DNA from: Bacteroidota bacterium
GTDB lineage: Bacteria; Bacteroidota; Bacteroidia; Chitinophagales; Chitinophagaceae
DNA: 64,000 nucleotides
Direction: 5' to 3'
Assembly: GCA_018267955.1 (NCBI GenBank)
Contig: JAFDXL010000004.1
Location: 128,064-192,063, forward strand
Shown: piece by piece, positions 1 to 64,000 of the stretch
Layout: each line of letters starts with the position of its first letter
Numbering within the stretch: the first letter of the stretch is position 1
The notes under the pieces: generated by a model
Database searches by the model: none
The model's input: only the letters and a program-made list of their open reading frames with translations
Told to the model about the DNA's origin: nothing
Program-made: the position numbers and the translations under genes

Positions 1-338
1 AGTTCGTAGCTGCCATTTGCTTTATACCCGATCTTATCATCACCTAATCTTTCACGTAGCTTCAGCAATCCTTTTCTTCTCAGATCATACAACGCTACCA
101 CTTCCTGTTCGCTGCTATACTGCAGATCATCCAAAAGCTCCGTAAGGCTTCCCATACAGACGAAGCCTGCATTACGACTGCTGGCTCCGGTTGGGAGTAG
201 TGAGCGTTCCAGGACCAATACTGAAGATTTGGGATATTTAACTTTGAGTTCAATGGCAGTACTCAATCCCACGATGCCTGAACCGATCACGACATGGTCG
301 TAGTTAATAAAGCTTTGTTGTTCCCAGTAGCTAAGCAT
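1..338 (-). CDS. FAD-dependent oxidoreductase, DAO family (partial, C-terminus outside window)
   Basis: The reading frame runs leftward from an ATG at 338 and leaves the window, so only about 112 N-terminal residues are visible. Seen: a dinucleotide-binding fold start, with VVIGSGIVGLSTA at residues 16-28 (GxGxxG at 19-24), the second strand ending in LVLER about 34-40 residues after the start of the first, and then PTGASSRNAGFV. This last motif is typical of the DAO family (glycine oxidase, D-amino acid dehydrogenase and relatives), where it contacts the FAD pyrophosphate. The substrate cannot be told from this part. The gene diverges from the secreted-protein pair that starts at 382. The call to a FAD-dependent amine or 2-hydroxyacid oxidoreductase family is firm; the exact enzyme is open. 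Confidence 0.8.
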   Translation of the reverse strand, partial: MLSYWEQQSFINYDHVVIGSGIVGLSTAIELKVKYPKSSVLVLERSLLPTGASSRNAGFVCMGSLTELLDDLQYSSEQEVVALYDLRRKGLLKLRERLGDDKIGYKANGSYE

Positions 339-369
339 ACAGCAAATGTGCAAATTATTCAGTAATCCG

Positions 370-376
370 TAAATTG
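370..376 (+). promoter_or_regulatory. Possible -7 element (TAAATTG variant) of the 382 gene
   Basis: TAAATTG lies five bases (GCTGT) before the ATG at 382. It matches the Bacteroidota -7 element TAnnTTTG with one T missing. The same layout, TATTTTG-GCTGC-ATG, precedes the transporter gene at 61748. No clear -33 TTG was found. If it is used, the mRNA would have almost no leader. Confidence 0.3.
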
Positions 377-381
377 GCTGT

Positions 382-888
382 ATGAAAAGACTGCTACTTA
401 CGCTAATACTCCTCCCCACCCTTGCTTTCGCACAACAAAAAAAATACGACCCTGTGTACCACCTGGATATTCACGGATGCTACGAATACGCGATAACGGC
501 TTTGGTACATGGAGATGCTGGCCTGGAAAGCATCGCCGGCAAGAAAAGGAAGAAGGCTATCTACTTTTCCAAAGAATATTATACAGCAGGCTTCCCAGAA
601 GAAATTGATGGATGTACAATAAAGTTCATAGATATAGACCTGAATAAGGAAACGCTTTATAAAGAACAGAAGTCGAAAAAAGGCGTGGTGATGTATATGA
701 GCGTATTAAACCTAACTGCCGATACCTGTGACCTGTGGATGATACCGATAGATATAGAAAAGAAGGGAGAAGAATATTCCTGGTCGTACAGTGATGGCGG
801 CTGCCATGTATTCTACAACTTCAACAAAGAGGCCGGTAAACTGGGGTATCTGAAAACAGAATGTAAAGAGGCCAAAAAAGAGGATTAA
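382..888 (+). CDS. Small secreted protein of unknown function, first of a related pair
   Basis: A 168-residue protein. A signal peptide is clear: two basic residues, a leucine-rich core, then cleavage probably after LAFA (residue 17). The mature part holds five cysteines (33, 78, 116, 141, 161), which fits disulfide bonding in the periplasm or outside the cell. No known domain was recognised. The next gene, which starts on the last base of this stop codon, encodes a relative: both share a Trp-hydrophobic-Ile-Pro segment (LWMIPIDIEKK here, IWLIPVNMKKK there), a run near the end rich in aromatic residues, and a final Glu-Cys-[KQ]-Glu. The pair therefore arose by tandem duplication. The job is unknown; co-translation suggests the two proteins work together. 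Confidence 0.75.
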   Translation: MKRLLLTLILLPTLAFAQQKKYDPVYHLDIHGCYEYAITALVHGDAGLESIAGKKRKKAIYFSKEYYTAGFPEEIDGCTIKFIDIDLNKETLYKEQKSKKGVVMYMSVLNLTADTCDLWMIPIDIEKKGEEYSWSYSDGGCHVFYNFNKEAGKLGYLKTECKEAKKED

Positions 889-1391
889 TGACTAGATATA
901 TATTGATATTACTGGTTCTGTTTCCGGAGATTTTATTTGCGCAGCGACATGTAAGTACCGGCAATGAATATTGGATGTATAAGGAGACTGACTGCCAGTC
1001 GCACATTCTGAGGACGATCATTGAGCATGGAGGAACGTTGAATGATAGCTGCCCCGCTTTAATGGATAAGGGTGCAAAAGACCTCTATATCTTGCAGGAA
1101 CCTTACTTCAGGCATATGCCCGATACTTTTATGGGCGTAAACATTCATTATATTAACGCCGATAGTAATACCCGATACTGGTACGAACGCCAGAAAACTG
1201 AACATATACCCATCTACTATATGAGCCCTGTCTTTAGTTACCTGCGGTTCTACTATATATGGCTAATACCGGTGAACATGAAAAAAAAGAAAGTAGAATT
1301 TGCAAACAGGGGCTATATAGCCCATTACGAATTCAGGTACTACCAGAACGACTTCCAATATCAACGTTCGGAATGCCAGGAATGGCAATAA
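888..1391 (+). CDS. Small secreted protein of unknown function, second of a related pair
   Basis: A 167-residue protein whose ATG shares one base with the preceding stop codon (TAATG), a typical translational coupling junction. It has a signal peptide that probably ends after ILFA (residue 18). It is a diverged paralogue of the upstream gene: the Trp-Leu-Ile-Pro segment lies at 125-128, and the first and last cysteines (36 and 163) correspond to 33 and 161 there, while 55 is its own. The mature protein is rich in Tyr, Phe and Trp. No family was recognised. A 61-bp gap with a promoter element separates it from leuS. Confidence 0.75.
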   Translation: MTRYILILLVLFPEILFAQRHVSTGNEYWMYKETDCQSHILRTIIEHGGTLNDSCPALMDKGAKDLYILQEPYFRHMPDTFMGVNIHYINADSNTRYWYERQKTEHIPIYYMSPVFSYLRFYYIWLIPVNMKKKKVEFANRGYIAHYEFRYYQNDFQYQRSECQEWQ

Positions 1392-1425
1392 CTGTGTACA
1401 TGCCATAAAAGCGGCTGCCTTTTTG

Positions 1426-1433
1426 TATTTTTG
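1426..1433 (+). promoter_or_regulatory. Candidate -7 element for leuS (TATTTTTG)
   Basis: TATTTTTG matches the Bacteroidota consensus TAnnTTTG and ends 19 bases before the leuS ATG at 1453. No convincing -33 TTG was found at 19-21 bp. Confidence 0.5.
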
Positions 1434-1452
1434 GCTCCGTTTATAAATTATT

Positions 1453-4263
1453 ATGGAGTACGCGTTTAGCAATATTGAAAAGAAGTGGAAGCAATACTGG
1501 AGGGAAAATCATACCTATTCTGTCAATAATATAAGTGACAAGCCCAAGTATTATGTGCTGGATATGTTCCCTTACCCAAGTGGCGCCGGCCTGCACGTAG
1601 GGCATCCGCTCGGCTATATAGCTTCTGATATATTTGCACGCTACAAACGCCAGAAAGGTTTTAACGTACTTCACCCCATGGGCTTTGATGCCTTTGGACT
1701 GCCTGCGGAACAATATGCATTGGAAACCGGGCAGCATCCTGCTGTAACAACAGAAAAGAACATTGCCCGATACAGGGAACAACTGGATAATATTGGCTTC
1801 TGCTACGACTGGGACCGTGAGGTGCGCACCAGCGACCCCGGTTATTATAAATGGACACAATGGATCTTTCTTCAATTGTTTCATAGCTGGTATGACAGGA
1901 AACTGAACAAAGCCCGCCCGATTGAAGAACTGGTTGCCCTTTTTGAAAAAGAAGGCAACAATAATGCCCCTTGCCCCGAGGATGATCAATTGTGCTTTGA
2001 CTCGAAGCAATGGAAAGAAATGGGCGAGCAGGCCAGGCGCGAAACATTGATGAAATATCGCCTTGCCTACCAGGGATATGCAGAAGTATGGTGGTGTGAA
2101 GCATTGGGAACGGTGCTGGCCAATGATGAAGTAGTGAATGGAGTTTCTGAGCGCGGTGGCCACCCGGTAATACGCAAACAAATGCGCCAGTGGTTCCTGC
2201 GGATAACAGAATATGCGGAAAGATTGTTGCAAAGCCTGGACAGGCTGGATTGGTCTGAAGCTATGAAGGAAATGCAGCGCAACTGGATAGGGAAAAGCAT
2301 AGGTGCAGAGGTGAAATTTCCTTTAGCACAAAACCAGGATGAACATATTAAAGTGTTCACCACACGGCCTGATACTATTTTCGGGGTAGATTTTATGGTA
2401 TTGGCCCCGGAGCTTGAACTTGTTGACAGTATTACAACACAAGAGCAACAAGAGGAAGTTAACAGGTATAAACAATACGTACAAAGCCGCAGCGAACGCG
2501 AGCGCATGTCTGAAGTAAAGCAGGTTACCGGCGCGTTTACCGGCGCTTATGTGATACATCCGTTTACCCGTAAGCAAGTGCCTGTCTGGATCTCTGAATA
2601 CGTACTGGCCGGATACGGTACCGGCGCCATTATGGCGGTACCAAGCGGTGACGACAGGGATCATGCTTTTGCAAAGCATTTTAATATACCGATCACCAAT
2701 ATTTTTGGTAATAACTACAACGGAACAGCTGCTTACACCGAAAAGCAAGGTACGCTTGAGAATAGTGGGTTCCTGAATAATATAAAACTTTCGGAAGCAA
2801 TTGAGGTGGCCATACGCGCTATTGTAGATGCGGGATTGGGACATGCAAAGGTGAATTATAAAATGCGCGATGCAGGCTTTAGCCGCCAGCGTTATTGGGG
2901 CGAACCTTTCCCGATAGTATATATCAACGGCATTCCATACGCAACCGATGAGGCGGAAACTGAAAGTCATATCGGTGAACAGGAACTGCCTGTAGAACTG
3001 CCTTTGGTAGAGCACTACAAGCCAGGGCCGGAAGGTGAAGGCCCGCTGGCCAATGTTGACGAGTGGGTAAACCTATCTGCTCAATCAAATGTAACCGTTA
3101 CCAGGGAAACCAATACAATGCCAGGCTACGCCGGCAGCAGCTGGTATTTTCTGCGTTATATGGATCCATTCAACAACGAGGAATTTGCAAGCAAGGAAGC
3201 CACCAATTACTGGAAAGAAGTAGACCTGTATGTAGGTGGCACAGAGCACGCCGTAGGGCATTTGCTCTACAGCCGCTTGTGGACCAAAGTATTGCATGAC
3301 CTGGGATACATCAGCTTTGATGAGCCATTCAAGAAGTTGCTGAACCAGGGGATGATACAAGGTAATTCCCGCTTTGTGTACAGGATACAGGATACCAACA
3401 CCTTTGTATCAAAAGGATTGAAAGATCAATATCCTACGCACGAATTGCATGTAGACGTGAATATTGTAAACGGACTGGAACTGGATACAGAAGCGTTTAA
3501 GGCATGGAGACCAGAATATAATGATGCCGAATTTATTCTTGAGGGTGGTAAATACATTTGCGGTGATGGCGTTGAAAAGATGTCCAAATCAAAGTACAAT
3601 GTCGTTAACCCGGATGATGTGGTAGCACAGTTTGGTGCAGACACATTCCGGATGTATGAAATGTTCCTTGGCCCGATAGACGTGAGCAAACCTTGGGAAC
3701 AGAAAGGCATTGAAGGGGTGCACCGCTTCATCAAAAAATTGTGGCGCCTGTATTTTGATGAGCAAAAAGGCTGGATCGTTACCGAAGAAGAACCAACGGA
3801 CGCAGAACTACGCATCATCCATAAAACCATTAAAAAAGTAGGCGACGATATTGAGCGCTTTTCTTTCAATACAGCGGTAAGCCAGTTTATGATCTGTGTA
3901 AATGAATTAAGTTCCCTTAACTGCCATAAACGAACCATACTGGAAGCCCTTGCCGTGATCATAGCGCCATTTGCGCCACACCTGGCAGAAGAGTTATGGC
4001 AAACCGGCTTTGGACATACCAGCTCAGTACTGGATGCACCCTTCCCGGCTTATAAGGAACAATACACAGTTGATAACAGCAAAAAATACCCTGTAGCTGT
4101 AAACGGTAAAACCAGGGTAGAAATGGAGTTTCCGCTGGATATAGATCAAAAACAGCTGGAAAAAGAAGTACTGGCAGATGCTACCATACAAAAATGGCTG
4201 GAGGGCAAAGAGCCTAAAAAAATAATATATGTAAAAGGCAAGATGATAAATCTTGTAGTTTAA
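1453..4263 (+). CDS. leuS: Leucyl-tRNA synthetase
   Basis: Charges tRNA-Leu with leucine in the cytoplasm. The 936-residue protein has the class I signature: the HIGH-type motif appears as HVGH at 48-51 inside PSGAGLHVGHP, and KMSKS at 709-713. Between these lie the editing (CP1) domain, with its threonine-rich TTRPDTIFG segment and GTGAIMAVPSGDDRDHAF, and a long leucyl-specific insertion just before KMSKS. An extra insert of about 50 residues follows YYKWTQWIFLQLF, ahead of the WWCEALGTVLANDEV block; as far as I recall this is usual for LeuRS of Bacteroidota. The anticodon-binding domain and the C-terminal end (IIYVKGKMINLVV) are present, so the gene is complete. The ATG at 1453 gives the expected N-terminus. 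Confidence 0.98.
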   Translation: MEYAFSNIEKKWKQYWRENHTYSVNNISDKPKYYVLDMFPYPSGAGLHVGHPLGYIASDIFARYKRQKGFNVLHPMGFDAFGLPAEQYALETGQHPAVTTEKNIARYREQLDNIGFCYDWDREVRTSDPGYYKWTQWIFLQLFHSWYDRKLNKARPIEELVALFEKEGNNNAPCPEDDQLCFDSKQWKEMGEQARRETLMKYRLAYQGYAEVWWCEALGTVLANDEVVNGVSERGGHPVIRKQMRQWFLRITEYAERLLQSLDRLDWSEAMKEMQRNWIGKSIGAEVKFPLAQNQDEHIKVFTTRPDTIFGVDFMVLAPELELVDSITTQEQQEEVNRYKQYVQSRSERERMSEVKQVTGAFTGAYVIHPFTRKQVPVWISEYVLAGYGTGAIMAVPSGDDRDHAFAKHFNIPITNIFGNNYNGTAAYTEKQGTLENSGFLNNIKLSEAIEVAIRAIVDAGLGHAKVNYKMRDAGFSRQRYWGEPFPIVYINGIPYATDEAETESHIGEQELPVELPLVEHYKPGPEGEGPLANVDEWVNLSAQSNVTVTRETNTMPGYAGSSWYFLRYMDPFNNEEFASKEATNYWKEVDLYVGGTEHAVGHLLYSRLWTKVLHDLGYISFDEPFKKLLNQGMIQGNSRFVYRIQDTNTFVSKGLKDQYPTHELHVDVNIVNGLELDTEAFKAWRPEYNDAEFILEGGKYICGDGVEKMSKSKYNVVNPDDVVAQFGADTFRMYEMFLGPIDVSKPWEQKGIEGVHRFIKKLWRLYFDEQKGWIVTEEEPTDAELRIIHKTIKKVGDDIERFSFNTAVSQFMICVNELSSLNCHKRTILEALAVIIAPFAPHLAEELWQTGFGHTSSVLDAPFPAYKEQYTVDNSKKYPVAVNGKTRVEMEFPLDIDQKQLEKEVLADATIQKWLEGKEPKKIIYVKGKMINLVV

Positions 4264-4292
4264 GAATGCTATGCATAATTTTAAAATTGCAT

Positions 4293-4300
4293 TATATTTG
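4293..4300 (+). promoter_or_regulatory. Candidate -7 element for the small lipoprotein gene (TATATTTG)
   Basis: TATATTTG fits TAnnTTTG exactly and ends 18 bases before the ATG at 4319. It lies downstream of another in-frame ATG at 4271, which argues that translation starts at 4319. Confidence 0.5.
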
Positions 4301-4318
4301 AAACAAAACAGGTTAAAA

Positions 4319-4549
4319 ATGAAAACTGTACTTTCTATTGCTGCCGTGGCTTTATTTACTTTTGCTTTTACATCCTGCAAAAAGGATTATACATGTACTT
4401 GTGTTAAAACCGAAGCCGGCACATCTAAAACTACAGTTTATGAAAAGCAGATGCGTAACCAAACCAAGCCAAACGCAAAAGCTACCTGCCAGGCATTTGA
4501 AGATATGCTGAACGTAAGCCGCGATGGCGTGGCCAAGTGTACATATTAG
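4319..4549 (+). CDS. Small lipoprotein of unknown function
   Basis: 76 residues. MKTVLSIAAVALF is followed by a lipobox FTSC with the lipidated cysteine at 20, so the mature 57-residue chain is tethered to a membrane. The mature part starts CKKDYTCTC and has four further cysteines, two as a CxC pair near the N-terminus and two later, which suggests disulfides or metal contact. An ATG 16 codons upstream (4271) is in frame, but it would spoil the signal peptide and lies before the likely promoter, so 4319 was chosen. No function can be assigned. It sits between leuS and the SCO1-like gene with no clear operon link. Confidence 0.7.
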   Translation: MKTVLSIAAVALFTFAFTSCKKDYTCTCVKTEAGTSKTTVYEKQMRNQTKPNAKATCQAFEDMLNVSRDGVAKCTY

Positions 4550-4582
4550 TACTTAGCCTATATTTATTGTTTCACTATTTTA

Positions 4583-4615
4583 TTTGCGGGAAACAAAGTA
4601 GCCATGTTACCTTTG
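4583..4615 (+). promoter_or_regulatory. Promoter of the SCO1-like gene, leaderless layout
   Basis: TTTG at 4583-4586, 21 bp, then TACCTTTG at 4608-4615. This is a good match to the Bacteroidota sigma-ABfr promoter. Only seven bases separate the -7 element from the ATG at 4623, so transcription should begin at or next to the start codon. Confidence 0.6.
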
Positions 4616-4622
4616 CATCGTT

Positions 4623-5255
4623 ATGAGCAAAAGGAACACTACCATATTTCTGATTTCATTTTTTATTATCCTTGCCGCGGTCTTCATGACCTACTTTTAT
4701 AAAGTAACGCGTGAAGAACCTAAGAAGCTGCCTGTTTATGGCAATCCGGGGCATAAGGTAGGCGACTTTTCTTTTGTAAACCAGGATGGAAAAACGGTTA
4801 CATTAAAAGATGTAAACGGAAAGATCCGCGTGGTAGAATATTTCTTTACTACCTGCAAAGGCATCTGCCCAAAGATGAATGAGAACATGAGCAAGGTTTA
4901 TGAAGCTTTTCGCGGCAATGATAAAATAATGATCCTTTCTCATAGTGTAGATCCGTTAAAAGACACCGTAGCTGCGATGAAAGCGTATAGCCTGCGTTTT
5001 GATGCTGACCCCAAGCAATGGATGTTCCTCACCGGCGATAAGAAGGCGCTGTATGATATGGCGAGGAATGAATATTTGGTAACTGCCGCTGATGACACCG
5101 CTACGGTAGATATTGCCAGTGATTTTATACATACAGACCGCTTTGTATTAGTAGATGATTCGGGACGCATACGTGGTATGTATAAGGGTACAGATATGGG
5201 GTCGGTGAACCAACTGATAGGGGATATTAAAGAACTGCTGAAAGAGCGGCAGTAA
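4623..5255 (+). CDS. SCO1/SenC family copper-binding protein
   Basis: A 210-residue thioredoxin-fold protein anchored by one N-terminal membrane helix (about residues 8-27), with the globular domain in the periplasm. The copper and redox site is visible: CKGICP with cysteines 78 and 82, and the distant histidine 170 in DFIHTDRF. Family members deliver copper to, or reduce, the CuA centre of cytochrome c oxidase. The protein ends with a normal C-terminal helix and is full length. Its stop codon abuts that of the chromate-transporter gene on the other strand, with no base between them. The substrate oxidase is not in this window. Confidence 0.9.
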   Translation: MSKRNTTIFLISFFIILAAVFMTYFYKVTREEPKKLPVYGNPGHKVGDFSFVNQDGKTVTLKDVNGKIRVVEYFFTTCKGICPKMNENMSKVYEAFRGNDKIMILSHSVDPLKDTVAAMKAYSLRFDADPKQWMFLTGDKKALYDMARNEYLVTAADDTATVDIASDFIHTDRFVLVDDSGRIRGMYKGTDMGSVNQLIGDIKELLKERQ

Positions 5256-6467
5256 TCAGGCGTTCATAGTCCACCCGAGCAGCAACCAGCCCAATACAAT
5301 AAATGGCGCAGGTATTTTGGTGAAGTACAGCATACTGAATGTGATGACCACTACAACCACGTGCATCCACTCAAAAGGCATAGACTGAAAGAGTAATATA
5401 CCTGACGCCCAGATAATGCCTACTATAGCGGCATTAATACCTTCCAGCGCGCGGTAAATGATCACATGCTGTTTCAGGTTTTGATATACAGGAAACAGGA
5501 AAAATAACAATAAAGTGCTGGGCAGAAACACGGCTATTGTTGCCGTAATACAACCTACTACCTGCCAGAAAGGGCCATACGGACTCATTACCATACCACC
5601 TACGTAAGAACATATAGAAAACACAGGGCCGGGTACAGCATGTACAATACCATAACCCGTAAGTAATTGTTCGCTGGATAGTAGCGGAGGCTGCCCCAAA
5701 GAACGTGGCCTGTTAATAAACTGGAAAAGCATCATAGGCATTAAAGCCTGCCCGCCACCCCATACATAAGATCCAAAACGATAAAAGTTCTCAAAAAGAT
5801 TAAAGACACGCTTATGCGGCCAGTCGTTGATGCGGGCCATTTCACTAAAGATACCTGCAAGGATGAAAAGAGCAGCGAATATCCATAGGTTCATCCATTG
5901 TATAGGCTTGGGCTTGGTGTGTGTTTCGGGGATACGCTTATTGCTGAAATTACTTACCACACCCGCTACTACCAGCAGCAATGGGAATACCCATGGTGTT
6001 TGTACCGCAAGTGTTACCACCATACTACAGGTCATAATAAACCAGGTAGCCACATGCTGCACACTGCTTTTCATCATCCGGACCGCGGCGAATGCTATAA
6101 AACCTACGGACATTGGGCGGATGTAGGTAAATAAATTGGTCTGTATATCCCTGACATCGAAATAATAGATCAGGAAAGAAAAGGCCCCCATCAGTAACAC
6201 TGCAGGCACCATCCATAATAAAAGAGCTATGGTAGCTAGTGGAACACCGCCGCGCTTGTAAGCGATGAGTGTAACCGTTTGAGTGGACGATGGCCCGGGT
6301 AACATCTGGCAAAAAGCGTTATATTCTACCAGCTCTTCTTCCGTTACATCATGCCTTTTCTGCACAAAAGTCTTTAGCATCATACCAAGGTGTCCCTGCG
6401 GACCGCCAAAAGCGGTAAAGGAATATGCAAGAACAGCTTTTAAAAATGGTACATGCCTTAATAACAT
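5256..6467 (-). CDS. chrA: Chromate transporter family (CHR) membrane protein
   Basis: 403 residues with about ten to twelve hydrophobic segments, arranged as two homologous halves as in long-chain ChrA proteins. First half: FGGPQGH at 20-26 and LPGPSSTQ at 56-63. Second half: GGGQALMPM and a second proline-glycine motif, AVPGPVFS. These are the signatures of the CHR superfamily, whose characterised members expel chromate. Many homologues have no known substrate, so the symbol rests on family and not on shown chromate resistance. Convergent with the SCO1-like gene, with abutting stop codons. Confidence 0.85.
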
Positions 6468-6551
6468 GGAAACGAACGGTGAAGATGAGGGTGGAAAAAT
6501 ACTCAGAAAAAACCTAAATGCCTACACTATAATAATTAGCCGCATGTTTTG

Positions 6552-6558
6552 TATCTTG
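6552..6558 (+). promoter_or_regulatory. Possible -7 element (TATCTTG) ahead of the 47-residue membrane protein gene
   Basis: TATCTTG followed by CG, 20 bases before the ATG at 6579. It is one T short of TAnnTTTG. It would drive the small membrane protein and pdxH together. Confidence 0.3.
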
Positions 6559-6578
6559 CGTGAAATTTCGCACAGGTT

Positions 6579-6722
6579 ATGAATTCATTATTACTGAACG
6601 CTTTTTTTGATACTGTAAATTTCGGCATTGGCCCTATCGTTACTTATATCTTTATATTTCTGCTGGTGATAGAACTGATATATGTGATGGCTAAATACCT
6701 GCGCAGCGAAAAAAAGAACTAG
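6579..6722 (+). CDS. Small single-pass membrane protein, 47 residues, unknown function
   Basis: An ATG at 6579 opens a 47-codon frame that ends at TAG 6720-6722. The product has a short polar N-terminus, one strongly hydrophobic helix (about residues 18-39, from IGPIVTYIFIF onward) and a basic tail, KYLRSEKKN. It is followed after three bases by the TTG start of pdxH, which needs nearby translation to be used well, so this small gene may act partly as a leader for pdxH. Support is the clean membrane-protein pattern and tight spacing. I do not recognise a family. Confidence 0.55.
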   Translation: MNSLLLNAFFDTVNFGIGPIVTYIFIFLLVIELIYVMAKYLRSEKKN

Positions 6723-6725
6723 TTC

Positions 6726-7376
6726 TTGCCACTCCCAGAAAAAAATATTGCAGATATACGAAAGGATTATCAGCAGGCCTCGCTCGATGAGCATATGGCC
6801 GGCGATAATCCTTTAGCTTTTTTTAAAACTTGGTTTCACCACGCGCTGAAGTCTTCTGTAGACGAAGTAAATGCCATGACCCTGGCCACAGTTGATGCTG
6901 CCGGCAAGCCTCATGCCCGGATAGTACTGCTAAAAGGAATGGATGAACATGGCTTTACCTTCTTCACTAACTATCTGAGTCATAAAGGACATCAAATAGA
7001 AGAAAATCAACATGTAGCCCTTGTATTTTTCTGGAAGGAACTGGAAAGACAAATACGCATTGAAGGCATTGCAGAGAAAGTAACGGAAGCAGAGAGCGAT
7101 GAATACTTTCATTCGCGCCCCGAAAACAGCCGCTTAGGTGCATGGGCATCCCCACAGAGCCAAATAATATCAGAAAGAACTTTCCTGGAGAAGAACCACG
7201 AAAACTACCGGAAAGAATTCTCCGGCAACATCCCACGACCACCACATTGGGGTGGCTATCGCGTAAAACCCAATTGCATAGAATTTTGGCAAGGCCGTGC
7301 CAACCGCATGCACGACAGGATCTTATTTACCCTGAATGAACAAGGTAAATGGGATAAAAGTCGCCTTGCTCCATAA
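6726..7376 (+). CDS. pdxH: Pyridoxamine 5'-phosphate oxidase
   Basis: Makes pyridoxal 5'-phosphate by FMN-dependent oxidation of PNP or PMP in the cytoplasm. The 216-residue protein has the family blocks: an N-terminal IADIRKDYQQASLDE, the FMN-binding AMTLATVDAAGKPHARIVLL, the RPENSRLGAWASPQSQ block, and the C-terminal EFWQGRANRMHDRI, which holds the substrate-binding arginine and histidine. The only usable start is TTG at 6726: the codon two triplets earlier is the TAG of the small membrane protein gene, and the next ATG is 21 codons in. The start therefore lies three bases after the upstream stop, a coupling arrangement. Confidence 0.95.
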   Translation: MPLPEKNIADIRKDYQQASLDEHMAGDNPLAFFKTWFHHALKSSVDEVNAMTLATVDAAGKPHARIVLLKGMDEHGFTFFTNYLSHKGHQIEENQHVALVFFWKELERQIRIEGIAEKVTEAESDEYFHSRPENSRLGAWASPQSQIISERTFLEKNHENYRKEFSGNIPRPPHWGGYRVKPNCIEFWQGRANRMHDRILFTLNEQGKWDKSRLAP

Positions 7377-7438
7377 TTTTCCGCCAACATTAACCACCGA
7401 ATAACACAGGGATTGCAGCTATCAAACCGTTGCTTTCC

Positions 7439-7446
7439 TAACTTTG
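7439..7446 (+). promoter_or_regulatory. Candidate promoter of the polysaccharide operon (-7 TAACTTTG)
   Basis: TAACTTTG matches TAnnTTTG; a TTG lies 23 bp upstream at 7413-7415. It is the only full -7 match noticed in the 366-bp gap before the Wza-like gene. Confidence 0.4.
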
Positions 7447-7499
7447 CTGTATATCGCGTGCACATCCTGTGGATATCTTGTTATTATTCTGTTGATAAT

Positions 7500-7508
7500 T
7501 TATCCACA
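7500..7508 (+). promoter_or_regulatory. DnaA-box-like site (TTATCCACA)
   Basis: Perfect match to the strict DnaA box consensus TTATNCACA. A second, 8 of 9 match in inverted orientation lies at 7468-7476. Single boxes occur by chance and also serve as DnaA regulatory sites; binding is not shown. Confidence 0.35.
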
Positions 7509-7742
7509 ATTGTTCATAATACGACTGCGAGATAGTATTTTGCACTATAATAAAATGTAATAACAGGCAAAAACAGGGCATTTCACAACTAAAAATACCC
7601 TTGCCTTTATCAACATAGTGCCGCATACTAAAGTTACATATCAGAGATACGGAGAAGAGGTACGGCGCCTCCGGGCAGCCCTGTCTCGAATAAATAAGGG
7701 CACAGCAACACAGTTTACACACCCAGGTAAATTCATAAACGT

Positions 7743-8570
7743 ATGCGCAGTATTATTTACAAGCTCTCCGTAGCAAGCCTGTTAATGGTGGCTGCATGTT
7801 CAACACCGCAGAAAACCGTCTATTTCAAAGACACTATGCCACAGAACCCTTCTGTGATCGTAGAAGATATGGAAAGGCGCAAGGAAACAACTTTATTGCC
7901 GGACGACATCCTGGCTATCAAAGTATCTACCATCAGCAGCATACTGGATAAAGAAGGCATGAACCCGGCCCCCATCTTCAACCTGGGAGGCACTGCCTAT
8001 TCTATTACCCCATCTTCGGGCCTGGGAGCTACCAATACCGCTCAAAACCTTGGTTATTTGATAGACCAAAATGGATTTATTGACTACCCTGTTATAGGCA
8101 AGATCAAAGTATCGGGACTTACATTAAGGCAATTAAAAGACCTGCTGGCAGATAAGCTGAGGGCCTATGTGAAAGACCCGGTAGTAGAAGCTAATATTAT
8201 CAACTTCAGGGTAACGGTGGTTGGCGAAGTAGCGCACCCGGGATTTGTGGTGGCGCCGAACCAAAAACTGAGCGTAATAGATGCCATTGCCGCGGCAGGA
8301 GATATACCTATTACCGGAAGAAAGGACAATGTGCTGATAGTGAGAGAAACAGAAGGGAAACGTGAGTATGCAAGGCTGAACCTGAACAGCCGTACGGTTT
8401 TTAGCAGCCCCTACTTTTACCTGAAACAAAATGACTATGTATATGTAGAACCCGCCAGGATACGCAAGCAGGAGACCAACGACTTTATGCGTGTGTACCT
8501 GCCAATAATCAGCACATTGCTGTCAACCGTACTGGCAGTGTATGGCATTATTGCAATATCTAAACAATAA
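7743..8570 (+). CDS. Polysaccharide export lipoprotein, Wza-like
   Basis: 275 residues. The signal peptide ends in the lipobox VAAC, with the lipidated cysteine at 19. A polysaccharide export (PF02563-type) domain follows at about 50-145 (LLPDDILAIKVSTISS, then YLIDQNGFIDYPVIGKI), then one SLBB-type domain at about 150-220 (VTVVGEVAHPGFVVAP). The C-terminus is a hydrophobic helix (LPIISTLLSTVLAVYGII, about residues 250-270) in place of the amphipathic helix of E. coli Wza. With one SLBB repeat it is shorter than Wza (about 379 residues). It should form the outer-membrane exit for the polymer and pair with the Wzc-like kinase that starts 20 bases downstream. Confidence 0.9.
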   Translation: MRSIIYKLSVASLLMVAACSTPQKTVYFKDTMPQNPSVIVEDMERRKETTLLPDDILAIKVSTISSILDKEGMNPAPIFNLGGTAYSITPSSGLGATNTAQNLGYLIDQNGFIDYPVIGKIKVSGLTLRQLKDLLADKLRAYVKDPVVEANIINFRVTVVGEVAHPGFVVAPNQKLSVIDAIAAAGDIPITGRKDNVLIVRETEGKREYARLNLNSRTVFSSPYFYLKQNDYVYVEPARIRKQETNDFMRVYLPIISTLLSTVLAVYGIIAISKQ

Positions 8571-8590
8571 GCATAGCCCGGAACAAGATC

Positions 8591-11008
8591 ATGGAACCCC
8601 AATACCAACAACAACAGTTTTCTGAGAAATTGATGAAGCAGCTCAACTCTTCATTCGATTTCAAACGCCTGCTGGGTACGCTGGTGAGCAACTGGTATTG
8701 GTTTTTATTGTCTGTATCGGTAACTGTAACAGGCGGCTTTTTGTACCTGCGATACAGCACACCTGTTTACGACATTCAAAGCTCGATACTGATAGATGAA
8801 AACCAGGATAATGTAGCCAAGAACGTACTGAGCAAGCTGGATCCTGAAAATGATAAATCGCAGGTAAACCTGTTTAACGAAAAAGTGATACTGCAATCGC
8901 AGGACATGCTGGCCAAGGTTGTTGACTCCCTTGACCTGAACGTGAGATACTGGGCAATGGGCCGTGTGAAAGAAACCGAGATATATGAAGAATGCCCGAT
9001 AAAAATAACTTTTGACACCGTAGGGTACCAGGGCAGTACGATGCAAATGACCGTGAAACAGGTTGCAGAAGGCCAGTTTCAACTGACCATGCCCGACAAA
9101 ACTGTAGATAAAGTGCTGAGCGATACATGGATACGCCGCCCCTTTGGCAGGTTTATGATCACTTATGTAAACAACCCTAAAGTAAACCGCGGCTACCTGA
9201 AGACCACAGAGTTTCGCGTGCAGATAGAAAACAAAGATGTTGCCGTAGCGAGGGTATCCAGCTTATTTACCATTCACCTGAACGACGGACGTACCAGCTT
9301 ACTGGATCTTACCTACAACGATAACATCCCCCAAAGAGGTGTCGACTTTATGGATGTATTGATCTACGTGTATCAAAAAAGCGAACTGGAAACCATCAAC
9401 CTGAAGGCACAAAAAACAAGAGAGTTCCTGAAGAAGAAAGAAGCCTCTATGAACGAGGACCTGAAAGCGATGGATTCTGTGCAGGTAGACATCAAACAGC
9501 AAAATGACATTATAGACCCAACGGCACAAGCTACAGAATATGCCAGCGCTAAAACAGCCAGCGAAACGGCGATGAACCAATTGCTGGCACAAAAACAAGC
9601 CATCAACAGCCTGAAAGCAAACGTGCTGACGGCTAAACATAACCAGGTGATTGCCGGTGTATCGGTAGCTGACCCTAACCTTACGCAACTGGTCGCAGAA
9701 TTCAACCAACTGATACAGAAAAGAGAACAGGGAGCAAGCCTGAGCGGCCCTGAAAACCCAATGATAAAAGCGCTTGACACCGAAATATCGGCGAAGAGAA
9801 GGCGCATTGCCGATGCCTGCGATAATATACTGGCGCAACTGGACCTTAATTTTGCCAATGCCGCGAAAACCGCATCAGAATACGAAAACCGCATACGCAA
9901 TACCCCTAACGTTGAACGCAATCTGCGCGAGGCAAACCGCGGCTATGACGTTGTGAAAAACACCTTCCTGATCCTGTATCAGAAAGACGTTGAAAACGAA
10001 ATATCGGTATATGCCGCTACCAACAAATCGAAAGTAGTAGTGGAGCCCCACTCTACAGGGAAGCCAATTAAACCGGTACCCAATACTATATATGCTATAT
10101 CGTTTCTGCTGGGCCTGCTGATACCCGGCAGTATCATCATCATCAGGGAACTGCTGAACAACAAAGTAATTAATGATCACGATATAGAAACACTCACCAG
10201 CATCCCTATTGTTGGTACCATAAGCCGCGTAGATGGCACTAATAACCGCGAAAATACGATTGTGGTTGGCCCGCATATACGCACAGGTGTTGCAGAGCAG
10301 TTCAGGCTGATACGCGCCAACCTGGAATTTATGGCTGCGGCCAATAATAACAGGACATTTATGATCACCTCCAGCTCAAGCGGTGAGGGTAAATCATTTA
10401 TATCCATAAACCTGGGCATTACCATGACCCTTGCTAAAAAGCGAGTGATCATCATGGAGTTTGACCTGCGCAAACCAAAGATATCTCAATACCTTGGCCT
10501 GCCTAATGACGGCGGCATCAGCGGATACCTTGCCGGAATGAGCGGGTTGGAGTCTGTTTTAAAAGCATCAGGAATACACGAAAACCTGTATATAGCCAAT
10601 TGCGGGCCCATACCACCTAACCCCGGTGAATTGCTGGTATTGCCTAAAACAAGGCAACTGATAAACGAACTGCAGGAAATGTTTGATGTAGTGATCATTG
10701 ATACTGCACCTATAGGGATGGTCTCTGACGCGCTGGTACTTTCTCAATACGCAGGTATCAACCTATTTGTAGTACGCCAGTCTTACACTGTAAAAGACCA
10801 GGTACGCATGTTCGATGTACTGCATAAGGATGGAAAGATCCAAAACCCGGCGATAATCTTTAACGGGGTGGAATTCCTGAAAAAATATGGTTACGGCTAT
10901 GGCGGCAGCTACGGTTACTCCTATGGCTATGGTTACGGGTATGGCTATGACAACGATAATCAAAAGAAAAAGGTAAGCATATCCAGCATTTTTGCTAATA
11001 AGCATTAA
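8591..11008 (+). CDS. Wzc-like polysaccharide co-polymerase / tyrosine autokinase
   Basis: 805 residues: a Wzz-type chain-length domain between two membrane helices (about 33-53 and 498-518), with a long coiled-coil periplasmic part (about 265-470), then a cytoplasmic BY-kinase. Kinase motifs: Walker A SSSSGEGKS at 594-602 (lysine 601), Walker A' VIIMEFDLR at 619-627, Walker B VVIIDTAP with aspartate 704. The tail has ten tyrosines alternating with glycine between about 764 and 786, the cluster that such kinases autophosphorylate to control polymer length and export. The protein fuses the co-polymerase and kinase parts, as in Gram-negative Wzc. It should work with the Wza-like lipoprotein just upstream. 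No cognate phosphatase gene is nearby. Confidence 0.95.
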   Translation: MEPQYQQQQFSEKLMKQLNSSFDFKRLLGTLVSNWYWFLLSVSVTVTGGFLYLRYSTPVYDIQSSILIDENQDNVAKNVLSKLDPENDKSQVNLFNEKVILQSQDMLAKVVDSLDLNVRYWAMGRVKETEIYEECPIKITFDTVGYQGSTMQMTVKQVAEGQFQLTMPDKTVDKVLSDTWIRRPFGRFMITYVNNPKVNRGYLKTTEFRVQIENKDVAVARVSSLFTIHLNDGRTSLLDLTYNDNIPQRGVDFMDVLIYVYQKSELETINLKAQKTREFLKKKEASMNEDLKAMDSVQVDIKQQNDIIDPTAQATEYASAKTASETAMNQLLAQKQAINSLKANVLTAKHNQVIAGVSVADPNLTQLVAEFNQLIQKREQGASLSGPENPMIKALDTEISAKRRRIADACDNILAQLDLNFANAAKTASEYENRIRNTPNVERNLREANRGYDVVKNTFLILYQKDVENEISVYAATNKSKVVVEPHSTGKPIKPVPNTIYAISFLLGLLIPGSIIIIRELLNNKVINDHDIETLTSIPIVGTISRVDGTNNRENTIVVGPHIRTGVAEQFRLIRANLEFMAAANNNRTFMITSSSSGEGKSFISINLGITMTLAKKRVIIMEFDLRKPKISQYLGLPNDGGISGYLAGMSGLESVLKASGIHENLYIANCGPIPPNPGELLVLPKTRQLINELQEMFDVVIIDTAPIGMVSDALVLSQYAGINLFVVRQSYTVKDQVRMFDVLHKDGKIQNPAIIFNGVEFLKKYGYGYGGSYGYSYGYGYGYGYDNDNQKKKVSISSIFANKH

Positions 11009-11114
11009 CCGTCAGCTCCCCGGCAGAAATGCCATTCACATATCAATAACATCGCAAGAGACAAATCTATAATACTAAATAGATAGTTTTACAGCGGAAT
11101 TTTAGAATAAGAAA

Positions 11115-12884
11115 ATGGCAGTAAAAGGGCTCAGTGCATTAACAAGCTCCCGGCGTTTGTACCGGTTGTTTAACGCCTCGCAAAAAAAACAGTTCATATG
11201 GCTGATCTTGCTGACGTTTATAGGCTCTATAAGCGACCTGGTAGGACTTGCTTTTGTATTGCCATTAATAAGCCTGGTTCTTTCGCCGGAATCTTATCAC
11301 ACACTCGTTACCAAAGTGCCCTCCCTTGCAAGCCTTACCAAGAATGAACTGCTGCTGTATAGCGCCCTGCTATTCTTTGTAGTGATCATACTCAAAAACC
11401 TGCTTGGACTGTATATCAATAAACTACAGGTAAATTTTGTAAAGCATTTTTATGTTTCATCCTCGATGAACGTGCTGGATAAAATTTATAAAAAGCCGTT
11501 ACTGGATATACAAAAAGACACATCGAATGAACTTGTAAGTAAATTAACCTATTACCAGGCGGTGTTGTGCAGCAATGCGGCCATCTCTACTATTATCCTC
11601 ATCAATGAAACTATCATCTTCTCCCTTACCGCAATAACGGTCTGCTTTATTGACTGGAAGTTATTTCTGCTGCTGATAATAGTGATGCTACCAATCATGG
11701 GTGGTTTTTACGCACGTGTTAAAAGCCGCATTAAAACTGCGGGACTTGAAAAAACATCTAATGCGACCAAATTATACGCCAATGCACAGGAGATGATTTT
11801 TGGCTATACAGATATAAAAATTGCCGGCACGGAACAAAACTTCAAAAAGCGGTTTGAGCAATATGCCGAAAACTACAGCGTATACCAGGCGAGGCTGGAT
11901 TTTATGCAGTTTATACCAACACGGATACTGGAGGTTGCTATATTTATCAGCATTATACTGATACTGCTTTATGGCGTGTTCATTATAAAAAATCCGGAAC
12001 AAATTGTTGCCACTATATCTGTATTCTCCATCATTGCTTACCGCAGCATTCCATCGGTGAACCGATTTGTGATGGCGATGAGTAACCTAAACTCTACAGA
12101 ATTTGTATTCAACGATCCTGAATTTGAATTGGAGGAACAACCCAAAAATAAAGAACAGGTAGCGCCTCTCACATTCAACGATACTATCCGCTTTGAGCAT
12201 GTATCGTACCACTACCCCAACACACATAACCTTGTGATAAAAGATTGCAACTTGGAGATAAGGAAAGGTGAGAAAATAGGAATTATTGGCAAATCAGGTT
12301 CCGGTAAATCGACTTTGATTGGTAATATACTGGGCTTCCTGTACCCCACGGAAGGCCAGATACTGGTAGATGGCAGCAAACTGAACCAGGATAATATCCC
12401 CCAATGGTGGAAGGTACTGGGCTATGTACGCCAGGAAGTATTCATCATGAACAAAACATTTGCAGAAAACATTGCTATAGGCGAGAGCAGGGAGCAAATT
12501 GATATAAAAAGAATGGAGCGTGCAATCAGACTTTCAAGCCTGGGCGACCTTGTTGCTTCCTGGCCGGAGGGCATGTTTACTATGCTCAACGAAAGAGGGA
12601 ATAACCTATCGGGCGGCCAAAAGCAAAGGATAGCTATAGCCCGCGCTATATATAAAGGTGCAGAGATATTGATATTTGATGAAGCCACATCGGCATTAGA
12701 TTCCAAGACAGAAGAAGAGATCACTAATGCAATACGTGAACTGGGCAATGAGAATCTTACGATTGTCATTATTGCGCATCGCTACACCTCACTGAAGTAT
12801 TGTGATAAGATATACGAATTGCAGAATGGCCATATTACCAACAGCATATCCTATGATAAATTAATGGCAGACTATGCCAAGTAG
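11115..12884 (+). CDS. ABC transporter, fused permease-ATPase; candidate lipid-linked glycan flippase
   Basis: 589 residues, an exporter half-transporter: six membrane helices in the first 320 residues, then an ATPase. Walker A GKSGSGKST at 392-400, signature LSGGQ at 498-502, Walker B ILIFDEATSALD with D522 and E523, and the H-loop IIAHR. It probably acts as a homodimer. Its place inside a glycosyltransferase operon, and the lack of an MOP-type Wzx, suggest a PglK- or MsbA-like role in flipping an undecaprenyl-linked oligosaccharide. Sequence alone does not separate this from lipid or peptide export. A 106-bp gap lies before it, without a clear promoter, so it may be read from the wza promoter. 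Confidence 0.85.
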   Translation: MAVKGLSALTSSRRLYRLFNASQKKQFIWLILLTFIGSISDLVGLAFVLPLISLVLSPESYHTLVTKVPSLASLTKNELLLYSALLFFVVIILKNLLGLYINKLQVNFVKHFYVSSSMNVLDKIYKKPLLDIQKDTSNELVSKLTYYQAVLCSNAAISTIILINETIIFSLTAITVCFIDWKLFLLLIIVMLPIMGGFYARVKSRIKTAGLEKTSNATKLYANAQEMIFGYTDIKIAGTEQNFKKRFEQYAENYSVYQARLDFMQFIPTRILEVAIFISIILILLYGVFIIKNPEQIVATISVFSIIAYRSIPSVNRFVMAMSNLNSTEFVFNDPEFELEEQPKNKEQVAPLTFNDTIRFEHVSYHYPNTHNLVIKDCNLEIRKGEKIGIIGKSGSGKSTLIGNILGFLYPTEGQILVDGSKLNQDNIPQWWKVLGYVRQEVFIMNKTFAENIAIGESREQIDIKRMERAIRLSSLGDLVASWPEGMFTMLNERGNNLSGGQKQRIAIARAIYKGAEILIFDEATSALDSKTEEEITNAIRELGNENLTIVIIAHRYTSLKYCDKIYELQNGHITNSISYDKLMADYAK

Positions 12885-12890
12885 TATAAT

Positions 12891-14099
12891 ATGAACATTT
12901 TGTTAGCAACAGAAGTAATACACCCCGGAGGAGCAGAGACATTTGTTCTGCGGCTTTCGCGTGCATTACAACATGCCGGGCACAATGTTCAGATCTTTAT
13001 ATTCTACAAATCCGGATTTAACGAAGGACTATATCAAACATTTGCCCCTGATGTACCACTGGAGTTTGCCGCAATACCCGCAGAGGGATTGGTTTCTAAA
13101 ATAGATTCACTATTCTTTAAACTCAAGATAGACCTCAGCCTGCGCAGCATCTTTATCAGGAAATCGCTACGAAAAAAAATAAAAGAAAAAGAGATACAGG
13201 TAGTGCATAGCCATTTGCTAAAGTCTGACACCATTTGCCTGGCGGCAGCAAATGATCAAATACCTGTAGTAACTACTATACATGGAGATTACCTGCAGTT
13301 CTACACAAAGCTCCATGCTGGCATTGCCATTCCACTACTTAACTATAAAACCAAAGCCACCAATAATCTAAAGAGCCTGGCACATATTGTTTGCATATCA
13401 GATAAGCAAATCAAGTTTTTCAAAGGAAAGTTTGGAGCTATTACAAAAGGTAAACTGAGTAAGATATACAATGGGTATAATGGAATACCCTCCACAACTC
13501 CATCGCCGCTAAGGAAATCTATAAATATACCTGATGAACATTTTGTGTTTGGAATGGTATCACGGGGCATCCCTGAAAAAGGCTGGCAAACGGCAATAGA
13601 AGCATTTATCAAAATGCAGCAACCACACACACACCTGGTGTTAGTGGGACAAAGCGATTACATCGACGGTTTAAAAGTTAAATACACAGCACATCAAAAC
13701 ATTCATTTCACCGGACACTCTGATAAACCATTGGATTGGATACAAATAATGAATACAGGCTTATTGCCTACGACCTATATGTCCGAAAGTCTCCCTACAG
13801 TAGTTATAGAATATCTATGCTGTGGGATACCGGTAATTGCATCTGACGCAGGTGAAATAGCGAATATGATTCAACTAAACGGCAAACAGGCTGGCATCAT
13901 TGTACCAATTAAAAACAGCAGCGTTTCTGTTGATGAATTGAGCAGTGCCATGAAATTACTAGCCACAAACACTTCTGAATATAATACCTATAAAGCGAAT
14001 GCCAACTATTGCTATACGCAATTTGACATGAATAAGTGTATCGATGCCTATTGTGCAGTATACAGTATTGCAATTGACAACCTAAAACCAAAACCATAA
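12891..14099 (+). CDS. Glycosyltransferase, GT4 type
   Basis: 402 residues of GT-B fold. The N-terminal domain opens with a glycine-rich donor loop (HPGGAETF at 11-18). The C-terminal domain carries the EX7E motif as ESLPTVVIE, followed by the Gly-Ile-Pro-Val-Ile turn. Family members transfer a sugar from a nucleotide donor with retention of configuration, at the inner face of the membrane. Neither donor nor acceptor can be named. The start lies six bases after the ABC transporter stop, and the next gene begins three bases after its end. Confidence 0.85.
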   Translation: MNILLATEVIHPGGAETFVLRLSRALQHAGHNVQIFIFYKSGFNEGLYQTFAPDVPLEFAAIPAEGLVSKIDSLFFKLKIDLSLRSIFIRKSLRKKIKEKEIQVVHSHLLKSDTICLAAANDQIPVVTTIHGDYLQFYTKLHAGIAIPLLNYKTKATNNLKSLAHIVCISDKQIKFFKGKFGAITKGKLSKIYNGYNGIPSTTPSPLRKSINIPDEHFVFGMVSRGIPEKGWQTAIEAFIKMQQPHTHLVLVGQSDYIDGLKVKYTAHQNIHFTGHSDKPLDWIQIMNTGLLPTTYMSESLPTVVIEYLCCGIPVIASDAGEIANMIQLNGKQAGIIVPIKNSSVSVDELSSAMKLLATNTSEYNTYKANANYCYTQFDMNKCIDAYCAVYSIAIDNLKPKP

Positions 14100-14102
14100 G
14101 CC

Positions 14103-14993
14103 ATGAGATTTGCAATAAGAGACGACGATACTAACTTCTATACTACACCGCAAGAACTGGAAAATTGTTATGGTGATATATGGGAAGAATTTGCTCCAAC
14201 ACTCAGCCTGATATCTAAAGTGAAGGGCAATTGGCTGTATTGGGTGCACCAGATATACAAAGACAAACATAAAACCGACTGGCAGGCGTGGAAAGACGAT
14301 AACGCATCTCATCCAATTGAAGACAATAAGGAGCTGGTTAACTTTTTGAAAGAGAAAGTAAAGGAAGGTAAATTAGACATTGCCTACCATGCCAAATTTC
14401 ACCGCAATGAAGACCCTACCCCACCAACCGAAAGAAGCAATAATTATGTTCGCGGGGCTGAGTACTATACTAACAGGAATGTAACCAACGAGATAAAGCA
14501 GGAGGTTGCTTTTTTAAGTCATTTATTCAATTACCAAATAAGCGTTTTTACTCCACCGCAGAATATGCTGTCTATGAAAGGATATCATGCTGTAATAGAC
14601 GCGGGGTTGAACATTTGTGGCGGAGGCATTAGCTTTTTCAAAAAAGCGCGCGACATGAAAGGCATTTCAAATATCGCGAAGCAACTAACATTTAAAGTTT
14701 TACACAAGGATGCAGACTATCCTTTTGTATTACACTTTAGCGATCATAACGAGATTGCGTACCATTATCCTTTGCAACCTACCACCCGCCTTGATTCGCT
14801 TATCTATGACTTTGACATGGTAAGGCGTTACGATGGTGATTTTGTACTATCCACACACTATGCAGAATTTGAATATCCCATGGTGTATGATGAAAAAATA
14901 AAAATGAAACATATACTCAGGGATTTCCTTGATTATATTTCTAAATACCAGAACGTAAACAAAATGTCTTTATCGCAAATGTTGAAGAATTGA
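14103..14993 (+). CDS. Polysaccharide deacetylase-like protein (NodB-like / DUF2334-like)
   Basis: 296 residues, no signal peptide. Seen: RDDDT at 6-10 (candidate catalytic and metal aspartates), HAKFH with histidines 96 and 100 (an Hx3H metal pair), TPPQN at 150-154 (in place of the usual RPPYG), and LSTHYAEF near the end. This order matches the carbohydrate esterase 4 layout, so a metal-dependent N-deacetylase acting on an amino sugar of the polymer or its lipid-linked precursor is likely. Lack of a signal peptide places it in the cytoplasm, which is unusual for a deacetylase of finished polymer and points to a lipid-linked or nucleotide-linked substrate. Its stop overlaps the TTG start of the next gene. 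Confidence 0.7.
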   Translation: MRFAIRDDDTNFYTTPQELENCYGDIWEEFAPTLSLISKVKGNWLYWVHQIYKDKHKTDWQAWKDDNASHPIEDNKELVNFLKEKVKEGKLDIAYHAKFHRNEDPTPPTERSNNYVRGAEYYTNRNVTNEIKQEVAFLSHLFNYQISVFTPPQNMLSMKGYHAVIDAGLNICGGGISFFKKARDMKGISNIAKQLTFKVLHKDADYPFVLHFSDHNEIAYHYPLQPTTRLDSLIYDFDMVRRYDGDFVLSTHYAEFEYPMVYDEKIKMKHILRDFLDYISKYQNVNKMSLSQMLKN

Positions 14994-16162
14994 TACAAAC
15001 AGGCGCAAACATATCAACCTCTAAAATCAACTGGAATATCATCAACTGGATGCGTGGACTTGCAGCTATATATGTTGTAATAAACCATTCACGCTCGGCC
15101 CTGTTTACTGATGCGATGAGATATGCTGCGCATGTGCACCCTAAAGCCGACTGGAGCTACTGGGAATGGTTCAACATACTTATGATGCAGCATACCGACC
15201 TGGGATCAGAATTCGTGATCTTATTCTTTGTTCTCTCCGGTTTTTCCATTGCTCACAGCCTTAATAAGAATACAGATACTAAAGCTTTCTTCATCAGGCG
15301 TGCTATCAGGTTATATCCACCTTATGTACTAGGCATTGTGTGGGCATTGGTAGTATTTCTCATCATCAAAGAAGATGCTGCTTCTATTTTTTACCGTCAA
15401 ACAGAGGGCTACAAACCACTTTATATTGAGTTTTATAAGTTTGAAAATATAAAGACACTTCTTTACAATCTTTTCTACATACCAAAGGACAATTACCTCA
15501 CTCCTCAATACTGGTCGCTACCATTTGAAGTATTATTTTACCTGATTGCGCCGTGGGTTGTCAAAAAACTTCGCATTTACGGTTTGTTGACCATCGGTAT
15601 ATACATATTTGCCTGGTGGTGGCGTGGATACGTCTATTTCGACGATCAAAAAGACCCAATTATACCTCAATACATTATTGACTATAACGTTTACTTTTTT
15701 GTCGGGGTAATATTTTATACTTATCGTGACTACTTCATCAGCAAATTCAAGCTCAAGCCTATTTACAGCCTTGCATTATTAGCTGTCATTTTCGAACTTC
15801 TGGTAATTATCAAGTCATATCTTTTTCACCAGGACTCTAACCGGATAACCGGTATCGGTATGATCCTGTTTAGTTTTGTGATCCTTTTTTCCGGTTTGAA
15901 ATACGACATCAGGATAAAACCTTTGGAGAACATCGGGGTATTTAGCTATACCTTGTACGTTACCCACGTAGCATCATTATTTCTTGTAAAATTGGTATTT
16001 TACAAACTAGGGTTGAATTTTTACAATATTTATCTCATTTATGGATGGTATTTTGGCATCGCAGCGTCGCTACTACTGGCAGCAACTCTGTATTATGTTG
16101 CCGAATACCCCGCAATCAGGCAACTGGACAGAATGAGAGAAAAAACCTATAGAACTGCATGA
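14990..16162 (+). CDS. Acyltransferase family 3 (OafA/NodX-like) membrane protein
   Basis: 390 residues with about ten membrane helices. The acyltransferase-3 signature is at the start: RGLAAIYVVINHS, with arginine 22 and histidine 33. Such proteins carry acetyl or similar groups from cytoplasmic acyl-CoA to sugars on the outer side. The chosen start is TTG 14990, which overlaps the upstream TGA by four bases (TTGA). An ATG at codon 21 would also keep the motif, so the start is not certain. The gene overlaps the next glycosyltransferase by four bases (ATGA). Probably O-acetylates the polysaccharide or its repeat unit. Confidence 0.85.
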   Translation: MIQTGANISTSKINWNIINWMRGLAAIYVVINHSRSALFTDAMRYAAHVHPKADWSYWEWFNILMMQHTDLGSEFVILFFVLSGFSIAHSLNKNTDTKAFFIRRAIRLYPPYVLGIVWALVVFLIIKEDAASIFYRQTEGYKPLYIEFYKFENIKTLLYNLFYIPKDNYLTPQYWSLPFEVLFYLIAPWVVKKLRIYGLLTIGIYIFAWWWRGYVYFDDQKDPIIPQYIIDYNVYFFVGVIFYTYRDYFISKFKLKPIYSLALLAVIFELLVIIKSYLFHQDSNRITGIGMILFSFVILFSGLKYDIRIKPLENIGVFSYTLYVTHVASLFLVKLVFYKLGLNFYNIYLIYGWYFGIAASLLLAATLYYVAEYPAIRQLDRMREKTYRTA

Positions 16163-17433
16163 CCAAAGACAAAAAAATATTAGTCGTCTCTTTTCAATCT
16201 CTTACCGCCAACAGCGGTGGAGGTATGGCAAGACTTGGCTATTACCTATCTGCAGAACTGCATAAGCGTCATTTACTAAAAGAGTTCATCGTCTATTCAA
16301 AAGGGAAATACATTACCGATTTCCCATCTTCACCGGTATCTTTCTGGTCAAGATATTTTTTGTTTGTACTAAACAGACTGGATAAATATCTTCATTTCGC
16401 CCCATATAAATTCAGGTATTGGCAAGAAAAGATCTTTGATTGGTTTTGCGCAAAAAAAATCACCAGGGATGTGGATCAGCTTTTTGTTACACAACCCTAT
16501 CTGAAACGTACCTTTAAAAAAGCAAAGAAATTAGGCATCCCAATATTTTTCATACCTGCCAATCCGGAGGAGAACTATATAAAAAAACTGGTACTCGAAG
16601 AGCGAAGAGAATTAGAAATAGATCATGAAGAGGATGCTTACACTTATGACAAACGTCTTAGTTACTTCAATCAGTCGATACAATATGTAGATAAAGTTAT
16701 TGGCACCTACCCCACCGTTTACGAAACATACAAAAATTCGAGTTTTGGCGGTGAGGTCGTTAAGATGATCGGACATCTGAAACCTGATTTCAAGCCGGTG
16801 AAGATCGAGCATAAAGAGCCTGCAAAGAAAACCTTTATGGTTGGTTACCTCGCCCATACTGTAGTACTGAAAGGCCTGCAATATCTTATGGCAGCATGGG
16901 ATATGATCAATGCCGAGTATCCTGACCTGGATATTAGATTGTGTATCGCCGGCAAAATAGACGATTCTATGCACGAGTATATCGTAAAGCATCACCTGCA
17001 CACAAAAAAAATGCAATTACTCGGCCGCTTACCTGATGTTCAGAGTTTTTTAAACGGATTACATCTCTTCGTAGTACCGAGCCTTACCGAAGGTGGTCCG
17101 TATACAGCACTGGAAGCGGCACACTATGCGGTACCTGTTGTGATAACTGAAAATTGCGGTTCTGCAGAACTATTGTCCAGAAACAATCCGGGCTGTAAGA
17201 TTGTTCCTATAAAAGATGCAGTGAGCATCAAAAACGAAATCTTGTGGGCATATAACCATAAAGAATCAGCAGCGGAAATGGGAATGAATGCTAAAAAGAA
17301 CCTGGATAATTATAGCATGGAAGAGCTTATCAAAGACATAGCTAACTACCTTGAACGCCAGCTGGAACAAACTCAACGCCATTTACCTAACCCGACCGAC
17401 AACAAACACATAACACGATCGGCAATATTATAA
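16159..17433 (+). CDS. Glycosyltransferase, GT4 type, first of a tandem duplicate
   Basis: 424 residues of GT-B fold. It opens KKILVVSFQSL, then a glycine-rich loop (SGGGMARLGY), and the C-terminal domain has an intact EX7E motif, EGGPYTALE. The following gene is clearly a paralogue with long matching stretches in both domains (for example YLKRTFKKAKKLGI against YLKRTFRKAKKLGI). This copy has about 20 extra residues at its C-terminus (from about TQRHLPNPTD). Donor and acceptor are unknown. It overlaps the upstream acyltransferase by four bases. Confidence 0.85.
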   Translation: MTKDKKILVVSFQSLTANSGGGMARLGYYLSAELHKRHLLKEFIVYSKGKYITDFPSSPVSFWSRYFLFVLNRLDKYLHFAPYKFRYWQEKIFDWFCAKKITRDVDQLFVTQPYLKRTFKKAKKLGIPIFFIPANPEENYIKKLVLEERRELEIDHEEDAYTYDKRLSYFNQSIQYVDKVIGTYPTVYETYKNSSFGGEVVKMIGHLKPDFKPVKIEHKEPAKKTFMVGYLAHTVVLKGLQYLMAAWDMINAEYPDLDIRLCIAGKIDDSMHEYIVKHHLHTKKMQLLGRLPDVQSFLNGLHLFVVPSLTEGGPYTALEAAHYAVPVVITENCGSAELLSRNNPGCKIVPIKDAVSIKNEILWAYNHKESAAEMGMNAKKNLDNYSMEELIKDIANYLERQLEQTQRHLPNPTDNKHITRSAIL

Positions 17434-17464
17434 ACGAAGCCAAACAAATACAAACGAAACATAA

Positions 17465-18682
17465 ATGTGTGCTAAAAAAATACAGGTAATCTCTTTCCAA
17501 TCGCTATCAGCAAACAGCGGTGCAGGAATGGCGCGCCTGGGGTATTTTTTATCGAGGGAGCTAAATAAAAGAGGATTACTTAAAAACTTTATTGTTCATT
17601 CTAAAGGCAAATTTGAAACGCCATTCAAGTCGCTCCCGGTATCAGCGTTCAGCCGGTATTATCTTTTTATATTGAACAGTATTATAAAGTTTCTTCCCAT
17701 CCCCAACCATAAGTTTCGCCTACTGCAAGAACAACTATATGACTGGTTTTGCTATTTCCGCATTCAAAAAGACACCGGTATCATTTTCACCACCAATGCC
17801 TATTTAAAGCGCACATTCAGGAAGGCGAAAAAACTGGGTATATTCATTGTATTGATGCCGGGAACTCCCGAAGAAAATTATATCTACGACCTTGTACTTG
17901 AAGAAAACCAAAAGCTGGGCATCACAACTGTAGATTCGTATACTTATAAAAAAAGACTCCATTATTTCAACCAATCGATAAAGCATGTGGATGAAGTAAT
18001 AGGATCTATGCCTACTGTATATTCCAGTTATTCCCACTCAAAAGCGTTTAACGGCAACGTAGTAAGAATACTGGGACATATGAGCCCGGACTTCCCACCC
18101 AACAACGGCAAAACGAAGATAGTAAACGGCGGTGAAGTATTTACCGTAGGCTTTTTGGCATATACTGTGATATTGAAGGGCCTGCACTATCTTGTAGATG
18201 CATGGCAAGAGATCATGAACGATGATAACCCTCCGAACATCAAACTCCGGATTGGGGGAAGCGTTGACCAGCCAATCATGAATTACATAAACAGCCACTT
18301 TGCCCCGTTGAAGAACGTAGAGCTTGCCGGCCCTGTAAGCGATGTTTCCAATTTTATGCAAGGCCTTGATCTATTTGTAGTACCGAGCCTTATAGACGGA
18401 GGGCCTGCTACAGCTCTTGAAGCAGCACACAACAGCGTGCCGGTAATCATCACAGACAACTGTGGATCGGCGGAATTGCTGTCGCGTGGCAAAGGCGGTT
18501 GCCATGTGGTATCCATAAAAGATGCGAAAGCAATAAAAAGAGAGATATTATGGGCCTATAACAATCGCACAGCAGCAGCCGATCTTGGTAAAACAGGAAA
18601 AGAAAACCTGGACAATTATGATATGGACGCCTATATATCTCAAGTAGCGGATCACCTGGAACAAAAAATAAAAAATGCATGA
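17465..18682 (+). CDS. Glycosyltransferase, GT4 type, second of a tandem duplicate
   Basis: 405 residues, paralogue of the gene just upstream, after a 31-bp gap. The N-terminal donor loop is SGAGMARLGY. The EX7E motif is altered: the first glutamate is aspartate (DGGPATALE), while the second is kept. That residue contacts the donor sugar in GT4 enzymes, so the two copies may use different sugars or this one may be less active. It overlaps the next glycosyltransferase by four bases (ATGA). Confidence 0.85.
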   Translation: MCAKKIQVISFQSLSANSGAGMARLGYFLSRELNKRGLLKNFIVHSKGKFETPFKSLPVSAFSRYYLFILNSIIKFLPIPNHKFRLLQEQLYDWFCYFRIQKDTGIIFTTNAYLKRTFRKAKKLGIFIVLMPGTPEENYIYDLVLEENQKLGITTVDSYTYKKRLHYFNQSIKHVDEVIGSMPTVYSSYSHSKAFNGNVVRILGHMSPDFPPNNGKTKIVNGGEVFTVGFLAYTVILKGLHYLVDAWQEIMNDDNPPNIKLRIGGSVDQPIMNYINSHFAPLKNVELAGPVSDVSNFMQGLDLFVVPSLIDGGPATALEAAHNSVPVIITDNCGSAELLSRGKGGCHVVSIKDAKAIKREILWAYNNRTAAADLGKTGKENLDNYDMDAYISQVADHLEQKIKNA

Positions 18683-19878
18683 AAAATGTTCTGCTAATAG
18701 GCTCGGAACTGGGCAAAGGAGGAGCAGAACGATCTATATCCCTGCTAAGCTATTACCTGGAAGAACTGGGTTATAATGTAACACTCTGTATCCTGTCAGG
18801 AACCGGCAGAGAACGGTTTTACAGAACCTGCAAAAAAGTTGTTTTTACAGATCCCCCCGCATATACCGGTATTATTGGAAAGGTAAAGGCATGGCGATAC
18901 AGGCTAAATTTTATCAAAAAGCTAAAACGCGAAAATAATATTGATGTCTCCATCAGTTTCCTTGAAGGGCCTGATTATGTAAATGTATTGACCAAAGGGA
19001 AAGAAAAAGTGGTACTGAGTATTCGCGGCTCAAAAATGCACGATAAAGTAATTTCGGGGATGATGGGTACGGTACGTAAAAAAGCATTGATACCACAACT
19101 TTATAGAAAAGCAGATGAAATTGTTTGTGTAACCAATGCGCTGGGCGATGAATTATCTGAACATTTTGGCATACCTATCACCAAGCTGACAACCATATAT
19201 AATTTTTATGAACCAGCCGAAATAAACAGGCTGGCAAATGAAACATTAACAGCTGAAGAGCAGCAAATCTTTTCGCGCCAGGTTATAATTACGTCGGGCC
19301 GGTTGCATGTTGCGAAAGAACAGGATAAACTCATAAGAATACTGAACCTTGTTAAGCAAACCACTAACACCAGATTGATGATATTGGGCGATGGTGAGCT
19401 GAAGCAAAGTTTTATAGATTTGTGCACAAGTCTTGACCTTGTTTGTTGCGACTGGCAGGAAGGATATAAAGATGCAGATGTGTATTTAATGGGGTTTCAG
19501 CAAAATGCTTTTAAGTTTTACAAACATAGTAGTCTATTTGCTTTATCATCCTCCTGGGAGGGTTTCCCGAATGTACTGGCGGAAGCACTGATCTGTAAAA
19601 TACCGGTTGTAAGCACAGACTGCCCTACGGGACCAAGAGAAATATTAAATGTGCCGGGCCTGGGTAAAGAGCCTGTAGTTACCTGCATCAGGACTGAGGT
19701 TGGCTCACTACTACCCATGCTAAATATTATAAATGAAGAGCGGTTTGCCATGTGGGCCAAAGAGATCAACTACTGGCTGGCATCTCCAAAACCTGCAACA
19801 GAAGAATTTGAAAAGCTAACAGATAGATTCACGCTGGAAGCTATGCTAAAGGAATGGCAAAGAGTTATTGAAAACTAA
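18679..19878 (+). CDS. Glycosyltransferase, GT4 type
   Basis: 399 residues. The start MKNVLLIGSELGKGGAER carries the donor loop, and EGFPNVLAE is the EX7E motif, followed by CKIPVVSTDCPTGP. The KGGAER start and the TDCPTGPREI segment are common in transferases of HexNAc or galactose residues such as PglJ/PglH relatives, but this is only a hint. It overlaps the upstream stop by four bases. Confidence 0.85.
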   Translation: MKNVLLIGSELGKGGAERSISLLSYYLEELGYNVTLCILSGTGRERFYRTCKKVVFTDPPAYTGIIGKVKAWRYRLNFIKKLKRENNIDVSISFLEGPDYVNVLTKGKEKVVLSIRGSKMHDKVISGMMGTVRKKALIPQLYRKADEIVCVTNALGDELSEHFGIPITKLTTIYNFYEPAEINRLANETLTAEEQQIFSRQVIITSGRLHVAKEQDKLIRILNLVKQTTNTRLMILGDGELKQSFIDLCTSLDLVCCDWQEGYKDADVYLMGFQQNAFKFYKHSSLFALSSSWEGFPNVLAEALICKIPVVSTDCPTGPREILNVPGLGKEPVVTCIRTEVGSLLPMLNIINEERFAMWAKEINYWLASPKPATEEFEKLTDRFTLEAMLKEWQRVIEN

Positions 19879-19886
19879 AGCTGACT

Positions 19887-21005
19887 TTGAACATATTGAT
19901 AATAGATAATTCTACAGCCTTTACAGGAGCATTCAAATGCGCTTTGAATGAGGCAGAACTATTGTCTGATAAACATCGCTTTGTATTTGTATTAAATAAG
20001 ACAAGCACACTCGTACCCATGTTGCAAGAAAGGGGCATTACGGTGTATACGCTCCCTATGAAAGAAATTAACAGATCAATTGCAACACTGATACAATACC
20101 CCTTTGCACTTATTTCAAATACCATCAGGCTTAGAAACATTATCAGAAACGAGGGTATAGATATTGTACAGGTAAATGATTTTTACAACCTGCTTGGTGC
20201 CTGCAGCAGAATTTTTCAATCGAATATCAAACTACTTACCTATGTACGTTTTGTACCTTCATCTATACCCGCAGCTTTAAGAAACTTTTGGATAGCGATA
20301 GCTCAACGGTACTCCTATAAAGTGATTGCGGTATCTGATACCGTATTAAAACAATTACCAACAAGAGAGAGCACGATCCGTATATATGATCCTATAAACT
20401 TTAGCGAGCGCATCAACGCACCGACCATTAGCGGCGGAAACGAGATAAGAATATTATACCTGGCCAATTATATACACGGGAAGGGACAGGATTATGCGCT
20501 GGATGCATTCATCCACGCGTATGCTCAGAATAAGAACTTAAGATTGTTATTTGCGGGTGGTGATATGGGCTTAGAGAAAAACAAACAGTTCCGGCAAATG
20601 CTTGAAGAAAGAGTACATCTTGAAGGATTAGCAGGCGTTGTAAGTTTTCAAGGCTTTACTGCAGAGATTGAAAAGGTCATCAAGGATGCAGATATCGTTT
20701 TAAACTTTTCTGATTCGGAATCCTTTTCAATGACCTGCCTGGAAGCTTCTTATTATGGTACACCCGTAATAGCAACACGCTGCGGAGGCCCTGAAGAAAT
20801 CATAGTGCATGATAAAACTGGATTGCTTGTTCCCCGAAAGAATATAGAAGCTATGACGGAGGCTATTTTAAAGCTTGCAAATAACACTGAACTGAGAAAA
20901 AGCTACGGATCTGCCGCCAGGCATTATGTGCAGGAAAAATTCAGTGTGCAAACGTTCATCCGGAATTTCGAAAACATCTTAAAAGCCGTGGACAATGCCC
21001 AATAA
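19887..21005 (+). CDS. Glycosyltransferase, GT4 type
   Basis: 372 residues. The start is TTG at 19887, giving MNILIIDNS, the usual first strand of the fold; the nearest in-frame ATG is about 40 codons in and would remove that strand, and a stop lies in frame at 19869-19871. The EX7E motif is ESFSMTCLE, followed by GTPVIATRCGGPEEI. The gene begins eight bases after the previous stop and overlaps the next gene by eleven bases. Donor and acceptor unknown. Confidence 0.85.
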   Translation: MNILIIDNSTAFTGAFKCALNEAELLSDKHRFVFVLNKTSTLVPMLQERGITVYTLPMKEINRSIATLIQYPFALISNTIRLRNIIRNEGIDIVQVNDFYNLLGACSRIFQSNIKLLTYVRFVPSSIPAALRNFWIAIAQRYSYKVIAVSDTVLKQLPTRESTIRIYDPINFSERINAPTISGGNEIRILYLANYIHGKGQDYALDAFIHAYAQNKNLRLLFAGGDMGLEKNKQFRQMLEERVHLEGLAGVVSFQGFTAEIEKVIKDADIVLNFSDSESFSMTCLEASYYGTPVIATRCGGPEEIIVHDKTGLLVPRKNIEAMTEAILKLANNTELRKSYGSAARHYVQEKFSVQTFIRNFENILKAVDNAQ

Positions 21006-22077
21006 AAAAGTATTGTTCATCGTACCGTACCCTGTGCGCGTAGCGCCATCGCAACGGTTTCGTGTCGAGCTATATGAACCATACATGCAGGAAGCCGGGA
21101 TTGAGTATAAAATTGCACCATTCATGGATGCAAAAACATGGCGCATTTTATATACAAAAGGCTCTGTGCTGCAAAAATCTGCAGGCATATTAGGTGGATT
21201 CTTTAAGCGGATTAAGACTGCTGTATTTGATGTCCCGAAGTATAATTACATTTTTATACATCGGGAAGCTTCTCCTGTGGGGCCACCCATCTTCGAATGG
21301 ATCATAGCTAAGATTTGGCGTAAGAAAATCATCTACGATTATGATGATGCCATCTGGTTACCGAATGACAGTACTACTGTAGCCAATAAATTCGCCGGCA
21401 TTTTCAAGGCTACATGGAAAGTAAAATACATCTGCAAATGGTCATACAAAGTTGTTGGCGGCAATGATTACCTGTGCAATTATGCAAGGCAATACAACAA
21501 TGGTGTAGTACGCATACCCACCTGTGTAGATATGCAGCGGGGACACAATGCAAAAAAAGATCACGATGAGCATAAAGTAGTAGTGGGATGGACGGGTAGC
21601 CATACTACTATGTTCTACCTGGATATAATCAAAGATGTCCTTAAAGAGCTTCAGCAGGAGGTGGATTTTACCTTCCTGGTTATCAGTAACAAAAAGCCTG
21701 AACTGGATCTGAAAGATTGGCTGTTCATCAAATGGACTGAAGCAACAGAAGTGGAAGACCTTTTAAAAATGGACATTGGTGTAATGCCAATGCTGGAAAA
21801 CAAATGGAGCGAAGGCAAATGTGGTTTTAAGCTGATCCAATATTTATCACTTGGGATTCCCGGTGTAGCAAGCCCCGCCGGCGTCAATAAGATCATTATT
21901 GAACATGGTGTCAATGGCTATCTCTGCAGCAATACGGAGGATTGGAAATGCTATTTAAAAAAGCTGATACAGGATACCCAACTAAGAAAACAAATGGGCA
22001 AGGAAGGCTACAATAAAATGCTTGCAGAATATAGTATTCAATCTCAGAAGGAGCAGTTTCTTAACTTGTTCTCCTAA
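20995..22077 (+). CDS. Glycosyltransferase, GT4-like
   Basis: 360 residues. The N-terminal part includes SQRFRVELYEPYM and IYDYDDAIW. In the C-terminal domain the usual EX7E is replaced by SEGKCGFKLIQYLSLGIP, where glutamine stands in for the second glutamate. As I recall, this form is common in a subgroup of GT4-like proteins in polysaccharide loci. The gene overlaps its upstream neighbour by eleven bases, and its TAA abuts the stop of the convergent membrane protein gene (TAATTA). It ends the main glycosyltransferase run. Confidence 0.8.
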   Translation: MPNKKVLFIVPYPVRVAPSQRFRVELYEPYMQEAGIEYKIAPFMDAKTWRILYTKGSVLQKSAGILGGFFKRIKTAVFDVPKYNYIFIHREASPVGPPIFEWIIAKIWRKKIIYDYDDAIWLPNDSTTVANKFAGIFKATWKVKYICKWSYKVVGGNDYLCNYARQYNNGVVRIPTCVDMQRGHNAKKDHDEHKVVVGWTGSHTTMFYLDIIKDVLKELQQEVDFTFLVISNKKPELDLKDWLFIKWTEATEVEDLLKMDIGVMPMLENKWSEGKCGFKLIQYLSLGIPGVASPAGVNKIIIEHGVNGYLCSNTEDWKCYLKKLIQDTQLRKQMGKEGYNKMLAEYSIQSQKEQFLNLFS

Positions 22078-23424
22078 TTATAACTTGAGCGATAAGATAT
22101 TCTTTTGAACCGGAAAGTGCCGATAATAAATAAGCATTAACGCAAGCGCATAGAAAGGAAGACACGGAATACGATAGCGAGATAGCGTACCGAAGTTACC
22201 GGAAGATACACCGATTGCAAATCCGAAAATGATAGCGAAAATCAGGCAGAACTGTATGGTAGGGTCGCTTGTGATGGTGCGCCAGGTACGGCGTGGCCCA
22301 ATGGTTATCAATATCTTGATGGTAACCCATAGAAACATGGTAGCTTCCAGAGCGCTCAACAATTGCATCACTTTTTTAGTTTCCCATAAATAGGGCCTGA
22401 ACAGACTTACATTTACAGCAGCCGGAAATTTCTTGAGCATACCACCGATAGAAGGATCCATTTCTCCCAGGCTATAGGCAGAACCTTCATCACCCGAGCG
22501 TTCGGCAATAAATGAACTCGTTCTATAAGACGTGGTAGCCACGTTTTCCAGCGAATATTTGTCAAGAGACGAAGCAAACTTTTGAGAGAAAACCAGGAAG
22601 CCAATAAAGGAACCGGCGATCACTAAGACCTTCAGCATAAAACGGCCAAAAGCATTGCGAATACGGTGTGAATAGGTGAACAATATCCACAAAACTAGTG
22701 CAGGCACGAAAGCCAGCAAGATATAAACCTTGATAGAAGCTACCAGGTAAAAAGCCAATATTGTCATGATGATGGTACCTATCCTGAAATCGCGATTAAT
22801 AAGCAACCTGAAAGCACCATAGGTAAGCCAGCCCAGGCCGAACATACAGATGGTATCTTTAAAGATGCCCGAGCCCCACATGATAGTACTGGGAATATAC
22901 AGTACGCTGATAGCAACCTGCTTGGTGTAGTACGGATACTTTGTTGCGAACGTGCGAAACAATGCCCAAATACCTGTAAATGCCAGCGCACCCAATAACA
23001 CTGCAGTAGGCAGGTAAGTAGTAAAAGTAAACAACCCAAGAAATGCTACGATGCAGGCTACTACATATTCTGTAGAAGACTGGTACCACTCCATTTTGGA
23101 GATATATTCTGAGTAGCGTCCATCGTACCATTCGGGGATGTGGAATATCAGGTTAAACCATTTTCCAAACGACTCGCCCATCGAACTATTAATGATGTCT
23201 GCATGGTGGAAATAAAGCATTGTATCACCACCACCATAATAATACTGGTAAATGAGCCCAATAAATATGGCACCTAGTATCTTTAATGTAAGGCCCGGAA
23301 TAAAATATGGGCGCCATCTATGGCCCGGGGGGTATTGGCTATCGCGTATCTTAAAAGCAATAAGGTAAATGATAACGATATAGAAAGGGAGTAGTAAGAA
23401 GTCGAGGAATGTTATAACTTGCAT
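22078..23424 (-). CDS. Polytopic membrane protein, candidate polysaccharide polymerase (Wzy-like)
   Basis: 448 residues with about ten to eleven hydrophobic helices. After the second helix lies YYYGGGDTMLYFHHAD, a short aspartate-containing motif at the membrane edge of the kind seen in GT-C and EpsG/Wzy-like proteins. A larger loop of about 80 residues precedes the last helices, another feature of O-antigen polymerases. Wzy proteins are poorly conserved, so the call rests on topology, location and the lack of another candidate in the locus. It is the only gene between 7.7 and 26.8 kb read leftward, and it converges on the glycosyltransferase run with no base between stop codons. Confidence 0.55.
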   Translation of the reverse strand: MQVITFLDFLLLPFYIVIIYLIAFKIRDSQYPPGHRWRPYFIPGLTLKILGAIFIGLIYQYYYGGGDTMLYFHHADIINSSMGESFGKWFNLIFHIPEWYDGRYSEYISKMEWYQSSTEYVVACIVAFLGLFTFTTYLPTAVLLGALAFTGIWALFRTFATKYPYYTKQVAISVLYIPSTIMWGSGIFKDTICMFGLGWLTYGAFRLLINRDFRIGTIIMTILAFYLVASIKVYILLAFVPALVLWILFTYSHRIRNAFGRFMLKVLVIAGSFIGFLVFSQKFASSLDKYSLENVATTSYRTSSFIAERSGDEGSAYSLGEMDPSIGGMLKKFPAAVNVSLFRPYLWETKKVMQLLSALEATMFLWVTIKILITIGPRRTWRTITSDPTIQFCLIFAIIFGFAIGVSSGNFGTLSRYRIPCLPFYALALMLIYYRHFPVQKNILSLKL

Positions 23425-23479
23425 TTAAATTTAAGATTTCAGTAAAAACATCTGATCATTCATCTCCATCTAACTTTTC

Positions 23480-25390
23480 ATGTGCGGCATCACCGGATAT
23501 TACGCTTTTAAAACGAACGCAGCCAGCAACCTTACAAAAATAACACAATCAACAGAAAAACTAGTCTTGCGTGGGCCGGATCACGGAGATGTTTTTTCAG
23601 ACAGCAAAGTTGCCCTTGGGCACCGCAGGTTATCTATTATAGATACTTCTACAGGTGCATGCCAACCGATGACCGATGTAACCGGAAACTACATATTGAT
23701 CTTTAATGGAGAAATTTTCAATTATAAACAGCTATCTGAGCAATACCTCAACAAAACCTGGGAACGCATCAACGGACCTAAAACCAGCTCTGATACCGAA
23801 GTATTACTGTACCTGCTGATAGAATACGGTGTCGATTCCATTGAATGGCTGGAGGGTTTCTTTGCTTTCTCATTTTATAACAAGAGTACAGGGCAGATGA
23901 TATTGGCGAGGGACAGGTTCGGCAAAAAACCGCTGCTCTACTATGCCACAGAAGACTGCCTGGCATTTTCTTCTGAAATGAAAGCCTTGCTTGAGTGGAA
24001 TATCCCCAAAGAAATCAACTACAATACGCTTCATCAATATTTTCAGCTTAATTATATACCTCAGCCCCAAAGCATACTAAAAGGTGTATTGAAGCTGATG
24101 CCGGCACATTATATGATATGTGGCCCAGAGGGTATTGAAACGTATAAAGCCTATTATGAAATAAAGATCCATAAAGAGGGATATGATAAATACACTTATG
24201 AGGAAGCGCAAAAGCAACTAATTGAAAAAATGGACTGGGCCGTGCAAGAGCGCCTTATTTCTGATGTACCACTAGGCGCTTTCCTTAGCGGGGGTATAGA
24301 TTCTTCCGTAATTGTAGCACTGGCGAGCAGGCATACGAAACAGTTGAATACATTCTCCATCGGTTATAAAGACAACCCCTTCTTTGACGAAACCAAATAT
24401 GCACAGGCTGTAGCTAAGAAATATAATACTTCGCATACCGTATTCTCGTTATCTACAAACGATTTCCTGGAGCATGTATATGATGTGCTGGACTACCTGG
24501 ATGAGCCTTTTGCAGACTCTTCTGCACTGGCACTGTATATACTTAGCCACCATACGCGCAAACATGTAACAGTAGCTTTGAGCGGCGATGGTGGTGATGA
24601 AGTATTTTCAGGATATAACAAGCATGCTGCGGAGCGCAAGGTTCGCCAGCGTTCGTTGACAAACAGTATAGTAAGTTCGCTATTGCCAGTGTGGGAAATG
24701 ATGCCTCGCAGCCGTAACAGCAAAATCACAGATCTCTTCCGCCAATTGCATCGCTTTGCGGAAGGCAGTAAACTATCCATCAGGGAAAGGTATTGGAGAT
24801 GGGCCTCTATTAATACAGAGCAACAAGTTGACAACTTACTCAGCGATAAATCAATTTCTAAAATTGACAGGCAGGCGCTGAACCACGAAAAGCACGTGCT
24901 GCTGAAAGATCTGAATACAGACGATTTCAATGAGGTATTACTTACCGATATGAAGCTGGTATTGCCCGGCGACATGCTGGTAAAGGTGGATATGATGAGT
25001 ATGGCAAATAGCATAGAAGTGCGCAGCCCTTTCCTGGATCATAAAGTAGTTGATTTCGCATTTTCCCTGCCGGAGGCTTATAAGATAGATGGCAGCATGA
25101 AAAAACGCATAGTACAGGATGCATTCCGCAGCATGCTGCCGGAAGAAATATATAACCGACCCAAACATGGCTTTAATGTGCCGCTGCAAGATTGGTTTAA
25201 AAATGAGCTCAGCAGCCTGATATTTGACGATCTGTTAAAAAGGGAGTTCCTGGAAGAACAAGGCATTTTTAAGCCTGAAATAGGCACGATACTAAAGAAC
25301 AAATTACATTCGTCCAATCCCGGAGAAAGCGTAGCTACCATTTGGGCATTGATTGTGTTCCAATATTGGTATAAGAAGTACTTTATTTAG
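23480..25390 (+). CDS. asnB: Asparagine synthetase (glutamine-hydrolysing), AsnB-like
   Basis: 636 residues. The N-terminal glutaminase domain starts MCGITGYY, with the catalytic cysteine 2 directly after the initiator methionine, and includes the RGPDHGD and FNGEIFNY blocks. The synthetase domain has the ATP pyrophosphatase loop SGGIDSS at 270-276, and SGDGGDEVFSGY. It transfers glutamine-derived ammonia to an acyl-AMP. In polysaccharide loci such enzymes may amidate uronic acids or other carboxyl sugars and not free aspartate; the context favours this, but the sequence does not prove it. It diverges from the polymerase candidate across 55 bp. Confidence 0.9.
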   Translation: MCGITGYYAFKTNAASNLTKITQSTEKLVLRGPDHGDVFSDSKVALGHRRLSIIDTSTGACQPMTDVTGNYILIFNGEIFNYKQLSEQYLNKTWERINGPKTSSDTEVLLYLLIEYGVDSIEWLEGFFAFSFYNKSTGQMILARDRFGKKPLLYYATEDCLAFSSEMKALLEWNIPKEINYNTLHQYFQLNYIPQPQSILKGVLKLMPAHYMICGPEGIETYKAYYEIKIHKEGYDKYTYEEAQKQLIEKMDWAVQERLISDVPLGAFLSGGIDSSVIVALASRHTKQLNTFSIGYKDNPFFDETKYAQAVAKKYNTSHTVFSLSTNDFLEHVYDVLDYLDEPFADSSALALYILSHHTRKHVTVALSGDGGDEVFSGYNKHAAERKVRQRSLTNSIVSSLLPVWEMMPRSRNSKITDLFRQLHRFAEGSKLSIRERYWRWASINTEQQVDNLLSDKSISKIDRQALNHEKHVLLKDLNTDDFNEVLLTDMKLVLPGDMLVKVDMMSMANSIEVRSPFLDHKVVDFAFSLPEAYKIDGSMKKRIVQDAFRSMLPEEIYNRPKHGFNVPLQDWFKNELSSLIFDDLLKREFLEEQGIFKPEIGTILKNKLHSSNPGESVATIWALIVFQYWYKKYFI

Positions 25391-25473
25391 CTGTCCAGGT
25401 TCCATACATGTTATTTAGCAGTTAATGATACTGCCAAAGGGGCTATCTCCTTTACTTTGTGGACATATAGGCA

Positions 25474-25481
25474 TAACTTTG
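25474..25481 (+). promoter_or_regulatory. Candidate -7 element for the 25549 glycosyltransferase (TAACTTTG)
   Basis: TAACTTTG fits TAnnTTTG and lies 67 bases before the ATG at 25549, inside the 158-bp gap after asnB. A short imperfect hairpin (AAAGG/CCTTT at 25436-25453) just upstream could weakly end asnB transcription. Confidence 0.4.
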
Positions 25482-25548
25482 AAGCGAATAAATCGTTACT
25501 ATACCACTGCAGTCATCATGCCCCAGGGCTGCACCAGAAGAAACAAAG

Positions 25549-26787
25549 ATGCCAAGGGTTTTAAGAATACTCAACAGACTGATCATAGGCGGCCCTGCCA
25601 TTAACGCTACTTACCTCACCCGGTACATGGCTCCTGATTTTGAAACCATGCTTGTTATTGGCGGAAAGGACGATCATGAGCAGGATGCAGACCATCTAAG
25701 CATGGACTTGGGCATTACCCCTGTAGAAGTGAGGGAAATGAAACGCGACATCAGCCCCATTGATGACGGCATTGCCTATCGAAAGATAAAAAGGCTGATA
25801 GAAAAATTTCGACCGGATATAGTTCACACCCACGCAGCCAAATCGGGGCTTGTTGGTCGACTGGCTGCAGATGCCTGTAAGGTGCCGGTAATCGTGCATA
25901 CTTTTCATGGCCATGTATTCCATAGTTATTTCAGCAAGTGGAAGAGTAACGCTTTTATACAGATAGAACGATACCTTGCGAACCGCTCCACAGGCATTAT
26001 AGCCATTAGCGAGAAACAAAAGCAGGAACTGACCCAGGTATATAAGATATGTGAAGAAGATAAGATGAAGATCATCCCACTGGGCTTGGATCTGGATAAA
26101 TTCCGGCTACACCAGGAAATAAAAAGAGCTGAATTCAGAAGCAAATATTTTCTTCAGGATAATGACATTGCCATCGGTATTATTGGCCGTATAGTACCGG
26201 TTAAGAATCACAGTATGTTTGTAGCGGCGGCTAAGAAGGTGATGGAACAGACTGATGCCAACGTAAAATTTATTATTGTTGGCGATGGTGACATGCGCCA
26301 GCAAATGGAAGCAGAATTTAAAGAAGCTGGCATTGATTATGCTTATTACCCCGAGCAGAAACGGGAGGCAACTGCAATTTGCACGTCCTGGCTTACGGAC
26401 ATGGATGTTGTTTTAGCAGGGCTTGATATTGTTGCTCTAACATCTCACAACGAAGGCACACCTGTATCCCTGATAGAAGCTCAGGCTGCAGGACGCCCGG
26501 TAGTATCTACCAATGTGGGCGGTGTAGGAGACGTGGTGATTGATAATCAGTGTGGCTACATCACGGAACCTGATAATGCAACTATTTTTGCAGAAGCATT
26601 GTTACAACTTATAAGCAATCCCCAACAAAGAACTCTATTTGGAACACGAGGACAGAATTTTGTGCAGGGAAAATTCTCTTATCAAAGACTGGTGCATGAC
26701 ATAAGCGATTATTACTGCTCGCTTATGGATAAAAAAGGAGTGCCTTACCGACTTGCATCAGGTAAGGCATCTATGTTAGTTAAATAG
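25549..26787 (+). CDS. Glycosyltransferase, GT4 type
   Basis: 412 residues of GT-B fold. The N-terminal loop is IIGGPAINATYLTRY. HTHAAKSGLVGRLAA and HTFHGHVFHSYFSKWK follow in the acceptor domain. The EX7E motif is EGTPVSLIE, followed by GRPVVSTNVGGVGDVV. This set of motifs is typical of transferases near WbpP-type epimerases, and the next gene on the other strand is such an epimerase. It has its own candidate promoter and converges on the epimerase gene with one base between stops. Confidence 0.85.
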   Translation: MPRVLRILNRLIIGGPAINATYLTRYMAPDFETMLVIGGKDDHEQDADHLSMDLGITPVEVREMKRDISPIDDGIAYRKIKRLIEKFRPDIVHTHAAKSGLVGRLAADACKVPVIVHTFHGHVFHSYFSKWKSNAFIQIERYLANRSTGIIAISEKQKQELTQVYKICEEDKMKIIPLGLDLDKFRLHQEIKRAEFRSKYFLQDNDIAIGIIGRIVPVKNHSMFVAAAKKVMEQTDANVKFIIVGDGDMRQQMEAEFKEAGIDYAYYPEQKREATAICTSWLTDMDVVLAGLDIVALTSHNEGTPVSLIEAQAAGRPVVSTNVGGVGDVVIDNQCGYITEPDNATIFAEALLQLISNPQQRTLFGTRGQNFVQGKFSYQRLVHDISDYYCSLMDKKGVPYRLASGKASMLVK

Positions 26788-26788
26788 C

Positions 26789-27772
26789 TTATTGATAAAC
26801 CTCTTTGAAAAAGGCTACTGTTTGCTGTAACCCATTCAGGAAACGCTTCGTAGGCTGATAGCCTAATAGCTTGCTTGCCTTGGAAATATCTGCCAAAGAA
26901 TTGCGGATATCACCGGCACGCTCTTCACGATAAGTAGGCTGATGGTCTTTACCCAGCATTTCACGTATTGATTCGTACAGAAAATTAACAGAGAAATTTT
27001 CCCCTACCGCTACATTGTATGCCTGTCCGAAAGCATCCGTGTTGTCTGTAAGCATGCCGCGTATATTTGCCTGTACAGCGTTATCTACATAAGTAAAATC
27101 CCGGGTTTGTTCGCCATCGCCATTTATATACACGGGCGTTTGACTTAGTATGCCACTTACGAATAGAGGTATTACAGCAGCATAAGGACCATTAGGGTCT
27201 TGCCTAGGGCCGAATACATTAAAGTAACGAAGCCCAACTACTTTCATTCCGTACAGTTTTGCAAATACATCTGCATACAGTTCATTCGTCTTCTTGGTAA
27301 CTGCATACGGAGACAACGGATTACCTACCCTATCTTCTGTCTTAGGCAGGTTAGGTTCATCGCCATAAACGGAAGAAGAGGAAGCATATACAAAACTCTT
27401 TACCCCGGCATCTTTTGCCGCAGTTATCATATTCAGGAAGCCGCTTACATTCACCTCGTTACTGGTAACCGGGTCTTTAACCGAACGGGGCACGGAGCCC
27501 AAGGCCGCCTGGTGCGATACATAATCGACCCCTTCGCAGGCTTTTTTACAGGTTTCGAAATCACGAATATCTCCTTCTATAAATTCGAAATTGGGATAGC
27601 CGGTGAAGAGATCGATGTTCTCTCTTAAACCGGTGAGAAAGTTATCGAGCACGCGAACCTTACCAGCCCCATTTTTGAGCAGGTACTCGGTAATGTGAGA
27701 GCCTATAAATCCTGCACCGCCTGTTACCAGGAATGTATTTTGGGAAATATCTTTTGTATGAAAACCAGACAT
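26789..27772 (-). CDS. UDP-sugar 4-epimerase, WbpP/TviC-like SDR
   Basis: 327 residues, extended short-chain dehydrogenase fold. The NAD-binding GxxGxxG is at 18-24 (GGAGFIG), the catalytic YxxxK at Tyr156-Lys160, with a serine run upstream (YASSSSVYG). AALGSVPRSVKDP and NVFGPRQDPNGPYAAVIP are hallmarks of the UDP-N-acetylglucosamine/galactosamine 4-epimerase group (WbpP, TviC) as opposed to GalE. It should supply UDP-GalNAc or a related amino or uronic sugar to the locus. The protein is complete and starts at ATG 27772. Confidence 0.9.
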   Translation of the reverse strand: MSGFHTKDISQNTFLVTGGAGFIGSHITEYLLKNGAGKVRVLDNFLTGLRENIDLFTGYPNFEFIEGDIRDFETCKKACEGVDYVSHQAALGSVPRSVKDPVTSNEVNVSGFLNMITAAKDAGVKSFVYASSSSVYGDEPNLPKTEDRVGNPLSPYAVTKKTNELYADVFAKLYGMKVVGLRYFNVFGPRQDPNGPYAAVIPLFVSGILSQTPVYINGDGEQTRDFTYVDNAVQANIRGMLTDNTDAFGQAYNVAVGENFSVNFLYESIREMLGKDHQPTYREERAGDIRNSLADISKASKLLGYQPTKRFLNGLQQTVAFFKEVYQ

Positions 27773-27798
27773 AAAACAGCAATTAATGTATCAGGCAG

Positions 27799-27806
27799 CA
27801 AACTTA
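27799..27806 (-). promoter_or_regulatory. Candidate -7 element for the epimerase gene (TAAGTTTG)
   Basis: On the minus strand TAAGTTTG matches TAnnTTTG and lies 26 bases before the ATG at 27772. No clear -33 TTG. Confidence 0.45.
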
Positions 27807-27863
27807 GGCCAAATGAGAAAGAAAACGCATGTACTGTGAGGCCAATAACAGTTTGTTTACAAA

Positions 27864-27893
27864 AAGAAATGCCCGCGGTAATACCCGCGGGCA
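27864..27893 (-). terminator. Intrinsic terminator after the THX gene
   Basis: Perfect 9-bp GC-rich stem TGCCCGCGG / CCGCGGGCA (27870-27878 with 27885-27893) and a 6-base loop, followed on the minus strand by TTTCTTTTT. It lies 22 bases past the THX stop codon. Confidence 0.85.
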
Positions 27894-27914
27894 CTTAAAT
27901 CATTAAGGCATATG

Positions 27915-28031
27915 TTATGCTTTCTTTTCAGCAGCTTTTGTGCCGTTGATGGCAACCTTAGCAGGGCGCTTTTTACCAAAGCTACCTATAGCTATCTTGC
28001 CGCGTTTTGTGCGTTTATCGCCTCTACCCAT
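27915..28031 (-). CDS. 30S ribosomal protein THX
   Basis: A 38-residue, very basic protein starting MGRGDKRTKRGKIAIGSFGK. It matches the small Thx protein of the Thermus 30S subunit (which begins MGKGDRRTRRGKI and has a GTYGKYRPRK segment), with the GSFGKKRPAK part in the same place. It sits near the top of the 30S head between RNA helices. The ATG is at 28031, and the TAA is followed by a strong terminator, so it is a single-gene transcript with its own promoter element at 28050-28057. It is easily missed because of its size. Confidence 0.9.
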   Translation of the reverse strand: MGRGDKRTKRGKIAIGSFGKKRPAKVAINGTKAAEKKA

Positions 28032-28049
28032 AATTAAGAATTTAGATTG

Positions 28050-28057
28050 CAAAAATA
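28050..28057 (-). promoter_or_regulatory. Candidate -7 element for THX (TATTTTTG)
   Basis: On the minus strand TATTTTTG matches TAnnTTTG, 18 bases before the THX ATG. It directly follows the T-tract of the HU terminator, so the end of one transcript and the promoter of the next overlap. Confidence 0.5.
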
Positions 28058-28058
28058 A

Positions 28059-28092
28059 AAAAAAGCAAGAAACTTACGCTCCCTGCTTTTTT
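28059..28092 (-). terminator. Intrinsic terminator after hup
   Basis: Stem AAAAAAGCA / TGCTTTTTT (28084-28092 with 28059-28067) with a 16-base loop. On the minus strand the T-rich arm continues into a longer T run. It starts 19 bases past the HU stop. Confidence 0.7.
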
Positions 28093-28111
28093 GAATCATT
28101 TCGCAGACAAA

Positions 28112-28399
28112 TTATTTGCTTTTGCCGCTAGCGATTTTAGCTGAGAATTCTTTACCAGCTTTGAATTTCGGAACTTTGCGCGCTTTGATCTTGATCACTT
28201 CGCCAGTTTGAGGGTTGCGGCCATTGCGGGCAGAACGCTCAGATACTGAGAATGTACCAAAACCAACCAATGTAACGCGATCGCCTTTTTTCAGAGCTGC
28301 GACAACTGCATTTGTGAAAGAATCCAATGCGTCATTAGCTTGTGTTTTAGTAACACCGGCGTCTTTAGCAACCTTGTCGATCAATTCTGCTTTGTTCAT
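28112..28399 (-). CDS. HU family DNA-binding protein
   Basis: 95 residues, starting MNKAELIDKVAKDAGVTKTQ at 28399. It has the HU/IHF fold: two N-terminal helices, a VTLVGFGTFSVSER strand pair, and the DNA-gripping arm RNGRNPQTGEVIKIKARKVPKF. A TTG-started extension to 28456 exists, but it would run through the promoter and DnaA-box region and lacks homology, so it is rejected. HU bends and compacts DNA. A well-formed promoter lies at 28444-28474. The gene is a single-gene transcript ended by the hairpin at 28059-28092. Confidence 0.97.
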   Translation of the reverse strand: MNKAELIDKVAKDAGVTKTQANDALDSFTNAVVAALKKGDRVTLVGFGTFSVSERSARNGRNPQTGEVIKIKARKVPKFKAGKEFSAKIASGKSK

Positions 28400-28433
28400 T
28401 GTAGTGTGTTTAGTTGTGAGATAATTAATTTCT

Positions 28434-28442
28434 TGTGGATAA
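28434..28442 (-). promoter_or_regulatory. DnaA-box-like site at the hup transcription start
   Basis: On the minus strand TTATCCACA, a perfect match to TTATNCACA, starts two bases downstream of the hup -7 element, where transcription should begin. A protein bound here would block or tune hup. Confidence 0.4.
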
Positions 28443-28443
28443 A

Positions 28444-28474
28444 CAAATATACTCACCTTTAGAACACTTCCAAA
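28444..28474 (-). promoter_or_regulatory. Promoter of hup (TTTG - 19 bp - TATATTTG)
   Basis: Minus strand: -33 TTTG at 28471-28474, 19 bp, -7 TATATTTG at 28444-28451. Spacing and both boxes match the Bacteroidota consensus. The leader to the ATG at 28399 is about 40 bases. Confidence 0.75.
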
Positions 28475-28530
28475 TATCCCTTAAAAAAATTAATCGCCTA
28501 AAACCCTTACCAGCAGCCCTTTTACGGATT

Positions 28531-28539
28531 TTATCCACA
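28531..28539 (+). promoter_or_regulatory. Second DnaA-box-like site upstream of hup
   Basis: TTATCCACA on the plus strand, a perfect match to TTATNCACA, about 90 bp upstream of the box at the hup start and in inverted orientation to it. The surrounding gap (28475-28672) has no other recognised element. Confidence 0.35.
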
Positions 28540-28672
28540 TTAATTGCCGCTAATGGGGATAGCGCCGCATTAAAAAAGCCTTACCCGGAGCGGATTGCGT
28601 CATATTGGCAAGAATTTTGCTTTGTTGAAATCCCCGAAAACAGGGCGTTTTAGGATATTCATCATAGGTTTA

Positions 28673-28975
28673 TTACTCAATTTCCATTATAGTACGAAAG
28701 GCGATAAACTTATTACCAAACCGGGCAAAACCCTTATCCCTCATCCCCTGCGCATGATCTGAAATATACCTGTTATAGTCATCTATACTGTTACAGAAAT
28801 ACTGTGCAACATAAGTACGGCCTTCCAGCTCATCCTGCTCCAGCAGCCTGCATAGCCTGCTATCAGTAAATAAACCTGTAGCCATCAGGTCGGGCATGTG
28901 GTCTTTTTTCATCCAGCTTACCCATTCATCAGCTATATCACTTTCCACCTTTACTGTTACATTATATATTATCAT
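28673..28975 (-). CDS. DUF4286 family protein
   Basis: 100 residues. MIIYNVTVKVESDIADEW is followed by WMKKDHMPDLMATGLF and a C-terminal FGNKFIAFRTI strand. This pattern fits the DUF4286 family, small ferredoxin-like (dimeric alpha-beta barrel) proteins of unknown role found mainly in Bacteroidota. No signal peptide. It starts 39 bases after rsgA ends, so it is probably the last gene of a permease-rsgA-DUF4286 transcript. Confidence 0.8.
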   Translation of the reverse strand: MIIYNVTVKVESDIADEWVSWMKKDHMPDLMATGLFTDSRLCRLLEQDELEGRTYVAQYFCNSIDDYNRYISDHAQGMRDKGFARFGNKFIAFRTIMEIE

Positions 28976-29014
28976 AGCATTATTATAATAAAAAAACGTA
29001 TTATTGAATAGACA

Positions 29015-29953
29015 TTACCACTTCTTCTCAATAGTATCGAGGATGGTTAGATAACTGGCATAGCGATCAATTGTAATTAAACCATTATTAACCGCATCTT
29101 TAACCGCACAGCCAGGCTCGTTTACATGAAGGCAATTATTGAATTTACAACCGGACATAACCCTTCTCATTTCAGGAAAATACTGAGCCAGCTCTTCCTT
29201 TTCAAAATCTATCAGGCCAAATTCCTTTACACCCGGTGTATCTATGATACTGCCACCGCCCGGCAGATCAAACATCTCTGCAAATGTGGTGGTATGCTGG
29301 CCTTTACCGCTATACCCGGAAATCTCCTGGGTTACCAATTCCTTGCCGGGGATCAGTAAATTAATAAGCGTGCTTTTACCTACGCCGGAGTGACCGCTAA
29401 ATAAAGTAGTGATATTATGTAGCCGTGCCATTAATGGCTCTATTGTTTCAGGTAGCAGTGTGCTTATAGCATATACTTCATAGCCTGCATTCCGGTACAT
29501 ATCCTGCCAGTGTGCAAGCTGATCCTGATCTTCGGCCTTGAGCACATCTATTTTGTTTATAACAACAATAGCAGGTATATGATATGCTTCCGCCGTAATG
29601 AGAAAGCGATCTATGAAGCCATTGGATGTACGCGGCTCCCGAATGGTAGCCATTACCATCGCAGCATCCAAATTTGAAGCAACAATATGCTTCTGATGCC
29701 GGTTGTGCGGAGAAACCCGGACGATATAATTATGGCGGTCTGTTATTGCAGAAATGGTCCCTGTATTAGTAGCTTCATCTTCTACCTCGAACGTCACTTT
29801 ATCACCTACTGCTATGGGGTTAGTAGAAGATATATCCTTATCGACCTTAAATCGGCCTTTGATGCGCAGATTCCATAGCTGGCCTGCCTGATCTTTAGCA
29901 ATATACCAGCTACCTGTAGATTTATATATCAGTCCTTCCAGTTCTTTGGCCAT
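29015..29953 (-). CDS. rsgA: Small ribosomal subunit biogenesis GTPase RsgA
   Basis: 312 residues. N-terminal OB-fold domain (about 1-75), then a circularly permuted GTPase: the NKxD motif (VVINKIDVL) comes before the P-loop GHSGVGKST and the DTPGVKEF G3 motif. The C-terminal zinc knuckle CKFNNCLHVNEPGC gives the Cx4CxHx5C ligand set. RsgA checks late 30S maturation near the decoding centre and releases assembly factors. It begins 15 bases after the ABC permease stop, so it is probably co-transcribed with it. Confidence 0.97.
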   Translation of the reverse strand: MAKELEGLIYKSTGSWYIAKDQAGQLWNLRIKGRFKVDKDISSTNPIAVGDKVTFEVEDEATNTGTISAITDRHNYIVRVSPHNRHQKHIVASNLDAAMVMATIREPRTSNGFIDRFLITAEAYHIPAIVVINKIDVLKAEDQDQLAHWQDMYRNAGYEVYAISTLLPETIEPLMARLHNITTLFSGHSGVGKSTLINLLIPGKELVTQEISGYSGKGQHTTTFAEMFDLPGGGSIIDTPGVKEFGLIDFEKEELAQYFPEMRRVMSGCKFNNCLHVNEPGCAVKDAVNNGLITIDRYASYLTILDTIEKKW

Positions 29954-29968
29954 GATGCTGCTTTCGTT

Positions 29969-31216
29969 TTATTCATATCTCAGGGCTTCTATAGGATCGA
30001 GCCTGGATGCTTTTATGGCAGGATAGATACCTGAAATGATACCCACTATAGCACAGAGGCTTACACCAACTGTGATCCATAGCCAGGGCACAATAAATGG
30101 AGTATGAAATATCAACCCGAATAAGTTACCCACCAGCATACCCATTATCACCCCTACAATGCCTCCGAACAGGCTGATCATAATAGCCTCTGTAAGAAAC
30201 TGCTGCTTGATGGTGGAAGATTTAGCTCCCAAAGCTTTACTTACACCTATCTCCCTGGTCCGCTCAGCTACAGATACCAGCATTATATTCATAAGGCCTA
30301 CAACAGAGCCTAGAAGCGTTACAATACCTATAACCAGCGCAGCCCAGCTTATATACTTGATGCTATCCAGTACCATTTCGGCAAGGCTGTCGTTCTGTTC
30401 TATTTCGAAATCATTGCTGACACCAACAGGAACCTTTCTTACCACACGGAACAAACCTTCAGCTTCCTGGGCCGCAATATCCTTTTGGTGTATGTTATTT
30501 ACCATTACGTTGAGCACATACCGCTCGTTGTTTCCGTAAACCATCCGGCCATTGTTAAGGGGAATCTGCACCAGGTTGTCGCTATTCATGATCATGCTGC
30601 CACCCTTGGCTTCAGACACACCCACTACAACATATTTACGCTCCCCTACAGACACCATTTTACCTATAGAAGATTTGTATTTCTGCTTAAAAAGCTTCTG
30701 CGCTACCGCGTTACCGAGGATGCACACATAGGAGCCATACTGCTGCTCGTAGGCAGAAAAATTACGCCCGGCTTCCAGCTTTGTATCTGATATCTTCAGG
30801 TAGCTATCATCTACCCCCATTACGCTGATATTGGGATTTGTTTTCTCCGATCCATATTCTACAATAGCTGTACCCGTACCCGACATGGAAATGCCCACGA
30901 TGCTGCCGGGAAACCGGTAGCGTTCTTTAAAAGCTTTAGCCTCGTCGTACTTAATATTCTTCCCTTCATTGATATTGATACTAACCCCATGCCCCCGGCG
31001 CTTCTTTTTGATCATATCGCTGGTGATCTGGAAGGTATTGGAGCCCATGCTGCTGAAATTGGTATATACACTCGCCTTCATTACCTCAATAGCGGTAAGG
31101 ATGCCAACGAGGGCCATAATACCCAAGCCAATGATAGTAACCGTTAACGCTGTACGGAGTTTATTAACCCGTATAGCGCGGAGGGCCAATGACAGATTGA
31201 AGATAAGCTGCAACAT
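29969..31216 (-). CDS. ABC transporter permease, MacB/FtsX type
   Basis: 415 residues: one N-terminal membrane helix after [17 protein letters not shown], a large periplasmic domain of about 230 residues (MacB_PCD type), then three C-terminal helices with [18 protein letters not shown], the classic FtsX coupling segment, and the ending [12 protein letters not shown]. Such proteins are mechanotransducers for lipoprotein, macrolide or peptide export and need a separate MacB/LolD-type ATPase, which is not in this window. It probably heads a transcript with rsgA and the DUF4286 gene. The promoter element at 31224-31231 nearly touches its start codon. Confidence 0.9.
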
Positions 31217-31223
31217 GCAGCGC

Positions 31224-31231
31224 CAAAGTTA
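31224..31231 (-). promoter_or_regulatory. Candidate -7 element of the permease-rsgA operon, leaderless layout (TAACTTTG)
   Basis: On the minus strand TAACTTTG ends seven bases before the ATG at 31216, the same gap as at the SCO1-like gene. Transcription would start at or beside the start codon. No -33 TTG at the usual distance. Confidence 0.5.
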
Positions 31232-31252
31232 ATAGGAATAAACCTTAGGCTA

Positions 31253-31284
31253 AAATAAAAAACCGCCGGTATCCCGGCGGTTTT
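31253..31284 (-). terminator. Intrinsic terminator after atpG
   Basis: Perfect 11-bp stem AAAACCGCCGG / CCGGCGGTTTT (31259-31269 with 31274-31284), loop of four, followed on the minus strand by a T-rich run. It begins 22 bases past the atpG stop. Confidence 0.9.
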
Positions 31285-31306
31285 AAAGACATATAAACAG
31301 TAAAGA

Positions 31307-32188
31307 TTATCCTTGTAAAGCCGCAGCACCACTTACGATCTCGGTAAGCTCGGTAGTAATAGCGGCCTGGCGTGCACGGTTGTAAGATATCTTCAGGTTA
31401 CGCAGCATTTCATTAGCATTTTCACTAGCCTTATCCATAGCTGTCATACGGGCACCATGCTCAGATGCATTTGCGTCCAGAACAGCTTTGTAAACCTGCG
31501 TATTCAGGATCTTAGGCATTAGTTCCAGCAGTAATGTTTCTTTAGATGGCTCGTAGATAAAATCGGAGTTCTTTTTGCTTTCGTTACCTTCTACCTTAGG
31601 GATTGGCAGGTATGGCTCTGCAACAAACATTTGGGTAGCAGCATTTTTGAACTGGCTGTAAATAATCTCAACCTTATCAACTTCTTTATTCAAAAATGCT
31701 TTCTGTGCATAAACAGCAGCATTCTTCACATTATCGAACGTCAGTTCAGAGAAGATAGTCCAGAAATCATCTACTACTTTATAGTTATTGCGTACAAAAT
31801 ACTCGTATCCTTTTTTACCTATTGGCAGGATGGTTACATTGCCTTTAGCAAACTGGGTAGCATATTTTTCAGCAATCAATGCGCGGGTGGCCTTGATAAC
31901 ATTTGAATTGTAAGCGCCGCACAGGCCGCGATCGCTGGTAATAGGTATCAGCAACACCCTTTCTACAGCACGTTCATCAGCAAGAGGCATTTCCATATCG
32001 CCGGAGGCACTGCTGGCAATATTGCTGAGCATTTCCTGCAGTTTTTGCGCATAAGGGCGCATTTGCAAAATAGCATCCTGCGCACGGCGCAACTTAGCAG
32101 CACTCACCATTTTCATGGCTTTTGTGATCTGCTGAGTAGAAGTTACCGACTTGATCCTGTTCCTTACTTCCTTAAGCTGTCCCGACAT
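31307..32188 (-). CDS. atpG: ATP synthase F1 subunit gamma
   Basis: 293 residues. It starts MSGQLKEVRNRIKSVTSTQQ and continues ITKAMKMVSAAKLRRAQ, the conserved N-terminal helix of the rotor shaft. The SDRGLCGAYNSNVIK block and the C-terminal helix EMLRNLKISYNRARQAAITTELTEIVSGAAAL are intact. Gamma turns inside the alpha3-beta3 ring and couples proton flow to ATP synthesis. Here it stands alone, with its own promoter and terminator, between a protease gene and the permease operon, with no other atp gene in the window. Confidence 0.97.
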   Translation of the reverse strand: MSGQLKEVRNRIKSVTSTQQITKAMKMVSAAKLRRAQDAILQMRPYAQKLQEMLSNIASSASGDMEMPLADERAVERVLLIPITSDRGLCGAYNSNVIKATRALIAEKYATQFAKGNVTILPIGKKGYEYFVRNNYKVVDDFWTIFSELTFDNVKNAAVYAQKAFLNKEVDKVEIIYSQFKNAATQMFVAEPYLPIPKVEGNESKKNSDFIYEPSKETLLLELMPKILNTQVYKAVLDANASEHGARMTAMDKASENANEMLRNLKISYNRARQAAITTELTEIVSGAAALQG

Positions 32189-32227
32189 ATATTAAATATA
32201 TATTGAAATTCAATGTTAAACTGGGCG

Positions 32228-32258
32228 CAAAAGTACGCTATAAACTGACAATCTCAAA
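32228..32258 (-). promoter_or_regulatory. Promoter of atpG (TTTG - 19 bp - TACTTTTG)
   Basis: Minus strand: TTTG at 32255-32258, 19 bp, TACTTTTG at 32228-32235. Both boxes and the spacing match the consensus. The leader to the ATG at 32188 is about 35 bases. Confidence 0.7.
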
Positions 32259-32329
32259 AAGAAACTGTCACAAAATTGGGTGTTTTATGCACACGCATTA
32301 GATAATTACCAAACATATCAATGCTAAAA

Positions 32330-34576
32330 CTAGCGGAGGATGGTTTTAACCGTAACCTCTACATCCTTTGAGCGAATTTTAGTGAAGAAAATACCTTTCT
32401 GTAAATAAGAAAAATCGAAATTCCTAGCATTTTCACCTTTCTCAACAAGCCATTTTTTTGATGCTACTAAAGCTCCGGTGACACTGTAGATGTTAACAGT
32501 AAGTTCTTGCGCAGACGTAGCCATATAATCTATTATAAAACGGCCATCCGAGGGATTGGGGAATAAGGTGCATCCTGGTAGCGTATGCGTCTGATCGTGG
32601 ATGCTGCTTGTTTCAAATGATCTCTTCACCGCGCCATAAGCGTTTATTTTGCCCCAACCCCACTTATTATCGGGCTGAGGTAGCGGATGAGTAAAATTGT
32701 CGGTTATAGCAGTTTGCCTGATAATATCTTTTACTCCACCGGGATCAAGAGAATTATTGGCCTCCAGCATCATCGCGACAATACCAGCTACAGCAGGAGA
32801 AGACATAGATGTGCCACTTAACATGCCGAAAGGATAATCCCGGCCTGTCCTTGGGTTTGTGAACTTATTGATCACATACTGATATTCTGAACCGGTTGAC
32901 ATGACGGTAGTGTCATAGGAGCTTAGCGCAGAGCCAACAGTTAGGCCAGGGCCCGTTATATATGGCATCGTTCTGCCATCAGCGCTTGGCCCCCTGCTGG
33001 TAAATGGCGCCAGCCCTCCCCTGGTTGCGTATGAATTATAATTTATACTACCTCCGCTAATATTAACGAAATTTGTTTTAGATGCGTATGCACCAACTGT
33101 GATCGCAGACTTCGTTACTGCAAGATCACTCATTGTCATGTCTGTATTACCCGAAATAGCCCAGCCTTGCCCATTATTATTGAAAGAGCCATAATAGCCG
33201 GAGGTATTATAAACATAACTTTGCCACATGTTAATAGTGCCGGAGGTACCTTTTATGGAAATACAAATTGCATCAGTGTCCGCTGCTTTGCTATAACAAT
33301 CCAAAAACACACGGGGCTTGTCGTTGAACTCTGACGAAGAGGTAGTAAAGTCAACAAAACAGGTGTCTCCATTAGAGCCGATCAAATGTGTCTGATGAAT
33401 GGCGTCGTCGAGGCAAAAAAAGGAAGTGCTATCTATTACTGTACCCTGGTTAAATAGCATTACCCTAACGCAAAATGTTTTAGCAGTATCCCCCCAAATA
33501 TCTACCCAACTTCTTTTGCCGATAGGAGTTACCGGCAGGCTCAGAAACGTGTTAACGATTGTATCTGTAATTGTGAACTTCTTTTGAACGTGTATATTGT
33601 CCTGTCCGTTATTGCCTGCAGAGCAAACAAATATCTTCCCCTTACCGGTAAGATTATCAACTGCCTGGTTGAACAAAGAAGTACCATCGCGGGGGCCTAA
33701 CGGGCTTCCCCAGCTAAGATTCACTACTGCCGGTTTACTTACAGATGCAGCATATTGATAAACGTAATTGATACCATCAACCATATCGCTTACACCAGTA
33801 GTTACCCATTGGCTTTGATCAGGAGTAATACCTACCAATACAATATCAGATTGATACGCCATGCCGCGAAAGCGCCTGTTGTCAGCGCTACTCCCATAAC
33901 CTGAACCGGCTGCTATACCGGCGACGTGTGTACCATGTGTTTGTCCGTCATCAGTTCCTTTAGCCCACATAATCGTAGAATCAGTCATTTCATTACCATA
34001 AGAAAAACCGGAAGGTGGTGTTCCGGTTGTCTTTTCTTCCCATACTTTTTTGACTCTGTACTTGTTTCCCGAGGTATCAAATAATACCGGGTGTCCGTAA
34101 TCGAAGCCCGCATCGACTATCCCCACTACTACATCTTTACCGGTGTAAGGCATCCATAATCCTACAGCGCCGTGCACCGAATCTGCATGTGTAGCCCGCC
34201 GTGCAGAATCTAACGAACGTATAGCAGGCTCATCCAATTGTATATAGTCAATACCTGTTAGTGTTGTAAACTTTCTCACCTGTGAAACAGGCACTTGCAC
34301 CGTCCAGATATTACCGGCCTTAGTACCTATCTTAACACCCATATTCTTCATAGCTGTTTCTACCTTCGCATCCCGAACTTTTATCATCCCACTCATATAT
34401 TGCTTCCCGCCTATAGTTTTATAAACATAACCAGGAACGTATCCGCCATCTCCATATCTCGCAGCTTTTTGGAGATACTGACGGGTCATTGGGGACAGTT
34501 TAGGTAGCTTCTGTTCCTGCGCATGAGCGTTTACAAACCACAGAATAGAGAAAAGCAGTATCAATATCTTTTTCAT
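32330..34576 (-). CDS. Secreted subtilisin-like serine protease (S8) with T9SS sorting domain
   Basis: 748 residues from the ATG at 34576; a TTG 15 bases upstream only adds a polar stub to the signal peptide. Signal peptide MKKILILLFSILWFVNAHA. The subtilase domain shows the triad in order: aspartate in VGIVDAGFDYGHP, histidine in THGTHVAGIAAG and serine in SGTSMSSPAVAG, with the insertion between His and Ser usual for larger secreted subtilases. The last 80 residues (FPNPSDGRFIIDY, YSVTGALVASKKW, FFTKI) form a type A T9SS C-terminal domain, so the enzyme is exported through the Por system and kept at or released from the surface. The natural substrate is unknown. Confidence 0.93.
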   Translation of the reverse strand: MKKILILLFSILWFVNAHAQEQKLPKLSPMTRQYLQKAARYGDGGYVPGYVYKTIGGKQYMSGMIKVRDAKVETAMKNMGVKIGTKAGNIWTVQVPVSQVRKFTTLTGIDYIQLDEPAIRSLDSARRATHADSVHGAVGLWMPYTGKDVVVGIVDAGFDYGHPVLFDTSGNKYRVKKVWEEKTTGTPPSGFSYGNEMTDSTIMWAKGTDDGQTHGTHVAGIAAGSGYGSSADNRRFRGMAYQSDIVLVGITPDQSQWVTTGVSDMVDGINYVYQYAASVSKPAVVNLSWGSPLGPRDGTSLFNQAVDNLTGKGKIFVCSAGNNGQDNIHVQKKFTITDTIVNTFLSLPVTPIGKRSWVDIWGDTAKTFCVRVMLFNQGTVIDSTSFFCLDDAIHQTHLIGSNGDTCFVDFTTSSSEFNDKPRVFLDCYSKAADTDAICISIKGTSGTINMWQSYVYNTSGYYGSFNNNGQGWAISGNTDMTMSDLAVTKSAITVGAYASKTNFVNISGGSINYNSYATRGGLAPFTSRGPSADGRTMPYITGPGLTVGSALSSYDTTVMSTGSEYQYVINKFTNPRTGRDYPFGMLSGTSMSSPAVAGIVAMMLEANNSLDPGGVKDIIRQTAITDNFTHPLPQPDNKWGWGKINAYGAVKRSFETSSIHDQTHTLPGCTLFPNPSDGRFIIDYMATSAQELTVNIYSVTGALVASKKWLVEKGENARNFDFSYLQKGIFFTKIRSKDVEVTVKTILR

Positions 34577-34623
34577 AGATGTAATATACAAAATGCTGAT
34601 AAGTCAATTCACTTCAATAAAGA

Positions 34624-34660
34624 TGCCATAAAAAAAGCCCCTTTAAATCAGGAGCTTTTT
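34624..34660 (-). terminator. Intrinsic terminator after the metalloprotease gene
   Basis: Hairpin of AAAAAGC and CCT against AGG and GCTTTTT (34632-34660) with one C-A mismatch and a 7-base loop. The minus strand continues with a T run. It lies 16 bases after the stop at 34677. Confidence 0.75.
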
Positions 34661-34676
34661 TATTATCAGATTAGGA

Positions 34677-37373
34677 TTACTGTACGATCAATTTAACATT
34701 TTGCCTGGTGCCTGCCCCGTCATCAAAGGATAAAGAGTATACACCCTTTGCCCAACTATGTACATCTACCTGCACCAGGTTGTCGGCATTATAATAAGGA
34801 ACTTCTCTTGTCTCTACGACCTTACCCAACATATCTGTAACTTTTATCTCCGCCGTTCCGCTTGCATTAGCGTAGAACTGTACGGTAACAGATTTGCTTG
34901 CAGGATTTGGATAAACATTCAGAGATGCCCCTACCACAGACCCTGTTGTTGCGATACCATTGCCTGAACCGTTGACTGACTCACAATCTGCGGGAGCAAA
35001 TCCTAACTGCACAGAAGAACCAACTATACAAACTTTATCAAGAAGTATAGAAGTAATAGCAGGATAAGTAACTGTTCTTGTTGCACTGATATTGACCGTA
35101 GAACTTGTGCAAGAAGTAGATGAAGTACAATTAAAATCAAACGCATGTATCTCGCATGCAGATAAAGCATTGTCTAGTTTATCGAGAGGAAGCGTATACA
35201 TTCCGTTACCGGGAAGGCCATCTGCGCGGAATTTCACCACCTGCCCGTTACGGCCATATCCAACTAACATTAGCGTCATATTATTAGAGCGGCCGGTATA
35301 ACCTGTAATGGTTACAGTAAGTGTCTTTACTGTCGGCGTATCGGTAGGATCGCAGGCGCTAACAGAAGATGTTTGATCACCGATAGCTACATAAGCGCCG
35401 ATAGTAACACTGTTCTGAGTTTCAGCAGTTGTAGTTGATGTTGTAGCCGTAATAGTATTAGCAGTCCTTTGTTTGCGGGTAACAAATGGTGTATAGTAAT
35501 AGGACTGCGCTGCACAAGGAGACGGAGAAGTTACAGACAATGCTGCAGCTGTAGTATTGCTGATACTATTCGAATTAGTACTTGTCAGTATATCTGCAGA
35601 AGTTGCAGATGCAAATGCAGTTTGTGCAGCAGCATAGGTTGTAATAGCAGCCGGAGTTCTTAACCATGCCACTGTTTGGCAACTGGTAAGGTCAGTAGGC
35701 ACGCTGGCAGTTAACGTAACTGTTGCCGGACCCTGATCGCAACATACCGGTTTTGTATAACCAGTAGCAGCAGCATTACCGGGCTGTGCATATTTATACA
35801 CTGTTGCCGTAGCTGTACCTGTACAACTATTTGCATCTGTAATAGTTACCGTATAGCTACCGGGCGTTGTCAGACCTGAAAGGTTTTGTGTATTTCCACC
35901 GTTTGACCATGTGTATGAATATGGAGCAACGCCAAAGTTATCTGCATTCCAGGACAAGACTATAGAACCATCTGATGTACAAATTGGCGTAGTAGTAAGC
36001 TTAGCACTGATAACCGGGTTTAATACAGACGAGGTAGAAACCGTAGAGCGGATTACGTTACCGGGCAACGGACCGAAGCCATTAGCAAGGTTGATGCCAC
36101 GGGCTACAAGATGACAATAGCTCATTACGGTACCTGTCCAACTTGATGAGGGCTGAGCATTATCGTAAGTTTTATAAGAACAACTCGAGCATGTGGTGCT
36201 GGGCTCTTGTGTGTAGCAGTTGTCGATAGAACCACATGTCCCTCCAGGGCCGGTCATCCATCCGCACCAGTGCGTATGACGAGATCCCAGGTTGTGACCG
36301 GTTTCATGCGTTAATACTTCCACGTCCCATGAAAAAGCAGGTATAGTACTATATGAGCCTTGAATTTCGCTATAAGCATAAGCATAAGATCTTATACCTA
36401 TTACATCTACATAGGCAAGGCCTCCATTACCATGTCCATCTTTCGTAATAAAATGGGCGATATCACCATCAAAGTCGTCTCCCCTGCCATTCCAATACCC
36501 CTTGAAGATATCCAATCCTACAGTTGAGCTTGTGTTCGGATAAGCATCATCGGTTACCCATACATATAAAGACTTTAACTCAACAGAGATATTCTCATTA
36601 ACATACATTGCCTGAAACTGATTGAATAAACCGGTCATATAGGTAACAGATGCAGTAAGAGAGCCTTTCGACTGATAAAACTGATAGTCGCATTCCCAAT
36701 AAACCTGAACCTTATTACATAGATTTGCCGCTGTGATTTTCCCCTGCGCGTGTGAACCACCACCTATAGCAGGCGCGTCATCACGAGTGCCGCAAGGGCT
36801 GGCTGGACGATTTATCATATCCTGGTCATTGTAAAAAACGTAATTGCCGCTACCATCGTCTAACCTGCCGACAACAAAATTCCCTTCATCGTTGGCAAAT
36901 AATATCATTACAGTACCATCTTCAAACACACTCATTGTTGCCAATGATTTTTTAACACCTACCAGGGCACCCTGGTAGTGCAATCCATCAGTAAAAGCAG
37001 TCTTAAAACGAAAGCCATTTTGAATGTATCCAAAATTTGCATTTGCTGATACAGGTTTACTGCGAAGCATTTCCAGCGTATATGATTTCCCCGTATTGTA
37101 GTCTGTAAAAGAAATAGCTACCGCATTAGGCTTTTGCCCATATAAATTTTCTACTGCCGCTTTGTCTACACTCAACAGATTCTCCTGCTTCAGCACGTTG
37201 TGCTTTTGCCCGGTTACCTGGTGAAAAAGAGATATTGCCTGGAAGGTAGTGCCTGCGTCATTTGCTTTCTGTATTTTCAGAAATAGGTTATCACCGTTTT
37301 GAGCGTTTGCGCTTGTATATACAGATACCGTCAGCAATAACACTAAAACTTTTAAGTAGTTTTTTATTGTCAT
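34677..37373 (-). CDS. Secreted zinc metalloprotease (M12-like metzincin) with T9SS sorting domain
   Basis: 898 residues from the ATG at 37373, which gives the signal peptide MTIKNYLKVLVLLLTVSVYT ending SANAQ. An upstream ATG at 37478 lies in the terminator of the next gene and is rejected. The protease domain carries HETGHNLGSRH with zinc histidines 356, 360 and 366 and catalytic glutamate 357, plus a Met-turn (VMSYCHL), as in reprolysin-like metzincins. A PKD-like or SprB-type repeat follows (FGVAPYSYTWSNGG, TVTITDANSC), then Ser/Thr-rich sequence, and a T9SS C-terminal domain (LNVYPNPASKSVTVQF, VYSLSFDDG). Secreted across the outer membrane; probably degrades proteins. Confidence 0.92.
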   Translation of the reverse strand: MTIKNYLKVLVLLLTVSVYTSANAQNGDNLFLKIQKANDAGTTFQAISLFHQVTGQKHNVLKQENLLSVDKAAVENLYGQKPNAVAISFTDYNTGKSYTLEMLRSKPVSANANFGYIQNGFRFKTAFTDGLHYQGALVGVKKSLATMSVFEDGTVMILFANDEGNFVVGRLDDGSGNYVFYNDQDMINRPASPCGTRDDAPAIGGGSHAQGKITAANLCNKVQVYWECDYQFYQSKGSLTASVTYMTGLFNQFQAMYVNENISVELKSLYVWVTDDAYPNTSSTVGLDIFKGYWNGRGDDFDGDIAHFITKDGHGNGGLAYVDVIGIRSYAYAYSEIQGSYSTIPAFSWDVEVLTHETGHNLGSRHTHWCGWMTGPGGTCGSIDNCYTQEPSTTCSSCSYKTYDNAQPSSSWTGTVMSYCHLVARGINLANGFGPLPGNVIRSTVSTSSVLNPVISAKLTTTPICTSDGSIVLSWNADNFGVAPYSYTWSNGGNTQNLSGLTTPGSYTVTITDANSCTGTATATVYKYAQPGNAAATGYTKPVCCDQGPATVTLTASVPTDLTSCQTVAWLRTPAAITTYAAAQTAFASATSADILTSTNSNSISNTTAAALSVTSPSPCAAQSYYYTPFVTRKQRTANTITATTSTTTAETQNSVTIGAYVAIGDQTSSVSACDPTDTPTVKTLTVTITGYTGRSNNMTLMLVGYGRNGQVVKFRADGLPGNGMYTLPLDKLDNALSACEIHAFDFNCTSSTSCTSSTVNISATRTVTYPAITSILLDKVCIVGSSVQLGFAPADCESVNGSGNGIATTGSVVGASLNVYPNPASKSVTVQFYANASGTAEIKVTDMLGKVVETREVPYYNADNLVQVDVHSWAKGVYSLSFDDGAGTRQNVKLIVQ

Positions 37374-37452
37374 ATCACTCCAAATGTTTGTGTTTTCGCA
37401 ATATAACATTTTATTAACTAATAGTAATAAATACAATAAGTAGTTAGCATAA

Positions 37453-37475
37453 AAAAAGGGCATTACGCCCTTTTT
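37453..37475 (-). terminator. Intrinsic terminator after the aldehyde dehydrogenase gene
   Basis: Perfect 9-bp stem AAAAAGGGC / GCCCTTTTT with a 5-base loop (ATTAC read on plus). The T-rich arm extends on the minus strand. It lies 27 bases after the stop at 37503. Confidence 0.85.
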
Positions 37476-37502
37476 CAATATCGAATATTAATCTTTTAAA
37501 CT

Positions 37503-39035
37503 TTATACCGTAAACTTGATACCCTGTGCCAGAGGCAATGTATTCCCCCAGTTAATGGTATTTGTTTGCCTGCGCATGTATGCCTTCCAGCTATCAGAAC
37601 CGCTTTCACGGCCACCACCCGTTTCTTTTTCACCACCGAATGCACCACCTATCTCAGCGCCGCTGGTACCAATGTTTACATTCGCTATACCGCAGTCACT
37701 ACCCATATGAGAAAGGTATTGTTCCGCCTCGCGCATATTCAGCGTCATAATAGCAGATGAAAGACCTTGAGGAACATCATTTTGCAAACGAATAGCCTCT
37801 TCCAGTTTGCTGTATTTCATGATGTATAATAACGGAGCGAAAGTTTCGTGCTGAACAATAGGCATATCATTGGAAACCTCATAGATGCATGGCTTCACAT
37901 AGCAGCCACTTTCATAACCTTTGCCATCGAGCACGCCACCGGCAACAACCACTTTAGCACCTTGCTTTTTCAGTTCACTGATTGCATGGAGATAGTTATT
38001 CACTGCATCCTTATCTATCAATGGTCCTACATGGTTCTTTTCGTCCAGCGGATCACCGATGTTCAGTTGCTTATATGCAGCAACTAATTTCTTTTTGAAA
38101 GCATCATAAACCTTATCGTGAATAATAAGACGACGTGTGGTAGTACACCTTTGTCCGGCAGTGCCTACAGCACCAAACAGGCATGCACGCAATGCAATAT
38201 CAAGGTCGGCATGTTCTGAAACAATGATAGCATTGTTACCACCCAACTCCAGCAACGCACGGCCCAACCTTGCGCCTACTGCAGCGCCCACAGCCTTACC
38301 CATGCGGGTGCTTCCCGTTGCCGACACCAGAGGTATGCGTGGGTCTGCACTCATCAGTTCACCTATTTCACGACCACCAACAACTAAACCGCATACACCT
38401 TCAGGTACTTTATTGGCCTTGAAGACCTCGGCAATAATATTCTGACATGCGATAGCGGTAAGCGGCGTTTTTTCAGATGATTTCCATACGCAGGTATCGC
38501 CACATACCCATGCTACAAAGCTATTCCAGCTCCAAACTGCCACCGGGAAATTAAATGCGCTGATGATGCCGACAACGCCCAACGGATGCCATTGCTCGTA
38601 CATACGATGCATAGGACGCTCGCTGTGCATGGTAAGGCCATATAACTGGCGGGATAATCCTACCGCGAAATCAGCGATATCTATCATTTCCTGAACCTCG
38701 CCTAGGCCCTCCTGCAGGCTCTTACCCATCTCATAAGAAACCAGACGACCCAATGGTTCTTTATTCTTACGCAATGCCTCCCCTATCTGGCGAACCACTT
38801 CGCCACGTTTAGGTGCAGGCCACATTCTCCATTCTTCAAATGCTGCCTGGGCTTGTTTTACAACGTTATCGTAAGTTTTACCGCTTGATGCAGTCACGCT
38901 GGCTATCAGTTTGCCGTCAACGGGCGAATAGGAATCAATTTTCTCACCGCCGGCCTTCAGCCATTTAGTACCTGTGGCAGCACCCTCGTTCAGTTTATTG
39001 ATACCTAGTATATCAAGGACCTTATTTATTTTCAT
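37503..39035 (-). CDS. Aldehyde dehydrogenase, ALDH7 (aminoadipate-semialdehyde dehydrogenase) type
   Basis: 510 residues from the ATG at 39035; the longer TTG form to 39122 would overlap the neighbouring gene and its promoter. The catalytic glutamate 263 (LELGGNN) and cysteine 297 (GTAGQRCTTTRR) are present, as are the NAD-site ISAFNFPVAVWSWN and KSSEKTPLTA. Full-length match to the ALDH7A1/antiquitin group, with the group's typical GQRCTTTRR and GGGRESGSDSWKAYMRRQTNTINW end. This group oxidises alpha-aminoadipate semialdehyde in lysine breakdown, and also betaine aldehyde and lipid aldehydes. No other lysine catabolic gene is near. Confidence 0.92.
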   Translation of the reverse strand: MKINKVLDILGINKLNEGAATGTKWLKAGGEKIDSYSPVDGKLIASVTASSGKTYDNVVKQAQAAFEEWRMWPAPKRGEVVRQIGEALRKNKEPLGRLVSYEMGKSLQEGLGEVQEMIDIADFAVGLSRQLYGLTMHSERPMHRMYEQWHPLGVVGIISAFNFPVAVWSWNSFVAWVCGDTCVWKSSEKTPLTAIACQNIIAEVFKANKVPEGVCGLVVGGREIGELMSADPRIPLVSATGSTRMGKAVGAAVGARLGRALLELGGNNAIIVSEHADLDIALRACLFGAVGTAGQRCTTTRRLIIHDKVYDAFKKKLVAAYKQLNIGDPLDEKNHVGPLIDKDAVNNYLHAISELKKQGAKVVVAGGVLDGKGYESGCYVKPCIYEVSNDMPIVQHETFAPLLYIMKYSKLEEAIRLQNDVPQGLSSAIMTLNMREAEQYLSHMGSDCGIANVNIGTSGAEIGGAFGGEKETGGGRESGSDSWKAYMRRQTNTINWGNTLPLAQGIKFTV

Positions 39036-39062
39036 ATTTAATCTTTTCCTGTTTTTGCGAAG

Positions 39063-39070
39063 CAAAGGTA
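39063..39070 (-). promoter_or_regulatory. Candidate -7 element for the aldehyde dehydrogenase gene (TACCTTTG)
   Basis: On the minus strand TACCTTTG matches TAnnTTTG, 27 bases before the ATG at 39035. No -33 TTG at the usual distance. Confidence 0.5.
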
Positions 39071-39105
39071 AGCAATGTAAATCTGCTTTATTTTTTTGGG
39101 AGATT

Positions 39106-39645
39106 TTAAAAGGGTGAAGCAAACTCTGTAAGCGACATAAACGAAAGATCTCTTTCTGAAATCACAGGATTTTCAATTCCCCAATCGTAACCAAAGCTAT
39201 TGTACAAAATGCCGGTATCGGATTCTTTATTGTAGCCGGATGAAACCAGGTAATAGGTCATGGCGTTATCCGTCAACGCTTTGAAACCATGCGCAAAACC
39301 TTCCGGTATAAAATACGCTTTATGATTTTCAGCAGATAACTCCTGTGCATAGTATTGCCTGTAGGTAGGGGATCCCTTTCGCAGATCGATGATCACATCC
39401 AATATGGCACCATTAGGGCAATAAACGATCTTGCTGTGCTGATGCGGCGGCAGCTGAAAGTGCATGCCACGTATGACGTCTTTCTTAGAAAAGGAAAAAT
39501 AGCTTTCCCTTAGTTGAAATGATATTCCGGCCTTTAGAAAAGCTTCTTCATTATATGGCTTAACAAAGCTGCCACGAACGTCGAAAAAAGCGGGCAGGGT
39601 TATTGTGAAAGCGCCTTTGAGCGGAGTTTCTTCGAACTGATACAT
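39106..39645 (-). CDS. dTDP-4-dehydrorhamnose 3,5-epimerase family protein (RmlC-like)
   Basis: 179 residues from the ATG at 39645; the longer frame to 39726 adds an unrelated stretch that crosses the divergent promoter region. Cupin-type RmlC fold with the catalytic-site blocks IRGMHFQLPP, SKIVYCPNGAILDVIIDLRKGSPTY and FIPEGFAHGF. The family epimerises C3 and C5 of a nucleotide-bound 4-keto-6-deoxy sugar. No rmlA, rmlB or rmlD gene is in the window, but the CDP-glucose pair rfbF/rfbG lies 1.5 kb away, so the substrate may be CDP- rather than dTDP-4-keto-6-deoxyglucose. That is inference from context only. Confidence 0.85.
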   Translation of the reverse strand: MYQFEETPLKGAFTITLPAFFDVRGSFVKPYNEEAFLKAGISFQLRESYFSFSKKDVIRGMHFQLPPHQHSKIVYCPNGAILDVIIDLRKGSPTYRQYYAQELSAENHKAYFIPEGFAHGFKALTDNAMTYYLVSSGYNKESDTGILYNSFGYDWGIENPVISERDLSFMSLTEFASPF

Positions 39646-39701
39646 GCTGCAAATAAAGGATAAAATGCCTGTGTACCCACAAAAAAGATTAAAGAAAATG
39701 G

Positions 39702-39709
39702 TAATTTTG
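39702..39709 (+). promoter_or_regulatory. Candidate -7 element for the class V aminotransferase (TAATTTTG)
   Basis: TAATTTTG matches TAnnTTTG, 22 bases before the ATG at 39732, in the 86-bp divergent gap shared with the RmlC-like gene. Confidence 0.5.
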
Positions 39710-39731
39710 CAGTTGGTAATTTTCAAATCAC

Positions 39732-41204
39732 ATGCAGCATTTCGAGGACATCAGGAAAAACATCATAGGCATTAACCATTATTTCGTTTCTCCATTTGGC
39801 AAAAAGAAGATATTGTATGCCGACTGGACAGCCAGCGGAAGAATGTATAAGCCTATTGAGGATTATATGATGGCCGAAGTATACCCTTATGTAGCCAATA
39901 CGCATACGCGCACTACCTATACAGGTACGCATATGACGGAACTATACCAAAACAGCCTGAAGAAGATAAAAGAGCATGTAGGCGCCGGAACTGATGAGGC
40001 AATCATATCCAGCAATGCCGGGATGACAGGCGTAATCAATAAATTCCAACGCCTGCTGGGCCTGAAGCTGCACGAAAACTTTGCGGACAAAATAAGCATT
40101 CCGGAAATTGAGCGCCCGATCGTATTCATCACGCATATGGAACACCACTCTAACCATACAACGTGGCTGGAAACCATTTGCGATGTAGAAATCATCAGTC
40201 CGAACGACGCGGGTGAAGCAGACCTTGCATACTTTGAAACATTGGTGCAGCGCTATGCAAACAGAAAAACAAAAATAGCTTCCGTTACTGCCTGTTCCAA
40301 CGTTACAGGAGTATATACACCATATAAAAAGATAGCCGCCATTATACACAAATATGGTGGCTATTGTTTTGTAGACTTTGCCTGTTCTGCACCCTATACA
40401 GAGATCAATATGAATCCGAAAGAAAAAGATGAATACCTGGATGCCATCTTTTTCTCTCCGCATAAATTTTTGGGTGGCCCGGGCAGCGCCGGCATCCTGG
40501 TATTTAAGAAAAAACTGTATCACAATGTAACCCCCGACCACCCCGGTGGCGGAACTGTTGTATGGACCAGCCCCTACGAAAAACACGTGTACAAAGCCGA
40601 TATTGAGAGCCGCGAAGATGGCGGAACACCCGGCTTTATACAAACGATACGTGTGGCTAAAGCCATAGAACTGAAAGAAGAAATGGGTGTTGCCAACATT
40701 CAGCAACGGGAAGAGGAACTGCTGGAAAAGCTATGGGCGCGTGTAGAAAAACTGGAAGGCGTGAAAATACTGGAACCGGGAATACGGCACCGGCAGGCAA
40801 TTTTATCTTTAGTATTTGACGATGTGCATTATCACATGGTAGTGAAGGCGCTGAATGATATGTTTGGCATACAAACACGTGGCGGATGTTCCTGTGCGGG
40901 TACTTATGGGCATCATTTGTACGGATTGGACCATGATACTTCTATTCACATAAAAGATGAGATTGTAGGTGGAAATCCGTTGGTACGTATAGGATGGGTA
41001 AGGGTATCCTTACACCCTACGATGCTGGATGCAGAGATAGACTATATAGCCGATGCTATTGAATTCATAGCTCGTAATAAGACACTGCTTAAAAAGCTGT
41101 ATCAGTATGACAAGGTGAAAAAAGAATTTTACCTGGACGAAGAAGCCTTGCAACAGGAAACAATACCGGCATTTATCACCAATGCCTCCCTGGCAGAAGC
41201 ATAA
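39732..41204 (+). CDS. Class V aminotransferase / cysteine desulfurase-like PLP enzyme
   Basis: 490 residues. The PLP lysine is 245 in FFSPHKFLGGPGSAG, with the aspartate in VDFACSAPY and HMEHHSNHTTW as cofactor contacts. A cysteine-bearing loop, RGGCSCAGTYGHH, lies where SufS-type desulfurases keep their active cysteine, so sulfur or selenium chemistry is possible. At 490 residues it is longer than SufS (about 406), with extra sequence mainly in the last 100 residues. No suf or isc genes adjoin it. It ends against rfbG with abutting stop codons (TAATTA). The substrate is unknown. Confidence 0.85.
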   Translation: MQHFEDIRKNIIGINHYFVSPFGKKKILYADWTASGRMYKPIEDYMMAEVYPYVANTHTRTTYTGTHMTELYQNSLKKIKEHVGAGTDEAIISSNAGMTGVINKFQRLLGLKLHENFADKISIPEIERPIVFITHMEHHSNHTTWLETICDVEIISPNDAGEADLAYFETLVQRYANRKTKIASVTACSNVTGVYTPYKKIAAIIHKYGGYCFVDFACSAPYTEINMNPKEKDEYLDAIFFSPHKFLGGPGSAGILVFKKKLYHNVTPDHPGGGTVVWTSPYEKHVYKADIESREDGGTPGFIQTIRVAKAIELKEEMGVANIQQREEELLEKLWARVEKLEGVKILEPGIRHRQAILSLVFDDVHYHMVVKALNDMFGIQTRGGCSCAGTYGHHLYGLDHDTSIHIKDEIVGGNPLVRIGWVRVSLHPTMLDAEIDYIADAIEFIARNKTLLKKLYQYDKVKKEFYLDEEALQQETIPAFITNASLAEA

Positions 41205-42293
41205 TTAAGCCTCAAAATAATCGCTTATCTGCTGCATACATTTCTCATGTGCAGACAAGCTCTTATTAGCATACCAATCGGCCGTTATCTGTATAGCCTG
41301 CCTTGCGCTGAGCCGCGACGACCAACCAAGTGCCTGCAAAGCCTTCGTGCTATCCAGCAACAAAAGGTTTGCCTCGTGCAACGGACGATCAGGCGGCGTG
41401 ATGCGATAATTACCCACACCAAAACGCTCCAGGAATATCTTCGTCAACTCTTCTACAGTGAGACGATCATTCACATCCGGGCCAAAGTTGTAGGCACCGC
41501 AGTATTTAACAGGATCAACGGACATGTTTGCCGCTAGTGTGAGATAACCGCTGAGTGGCTCCAGCACATGCTGCCATGGGCGGATAGATTGCGGATTGCG
41601 CAGTTCTACTGTTTCGCCAAACTCTAATGCCCTTACTATATCAGGGATGATACGATCATCAGAAAAATCACCACCGCCAATAACATTGCCTGCCCGCACA
41701 GACGCGACAGCTTTTTGATGCGTGGCATATGCCTCGGGTTGAAAGAAAGACCTGCAATAAGAAGCTACTACTATTTCTGCTGCTGCTTTACTTGCTGAAT
41801 AAGGATCGTGCCCACCTAATTTATCATCTTCTTTAAATGGCAATCCACGTTCCGGGTTTTCATATACCTTATCGGTAGTTATCATCAGGGCAACACAAGG
41901 GTTCTTAAGGCTGCGTACCGCTTCCAGTACGTGTACTGTTCCCTGGGCGTTTACCATGAAGGTATCAGACGGAATATCATAGCTGCGCCTTACGAGTGAC
42001 TGGGCAGCCAGATGAAATACAAAATGAGGCTCGAAGCGTACTATCTCGCCCTGCAACATATGCATATCGCGCAGATCGCCAATGACAGAACTATAGCACT
42101 GGCTATCGCCGTCTATAAGATTATAAAGATCGTTATCTTTTTCAGGAGCAAGTGCATAACCCTTTACATCGGCCCCCAGCCATTTCAATATCTGTATTAA
42201 CCAGGCACCTTTAAAGCCGGTATGGCCGGTTACAAATACTCTTTTATTATTAAAGGCAGAACGTAATAAATCTGCAGTTACCACTTTTTCCAT
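41205..42293 (-). CDS. rfbG: CDP-glucose 4,6-dehydratase
   Basis: 362 residues from the ATG at 42293; an 18-base longer frame begins with TTG. Extended SDR fold: NAD-binding VFVTGHTGFKGAWL (GxxGxxG), the TTDKVY segment, the YSASK catalytic tyrosine-lysine, and the RAGNVIGGGDFSDDRIIPD block that marks the CDP-glucose dehydratase family. It makes CDP-4-keto-6-deoxyglucose, the entry to 3,6-dideoxyhexoses and related sugars. The start overlaps the rfbF stop by 16 bases, so the two are co-translated. Confidence 0.95.
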   Translation of the reverse strand: MEKVVTADLLRSAFNNKRVFVTGHTGFKGAWLIQILKWLGADVKGYALAPEKDNDLYNLIDGDSQCYSSVIGDLRDMHMLQGEIVRFEPHFVFHLAAQSLVRRSYDIPSDTFMVNAQGTVHVLEAVRSLKNPCVALMITTDKVYENPERGLPFKEDDKLGGHDPYSASKAAAEIVVASYCRSFFQPEAYATHQKAVASVRAGNVIGGGDFSDDRIIPDIVRALEFGETVELRNPQSIRPWQHVLEPLSGYLTLAANMSVDPVKYCGAYNFGPDVNDRLTVEELTKIFLERFGVGNYRITPPDRPLHEANLLLLDSTKALQALGWSSRLSARQAIQITADWYANKSLSAHEKCMQQISDYFEA

Positions 42294-43051
42294 AAAGGTT
42301 CTGTTTGCCAAAGGTGTTCCAATTCTTCCTTATCCCTTAGGGTATCCATGCATTTCCAGAAATTGTGGTGCCTGTACGCTGCGATCTGCCGGTCTGACGC
42401 CAGCATATCCATTGGATAGCGCTCCCACATAATATCATCTGAATTTTCAGGTAGATATTTTACAATTTCCGGATCTACCACGAAGAAGCCCCCGTTGATC
42501 CATGTGCCGCTATCTTCCGGCTTTTCCTCAAAACTATCTATCAGCCCGCTGTCTTCCATTTTTATAACACCAAAGCGGCTGGTAGCCTGTATGGCTGTCA
42601 TAGTGCAAATCTTACCGTGTTCTTTATGAAATTTCACCAGCTCATCCAGATTTACATTACACACACCATCTCCATAAGTTAGCATAAAGGTTTCGTTGCC
42701 TACGTATGGCAATACCCTTTTCAAGCGGCCGGCGGTCATAGTATCCAAACCGGTATCTATAAGTGATACTTTAAAAGGTTCAGAATTATTGTTGTGGACC
42801 TCCAGCGAATTTTGGGAAAGGTCCACAGTAATATCCGCATTGTGCAGGAAATAGTTAGCGAAATACTCTTTTATCATCCAGCCCTTATAGCCCAGGCAAA
42901 TGATAAACTCTGTATGTCCATAGGCCGCGTATATCTTCATGATATGCCAAAGTATTGGCTTACCACCTATTTCTATCATTGGTTTGGGGCGCATGGACGA
43001 CTCTTCTGAGATACGGGTACCACGGCCTCCTGCAAATATTACAACCTTCAT
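42278..43051 (-). CDS. rfbF: Glucose-1-phosphate cytidylyltransferase
   Basis: 257 residues. The nucleotidyltransferase signature is at the start: FAGGRGTRISEESSMRPKPM, with the sugar-binding and Mg-binding blocks LTYGDGVCNV and GGFFVVDPEI. ILWHIMKIYAAYGHTEFIICLGYKG is typical of RfbF/DdhA. It makes CDP-glucose from CTP and glucose-1-phosphate and passes it to RfbG, encoded next. The genes for the later dideoxysugar steps (DdhC, DdhD) are not in the window. Confidence 0.95.
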   Translation of the reverse strand: MKVVIFAGGRGTRISEESSMRPKPMIEIGGKPILWHIMKIYAAYGHTEFIICLGYKGWMIKEYFANYFLHNADITVDLSQNSLEVHNNNSEPFKVSLIDTGLDTMTAGRLKRVLPYVGNETFMLTYGDGVCNVNLDELVKFHKEHGKICTMTAIQATSRFGVIKMEDSGLIDSFEEKPEDSGTWINGGFFVVDPEIVKYLPENSDDIMWERYPMDMLASDRQIAAYRHHNFWKCMDTLRDKEELEHLWQTEPLWKKW

Positions 43052-43074
43052 TAGGACTTGTTATAAGGGACAAA

Positions 43075-43082
43075 CAAAAATA
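43075..43082 (-). promoter_or_regulatory. Candidate -7 element of the rfbF-rfbG operon (TATTTTTG)
   Basis: On the minus strand TATTTTTG matches TAnnTTTG, 23 bases before the rfbF ATG. No well-placed -33 TTG was found. Confidence 0.45.
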
Positions 43083-43094
43083 ATGGTATGAAAC

Positions 43095-43133
43095 TAAAAA
43101 AAACTGTCAATATTGCGCTCGTACATAATATTG
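43095..43133 (-). terminator. Possible terminator of the dut-to-DUF4292 operon
   Basis: AT-rich 7-bp stem CAATATT / AATATTG (43108-43114 with 43127-43133), 12-base loop, then eight T on the minus strand after a four-base spacer. The stem is weak, so this is a tentative call. It lies just before the rfbF promoter. Confidence 0.4.
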
Positions 43134-43139
43134 TGCATA

Positions 43140-44012
43140 TTATTTCCTGTCATAGCTTTTCGGGATGTTGAAAGGAAAATCAAGCGGTTCGTCAAAATCC
43201 ACTTTATTGAAATTCATATCAATATAATGCTCATCACCGCCATTATTGATCGTAATGACTCTTTGCATCGAAAACAGCTTATTATCTATGATTTCATAAC
43301 CACCGTATTGCATCAGTCCCTGTGTACTATCATCAGCAGTACGCATCTGTAATGTTCGTATGCTGCTGTCGGCCTTGTTAAAACTTAATTGCTGTACCAT
43401 TTGGTTATCCTGTACCTGCATAGTCCAGGTACCGCCAAAATCGCCTACATCAACGGGATCCCCACCCTGTTTGAGCACATTACCCATAATGAGGTTTTGC
43501 ATAGTAGCGAAGTCTACAGAAACAGGAAGCAATTTATTTACATCCGCTATCTGCAGTTGACGTACCTCTTTTTGCAGATTGTTGATTAGTGAAATGCTAT
43601 CAGGGGTTATCAAGACTCTTGCCACGGGTATGGTACCGCCAAGGGCAGTTACATTGATCCATATTATAGAGTCTTTTTTGATCCGAATGTGGGCGACGAA
43701 CTCCTGCTTATCATTACCGGCAATATGGTGCATCTTGGCTTTACCACTAAAGGAAACAAATGGCACCTGGCGATCTGCGAGGTTAAGCAGCATAGCAGTC
43801 AGTGTCTTTTTTTGCTCAGAACCAACACCTCCGGATCCGGGCAACTCCTTTGTTACAGGTATAGTATCTACGCTATTCATACCATACCGTTCCTTTATGG
43901 CATATTTATCGATAGTAACATTTTTCCTGACAGGCTTTTTGCCCACCTGGCAGGATGCAAATACCAATAAAGATAATAGCACTGCCCCAAACCGCGCTAC
44001 ACTATGATTCAT
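43140..44012 (-). CDS. DUF4292 family lipoprotein
   Basis: 290 residues. Signal peptide ending in the lipobox FASC, with the lipidated cysteine at 21. The mature part is mostly beta strands with alternating polar and hydrophobic residues (FVSFSGKAKMHHI, FVAHIRIKKDSIIWINV, then YEIIDNKLFSMQRVI), a LolA/LolB-like pattern that fits the DUF4292 family of Bacteroidota. A role in carrying or sensing lipids or lipoproteins is possible but unproven. It overlaps the upstream TPR gene by eleven bases. Confidence 0.8.
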   Translation of the reverse strand: MNHSVARFGAVLLSLLVFASCQVGKKPVRKNVTIDKYAIKERYGMNSVDTIPVTKELPGSGGVGSEQKKTLTAMLLNLADRQVPFVSFSGKAKMHHIAGNDKQEFVAHIRIKKDSIIWINVTALGGTIPVARVLITPDSISLINNLQKEVRQLQIADVNKLLPVSVDFATMQNLIMGNVLKQGGDPVDVGDFGGTWTMQVQDNQMVQQLSFNKADSSIRTLQMRTADDSTQGLMQYGGYEIIDNKLFSMQRVITINNGGDEHYIDMNFNKVDFDEPLDFPFNIPKSYDRK

Positions 44013-45744
44013 ACAACTTTCTATCCTTTATTTTCTTATCGATTTCAATATTATCCGTGCCTTTCTCCTTCGCCTTTTTCCATGCTTCCACTGCCTTATC
44101 CACTTCATTCAATTTAAAATAAACATCCCCAAGATGTTCCCAAACCGTGCCATCAGCATGAATGCCATTAGCATCTATAGCTTTTTGTATGTACTCAAGC
44201 GCCTTATCATACTTTCCCTGTTTGTAGAGGATCCACCCGTAAGTGTCCAGAAATGTTGGCTCATTTTTCCTTATCTCCAGCGACTTCATGGACATTTTTT
44301 CTGCGTCATCCAGCCGCACACCTCTTACTGACAAATAATATGCATAATTATTTAACACAGTGGCATTTTCAGGATCCAATGCAAGGGCTTTATTATACGC
44401 TTCATCAGACTGGGGGTATTGTTTATCAAAATTATATGCATCCCCCAGCAGCGTGTACATCTGCGCCAATTGGCCTTTGTTATCTTCGGGCTGCATATCA
44501 ATAGCCCTATTTATAGACTTTACGGCGTTTTTATAGTCGCCTTTATTCATTTTGCCTATTCCATTCAAATAATGAAGCATTGCCTGGTTGGGAAACAACC
44601 TCAATGCTTTTTCAGAATACTTTATAAGCGAGTCTGCATCCTGCTTATCTGTATAGCCCGATAGCAAATTCAGCCAAATACCATATTGAGATCCATCTAC
44701 AGCCACTGATTTTTTATAATACTCTTGCGATGCAGTTGATTTGTTATTTACGGCAAGAGCTTGTGCGTAAGCCGCCAATGCATTGGCATTACCGGGATGT
44801 TGCATGGCTACCTCTTTGGCTATAGCTTCCAGGTCATCTCTTTTAGAAGTATCTCTAAAGTTATTTTGCCAGTAAGATGCCAAAAGCGATATCTGCATAT
44901 CTGCATCGAGGCTACGGTTAGTAATTGCCTTTTTTACAAACAATTCGTATTTAACCGGATCGTTCTTCTTTTTATAATATTCTGCCAGGCTCAGCTGCAC
45001 CGGTGCCTCGTCGCCAAACTGCTGTTCAATTTGCTTGTATAAGGCTTCCGCTTTCTCCGGCATTTTATTATTCTCATAAATCTCTGCCAGTGTTGCGTAA
45101 TACCTGCCCTCTTTAGGATATAGAGCTATGAGCTTTAGCGTGGTCTTAACGGCACCATCTACATCATTCATCTTGAGGTAAAGATCTACCTGGTCATTCA
45201 GTATTTCCTCATCGGTTGAGTCTTTTTGAAGCAATTGGCCCAAAGCTTGCATTGCCTCTTTCGGCTTGTTCTTATACACATACATATGTGCCGCCTTCAG
45301 CAAAAATTCGCGATTATACTTCTGCGTTTTTGCCAGTTGCACATATATATCAGCCGCTTCGTCCTGCCTGTTGGCTAATACCAGTATTTCTGCATACTGA
45401 CTTTTGTACCAGGGATTTGAGTCGTCTATAGAGATGGCCTTCTTAATATACTCTTCAGCCTTTTCAGGTCGGTTTTGTTTGAAGTTGAGCCGTGCCAATT
45501 CATAGAAAGCACCGGCAGCATCCGGTTTCTGCTGCACGACTTTCAACAGCAACTGTTCCGCTTCCTTATCATCGCCTTTCAATTTGGCACGTTCGGCATC
45601 ATAAAATATCATATCCGTCTGCAAACCCGGTGCTGTAATAGCGGGAGCCTGCACAGTATCCTGTGCAACAGCTGGTACATTAAGATATAAACAACCTATC
45701 ACCCAAAAGCCGGCGCTGATGAGCCAATGCCTCAATAAATTCAT
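44002..45744 (-). CDS. Secreted or periplasmic TPR-repeat protein
   Basis: 580 residues. An N-terminal signal peptide (hydrophobic stretch to about 28, VPAVAQ) is followed by around a dozen tetratricopeptide repeats that cover the rest, for example PDAAGAFYELARLNFKQNRP and PENATVLNNYAYYLSVRG. TPR arrays bind partner proteins. It is co-transcribed with a nucleotidyltransferase gene upstream (overlap of four bases) and a DUF4292 lipoprotein gene downstream (overlap of eleven bases), so an envelope assembly role is plausible. No catalytic domain was seen. Confidence 0.85.
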   Translation of the reverse strand: MNLLRHWLISAGFWVIGCLYLNVPAVAQDTVQAPAITAPGLQTDMIFYDAERAKLKGDDKEAEQLLLKVVQQKPDAAGAFYELARLNFKQNRPEKAEEYIKKAISIDDSNPWYKSQYAEILVLANRQDEAADIYVQLAKTQKYNREFLLKAAHMYVYKNKPKEAMQALGQLLQKDSTDEEILNDQVDLYLKMNDVDGAVKTTLKLIALYPKEGRYYATLAEIYENNKMPEKAEALYKQIEQQFGDEAPVQLSLAEYYKKKNDPVKYELFVKKAITNRSLDADMQISLLASYWQNNFRDTSKRDDLEAIAKEVAMQHPGNANALAAYAQALAVNNKSTASQEYYKKSVAVDGSQYGIWLNLLSGYTDKQDADSLIKYSEKALRLFPNQAMLHYLNGIGKMNKGDYKNAVKSINRAIDMQPEDNKGQLAQMYTLLGDAYNFDKQYPQSDEAYNKALALDPENATVLNNYAYYLSVRGVRLDDAEKMSMKSLEIRKNEPTFLDTYGWILYKQGKYDKALEYIQKAIDANGIHADGTVWEHLGDVYFKLNEVDKAVEAWKKAKEKGTDNIEIDKKIKDRKLYES

Positions 45745-46748
45745 ATTAGTGTAGAAAAATCGCCAAGGCTGATATCTCGCGGCTTTTCATTGTAATTTAC
45801 GTTTTTACCTAATAACGAGTTCTCTATACGTGCATTTTTAACAATGCTGTGCGCCTGAACAATACTGTTATTAATACGAGCGTCCTTCACCTGCACGCCT
45901 TCCTCCAATGAAACAAACGGGCCTATCACCGAATTGCGGATCACCACATTTTCGCCAATAAAACAAGGCTCAATGATCACAGAATTCTCCATGATCGCTG
46001 TTTCAGATACCAATTGTTCACTATCGGCCTTAATGGATAATATTCTCTGGTTGGTGTAAATAGTAGCATCTTTATTGCCACAGTCCAGCCATTCAGACAC
46101 CTGGTCGGTATAAAATTTCAGACCATTTTTCAGCATGTGATCCATAGCATCTGTGATCTGGTATTCGCCTTTCTGTTTAATATCCTCATCTATCAGGCGC
46201 TGTAATTCCTTGCGCAGGTTTTCACCATCTCTAAAATAATAAACACCAATAATGGCAAGGTCAGATACAAATTCCCTAGGTTTTTCCACAAAAGCTTCGA
46301 TCTCGCCATCTTCTTTCAATTTCACCACGCCAAATGCCGTTGGGTCATCTACTTTTTGTGTCCATACTATAGCATCTTTATTAGTGTCTATACTAAAGGT
46401 TGCCTTGAATAAAGTATCCGCAAATGCAATAAACACATTTCCTTTCAGGCTATCTGCTGCACATAGGATGGCATGCGCCGTTCCCAATGGCTGCTCCTGG
46501 TAGCATATCTTGCCTTTTGCACCAAGGCTCTCTGCTACCTTACAAAGATGGTCCTCTACCTCTTTACCAAAAGATGGCCCGATGATAAAAGCTATCTCAT
46601 CCACTTTTTCGTTACAGGTAGCGATGATATCTTCTACCAGTCGCTGAACAATTGGCTTACCTGCAATAGGGATCAAGGGCTTTGCTGTTGTCAATGTATG
46701 TGGGCGCATCCTTTTGCCCATACCTGCCATTGGGATAATAATATTCAT
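45741..46748 (-). CDS. Sugar-1-phosphate nucleotidyltransferase with C-terminal left-handed beta-helix
   Basis: 335 residues. N-terminal nucleotidyltransferase: MAGMGKRMRPHTLTTAKPLIPI signature at the start, the FAFAD-like IAFADTLF, and EKPREFVSDLAIIGVYYF. From about 245 on, hexapeptide repeats (IMENSVIIEPCFIGENVVIRN and similar) form a short beta-helix. The layout is like GlmU/GCD1-type enzymes. The sugar is not clear: glucose, mannose or GlcNAc 1-phosphate all fit. It belongs to the dut operon and overlaps the TPR gene by four bases. Confidence 0.9.
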   Translation of the reverse strand: MNIIIPMAGMGKRMRPHTLTTAKPLIPIAGKPIVQRLVEDIIATCNEKVDEIAFIIGPSFGKEVEDHLCKVAESLGAKGKICYQEQPLGTAHAILCAADSLKGNVFIAFADTLFKATFSIDTNKDAIVWTQKVDDPTAFGVVKLKEDGEIEAFVEKPREFVSDLAIIGVYYFRDGENLRKELQRLIDEDIKQKGEYQITDAMDHMLKNGLKFYTDQVSEWLDCGNKDATIYTNQRILSIKADSEQLVSETAIMENSVIIEPCFIGENVVIRNSVIGPFVSLEEGVQVKDARINNSIVQAHSIVKNARIENSLLGKNVNYNEKPRDISLGDFSTLI

Positions 46749-46786
46749 TATTTTATTTTATATATTACAATAAAAATCTTCAAATA

Positions 46787-47224
46787 TTAATGCGTGCCGG
46801 AATGGCCAAAGCCACCTATGCCGCGCGCTGTTTCATCCAGCGATTCTGACTGCTCCCAGCTAACCGTTTTGTATTCTGCAATGATCATCTGCGCAATACG
46901 TTCCCCATCTGTTAGCGTTTGCTCTTCTGCACTTAGGTTAATTACTGGGACCATTATTTCACCCCTGTAATCGCTGTCAATCGTACCCGGCGTATTTACC
47001 AAACTAATACCTCGTTTTATTGCCATTCCGCTGCGCGGCCTTATCTGAGCCTCATAGCCAACCGGTAAAGCAATGTATAAACCCGTAGGTATCAAGCGCC
47101 TTTCCAATGACTTTAAGGTAATCGGCTCGGGCAACCATGCTCTAATATCCATGCCAGCAGAACCAGTAGTCTGATATTCAGGTAAACCATGGGGCGACTT
47201 ATTAACGATCTGCACTTTCAGCAT
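46787..47224 (-). CDS. dut: dUTP diphosphatase
   Basis: 145 residues from the ATG at 47224; a nine-codon longer frame would lie inside the promoter. All five dUTPase motifs are visible: [42 protein letters not shown] and the C-terminal [12 protein letters not shown] that closes over the substrate. The trimeric enzyme turns dUTP into dUMP and keeps uracil out of DNA. It heads an operon with the nucleotidyltransferase, TPR and DUF4292 genes. Its -7 element lies eight bases before the ATG. Confidence 0.97.
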
Positions 47225-47232
47225 AACGGGGG

Positions 47233-47240
47233 CAAAGGTA
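47233..47240 (-). promoter_or_regulatory. Candidate -7 element of the dut operon, leaderless layout (TACCTTTG)
   Basis: On the minus strand TACCTTTG matches TAnnTTTG and ends eight bases before the dut ATG, so the transcript should begin at or near the start codon. No -33 TTG at 19-21 bp. Confidence 0.5.
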
Positions 47241-47342
47241 AGGTGTAGCATTAAACATTAAAACTCAGATACAATATGTTAAATTAACACAGATGTATTA
47301 TTTTTAATACAATACATGATATAAAAAGCTGCAACTAATAAC

Positions 47343-47350
47343 TAACTTTG
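47343..47350 (+). promoter_or_regulatory. Candidate -7 element for the GH3-family gene (TAACTTTG)
   Basis: TAACTTTG matches TAnnTTTG, 39 bases before the ATG at 47390. Its last three bases form the TTG that opens the longer frame, so that start can be dismissed. Confidence 0.5.
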
Positions 47351-47389
47351 CTTCCCTTTATAGAAGAAGGCAATAACGGAGAACGAGCA

Positions 47390-48928
47390 ATGGCATTATT
47401 GGGCAACCTGATATCGAGATCATTAAGAGTTAGGAAACAGTTTAAACTGACGGTAGCGAGCCCTCTTGCATACCAGAGACACACTTTGCGCCAGCTATTG
47501 GAACGCGGGCAATACACCTCTTTTGGAAAACAATATGGCTTTGGTGAAATTCTCAGCACTGAAGTAGATTTCATCAAAGCGTTTAAAAAGAACGTACCCG
47601 TATTCACTTATAATAAAATGTATAAGGAGTGGTGGTACCGATGCCTTGACGGAGAAGAAAATGTAAGCTGGCCCGGTAAGGTTAAATACTTTGCCCTTAG
47701 CTCCGGAACATCAGAATCTGCAAGTAAGCATATACCGGTGACACAGGACATGCTGAGATCCACCAAAAAAGTGGGTTTTAAGCAGTTGTATACTATGACG
47801 GAGTTTAACATTCCACCGGTAGCCTTTCAAAAAGGAGTGCTGATGCTGGGAGGTACCACGTCTTTATTTGAAAAGGGTGGCTACTATGAAGGGGATATGA
47901 GCGGCATCAGTGCCAAGAACATGCCCCGCTGGCTGTCAAACCTGTTTTATAAACCGGGCCAAAAGATATCTAAACGGCCTAAGTGGGAAGATCGGATAAA
48001 GCTTATTATAAGAAAAGCCCCTCAATGGGATGTTGGTACTATCTGCGGCGTACCGGCATGGGTACAGATAGTGTTGGAAGAGGTTATTAAATATCATGGT
48101 GTCCGTAATATCCATGAAATATGGCCGAACCTGAGCATCTATATTCATGGTGGCGTTTCCTTTGAACCATACCGGGAAAGTTTCAAAAAATTGTTGGGCA
48201 GGCCTATAGAGTACATTGAAACCTATATGGCGTCAGAAGGGTCATTTGGTTTTAAAGCCCGCCCTGGGAATCACGGAATCAAACTGGTTTTGAATGCCGG
48301 TATATTTTATGAATTTGTACCATTTACTTCAGAAAATTTTGATGACGATGGGAACCCAAAACCAAACCCCGTTACATACCTGATAAATGAAGTAAAAGAA
48401 GACGTTGACTATGCCGTGATGCTGAGCACCTGCGCCGGCGCCTGGCGTTATATAATTGGTGACGTAATAAGATTTACAGATGCCAAAGAAGGAGAAATAG
48501 CCATTGTAGGGCGTACCAAACAGTTCCTAAGCCTCTGCGGAGAGCATATGTCTGTAGACAATATGAATAAGGCGGTTGATACTGTCTCCAAGAAATTAGG
48601 GTTTACCGTAAGAGAATTTGCAGTTGCCGGCTTTAAGTACGAAAATCTTTTTGCGCACCGCTGGTATGTTGGCTGTGATGATCCTGATATCGACCCTCAA
48701 AAAGTAAGGCAGATACTCGACGAAACGCTTTGTGAAATAAATGATGATTATGCTGTAGAGCGCACATCGGCCCTTAAAGAAGTGTTTGTAGAATTATTAC
48801 CCAACGATACGTTTTACGAGTATATGCGCTTCATAGGCAAAGAAGGTGCGATGAATAAATTTCCCAGGGTATTAAAAAATGGTGCCCTGAAAAACTGGGA
48901 AGAATATCTTGCCCAGAAAGCGATATAG
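47390..48928 (+). CDS. GH3 auxin-responsive-promoter family protein (adenylate-forming acyl-amide synthetase-like)
   Basis: 512 residues from the ATG at 47390. Seen: FALSSGTSESASKHIPVT, the phosphate-binding serine/threonine loop of GH3 enzymes, then YMASEGSFGF and YIIGDVIRFTDAKEGEIAIVGRTKQFLSLCGEHMS, which match the adenylate-forming core and the hinge to the C-terminal domain. Plant GH3 proteins join amino acids to jasmonate or auxin through acyl-adenylates. Bacterial members occur in many Bacteroidota, mostly without known substrate. It diverges from dut and is followed by a hexosaminidase gene 44 bp downstream, perhaps in one transcript. Confidence 0.88.
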   Translation: MALLGNLISRSLRVRKQFKLTVASPLAYQRHTLRQLLERGQYTSFGKQYGFGEILSTEVDFIKAFKKNVPVFTYNKMYKEWWYRCLDGEENVSWPGKVKYFALSSGTSESASKHIPVTQDMLRSTKKVGFKQLYTMTEFNIPPVAFQKGVLMLGGTTSLFEKGGYYEGDMSGISAKNMPRWLSNLFYKPGQKISKRPKWEDRIKLIIRKAPQWDVGTICGVPAWVQIVLEEVIKYHGVRNIHEIWPNLSIYIHGGVSFEPYRESFKKLLGRPIEYIETYMASEGSFGFKARPGNHGIKLVLNAGIFYEFVPFTSENFDDDGNPKPNPVTYLINEVKEDVDYAVMLSTCAGAWRYIIGDVIRFTDAKEGEIAIVGRTKQFLSLCGEHMSVDNMNKAVDTVSKKLGFTVREFAVAGFKYENLFAHRWYVGCDDPDIDPQKVRQILDETLCEINDDYAVERTSALKEVFVELLPNDTFYEYMRFIGKEGAMNKFPRVLKNGALKNWEEYLAQKAI

Positions 48929-48972
48929 GTTCTGTGTAAACAAGCTCGTATATTACCCTTTTTTAAGAAGCG

Positions 48973-50862
48973 ATGAAAAAAGTATCTTTTATTGTGCTGG
49001 CTATAGTTGCTATGGTTAGCGTTTATTTCTATGCCCGTTCGCAGGATGTATACGTCATCCCAGAGCCTGTAAAGGTTACCACCAATAAGTTTGTTTCCTT
49101 TAAGCTGAGCAATCCCATTGTTGTACACGTGGAATCGGCAGAGGCTCAGAGCGCGGCAAATTGCTTATCAGAAAGATTAACACCCGCGACAGGATACCTT
49201 GTAAAAACAGGTAACAAGCCCGGAGCTATAGAACTCAACATCAACAAAAAGCAAAATACAGAAATAGGCCGCGAAGGTTATACGCTTGATGTAACCTCTG
49301 ATAAAGTGATTATTAATGCCAATACATCAGCGGGCCTGTTTTATGGTGTACAAACGCTATTACAATTACTGCCAAAGGAAATAGAAAGCCGTACCATACA
49401 GAATGGAGTGAGCTGGATAATACCTGGCGTGAGCATTGTAGATTATCCAAGATTTGCATGGAGAGGGATCATGCTGGACGTGAGCAGGCATTTCTTTTCT
49501 GTAGACGAGGTAAAGCATTACATCGACAACATATCCCGCTATAAGTACAATGTATTTCACTTGCACCTTACTGACGACCATGGCTGGAGAATAGAAATCA
49601 AGAGCCTGCCAAGACTGACTCAAATAGGTGGGTGCAGGGTAAAACGTACCGGTAAATTTGGTGACTATGAGTGGCCTAAAGACGGTGAACCGGCAACTGA
49701 CTGCGGATACTATACACAGGAACAAATAAAGGATGTTATAGCCTATGCTGCAGCAAGGCATATACAAGTAATGCCCGAAATAGATGTGCCGGGACACAGT
49801 GCTGCCGCTATAGCAGCCTATCCTGATCTTTCCTGCACCAACAACCAAAAAGCATTTGTAAACCCGGGCAGCAAGGTTTCTGAATGGTATAAAGACGGAA
49901 CATTTAAAATCTTTATAGACAATTCACTTGATCCTGCTAATGAACGGGTATATACATTTCTGGACACTGTATTTACAGAAGTGGCAAACCTCTTCCCGTT
50001 TGGCTATATACACATGGGTGGAGACGAATGCTACCATGGCTATTGGGAGAAAGATCCCGGATGCCAGAAGTTGATGAAAGAGCAGGGATTCAGGAACAGC
50101 GATGAGTTACAAAGCTATTTTGTTAAGAGAGTAGCTAATATCATAGAATCGAAAGGAAAGAAAGTAATAGGCTGGGACGAAATACTGCAAGGTGGGCTAG
50201 CACCTAATGCAGCTGTAATGAGCTGGAAAGGTATGGAAGGAGGTACGAAAGCAGCAAAGCTGGGCCACGAAGTAATAATGACTCCAAGCCAATACACCTA
50301 TATAGACCTTCCACAGGGTGATATATCGGTGGAACCGGAATGCTTGACATGGGGTTCTGTTCGGCTGAAGAAAGCATATGAATTTGAGCCCATTCCCGAT
50401 GGCGTTGACCCTAAATATATTTTAGGCGGACAAGCGAATCTGTGGGCTGAAAAAGTGTACGATATGCATCATGGTGAGTATATGACATACCCACGGGCAT
50501 GGGCGTTATCTGATGTGTTTTGGAGCCCGAAAGACAAACGTGACTGGCCAGGGTTTGTTAGCCGTATGGAAAAGCAAATGCCGCGTGCAGATATTGCCGG
50601 CATTAACTATGCAAGAAGCGCATATGATGCTATTGTGCGTCCGTATAAAGAAAAAGGTAAACTTAAAGTAGAATTGAGCACTGAGATTGAAGGTGAAGCC
50701 ATATACTATTCATTTGACAGCGGGGAGTATAAACAATATAAAGAGCCCATTGACATTCCCAATAACATTCAAAAACTAAGTGTATACACCACCTACGGTA
50801 AGGATAATAAAGGAAAAACCATCACATTACCCTTATCTACACTGCTGGCTCGAACAAAATAG
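48973..50862 (+). CDS. Beta-N-acetylhexosaminidase, GH20
   Basis: 629 residues with an N-terminal signal or anchor (hydrophobic 5-20, cleavage probably after ARSQ). An N-terminal GH20b domain (about 25-145) is followed by the catalytic barrel: RHFFSVDEVKHYID, HLHLTDDHGWRIEI, PEIDVPGHSAAAIAAYP and HMGGDECYHGYWE. The substrate-assisted pair is Asp351-Glu352. It removes terminal GlcNAc or GalNAc from chitin fragments, glycans or peptidoglycan pieces in the periplasm or outside. The last 90 residues form a beta-rich domain as in other GH20 enzymes of Bacteroidota. The protein is complete. Confidence 0.95.
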   Translation: MKKVSFIVLAIVAMVSVYFYARSQDVYVIPEPVKVTTNKFVSFKLSNPIVVHVESAEAQSAANCLSERLTPATGYLVKTGNKPGAIELNINKKQNTEIGREGYTLDVTSDKVIINANTSAGLFYGVQTLLQLLPKEIESRTIQNGVSWIIPGVSIVDYPRFAWRGIMLDVSRHFFSVDEVKHYIDNISRYKYNVFHLHLTDDHGWRIEIKSLPRLTQIGGCRVKRTGKFGDYEWPKDGEPATDCGYYTQEQIKDVIAYAAARHIQVMPEIDVPGHSAAAIAAYPDLSCTNNQKAFVNPGSKVSEWYKDGTFKIFIDNSLDPANERVYTFLDTVFTEVANLFPFGYIHMGGDECYHGYWEKDPGCQKLMKEQGFRNSDELQSYFVKRVANIIESKGKKVIGWDEILQGGLAPNAAVMSWKGMEGGTKAAKLGHEVIMTPSQYTYIDLPQGDISVEPECLTWGSVRLKKAYEFEPIPDGVDPKYILGGQANLWAEKVYDMHHGEYMTYPRAWALSDVFWSPKDKRDWPGFVSRMEKQMPRADIAGINYARSAYDAIVRPYKEKGKLKVELSTEIEGEAIYYSFDSGEYKQYKEPIDIPNNIQKLSVYTTYGKDNKGKTITLPLSTLLARTK

Positions 50863-50919
50863 CATTTGGATCATATATAATTAGCAAATACCTACCTTAG
50901 TGCAACTTAAAATAACATT

Positions 50920-52872
50920 ATGAAAAAACTCTACATTACCCTTTTACTGGCCTCTTCTTCATTTGTATCATATTGCCAGTCTTATGACCCTTACTTATCG
51001 CAAATGTGCGATGATGCGGACAATATTTTTATTGGAACAGTAAAAGAAGTCACTTACAGGGCCAATGAAAAGAATATGCCCCTTTCAGTGGTCAGTTTTC
51101 GAAATATAGAAGCTGCACAAAACAAAAACGGCACTTTGGACCTGCAATATGCCGGCGGCGTATTAAACAACAAAACAATACGTGTAACACATACTCCTTC
51201 TTTAGAGCCTAATGTACGATACCTGGTATTCGCTCATGACAAAAATCGTGGGGAAATGAACCCATTACTGGGACACAAGGCCATGTATTGCATTGTGAAA
51301 GATGCTAATACCGCTAATGAATATTTACTGCTTGATGGCCATTTTGTTACAGGTATTGACGGCGACCGTATACAACTGAGCACAAGAAAAGCGCTTTCTA
51401 TTGTTAATGGTAAAGCCATCATTGACGAGAGCCACAATCCGCATGAATTCATGCAATATGCAAAGGCTACTGATGGCAGGGAAGCAAAGCCGTTAGTCAC
51501 CTATACAAAGGATGAAGAGCCCCTGACGCTTGATAAATTTAAAACCTTGTTAGCGTCTCAATATAGTTTAACATTCAAGGCACAACCATCAACTTTTACT
51601 TCGGTGCCAGCCAATGAAGGAATGCCGGGGCAAAAGACTACCGGCACCTTATCTGTAAATGGATTCCACTACCTGCCTATCGTTATGAGGCAGGTTCCTA
51701 CATCATCCACCCCCTGGTACAGCCTTAATGCTGCTAGCATGACCAACTGGAATAACATTGTAAACATTTACCAATCTACAGCGGGCAATGGAACAGGCGG
51801 CGATGATGGTCTTAATGAATTTGGTGGCTTCCCAACCAGTGCTGATCTGCAAAACATGTACGGAAGTGGTTATGCCTGGTCGGCAGGAGCGATCGCTGTT
51901 ACTATCTCAACTCCAGGTTCTTCAGCAGGCGAAATTTCAGAATCTGACGTATATGCAAACCCTGCTTATACTTATACAGACAATCCATGGGACCAGGTGA
52001 AGGGCACTGCCGTAGTATTCAAGGCTGCAATTTCACATGAGTTAGGCCATGTATGGGGATTTCAAATGGCCAATGAGTCTTACGACTACGGCGTACCTAC
52101 AGTAATGCAGGGCTTAAGCTATGGCATTTATGAAAATGGCATTGGTGTACACGCTATTGATGCAGCATATGTTCGATTAGATTACAATAACCAAACAACT
52201 ATACCCAACACAGTAGACGTGGGTGTAGAATCTTACTATGCGGTGGATGGAACCGGACTAAAACCGGCAACAACAGTAACTGCTGCAAAAGCCGGGGATA
52301 GCATTAGCATTAGCGGAATTACTGTGGAAAATATGTCAAACTCTGACCTGTCTAATGTAGTTGTACGCTTTTTCCTGTCAAAAGACTCTTTATACGATGC
52401 AGGCGACTACGCAATGTCTCCGGGTTTTGTTTGGCCCACATTTGTGAAAGAGGGGATGAGCGCATCAGCCAGTTACGAAGTAACGATACCCGGCAGCACA
52501 CCGGCCGGACAGTATTATGTAGGTGCAATGGTAACATACAACACTTCAACATCTGACCCATTAACAGGAAACAATGTGGCATTTCTTCCATCAAAACTCC
52601 GGGTACTTTCGAATCCTAATACAGACGTTGTAAATGTAAATTCTGTATTTGCTGATATTGCAATCTCTAAATTGCCTTCCAAAGGTTCTTACAAAATGAT
52701 ACTAAATGGTATAACAGCCGGGAAAGCAAACCTGTATAATTCTGCAGGGCAGTTGGTCTCTACGCAAGAACTATCAGAAACAACAATTACATTATCGGCT
52801 TCAGATGACCTGTACCTGCTGGAAGTAGTTACCCCTAACGGCAAAAAAACATTTAAGCTGATTAACTATTAA
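50920..52872 (+). CDS. Secreted metalloprotease-like protein with altered zinc motif and C-terminal sorting-like domain
   Basis: 650 residues with a signal peptide (MKKLYITLLLASSSFVSYCQ). Residues 20-200 are beta-rich and unknown. A protease-like core follows: AAISHELGHVWGFQM, where HExxHxxGxx is kept but the third metzincin histidine is methionine. A PTVMQG segment stands where a Met-turn would be, then GVHAIDAAYVRLDY, like the helix that ends matrixin domains. A CARDB-like adhesion domain (SISGITVENMSNSDLSNVVVRF cut across two strands) comes next, and the last 75 residues resemble a T9SS sorting domain (NLYNSAGQLVSTQEL, YLLEVVTPNGKKTFKL). It may be inactive or use another third ligand. Confidence 0.7.
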   Translation: MKKLYITLLLASSSFVSYCQSYDPYLSQMCDDADNIFIGTVKEVTYRANEKNMPLSVVSFRNIEAAQNKNGTLDLQYAGGVLNNKTIRVTHTPSLEPNVRYLVFAHDKNRGEMNPLLGHKAMYCIVKDANTANEYLLLDGHFVTGIDGDRIQLSTRKALSIVNGKAIIDESHNPHEFMQYAKATDGREAKPLVTYTKDEEPLTLDKFKTLLASQYSLTFKAQPSTFTSVPANEGMPGQKTTGTLSVNGFHYLPIVMRQVPTSSTPWYSLNAASMTNWNNIVNIYQSTAGNGTGGDDGLNEFGGFPTSADLQNMYGSGYAWSAGAIAVTISTPGSSAGEISESDVYANPAYTYTDNPWDQVKGTAVVFKAAISHELGHVWGFQMANESYDYGVPTVMQGLSYGIYENGIGVHAIDAAYVRLDYNNQTTIPNTVDVGVESYYAVDGTGLKPATTVTAAKAGDSISISGITVENMSNSDLSNVVVRFFLSKDSLYDAGDYAMSPGFVWPTFVKEGMSASASYEVTIPGSTPAGQYYVGAMVTYNTSTSDPLTGNNVAFLPSKLRVLSNPNTDVVNVNSVFADIAISKLPSKGSYKMILNGITAGKANLYNSAGQLVSTQELSETTITLSASDDLYLLEVVTPNGKKTFKLINY

Positions 52873-52883
52873 TAAGATAAAGA

Positions 52884-52923
52884 TTAAAAAACAAGGGCTG
52901 CATATCGATATGCAGCCCTTGTT
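52884..52923 (-). terminator. Intrinsic terminator after recQ, 34-bp perfect palindrome
   Basis: 17-base arms with no loop mismatch, 52890-52923, centred on ATCGAT, flanked on the minus-strand exit side by six T. It begins only three bases after the recQ stop and lies in the 54-bp gap between convergent genes, so it may also slow the plus-strand transcript, although there is no T run on that side. Confidence 0.85.
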
Positions 52924-52926
52924 GTA

Positions 52927-55092
52927 TCAGCTATCTTTTACCCACTCATAATGCGCCTGTGCTATTTTAATATCGCCGTAAGTATATTCTTCCGGCAATA
53001 GATCTTTTAATGGTTTCAGGACATTGGTGAACCCGGTTTGTTTGATAAGCGCTATAATAGTATCAAGTTTATTCTTAGCCAACAGCTTTGCTGCATTCAA
53101 TTCGCCACTGGCTATAAATATAGAAAGATGTGCTTCTATGGTACCTTGCGATAAGTTTCTCTTTATAGCGATCTCTTCAACATTATATCCTTCATTAAAT
53201 AATGCGAGCGTAGCCTTATGCGTGGCGCTGGCAACAGGTTTTTCAGTTCGCTCTGCGCGTTCCCGTTTCGGTGATTTAAGATGAATGCGTGATTCCAGGT
53301 TATTACCGGAAGCATAGCTCTGCAAAACTTTTAAGAAAGCCGGGCCGTATTTATTCACCTTATAATCTCCAAACCCCGAAATACGTCTTAACCCATCATG
53401 AGTGAGCGGCAGGTAAGTTGCCATGTCAATGAGGGTATTATCCCCAACAATAATATAGGCAGGTACATTTTCTGCTTCTGCTATTTCTCTTCTTATTTCT
53501 TTCAACTCTGTTAGCAGCTTAGGGTCGTGTTGCGGTGCAGCTTGTGCACTTACGCTTTCTTCTTTGGGCTTTCTTATTAATAAGACTACTTCCTGTAACC
53601 CTTTTAATATCTTGTTACTCGCGTCATTCAATTTCAATACGGAATAGGAGCTATCATCCACATCAACCAATCGTTGTTGCAGCATTTGTTTCACAATGCT
53701 CTGCCACTCTTCTTTCTTTAAATCTTTACCTACACCGTATGTCTTCAATTCTTTATGAGCGGGTACAATTTTACTGCTGCTAGACCCTCTGAGGAAATCA
53801 ATAAGATAATCGGCACCATATTTCTGGCCGGTTCGTATCACCGCCGACAATATCTTTTGGGCTTCAATAGTAGCCGTCTTATGCTCCAGGTTACTGAGGC
53901 AGTAATCGCAACTGCCACAATATGCAGGGGCATCTTCCCCAAAATATTGCAGCATATATTGCCTGCGGCAGCCTTCATGCTCCGCAAACTCTTTCATCTG
54001 CCACAGTTTCTTTTTAAGGATTGCAGTCTGTGCATTATTGTTTTCAACCGTTACAAAACGCATCAGTTTATTGATGTCGCCTCGCGAATAATACAATATG
54101 GCATCACCGGGCAAGCCATCCCTACCCGCACGGCCTGTTTCCTGGTAATAGCCCTCCATATTTTTAGGTACGTCATAGTGCATTACAAAACGTACATTAG
54201 GCTTATCTATGCCCATACCAAAGGCTATCGTAGCAACTATTATTTTGGTATTATCCCGCAGGAACGATTCCTGTACCCTGCTCCGTTCATCATTGCTCAT
54301 GCCGGCATGGTAGTGCGATGCACTATAGCCAGCTTCGCGCAATTTTTCTGCAATGCTTTCCGTATTGGCACGCGATAATGTATAGATGATACCACTATCA
54401 TCCTTATGCCCCTGCAGGTATTGAGTTATTTGTTCAAAAACTTTCTGTTTGGGCTGTATATAATAATTGATGTTTGCCCTGTTAAAGCTGGATATGAATA
54501 TCTCCGGATTTGATAATTGTAGCTTATCAACTATATCCCTTTGTGTTATTACATCTGCACTGGCAGTGAGCGCTATCACAGGCACCTGCGGGAACCTAGC
54601 CTTTAACGCAGCAAGCCCAAGATACTCAGGCCTGAAATCATGCCCCCATTGAGAGATACAGTGCGCCTCATCTATGGCAAACAAAGAGCATTGTACCGTA
54701 GCAAGGAAATTCATGAATTGCATGTTATTGCTCATCAAACGCTCCGGTGCTAAGTACAGCAGCTTTATTTCCTTGTTTCTTACTGCTGCAATGATAGTAT
54801 TTTGTTCCTGCAGAGATAATGTAGAGTTGAGAAAGGCAGCCTTAATACCATTGGCATGTAACGCATCCACCTGGTCTTTCATTAATGCTATAAGCGGAGA
54901 TATAACTACTGTAAGGCCATCTGATAGAACAGCAGGCACCTGGTAGCAGATAGATTTACCTCCTCCCGTCGGCATGATGGCCATTACATCTTTTCCCGAA
55001 AGAACCCTATTTATGATAGCCTCCTGGTTGAGGCGAAAAGAATCGTAACCGAAAAACTGTTTTAATACCTGGTGAATAGGGTATGCATTCAT
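52927..55092 (-). CDS. recQ: ATP-dependent DNA helicase RecQ
   Basis: 721 residues. Walker A TGGGKS at 42-47, DEAH box Asp141-His144 in AIDEAHCISQWGHDFRPEY, helicase C motifs ending in QETGRAGRDG, then the RecQ zinc domain (CRRQYMLQYFGEDAPAYCGSCDYC runs over four cysteines), a winged-helix RQC domain, an HRDC domain (about 520-590) and a further C-terminal helix-turn-helix segment (FNEGYNVEEIAIKRNLSQGT) of the HTH_40 type. It unwinds DNA 3' to 5' in recombination and fork repair. The next gene on the strand ends four bases upstream of its start, so it is the last gene of a minus-strand group. Confidence 0.97.
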   Translation of the reverse strand: MNAYPIHQVLKQFFGYDSFRLNQEAIINRVLSGKDVMAIMPTGGGKSICYQVPAVLSDGLTVVISPLIALMKDQVDALHANGIKAAFLNSTLSLQEQNTIIAAVRNKEIKLLYLAPERLMSNNMQFMNFLATVQCSLFAIDEAHCISQWGHDFRPEYLGLAALKARFPQVPVIALTASADVITQRDIVDKLQLSNPEIFISSFNRANINYYIQPKQKVFEQITQYLQGHKDDSGIIYTLSRANTESIAEKLREAGYSASHYHAGMSNDERSRVQESFLRDNTKIIVATIAFGMGIDKPNVRFVMHYDVPKNMEGYYQETGRAGRDGLPGDAILYYSRGDINKLMRFVTVENNNAQTAILKKKLWQMKEFAEHEGCRRQYMLQYFGEDAPAYCGSCDYCLSNLEHKTATIEAQKILSAVIRTGQKYGADYLIDFLRGSSSSKIVPAHKELKTYGVGKDLKKEEWQSIVKQMLQQRLVDVDDSSYSVLKLNDASNKILKGLQEVVLLIRKPKEESVSAQAAPQHDPKLLTELKEIRREIAEAENVPAYIIVGDNTLIDMATYLPLTHDGLRRISGFGDYKVNKYGPAFLKVLQSYASGNNLESRIHLKSPKRERAERTEKPVASATHKATLALFNEGYNVEEIAIKRNLSQGTIEAHLSIFIASGELNAAKLLAKNKLDTIIALIKQTGFTNVLKPLKDLLPEEYTYGDIKIAQAHYEWVKDS

Positions 55093-55096
55093 TCTA

Positions 55097-56095
55097 CTAT
55101 GTTTCTTTAATTATCCGTTCACATTCAGCCAACAGCTCTTGCTTATCTATAGGCACAACCCCTACATGCTCGCAAACCAGCCCTCCGGCAATATTAGAAA
55201 CTGCAGCCATCACAGCAGCATTCTTAGTCAATGCATATACTATAGATGCGGTAGCTATGACCGTATCGCCTGCGCCTGACACATCCTTAATATCACGTAC
55301 ATGAGAAGGAATTATGGCTGAACTACCATTATTGAAGTAAACGCCTTTTTCAGAGAGCGTAATAAAAGTGACCTGGTGATTAAGTTCCGTTTTCAAGGCT
55401 ATATGCACGCTGTTAAGACTCTCTGTATTAAGATCATCTAAATTTAAATCCAACCCTTCTCTTACTTCCTTGAGGTTGGGTTTGAATACGGTAACACCTT
55501 TATAGGCAAGGAAATTTTTATACTTAGGATCTACAGTTGTAATAATTCCGATCTCTCCGCAATGTGCTACAAGACGATGAATTACATTTTCTTTGAGAAC
55601 ACCCTTATTGTAGTCTTCAAAAATCACAACATCTGGTTTCTCGATCTGCAAAAACCGCATCACCATGTCGATGAAAGGATGCTCCTCTTCAATCAGTAAA
55701 TCATCACACACCTCTTCATCTAAACGCACCACATGCTTATCCCCGGCTATAATGCGCATTTTGGTAGTAGTGGGACGATACTTGCTCTGCATAATTAAGG
55801 AAGTATTGATGCCCGCTTCTGCGGCCAGCTGCAACAGTTCCAATCCTTCTGTATCATTACCTATTACGCTCGCCAATGTTACTTTGGCACCAAGCGCTTT
55901 GCAATTGAGTGCAACATTAGCCGCTCCACCTAACCTTGCATCTTTATTTTTAACAGAAACCACGGGAACCGGCGCCTCCGGCGACATACGTTCTATTATT
56001 CCCCAACGATAGGTATCGAGCATCACATCACCAACCACTACTACGTGCAGATGCTGCATATCGTCGAACAGCCTTTCTATATCGTCCTTATTCAT
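55097..56095 (-). CDS. Heptose-7-phosphate kinase-like PfkB protein (RfaE1/HldE N-terminal type)
   Basis: 332 residues, ribokinase fold. VVVVGDVMLDTYRWG and RMSPEAPVPVVSV with LGGAANVALN at the start are hallmarks of RfaE domain I, and VSGAGDTVIA carries the catalytic aspartate and anion hole. It adds a phosphate to C1 of heptose-7-phosphate on the way to ADP-heptose. The adenylyltransferase half of E. coli HldE is absent, so the two steps are on separate proteins here. It overlaps the upstream permease gene by eight bases. Confidence 0.88.
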   Translation of the reverse strand: MNKDDIERLFDDMQHLHVVVVGDVMLDTYRWGIIERMSPEAPVPVVSVKNKDARLGGAANVALNCKALGAKVTLASVIGNDTEGLELLQLAAEAGINTSLIMQSKYRPTTTKMRIIAGDKHVVRLDEEVCDDLLIEEEHPFIDMVMRFLQIEKPDVVIFEDYNKGVLKENVIHRLVAHCGEIGIITTVDPKYKNFLAYKGVTVFKPNLKEVREGLDLNLDDLNTESLNSVHIALKTELNHQVTFITLSEKGVYFNNGSSAIIPSHVRDIKDVSGAGDTVIATASIVYALTKNAAVMAAVSNIAGGLVCEHVGVVPIDKQELLAECERIIKET

Positions 56096-57515
56096 TTGCC
56101 CCGCGCTCTCTTTTTTGAAGATATAAATAGATAGGGATGCCTATAAGTACGATAACAAGACCTAACATTGTATAGCCCGGTTTAGAAACCAATAACACAA
56201 CACAAATTACAGCAGCCATTAAAATGTATAATAATGGTATTACCGGATAGCCAAATGCTTTATAAGGCCTGGGAATATGAGGCTGTGTCTTTCTAAGCCT
56301 GAAAATGCCCCAGATGGTCAGTATATAAAAAAGCAAAACGGTGAAAATGATAAAATCAAGCAGATTACCATACTGACCACTTAAACATAATACCGACGCC
56401 CAGATACACTGCATCCACAATGCCTTAGCCGGCACCCCTTTGGCATTCAGCTTACCTGCAGATGGCAGAAACAAGCCATCCTTCGCCATGGTATAATACA
56501 CCCGTGCACCTGAAAGTATCAATCCGTTGTTGCAGCCAAATGTAGATACCATAATGAGGCCGGCTATCAGCCCCGTACCTAATGCACCGAATATCTTTTG
56601 CGCCGCGGCAACGGCTACCCTGTCTGCAGGTGCATTGGCTATTTCTGTAACGCTCAATACGTTCAGGTACATAAAGTTCATAGACACATAAAGCAGTGTA
56701 ACAACTACAGTACCTATAAAGAGGCTTAGCCCTATATTCCGTTCCGGCTTTTTTATCTCCCCGGCAATAAAGGTTACATTATTCCACGCATCGCTGGAAA
56801 ACAAGGCCCCAACCATAGATACACAAATAGCAATAACCAAAGTGTTGGGCGACAGGCTTTCGTGCGTTATAGCGCCACCTTCTGTACCCAGCTTTTTTGC
56901 AAACCAGGCCATATCCCAGTTTGCATGTGCAATACCGACATCCTTTACCCAAATAAATCCAAAGATCACTAAAGCAGCAAGGGCCGCTATTTTGGCAAAT
57001 GTGAATATGAATTGTATCCATTTACCTCCTTCTACCCCACGTGTATTGATATAAGTAAGCACCACAATCACTGCAATACCTAATAACTGCGCTGCGGAGA
57101 TGTGGAAGCCTTCTGCCGTACCTAGTAAAATATTACTATCTCCGAGGGAAGGAATAAAATAACCCGTAAACTTTGCGAAGGCTACTCCTACAGCTGCAAT
57201 GGTACCGGTTTGTATCACCGCGAAAAACGCCCAGCCATATAAAAACCCGAACATTTTGCCAAAGGCCTCCCGGAGATATACGTATTGCCCGCCCGCGTGC
57301 GGATACATTCCACTCAACTCACCATAGCTAAGCGCTGCTGATAATGTAATAAAGCCCGAAATAAGCCATACAACAATAAGCCAACCAGCGCTGCCTACAT
57401 TGCGCGCAATATCAGCACTTACAATAAAGATACCGGAGCCAATCATGGAGCCAATGACCATCAATGTGCCATCGAGCAGGGTGAGTGACCTGTGAAATGA
57501 GTTGTTACTTTCCAA
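56088..57515 (-). CDS. APC family amino acid permease
   Basis: 475 residues, twelve membrane helices. Helix 1 has VIGSMIGSGIFIV, the broken-helix substrate site of APC (LeuT-fold) transporters. SAALSYGELSGMYPHAGGQYVYLREAFG is typical of the LAT/cationic amino-acid branch. The substrate is not known. The only start that keeps helix 1 is TTG at 57515; an in-frame stop lies five codons upstream, and the next ATG is 18 codons in. It begins 23 bases after the OmpH-like gene and overlaps the kinase gene that follows. Confidence 0.9.
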   Translation of the reverse strand: MESNNSFHRSLTLLDGTLMVIGSMIGSGIFIVSADIARNVGSAGWLIVVWLISGFITLSAALSYGELSGMYPHAGGQYVYLREAFGKMFGFLYGWAFFAVIQTGTIAAVGVAFAKFTGYFIPSLGDSNILLGTAEGFHISAAQLLGIAVIVVLTYINTRGVEGGKWIQFIFTFAKIAALAALVIFGFIWVKDVGIAHANWDMAWFAKKLGTEGGAITHESLSPNTLVIAICVSMVGALFSSDAWNNVTFIAGEIKKPERNIGLSLFIGTVVVTLLYVSMNFMYLNVLSVTEIANAPADRVAVAAAQKIFGALGTGLIAGLIMVSTFGCNNGLILSGARVYYTMAKDGLFLPSAGKLNAKGVPAKALWMQCIWASVLCLSGQYGNLLDFIIFTVLLFYILTIWGIFRLRKTQPHIPRPYKAFGYPVIPLLYILMAAVICVVLLVSKPGYTMLGLVIVLIGIPIYLYLQKRERGANE

Positions 57516-57538
57516 AAGCGAAGTTTTTCAGAAAAATA

Positions 57539-58165
57539 CTATTTATTTTTCTTCTCGCCTTCGTTCACCACCGGATTACGCGTATTCATACCTTTCAGTA
57601 CATCTTCCGTAATATCCAGCGATTTGTTAGCAAACATGATAGATCCACCTTTTGAATAAGACAGGATATAGTCAAATTTCTTATCCTTATTATATTCTGC
57701 AAGAAATGCATCCAGTTCTGCCTGGAGCTTTTTATTGAATTCATCCTGCTCTTTTACCAGCTGCACCTGTAAAGCATCTTTCCTTGTCCTGTAGCTTTCA
57801 TCCATCTGCATCAGGCGCTTTTCGCCGGCGTCTTTTTCGGCTGGTGTCAGCGTACCGGCATTCATCTTGCGCTGCATGGCAATGTAATCGTTCTGTATTT
57901 GCTGTGCGCTCCTTTCCAGTTCTGCCATCATATCCGCCTGCCTTTTCTCAAACTTTTTCTTTTCAGCTTTCAGATACAGATAATTCGCTTCCAGCGAATC
58001 AATATTTACATATGCTATCTTACCGGTGCTATTGAAAGTTTCCACTGATGTTTTGGTGTTACTTTCTGTAGCTGTCTTTTTATCGTTTTTTGAAAAATGC
58101 ATACCGAACAATACCAGTACACCTATTAAAGCAAGGGCGCTAAGCGCAGTTGAAAGGTTCTTCAT
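57539..58165 (-). CDS. OmpH/Skp-like periplasmic chaperone
   Basis: 208 residues. One N-terminal hydrophobic segment (about 8-22) acts as a signal or anchor. GKIAYVNIDSLEANY is the usual first strand of the OmpH family, followed by a long charged coiled coil (about 65-155: KAEKKKFEKRQADMMAEL onward) and a return strand, FDYILSYSKGGSIMFAN. Skp trimers hold unfolded outer-membrane proteins. Here it heads a minus-strand transcript with the permease, heptose kinase and recQ genes, a mixed set that may simply share a promoter. Confidence 0.85.
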   Translation of the reverse strand: MKNLSTALSALALIGVLVLFGMHFSKNDKKTATESNTKTSVETFNSTGKIAYVNIDSLEANYLYLKAEKKKFEKRQADMMAELERSAQQIQNDYIAMQRKMNAGTLTPAEKDAGEKRLMQMDESYRTRKDALQVQLVKEQDEFNKKLQAELDAFLAEYNKDKKFDYILSYSKGGSIMFANKSLDITEDVLKGMNTRNPVVNEGEKKNK

Positions 58166-58197
58166 GTAGAATAATTTAATTGAGACAGTGCGTGCAA

Positions 58198-58205
58198 CAA
58201 AAGTA
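58198..58205 (-). promoter_or_regulatory. Candidate -7 element for the OmpH-like gene (TACTTTTG)
   Basis: On the minus strand TACTTTTG matches TAnnTTTG, 32 bases before the ATG at 58165. No -33 TTG at 19-21 bp. Confidence 0.45.
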
Positions 58206-58251
58206 ATACCTATATACTAAGATTATGCCCGTATACCATCCTAAATTTAAT

Positions 58252-58288
58252 TTAAAAAAAAGGCTATCGTAATGAACACGATAGCCTT
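58252..58288 (-). terminator. Intrinsic terminator after tonB
   Basis: Perfect 11-bp stem AAGGCTATCGT / ACGATAGCCTT (58260-58270 with 58278-58288), 7-base loop, then eight T on the minus strand. It lies 22 bases after the tonB stop. Confidence 0.9.
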
Positions 58289-58310
58289 AAATATTTGATC
58301 TATGTATTTA

Positions 58311-59111
58311 CTACTCAAGACGGAAGCTAACAGGTTGTGTGTAATATACCTTCACCGGCCTACCGTTTTGTTTACCGGGTTTCCATTTAGGCATAGAAGA
58401 TATTACACGCATCGCTTCTTCTTCACATCCTCCACCCAGGCGCTTAGAACCAACGATTTTCACATCAGTGATACTACCGTCCTCATTTACGATGAACTGA
58501 ACACTAACACGTCCTTCGATACCATTTTCCCTGGCAGCATCAGGATAGCGCATGTTTTTACCCAGGTACTCCATTACGTTGTAAGGAGGTTCCGGCATTT
58601 GTTCTACGTATTTGAAGACTTCAGGAGCAGGAGCCTGTACCACACCGGTACCCGGCTTATCAACCAAACCCGCATCGATACCATTTGGATCACCTGCCTG
58701 GGTTGATAACCCGGCTGTTACATCCTTAAGGTCTTTTTGTTCAGGTGGTTTCTCCTCTTCTTTCACCTCTTCATCCTTCTTGATAACAGGAGGGGTGAAT
58801 TTTACCGTCGGCTTCACCGGTGGCGGTGGCGGCGGTGGAGGTGGTGGAGGTGGCTTATTCGGATCTATTGGCGGTGGTTCTGCTAAAGTCACTTCCTTCA
58901 TCATAGCAACTTCCTTTTTCTCAGTGCTTTTTAACACACTTGCCAAAAGGGAGCCGCCCATGGCCAGCGCTACAACACCGAATACAATAAAGCCGGCATT
59001 GCGCATACGCTGCGGATATTTCTTACGCAACTCATACCCGCCGTATTTTTTATTACGGCCCTCGAACAAGATATCGAGGTAGTCGCTGTTGAGTATTTTA
59101 TTTATATCCAT
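58311..59111 (-). CDS. tonB: Energy transducer TonB
   Basis: 266 residues. A cytoplasmic N-terminus of about 38 residues (GRNKKYGGYELRKKYPQRMR, a form common in Bacteroidota TonB), one membrane helix (about 39-60), a rigid spacer with a run of twelve prolines, Lys/Glu-rich segments, and a C-terminal TonB domain (YPDAARENGIEGRVSVQFIV, then SMPKWKPGKQNGRPVKVYY). It carries the energy of the proton gradient from ExbB/ExbD to outer-membrane receptors such as SusC-type transporters. Last gene of exbB-exbD-exbD-tonB. Confidence 0.95.
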   Translation of the reverse strand: MDINKILNSDYLDILFEGRNKKYGGYELRKKYPQRMRNAGFIVFGVVALAMGGSLLASVLKSTEKKEVAMMKEVTLAEPPPIDPNKPPPPPPPPPPPPVKPTVKFTPPVIKKDEEVKEEEKPPEQKDLKDVTAGLSTQAGDPNGIDAGLVDKPGTGVVQAPAPEVFKYVEQMPEPPYNVMEYLGKNMRYPDAARENGIEGRVSVQFIVNEDGSITDVKIVGSKRLGGGCEEEAMRVISSMPKWKPGKQNGRPVKVYYTQPVSFRLE

Positions 59112-59165
59112 TTTATCTGTTTCCTTTAAAAATTAGACGCAAATTCTGTGGTTTTCCATAAAAAT

Positions 59166-59762
59166 TTATTGTGCGCCAACGTTGGCCTGTTCTGTAGCAG
59201 TGATAAAATCACGGTCTACCTGGCTAATGTCCACAATAGCATAAACCTTTACGTCATTAATGCTCATTTCATCCAGCATATTTACCAGGTCAGAGTAGGT
59301 ACTATTCGTATCCGGTTTGATAAGGATAGCAGCCTGATCTTTGGGCTGAAGAACGCCTTGTGCTTTTAATGCTTCTACGTCTTTTAATTTAGCAATGATC
59401 GCATCCCTGATACCATCTTTTTGCTTGAAGTAAGTCACTTTAAGCTCAGGTGGCTTTGTAGGATCGTCACCTATACCCTGGTAATAATATATGCGATGGC
59501 TCTTGCTGAGCAAAACCGTCATACTTTGGCTGGCTTTCAGCTTGGTTTGTTCATCTTCCTTAATGTTCTCATCCTTGTAAGGCATGTTTATCTGCATTGT
59601 CTTTGGTTTAGACAGTGTAGTGGTAAACATAAAGAATGTGATCAAAAGGAAACCGAGATCCACCATTGGCGTAAGATCCACCCTGGTAGATTGCTTTTTA
59701 CCTTTTTTGACCCCCGGGCCTTTCTTATGTCCCCCCTGCGAGGAGGTATCCATTTCAGCCAT
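59166..59762 (-). CDS. exbD: Biopolymer transporter ExbD (second copy)
   Basis: 198 residues. One membrane helix near the N-terminus, with VDLTPMVDLGFLLITFFMFTT and the conserved aspartate that carries protons, then a periplasmic domain. The tail of the periplasmic domain (TYSDLVNMLDEMSINDVKVYAIVD) fits ExbD/TolR. It is shorter at the N-terminus than the other copy upstream and differs much in the periplasmic part, so the two may form a mixed dimer. It starts 37 bases after the first ExbD gene. Confidence 0.93.
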   Translation of the reverse strand: MAEMDTSSQGGHKKGPGVKKGKKQSTRVDLTPMVDLGFLLITFFMFTTTLSKPKTMQINMPYKDENIKEDEQTKLKASQSMTVLLSKSHRIYYYQGIGDDPTKPPELKVTYFKQKDGIRDAIIAKLKDVEALKAQGVLQPKDQAAILIKPDTNSTYSDLVNMLDEMSINDVKVYAIVDISQVDRDFITATEQANVGAQ

Positions 59763-59799
59763 GGAAAAACTTTTATATAGTTAACTAAATTATTTGTCT

Positions 59800-60468
59800 C
59801 TATTGTACCTTATTACCGGTTGCATTCTGCTTCATAGTATAAGCAGCAGTTCCCGGAGGTACGCCTTTCAACCCTGTTATCAGGTTGAACTTGAAAATTT
59901 TCCATCCTTCCAGTGTGCTGATAACCTTCTTGATCTCAGGATAAGAAGCGTTACCATCTGCTTTGATACAGATACGCAGTTTGGGGTTGGTATTACGTGC
60001 TACCCTGATCCATGCAGCCAACTCATTGTTTTCGTTGGTTACAGAGGTATCTGCAGGTATGCCCGGTGTAGTATTGTTAACAGTCTTTTGCTGATCAGGA
60101 TCCATATCCAGGTACGACTTCAATTGACTGAACGGCACACCCACTGAAGAACCGATAGCGAAAGACAATTTTTCCTGTTGTGTAAGGCCCAGTTTCTTAT
60201 AATCATCGATGTTGTCGATAAGATCCTTACGCATATTCTTATTATCTATAGAGAAGAATATACGGCCCTTGGGATCTACTGTTATCAGCATGATATCAGC
60301 ATCCGGCAGGGGAATCTCAGATATAGAAGAAGGCGTTGTTACCGTAACAGGCTCTTCCGGCTTAAATTTTGTTGCCAGCATGAAGAATGTCAGTAGCAGG
60401 AAAGCTACGTCGCACATGGCCGTCATATCGACGGTGGTGCTCTTCCGTGGCATCTTTACTTTAGGCAT
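59800..60468 (-). CDS. exbD: Biopolymer transporter ExbD (first copy)
   Basis: 222 residues. It starts MPKVKMPRKSTTVDMTAMCD, with the proton-carrying aspartate in DMTAMCDVAFLLLTFFMLAT, then a periplasmic domain longer than in E. coli ExbD (141 residues), with an insert around GVPFSQLKSYLDMDPDQQK. Second gene of the operon after exbB. Two non-identical exbD genes in one operon are common in Bacteroidota. Confidence 0.93.
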   Translation of the reverse strand: MPKVKMPRKSTTVDMTAMCDVAFLLLTFFMLATKFKPEEPVTVTTPSSISEIPLPDADIMLITVDPKGRIFFSIDNKNMRKDLIDNIDDYKKLGLTQQEKLSFAIGSSVGVPFSQLKSYLDMDPDQQKTVNNTTPGIPADTSVTNENNELAAWIRVARNTNPKLRICIKADGNASYPEIKKVISTLEGWKIFKFNLITGLKGVPPGTAAYTMKQNATGNKVQ

Positions 60469-60565
60469 TGCTTATATTTTTCTTAACTGTTTAGTAATAA
60501 GATTCAAAACCGTAGATTTTCCACAAATCTTTTTCACAAAACCCAGAAGGCTTATTACCAATCTA

Positions 60566-61399
60566 TTACTTATAGTTAGCAGCAAAACTTTGAGTCAGCG
60601 TGAAACCGCTTTCGTCAATACCGTAAGTGATACCGTCTATCAGTGTAGTGAAGAAGTTGTAGAACACGATAGCCAGGAATGAAGTACCGATACCTAACGC
60701 TGTGTTGATCAGGGCTTCAGAGATACCGGCCGCCAGTGAAGCAGCATCAGGAGCACCTGCAGTTGCCATCGCAGCGAATGAACGGATCATACCCAATACT
60801 GTACCAAACAGACCAAGAAGGGTAGCTACAGAAGCGATAGTAGAAAGGAACACCAGGTTCTTTTCCAGCATTGGCAGTTCCAGTGCAGTTGCTTCTTCGA
60901 TCTCTTTTTGGATGCTCAGTACTTTCTGATCTGTTGCCAACTCGTGGTTGTTAGTCATTTCGCGATATTTTACCAGGCCGGCACGCATTACATTACCTAC
61001 GCTACCTGCTTGCTTATCGCACTCTGCCAGTGCAGCATCCAGGTTTTTATTAGCCAGGTGATATTGAACTTTGCGAACGAACTCAGCAGGGTTTACTTTA
61101 CCTTTTGCTTTGATGATTGTCAGCGCACGCTCAACGCAGAAGCTGATCAAAGTAAGCGTTGTACCCATCAGGATAGGTACCACCCAACCGCCTGAGTGCA
61201 TCGTACCCATAAAATTGGCAGGAACATGCATTTCTGCATCTTTAAAATTGCTTGGAGAACCAAACCAGAAATTAAATACCAGCTCAGCTACCACTATACA
61301 AGCTACTACTATACCTAAATTAATGGCAAAATTGCTTGAATTTTTGGGCTTGCCTGCATGGCTTTGTGATTTTGAAGCGGCTGTTTTTACGTCTGCCAT
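60566..61399 (-). CDS. exbB: Biopolymer transporter ExbB (MotA/TolQ/ExbB family)
   Basis: 277 residues with three to four membrane helices. An N-terminal helix (about 24-46) is followed by a periplasmic stretch, a second helix (about 73-90), a long cytoplasmic part and the two C-terminal helices with IASVATLLGLFGTVLGMIRSF and ISEALINTALGIGTSFLAIV, which are the proton-channel helices of the family. First gene of the exbB-exbD-exbD-tonB operon, behind a strong promoter. The 97-bp gap to the first exbD holds T-rich sequence and no terminator. Confidence 0.95.
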   Translation of the reverse strand: MADVKTAASKSQSHAGKPKNSSNFAINLGIVVACIVVAELVFNFWFGSPSNFKDAEMHVPANFMGTMHSGGWVVPILMGTTLTLISFCVERALTIIKAKGKVNPAEFVRKVQYHLANKNLDAALAECDKQAGSVGNVMRAGLVKYREMTNNHELATDQKVLSIQKEIEEATALELPMLEKNLVFLSTIASVATLLGLFGTVLGMIRSFAAMATAGAPDAASLAAGISEALINTALGIGTSFLAIVFYNFFTTLIDGITYGIDESGFTLTQSFAANYK

Positions 61400-61463
61400 A
61401 ATGCTGATTTTTATTAGTTTTTACGTTTTAATTTACCTTTAATGACAATATATACGTGAGGTG

Positions 61464-61493
61464 CAAAGATAGAAGTACGCTGTAAAAAAACAA
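61464..61493 (-). promoter_or_regulatory. Promoter of the exbB-exbD-exbD-tonB operon (TTG - 19 bp - TATCTTTG)
   Basis: Minus strand: TTG at 61491-61493, 19 bp, TATCTTTG at 61464-61471. A close match to the Bacteroidota consensus, with a leader of about 60 bases. Confidence 0.7.
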
Positions 61494-61735
61494 CTTGGCC
61501 TTTTACTTTTTCTCAGAAACTTAATACTACTTACAAACCCGTGACACACATAGCTTTCGTATGAAAATGTACTCTTATCTGACACGTATAAGGGCGGCAA
61601 GTTATTAATTTTTAATCCTAACCACCAATACCTCTTCAGGATTTTAACATTTGTTAATAAACGCGATTTTCTACATATGTATTATATCCGGGTTAACATG
61701 CTGACACTAACCAGACAATTATTTAGTTAATTGCT

Positions 61736-61742
61736 TATTTTG
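61736..61742 (+). promoter_or_regulatory. Possible -7 element (TATTTTG variant) of the UMF1 transporter gene
   Basis: TATTTTG followed by GCTGC and then the ATG at 61748. It is one base short of TAnnTTTG. The five-base spacing to the start is the same as at the 382 gene. Confidence 0.3.
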
Positions 61743-61747
61743 GCTGC

Positions 61748-63073
61748 ATGCAAACCGATATTATCGCTAAAAAACGGCTTTACAGGGCCTGGTCTATGTA
61801 CGATTGGGCAAATTCAGCCTACAATCTTGTTATTACATCTACTATATACCCCACCTATTATCTTGCGGTAACAACTACCGAAAAAAATGGTGCCACATCT
61901 GATATTGTCGACTTCTTTGGTATCAAAATAACAAACAGCGTTCTTTTCTCGTATTCCCTGGCTTTGGCCTACCTGCTCATAGCTATTTTATCTCCCATCC
62001 TGTCCTCCATAGCAGATTATAAAGGAAACAAAAAGTCTTTTATGAAACTATTCTGCTACATAGGTTCTCTTTCTTGCTGCGGGCTCTTCTTCTTCACAGG
62101 CGATCATGTAGAGCTTGGGGTAATTCTATCAGCAGTTGCTGCGGCTGCTTTTTATGGCAGCCTGGTATTTTATAATTCCTTTTTGCCAGAAATAGCACCC
62201 GAAGAAGACAGGGATAAACTAAGTGCGCAGGGCTTTGCCTATGGTTATATTGGCAGTGTGCTGTTGCAACTCATCTGCTTCGTATTTGTTTTAAACCCCG
62301 ATACATTCGGCATTACGGTAGGGATGGCATCGCGTATCTCCTTCCTGCTGGTAGGTATCTGGTGGATAGGATGGGCGCAAATACCCTTTGCAAGGCTGCC
62401 AAAGGGCAGGCCCCTGGAGCAGCACCCGGAACATAATATCCTTAGCAACGGATTCCATGAGCTGCGAAAGGTATGGAAGCAGGTAAGGAGCCTGCCGGTA
62501 CTGAGCATTTATCTCTTAGCCTTTTTCCTGTATAGCATGGGCGTACAAACGGTTATGGTGGCGGCTACAATTTTCGGAGACAAGGTTTTAAAGCTGAGCA
62601 CGCCACAACTGATCACCACCATATTAATTATCCAGTTGGTAGCCATAGCAGGCGCATATATAATGTCGAAACTATCGGAGAAATTCGGTAACCTCACTGT
62701 ATTAATATGGGTAGTATTCATTTGGGTAGGCGTTTGTATTGGCGCCTATTATACCACAACTGCCATGCAGTTTTACATCATTGCCACAGTGGTAGGTTTA
62801 ATAATGGGTGGTATACAATCCCTTAGCCGTTCCACCTATTCAAAACTAATGCCCGAGACCAGGGACACTACCTCTTTCTTTAGTTTCTATGATGTAACCG
62901 AAAAGATTGCACTCGTAATAGGTATTTTCTCATTTGGGTATATTGATAGCCTTACCGGCAGCATGCGCAATTCTGTTTTGGCGCTCATCACCTTCTTTGC
63001 CGCGGGTATGATTGTTTTGTATCTTGCCATTGTAAAAGCGAGGAAAGAACATTTAAAGTCAACCGTTATTTAA
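61748..63073 (+). CDS. MFS transporter, UMF1 family
   Basis: 441 residues with about twelve membrane helices. The start RAWSMYDWANSAYNLVITSTIYP is the hallmark of the UMF1 (Atg22-like) branch of the major facilitator superfamily, and the C-terminal half has GGIQSLSRSTYSKLMPETRDT, another conserved block. In eukaryotes Atg22 exports amino acids from the vacuole; bacterial members have no settled substrate. It ends one base before the start of the MBL-fold gene, so the two are one transcript. Confidence 0.9.
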   Translation: MQTDIIAKKRLYRAWSMYDWANSAYNLVITSTIYPTYYLAVTTTEKNGATSDIVDFFGIKITNSVLFSYSLALAYLLIAILSPILSSIADYKGNKKSFMKLFCYIGSLSCCGLFFFTGDHVELGVILSAVAAAAFYGSLVFYNSFLPEIAPEEDRDKLSAQGFAYGYIGSVLLQLICFVFVLNPDTFGITVGMASRISFLLVGIWWIGWAQIPFARLPKGRPLEQHPEHNILSNGFHELRKVWKQVRSLPVLSIYLLAFFLYSMGVQTVMVAATIFGDKVLKLSTPQLITTILIIQLVAIAGAYIMSKLSEKFGNLTVLIWVVFIWVGVCIGAYYTTTAMQFYIIATVVGLIMGGIQSLSRSTYSKLMPETRDTTSFFSFYDVTEKIALVIGIFSFGYIDSLTGSMRNSVLALITFFAAGMIVLYLAIVKARKEHLKSTVI

Positions 63074-63074
63074 A

Positions 63075-63914
63075 ATGAGATTATTTACAGTAAATGCAGG
63101 GTATTTTAAGCTGGATGGTGGCGCTATGCATGGTGTTGTGCCTAAGAGTATGTGGAACAGGGCCAACCCCGCTGATGAAAACAATATGTGCAGCTGGGCA
63201 ATGCGTTGTATGCTGATAGAGCATGGCAATTACAGAATACTGATAGACAATGGAATGGGTGACAAGCAGGATCCAAAATTCTTTAGCTTTTATTATCCTC
63301 ATGGCGAAGACAGCCTGGAAAAATCGCTCGCTAAACATGGCTTTACCACGGATGACATTACTGATGCTTTCCTGACGCATCTTCACTTTGACCATTGTGG
63401 CGGCGCTATAAAAAAAGACGATGGCAAATTGGTACCCACTTTTGCAAAAGCAATTTACTGGAGTAATGAAGCACACTGGGAAAGTGCTTTGAACCCAAAC
63501 GAACGTGAAAAAGCATCTTTCCTGAAAGAGAACATCGTGCCTATACAGGAAAGCGGGCAATTGCGCTTTATAGACACACCTGATGGCGACTACTGGATAG
63601 ACGGCATACAGATCAAATATATGAAGGGTCATACAGATAATATGATGCTTCCCCTTATTGAATATAACGACCGGAAAGTACTTTTTTGCACGGATTTGCT
63701 GCCGAGTGTAGCACATATTTCCATGCCCTGGGTAATGGCTTACGATATGCGCCCACTGGATACACTGAATGAAAAACGGGCAATCCTGGAACAGGCAGCA
63801 GACGAGAATTGGGTGTTATTCTTTGAGCATGATCCTAAAGTAGAGTGCTGCACAGTGCATAACGATAACGGCAGGATAAAAGTGAAAGAAACCTTCGCGC
63901 TGCACGAGCTCTAA
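63075..63914 (+). CDS. MBL-fold metallo-hydrolase
   Basis: 279 residues, cytoplasmic. The metal motif HLHFDH gives His102, His104, Asp106 and His107, followed by GHTDNMM and CTDLLPS, and a late histidine in FFEHDPKV. These are the binuclear metal ligands of the metallo-beta-lactamase fold. The sequence N-terminal to the motif (WAMRCMLIEHGNYRILIDNG) fits lactonase-type or general hydrolase members. The substrate is unknown. It is coupled to the UMF1 transporter gene. The last 86 bases of the window past its stop hold no gene. Confidence 0.88.
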   Translation: MRLFTVNAGYFKLDGGAMHGVVPKSMWNRANPADENNMCSWAMRCMLIEHGNYRILIDNGMGDKQDPKFFSFYYPHGEDSLEKSLAKHGFTTDDITDAFLTHLHFDHCGGAIKKDDGKLVPTFAKAIYWSNEAHWESALNPNEREKASFLKENIVPIQESGQLRFIDTPDGDYWIDGIQIKYMKGHTDNMMLPLIEYNDRKVLFCTDLLPSVAHISMPWVMAYDMRPLDTLNEKRAILEQAADENWVLFFEHDPKVECCTVHNDNGRIKVKETFALHEL

Positions 63915-64000
63915 TGTATTTTCCACAAAAAACTGAATAATATCCACTTATCTTGCAATAAGGTTGGTGCCATTCATATTTTACTGACAAAAACCTGTAG

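What the first reader, a model, noticed from the sequence alone, without database searches (positions are those of the whole stretch)
7743..27772. Polysaccharide locus with an ABC-type flippase beside Wza/Wzc and no priming enzyme
A Wza/Wzc pair normally goes with an MOP-type Wzx and a Wzy polymerase. Here the only flippase candidate is a fused ABC exporter of the PglK/MsbA type, there is no priming sugar-1-phosphate transferase, and the only polymerase candidate is on the opposite strand. This mix suggests a hybrid export route, or a lipid-linked oligosaccharide destined for another use such as protein glycosylation.
Basis: inference. Interest (0 to 1): 0.5.

Follow-up and report, generated by a model that had tools for sequence, protein, structure and literature searches.

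The report
Sugar-polymer locus with swapped membrane pump
A conserved set of genes for making a surface sugar polymer uses an unusual ATP-driven membrane pump in one group of bacteria, where relatives carry two other kinds of pump, which suggests that the inner-membrane step of polymer export is an exchangeable part.

Summary
The locus is real: wza, wzc, a fused ABC exporter, then a nearly gapless + strand run of glycosyltransferase genes (7743-22077), followed by a membrane protein on the other strand, asnB, a GT4 and an epimerase. No MOP-type Wzx or priming enzyme lies in it; those lie elsewhere in the genome. (1) The 'polymerase candidate' (22078-23424) folds like ArnT/ALG12/STT3, a GT-C_A glycosyltransferase; no Wzy was recognised in the locus. 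(2) Relatives keep wza/wzc and/or the GT4f/GT-C end but carry Wzm/Wzt (6 genomes) or a MOP match (7-8, most of them weak) instead of the ABC protein. In two Wzm/Wzt genomes both chromosomal flanks match the window's. More distant ABC relatives lie near Wza/Wzc-type genes in 10 of 18 neighbourhoods examined in the phylum. Best reading: a PglK/Wzk-like ABC translocase took over the inner-membrane step of a Wza/Wzc export pathway, much as Wzk serves O-antigen in Helicobacter pylori, with WecA the likely primer. Protein N-glycosylation is not supported (no STT3). A new variant of a known kind; the biochemistry is untested.

The parts
7743..8570 (+). wza: outer-membrane polysaccharide export (OPX) protein, 275 aa
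   Evidence: PF02563 3.8e-15, SLBB
8591..11008 (+). wzc: polysaccharide co-polymerase with tyrosine-autokinase domain, 805 aa
   Evidence: PF02706; TIGR01007 128.8 bits, over its cut-off of 108
11115..12884 (+). PglK/Wzk-like fused ABC translocase, 589 aa; TM6 motif YRSIPSVNR at residue 309
   Evidence: PF00664+PF00005; best NCBIfam PglK 291 bits, MsbA 282 bits, both under cut-off
12891..14099 (+). GT4a, GT4-family glycosyltransferase
   Evidence: PF00534/PF13439
14103..14993 (+). DUF2334 protein, perhaps a carbohydrate deacetylase (recalled label)
   Evidence: PF10096 2.7e-6
14990..16162 (+). membrane acyltransferase (Acyl_transf_3)
   Evidence: PF01757 2.2e-27
16159..17433 (+). GT4b
   Evidence: PF00534
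17465..18682 (+). GT4c
   Evidence: PF13692/PF00534
18679..19878 (+). GT4d; best NCBIfam match PglJ, 130.8 bits, under cut-off (500)
19887..21005 (+). GT4e
   Evidence: PF00534 3.1e-33
20995..22077 (+). GT4f; part of the conserved end module
   Evidence: PF13692; beside the GT-C gene in many relatives
22078..23424 (-).
   Evidence: model pLDDT 85.9; ArnT Z 17.8, ALG12 Z 17.5; alignment A1
23480..25390 (+). asnB-type glutamine amidotransferase
   Evidence: PF00733 4.2e-93; TIGR01536 445.5 bits, over cut-off
25549..26787 (+). GT4g
   Evidence: PF00534 7.1e-32
26789..27772 (-). UDP-sugar C4-epimerase (TviC-like)
   Evidence: PF01370 1.2e-57; TviC model 347 bits, under cut-off 760

Best explanation
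This is a conserved surface-polysaccharide locus with a Wza/Wzc export conduit. (1) A glycan is started on undecaprenyl phosphate by a primer encoded elsewhere, most likely the WecA-like enzyme on contig C10 (inferred). (2) The GT4 enzymes build it in the cytoplasm; AsnB probably amidates a uronic acid, and the acyltransferase and DUF2334 protein decorate it (inferred from families). (3) The PglK/Wzk-like ABC dimer moves the undecaprenyl-PP-linked glycan across the inner membrane, in place of Wzm/Wzt or Wzx (role supported by gene context; activity inferred). It probably carries chains finished in the cytoplasm, as H. pylori Wzk does. (4) The GT-C_A enzyme adds a sugar in the periplasm from an undecaprenyl-phosphate-sugar donor (fold predicted; reaction inferred). 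(5) Wzc and Wza pass the product to the cell surface (inferred from families). That the ABC protein is this locus's translocase I put at about 0.85; the full mechanism with cytoplasmic completion and Wza/Wzc export at the figure below.
For: Near-gapless + strand run 7743-22077: 9 of 10 gaps are 31 bp or less, the wzc-ABC gap 106 bp. Conserved wza-wzc-ABC order. Swap: the ABC orthologue (E <= 1e-90) is in 7 of 147 family genomes, the own one included. Among loci joined by wza/wzc and/or the GT4f/GT-C end, Wzm/Wzt is in G062, G026, G111, G020, G021 and G118, and a MOP match in G027, G004, G103, G091, G040, G011, G104 and the more distant G045 (Pfam-checked only for Wzm and Wzt of G062 and G021, Wzt of G026 and the MOP protein of G103). 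G026, G062, G111 and G020 keep the pdxH/chrA flank; G026 and G062 also the rsgA flank. ABC-dependent systems of the Wzm/Wzt kind move chains finished in the cytoplasm (PMC9603273, passage), so such a replacement with no recognised Wzy in the locus favours the same substrate state. More distant ABC relatives: a Wzc- and/or Wza-type gene in 10 of 18 chosen 20 kb stretches, MOP in 0 of 18. WecA-like enzyme at 55-67% identity in the 6 other ABC genomes and 52-57% in G062, G026, G111, G020. G117's only PF02397 gene lies about 2.5 kb from a different wzc on contig C34, leaving WecA as its likely primer. TM6 motif YRxxPSxNR in 16 of 16 clade members and in PglK, in 0 of 7 own paralogues. Precedent: Wzk, a PglK homologue, moves O-chains built in the cytoplasm (PMC2841628, passages).
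Against: No biochemistry. Sequence evidence for PglK over MsbA is modest: with the single TMD sequence MsbA scores better (1e-8 against 1e-4); with the clade profile the best MsbA (2e-9) and PglK (1e-8) are near-tied. Tree support is 87-91 SH-aLRT with long branches, PglK and the window clade in neighbouring subgroups. Structure Z-scores are tied across many ABC exporters. The PglK cut-off is not met. 8 of 18 distant neighbourhoods and 6 of 6 distant genome-contig hits show no Wza/Wzc-type gene. Most MOP calls are weak (43-87 bits). A Wzy too diverged to recognise, or one encoded elsewhere (4 Wzy_C proteins), would mean repeat-unit flipping. One Wzy_C/WaaL-family gene (C10) lies about 2.4 kb from the WecA-like gene, as a ligase for an LPS route might. 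G021 and G118 (Wzm/Wzt) have only 30% and 38% WecA-like matches.
Confidence: 0.52

Rival explanations
1. Wzx-like use: the ABC protein flips single repeat units and a periplasmic polymerase (a diverged Wzy, one from another locus, or the GT-C_A protein itself) joins them before Wzc/Wza export.
For: PglK's native substrate is a heptasaccharide (PMC2841628 passage). MOP matches stand in the corresponding loci of 7-8 relatives. Wzc is a co-polymerase. Four Wzy_C proteins exist elsewhere.
Against: No Wzy recognised in the locus. Two of the Wzy_C genes sit in other loci with their own Wzx and primer. The relatives that share the chromosomal flank carry Wzm/Wzt.
Confidence: 0.25
2. Export of an O-antigen to lipid A-core: the ABC protein works as in H. 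pylori, the glycan is ligated by a WaaL-type protein encoded elsewhere, and Wza/Wzc serve another polymer.
For: Direct H. pylori precedent with WecA, Wzk and WaaL. Two Wzy_C/WaaL-family proteins lie outside the recognised Wzx loci (C3:187616, C10:740682), and the C10 one is about 2.4 kb from the WecA-like gene.
Against: wza-wzc are contiguous with the ABC gene and conserved with it. The C3 Wzx locus has a wzc of its own.
Confidence: 0.15
3. Protein glycosylation: a lipid-linked oligosaccharide is flipped by the ABC protein and put on proteins by the GT-C protein or another transferase.
For: The GT-C model also matches oligosaccharyltransferases (STT3 complexes up to Z 15.2, PglB Z 11.5). The ABC is PglK-like and GT4d weakly PglJ-like.
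Against: No STT3 match in the genome, though no bacterial PglB was among the positive controls. The best fold matches are ArnT and ALG12 (Z 17.8, 17.5). The 448-residue model is helical throughout, without a large soluble domain. Wza/Wzc and the Wzm/Wzt swap point to polymer.
Confidence: 0.05
4. The ABC protein is an MsbA-type lipid, or peptide/drug, exporter that merely sits in the operon.
For: MsbA model 282 bits, nearly equal to PglK; MsbA wins the single-sequence TMD search.
Against: The genome has a better MsbA candidate (494 bits, itself under the cut-off of 602, against 246 for PglK; C6:84721). Conserved place behind wzc and alternation with Wzm/Wzt and MOP. The TMD tree separates the clade from MsbA chains and the own MsbA candidate.
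Confidence: 0.03

Closest known systems
Helicobacter pylori Wzk O-antigen pathway (Hug et al. 2010, PMC2841628; passages read)
   Same: A PglK-type single-polypeptide ABC translocase in place of Wzx and of Wzm/Wzt; chains built in the cytoplasm; WecA primes (here inferred).
   Different: H. pylori ligates the chain to lipid A-core with WaaL; here the translocase gene is beside wza/wzc, pointing to OPX/PCP export.
Campylobacter jejuni PglK
   Same: Fused TMD-NBD; TMD aligns over residues 12-325; YRxxPSxNR motif; a predicted short helix (58-67) between the first two long helices (its counterpart in PglK is recalled).
   Different: Only 291 of the 1000 bits of the PglK equivalog cut-off; no STT3-type partner in the genome.
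ABC transporter-dependent capsule/O-antigen export (Wzm/Wzt, KpsMT with OPX and PCP)
   Same: Relatives' syntenic loci have Wzm/Wzt beside wza/wzc; OPX and PCP present.
   Different: Wzm/Wzt absent here; an exporter of a different ABC type in the position.
Wzx/Wzy-dependent group 1-type capsule/EPS
   Same: Wza and a kinase-type Wzc.
   Different: No MOP Wzx, no recognised Wzy, no primer in the locus.
HepA of heterocyst polysaccharide formation
   Same: MsbA-like ABC protein linked to a polysaccharide (role recalled); NCBIfam match 244 bits.
   Different: Under cut-off (725); no cyanobacterial locus was examined.

Membership tests
PglK/Wzk lipid-linked glycan translocase | Fused TMD-NBD half-transporter | tested here: met
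   PF00664 + PF00005 in one 589-aa chain
PglK/Wzk lipid-linked glycan translocase | NCBIfam PglK equivalog cut-off (1000 bits) | tested here: not met
   291.3 bits, though the best of all NCBIfam models; so it is called PglK/Wzk-like and not filed as PglK
PglK/Wzk lipid-linked glycan translocase | TMD closer to PglK than to MsbA | tested here: inconclusive
   near-tied or for MsbA; shared TM6 motif and TMD tree lean to PglK at moderate support; structure Z tied
PglK/Wzk lipid-linked glycan translocase | Moves undecaprenyl-PP-linked glycans | not testable with these tools
   Needs an in vitro or complementation assay
Wzx/Wzy-dependent pathway | MOP Wzx in the locus | tested here: not met
   5 PF01943 hits, none on contig C5; PF13440 was not searched genome-wide, but no locus protein scanned matched it
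Wzx/Wzy-dependent pathway | Wzy polymerase in the locus | tested here: inconclusive
   No PF04932 hit on C5; the candidate is GT-C_A by predicted fold; a diverged Wzy is not excluded
Wzx/Wzy-dependent pathway | Priming enzyme in the locus | tested here: not met
   4 PF02397 and 2 PF00953 hits, none on C5
ABC transporter-dependent (Wzm/Wzt) pathway | Wzm and Wzt | tested here: not met
   No such match among the 15 locus proteins; present in relatives
ABC transporter-dependent (Wzm/Wzt) pathway | OPX and PCP proteins | tested here: met
   wza, wzc
Pgl protein N-glycosylation | STT3/PglB oligosaccharyltransferase | tested here: not met
   0 matches in the own genome; the control search rang in 4 of 14 genomes, all archaeal by name, so no bacterial PglB was a positive control
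GT-C_A glycosyltransferase (ORF 22078-23424) | GT-C_A fold | tested here: met
   Predicted model: the top 39 of 50 rows, Z 17.8-8.5, are GT-C enzymes or complexes that hold one, two of them GPI-transamidase chains (GT-C-like by recall); the next row falls to Z 5.7. Foldseek alone had no E under 0.07. The GT-C_A class name is recalled
GT-C_A glycosyltransferase (ORF 22078-23424) | Conserved acidic residue in the first periplasmic loop | tested here: inconclusive
   Asp67 invariant in 28 of 28, just after predicted helix 38-63; sidedness and superposition on ArnT's Asp not checked

The most novel reading that the evidence does not exclude
A further wiring of bacterial polysaccharide secretion: a Wzk/PglK-type ABC translocase hands cytoplasmically finished, undecaprenyl-PP-linked chains directly to a kinase-type Wzc and Wza, recurrent in Bacteroidota and exchangeable with Wzm/Wzt and Wzx, so that the conduit does not care which translocase feeds it.
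Probability: 0.35. Interest if true: 0.65.

Novelty: new variant of a known kind. Interest (0 to 1): 0.45.

Why it matters
The usual schemes pair a kinase-type Wzc and Wza with Wzx/Wzy, and describe export by Wzm/Wzt-type transporters as a separate route. A locus type that keeps its conduit and end genes while changing between three kinds of inner-membrane translocase is a natural experiment on whether Wzc/Wza depend on the translocase, and on whether chains or repeat units are exported. It offers related strain pairs for a direct test, and it warns annotators not to call this GT-C protein Wzy.

Tried and rejected
Polymerase reading of ORF 22078-23424: set aside because of the predicted GT-C_A fold and its presence in loci with Wzm/Wzt. 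WaaL/Wzy folds were not among the rows shown, which does not exclude them. Profile A1 against PDB sequences: 0 hits.

Type IX secretion / A-LPS link (AsnB as WbpS): considered, where a PorV2-like gene lies downstream in G117. One literature search (listing and abstract starts only); amidotransferases of this kind are too general to tell, so not pursued.

Literature for this combination: searches (20 of 45 papers listed; 15 of 19; 10 of 44; 10 of 17; 10 of 17,347, too broad to be of use) showed, by title and abstract start, no paper on a PglK-type translocase beside Wza/Wzc in Bacteroidota. Beyond the listings I saw passages of PMC2841628, PMC9603273, PMC4594306 and PMC9601211. The library holds open-licence papers only. 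PMC9601211 notes short OPX proteins (280 aa or less) with a C-terminal helix mostly in Bacteroidetes; this wza (275 aa) fits that size, its helix was not tested.

Counting errors corrected: one search hid the ABC gene of L199 under a longer overlapping frame; one search repeats the count with all frames. A 25-bit Wzc match in L200 and a 21-bit one in L198 were not counted as Wzc; L198 counts through its OPX protein. In L193 the 758-aa frame has no Pfam match, so it counts through its Wza. In L194 the Wzc piece lies at the far end of the stretch. The 18 neighbourhoods were chosen by me from the matches of 57 genomes, best matches and varied families first, so 10 of 18 is not an unbiased rate.

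Weak points of the MOP calls: a home-made profile of 6 proteins; scores 43-87 bits except G103 (540 bits, Pfam-confirmed). G011 and G045 showed no wza/wzc in the stretches taken. G130, G049, G056, G144 and G140 gave no transporter call and are left out of the tallies. A 1 kb stretch fetched for G079 was not scored, G038, G134 and G051 were not fetched beyond the GT-C gene, and the other genomes with distant GT-C relatives were not examined.

Odds changed on re-checking: I had overlooked that the Wzy_C/WaaL-family gene on C10 lies about 2.4 kb from the WecA-like gene; for that the O-antigen rival went from 0.12 to 0.15 and the best explanation from 0.55 to 0.52.
Full report
What is there. The window is G000:C5:128064-192063 of a 4.18 Mb genome in 10 contigs, 98.15% complete. 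The nearest named relative of the ABC protein is 99% identical, in the MAG 'Bacteroidetes bacterium 43-93'; eight more at 64-77% include Flavipsychrobacter sp. and Chitinophagaceae bacterium LGM1. The locus runs wza, wzc, ABC, GT4a, DUF2334, acyltransferase, GT4b, c, d, e, f on the + strand (7743-22077), with gaps of -11 to 31 bp except 106 bp between wzc and the ABC gene. Then come a membrane protein on the - strand (22078-23424), asnB, GT4g and, on the - strand, a C4-epimerase.

What is missing, and where it is. PF02397 primers: 4, on C9 (two), C6 and C3. MOP flippases (PF01943): 5, on C2 (two), C3 (two) and C9. Wzy_C: 4, on C3 (two), C10 and C9. PF00953: 2, on C10 and C3. None lies on C5. 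Two loci hold a full set by themselves: C9 about 95.8-98.8 kb (primer, Wzy_C, MOP) and C3 about 386-410 kb (primer, Wzy_C, MOP, its own wzc). A third primer (C9:53575, 473 aa, TIGR03025 over cut-off) has no MOP, Wzy_C or wzc match within its 20 kb stretch. A WecA-like protein (149 bits, under its cut-off of 326) sits on C10 beside a wecB-like gene and about 2.4 kb from one of the Wzy_C-family genes. STT3: none.

The opposite-strand protein. It has no Pfam or NCBIfam match. Relatives occur in 81 of 147 family genomes, many of them distant. A model from 28 sequences (pLDDT 85.9, pTM 0.86) gives, in the VIA-align second look, ArnT (Z 17.8, rmsd 4.1, 293 aligned), ALG12 (Z 17.5) and a run of OST, PMT, Emb and PglB structures; the first row outside the GT-C set has Z 5.7. 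Foldseek by itself was weak (best E 0.07, not a GT-C protein). Asp67 in GGGDT is invariant in 28 of 28, just after a predicted long helix, where GT-C_A enzymes keep their catalytic acid (recalled). So it is most likely a polyprenyl-phosphate-sugar-dependent periplasmic glycosyltransferase, not a Wzy.

The ABC protein. NCBIfam ranks PglK first (291 bits) and MsbA second (282), both under cut-off. The genome's own MsbA candidate behaves differently: MsbA 494 (cut-off 602), PglK 246. With the transmembrane part alone, a single-sequence search favours MsbA (1e-8 against 1e-4). A 13-member profile brings PglK level (1e-8, best MsbA 2e-9); the PglK match runs over residues 12-325, the MsbA matches start at 49 or later. 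The motif YRxxPSxNR of TM6 is in 16 of 16 clade members and, as YRLMPSANR, in PglK. It is absent in 7 of 7 own paralogues and 3 of 3 Pelagibacteraceae proteins; of 29 phylum-level relatives 3 have it, 11 more have the F variant and 15 have neither. A 32-row TMD tree puts the clade in one group with PglK and polysaccharide-locus relatives, apart from MsbA, at 87-91 SH-aLRT with no starred fork joining window and PglK. The model has a short helix at 58-67 between the first two long helices. Outward-facing PglK is among the top structures (Z 29.2, rmsd 2.8, 28% identity), tied in Z with many exporters.

The swap. The ABC orthologue (E <= 1e-90) is in 7 of 147 family genomes, 5 of 100 genera, the own genome included, each with the GT-C relative at 62% identity or more (two pieces at 68-71% in G033). 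I then scored stretches around the GT-C, ABC and wzc genes of 25 further family genomes and of G094 with profiles. PglK-like ABC beside wzc: G117, G132, G050, G136, G042 and G033, besides the window. Wzm/Wzt: G062, G026, G111, G020, G021, G118, all with wza/wzc. MOP match: G027, G004, G103, G091, G040, G104 with wza/wzc; G011 and the distant G045 without wza/wzc in the stretches taken; only G103's is strong. No transporter call: G130, G049, G056, G144, G140. In G026, G062, G111 and G020 the order is pdxH-wza-wzc-Wzm-Wzt, as pdxH-wza-wzc-ABC in the window; between wzc and Wzm, G062 has two sugar-epimerase-like genes and G111 a 156-aa gene. In G026 and G062 rsgA also flanks the other end. G020's GT-C gene is on another contig of that assembly. 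In G021, G118 and the MOP loci I saw no pdxH flank, so they are joined by the wza/wzc start and/or the GT4f/GT-C/GT4g end only. The GT-C tree needs one change for the ABC label (6 rows) but with weak support (45/69; 44% of bootstrap trees) and 10 changes over all labels. The same-genus genome G094 lacks both the GT-C and the ABC orthologue at these thresholds and has a wzc-Wzm-Wzt-Wzt run without the pdxH flank in the stretch taken.

Beyond the family. A phylum sample found ABC relatives (E <= 1e-70) in 57 of 395 genomes. I took 18 neighbourhoods of 20 kb that I chose among them. Wzc over 100 bits: L191, L194, L195, L196, L197, L199, L202, L203; Wza/OPX: L193 and L198. That is 10 of 18; MOP matches 0 of 18 with the home-made profile. 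In L188 (another family of the class) the GT4f and GT-C genes lie about 6.6 kb from the ABC gene, again on opposite strands. The six more distant genome-contig hits show no wza/wzc match.

Priming. No PF02397- or WecA-type profile hit falls in any of the 27 stretch sets, while all 17 genomes searched have PF02397 and WecA/MraY-type proteins elsewhere. Against this, 2 of the 18 distant neighbourhoods do have a PF02397-type match (L193, L202). In G117 the only PF02397 gene is about 2.5 kb from a different wzc (C34), so its 55%-identical WecA-like protein is the likely primer. The same enzyme is at 55-67% in the 6 other ABC genomes, 52-57% in four Wzm/Wzt genomes, 47% in G094, 40-42% in the four MOP genomes searched, and only 30% and 38% in G021 and G118.

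Mechanism and comparison. In H. pylori the PglK homologue Wzk moves WecA-primed O-chains built in the cytoplasm, independent of length (PMC2841628, passages). Replacing Wzm/Wzt by such a protein while keeping the OPX/PCP conduit is the simplest account of this locus. What differs from Wzk is the partnership with Wza/Wzc; an LPS route with the C10 Wzy_C/WaaL-family protein as ligase remains a rival. A cyanobacterial survey also reports strains that often lack the complete set for any one pathway (PMC4594306, passages). Shown by computation: gene content, conservation, swap, predicted folds. Inferred: substrate, direction, chain state, primer, the GT-C reaction.

Verdict. The result is a new variant of a known kind, of moderate interest because the relatives make it testable.

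Noticed in passing
L029:11776-12726, L078:7949-9856 and same-sized frames in L030-L036; absent in window and L028: Relatives carry one or two genes directly after the ABC gene that the window and its 99% relative lack (the three tested are GT2), and several (for example L029-L034) carry a second asnB-type gene inside the GT run.
   Followed up: partly
L152:6255-12493 (G094:C2): The same-genus genome has wzc followed by Wzm and two consecutive Wzt-like genes.
   Followed up: no
L101:7368-9802 (G000:C3:187 kb): A Wzy_C protein beside a short protein that looks like a Wzz-type chain-length protein; no PF01943 or PF02397 hit lies in the 16 kb stretch. The Wzz label is by eye.
   Followed up: no
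window 39106-43051: Sugar-nucleotide genes (a cytidylyltransferase/CDP-glucose-dehydratase-like pair and an RfbC-like protein, named by eye), possibly deoxysugar supply for a surface glycan.
   Followed up: no
L198:12781-15240: An 819-aa OPX protein with Poly_export and five SLBB stretches close to a PglK-like ABC gene.
   Followed up: partly
L038, L039, L040: Pelagibacteraceae single-cell contigs hold 28-31% relatives of the ABC protein among epimerase-like and other apparent sugar genes (most labels by eye).
   Followed up: no
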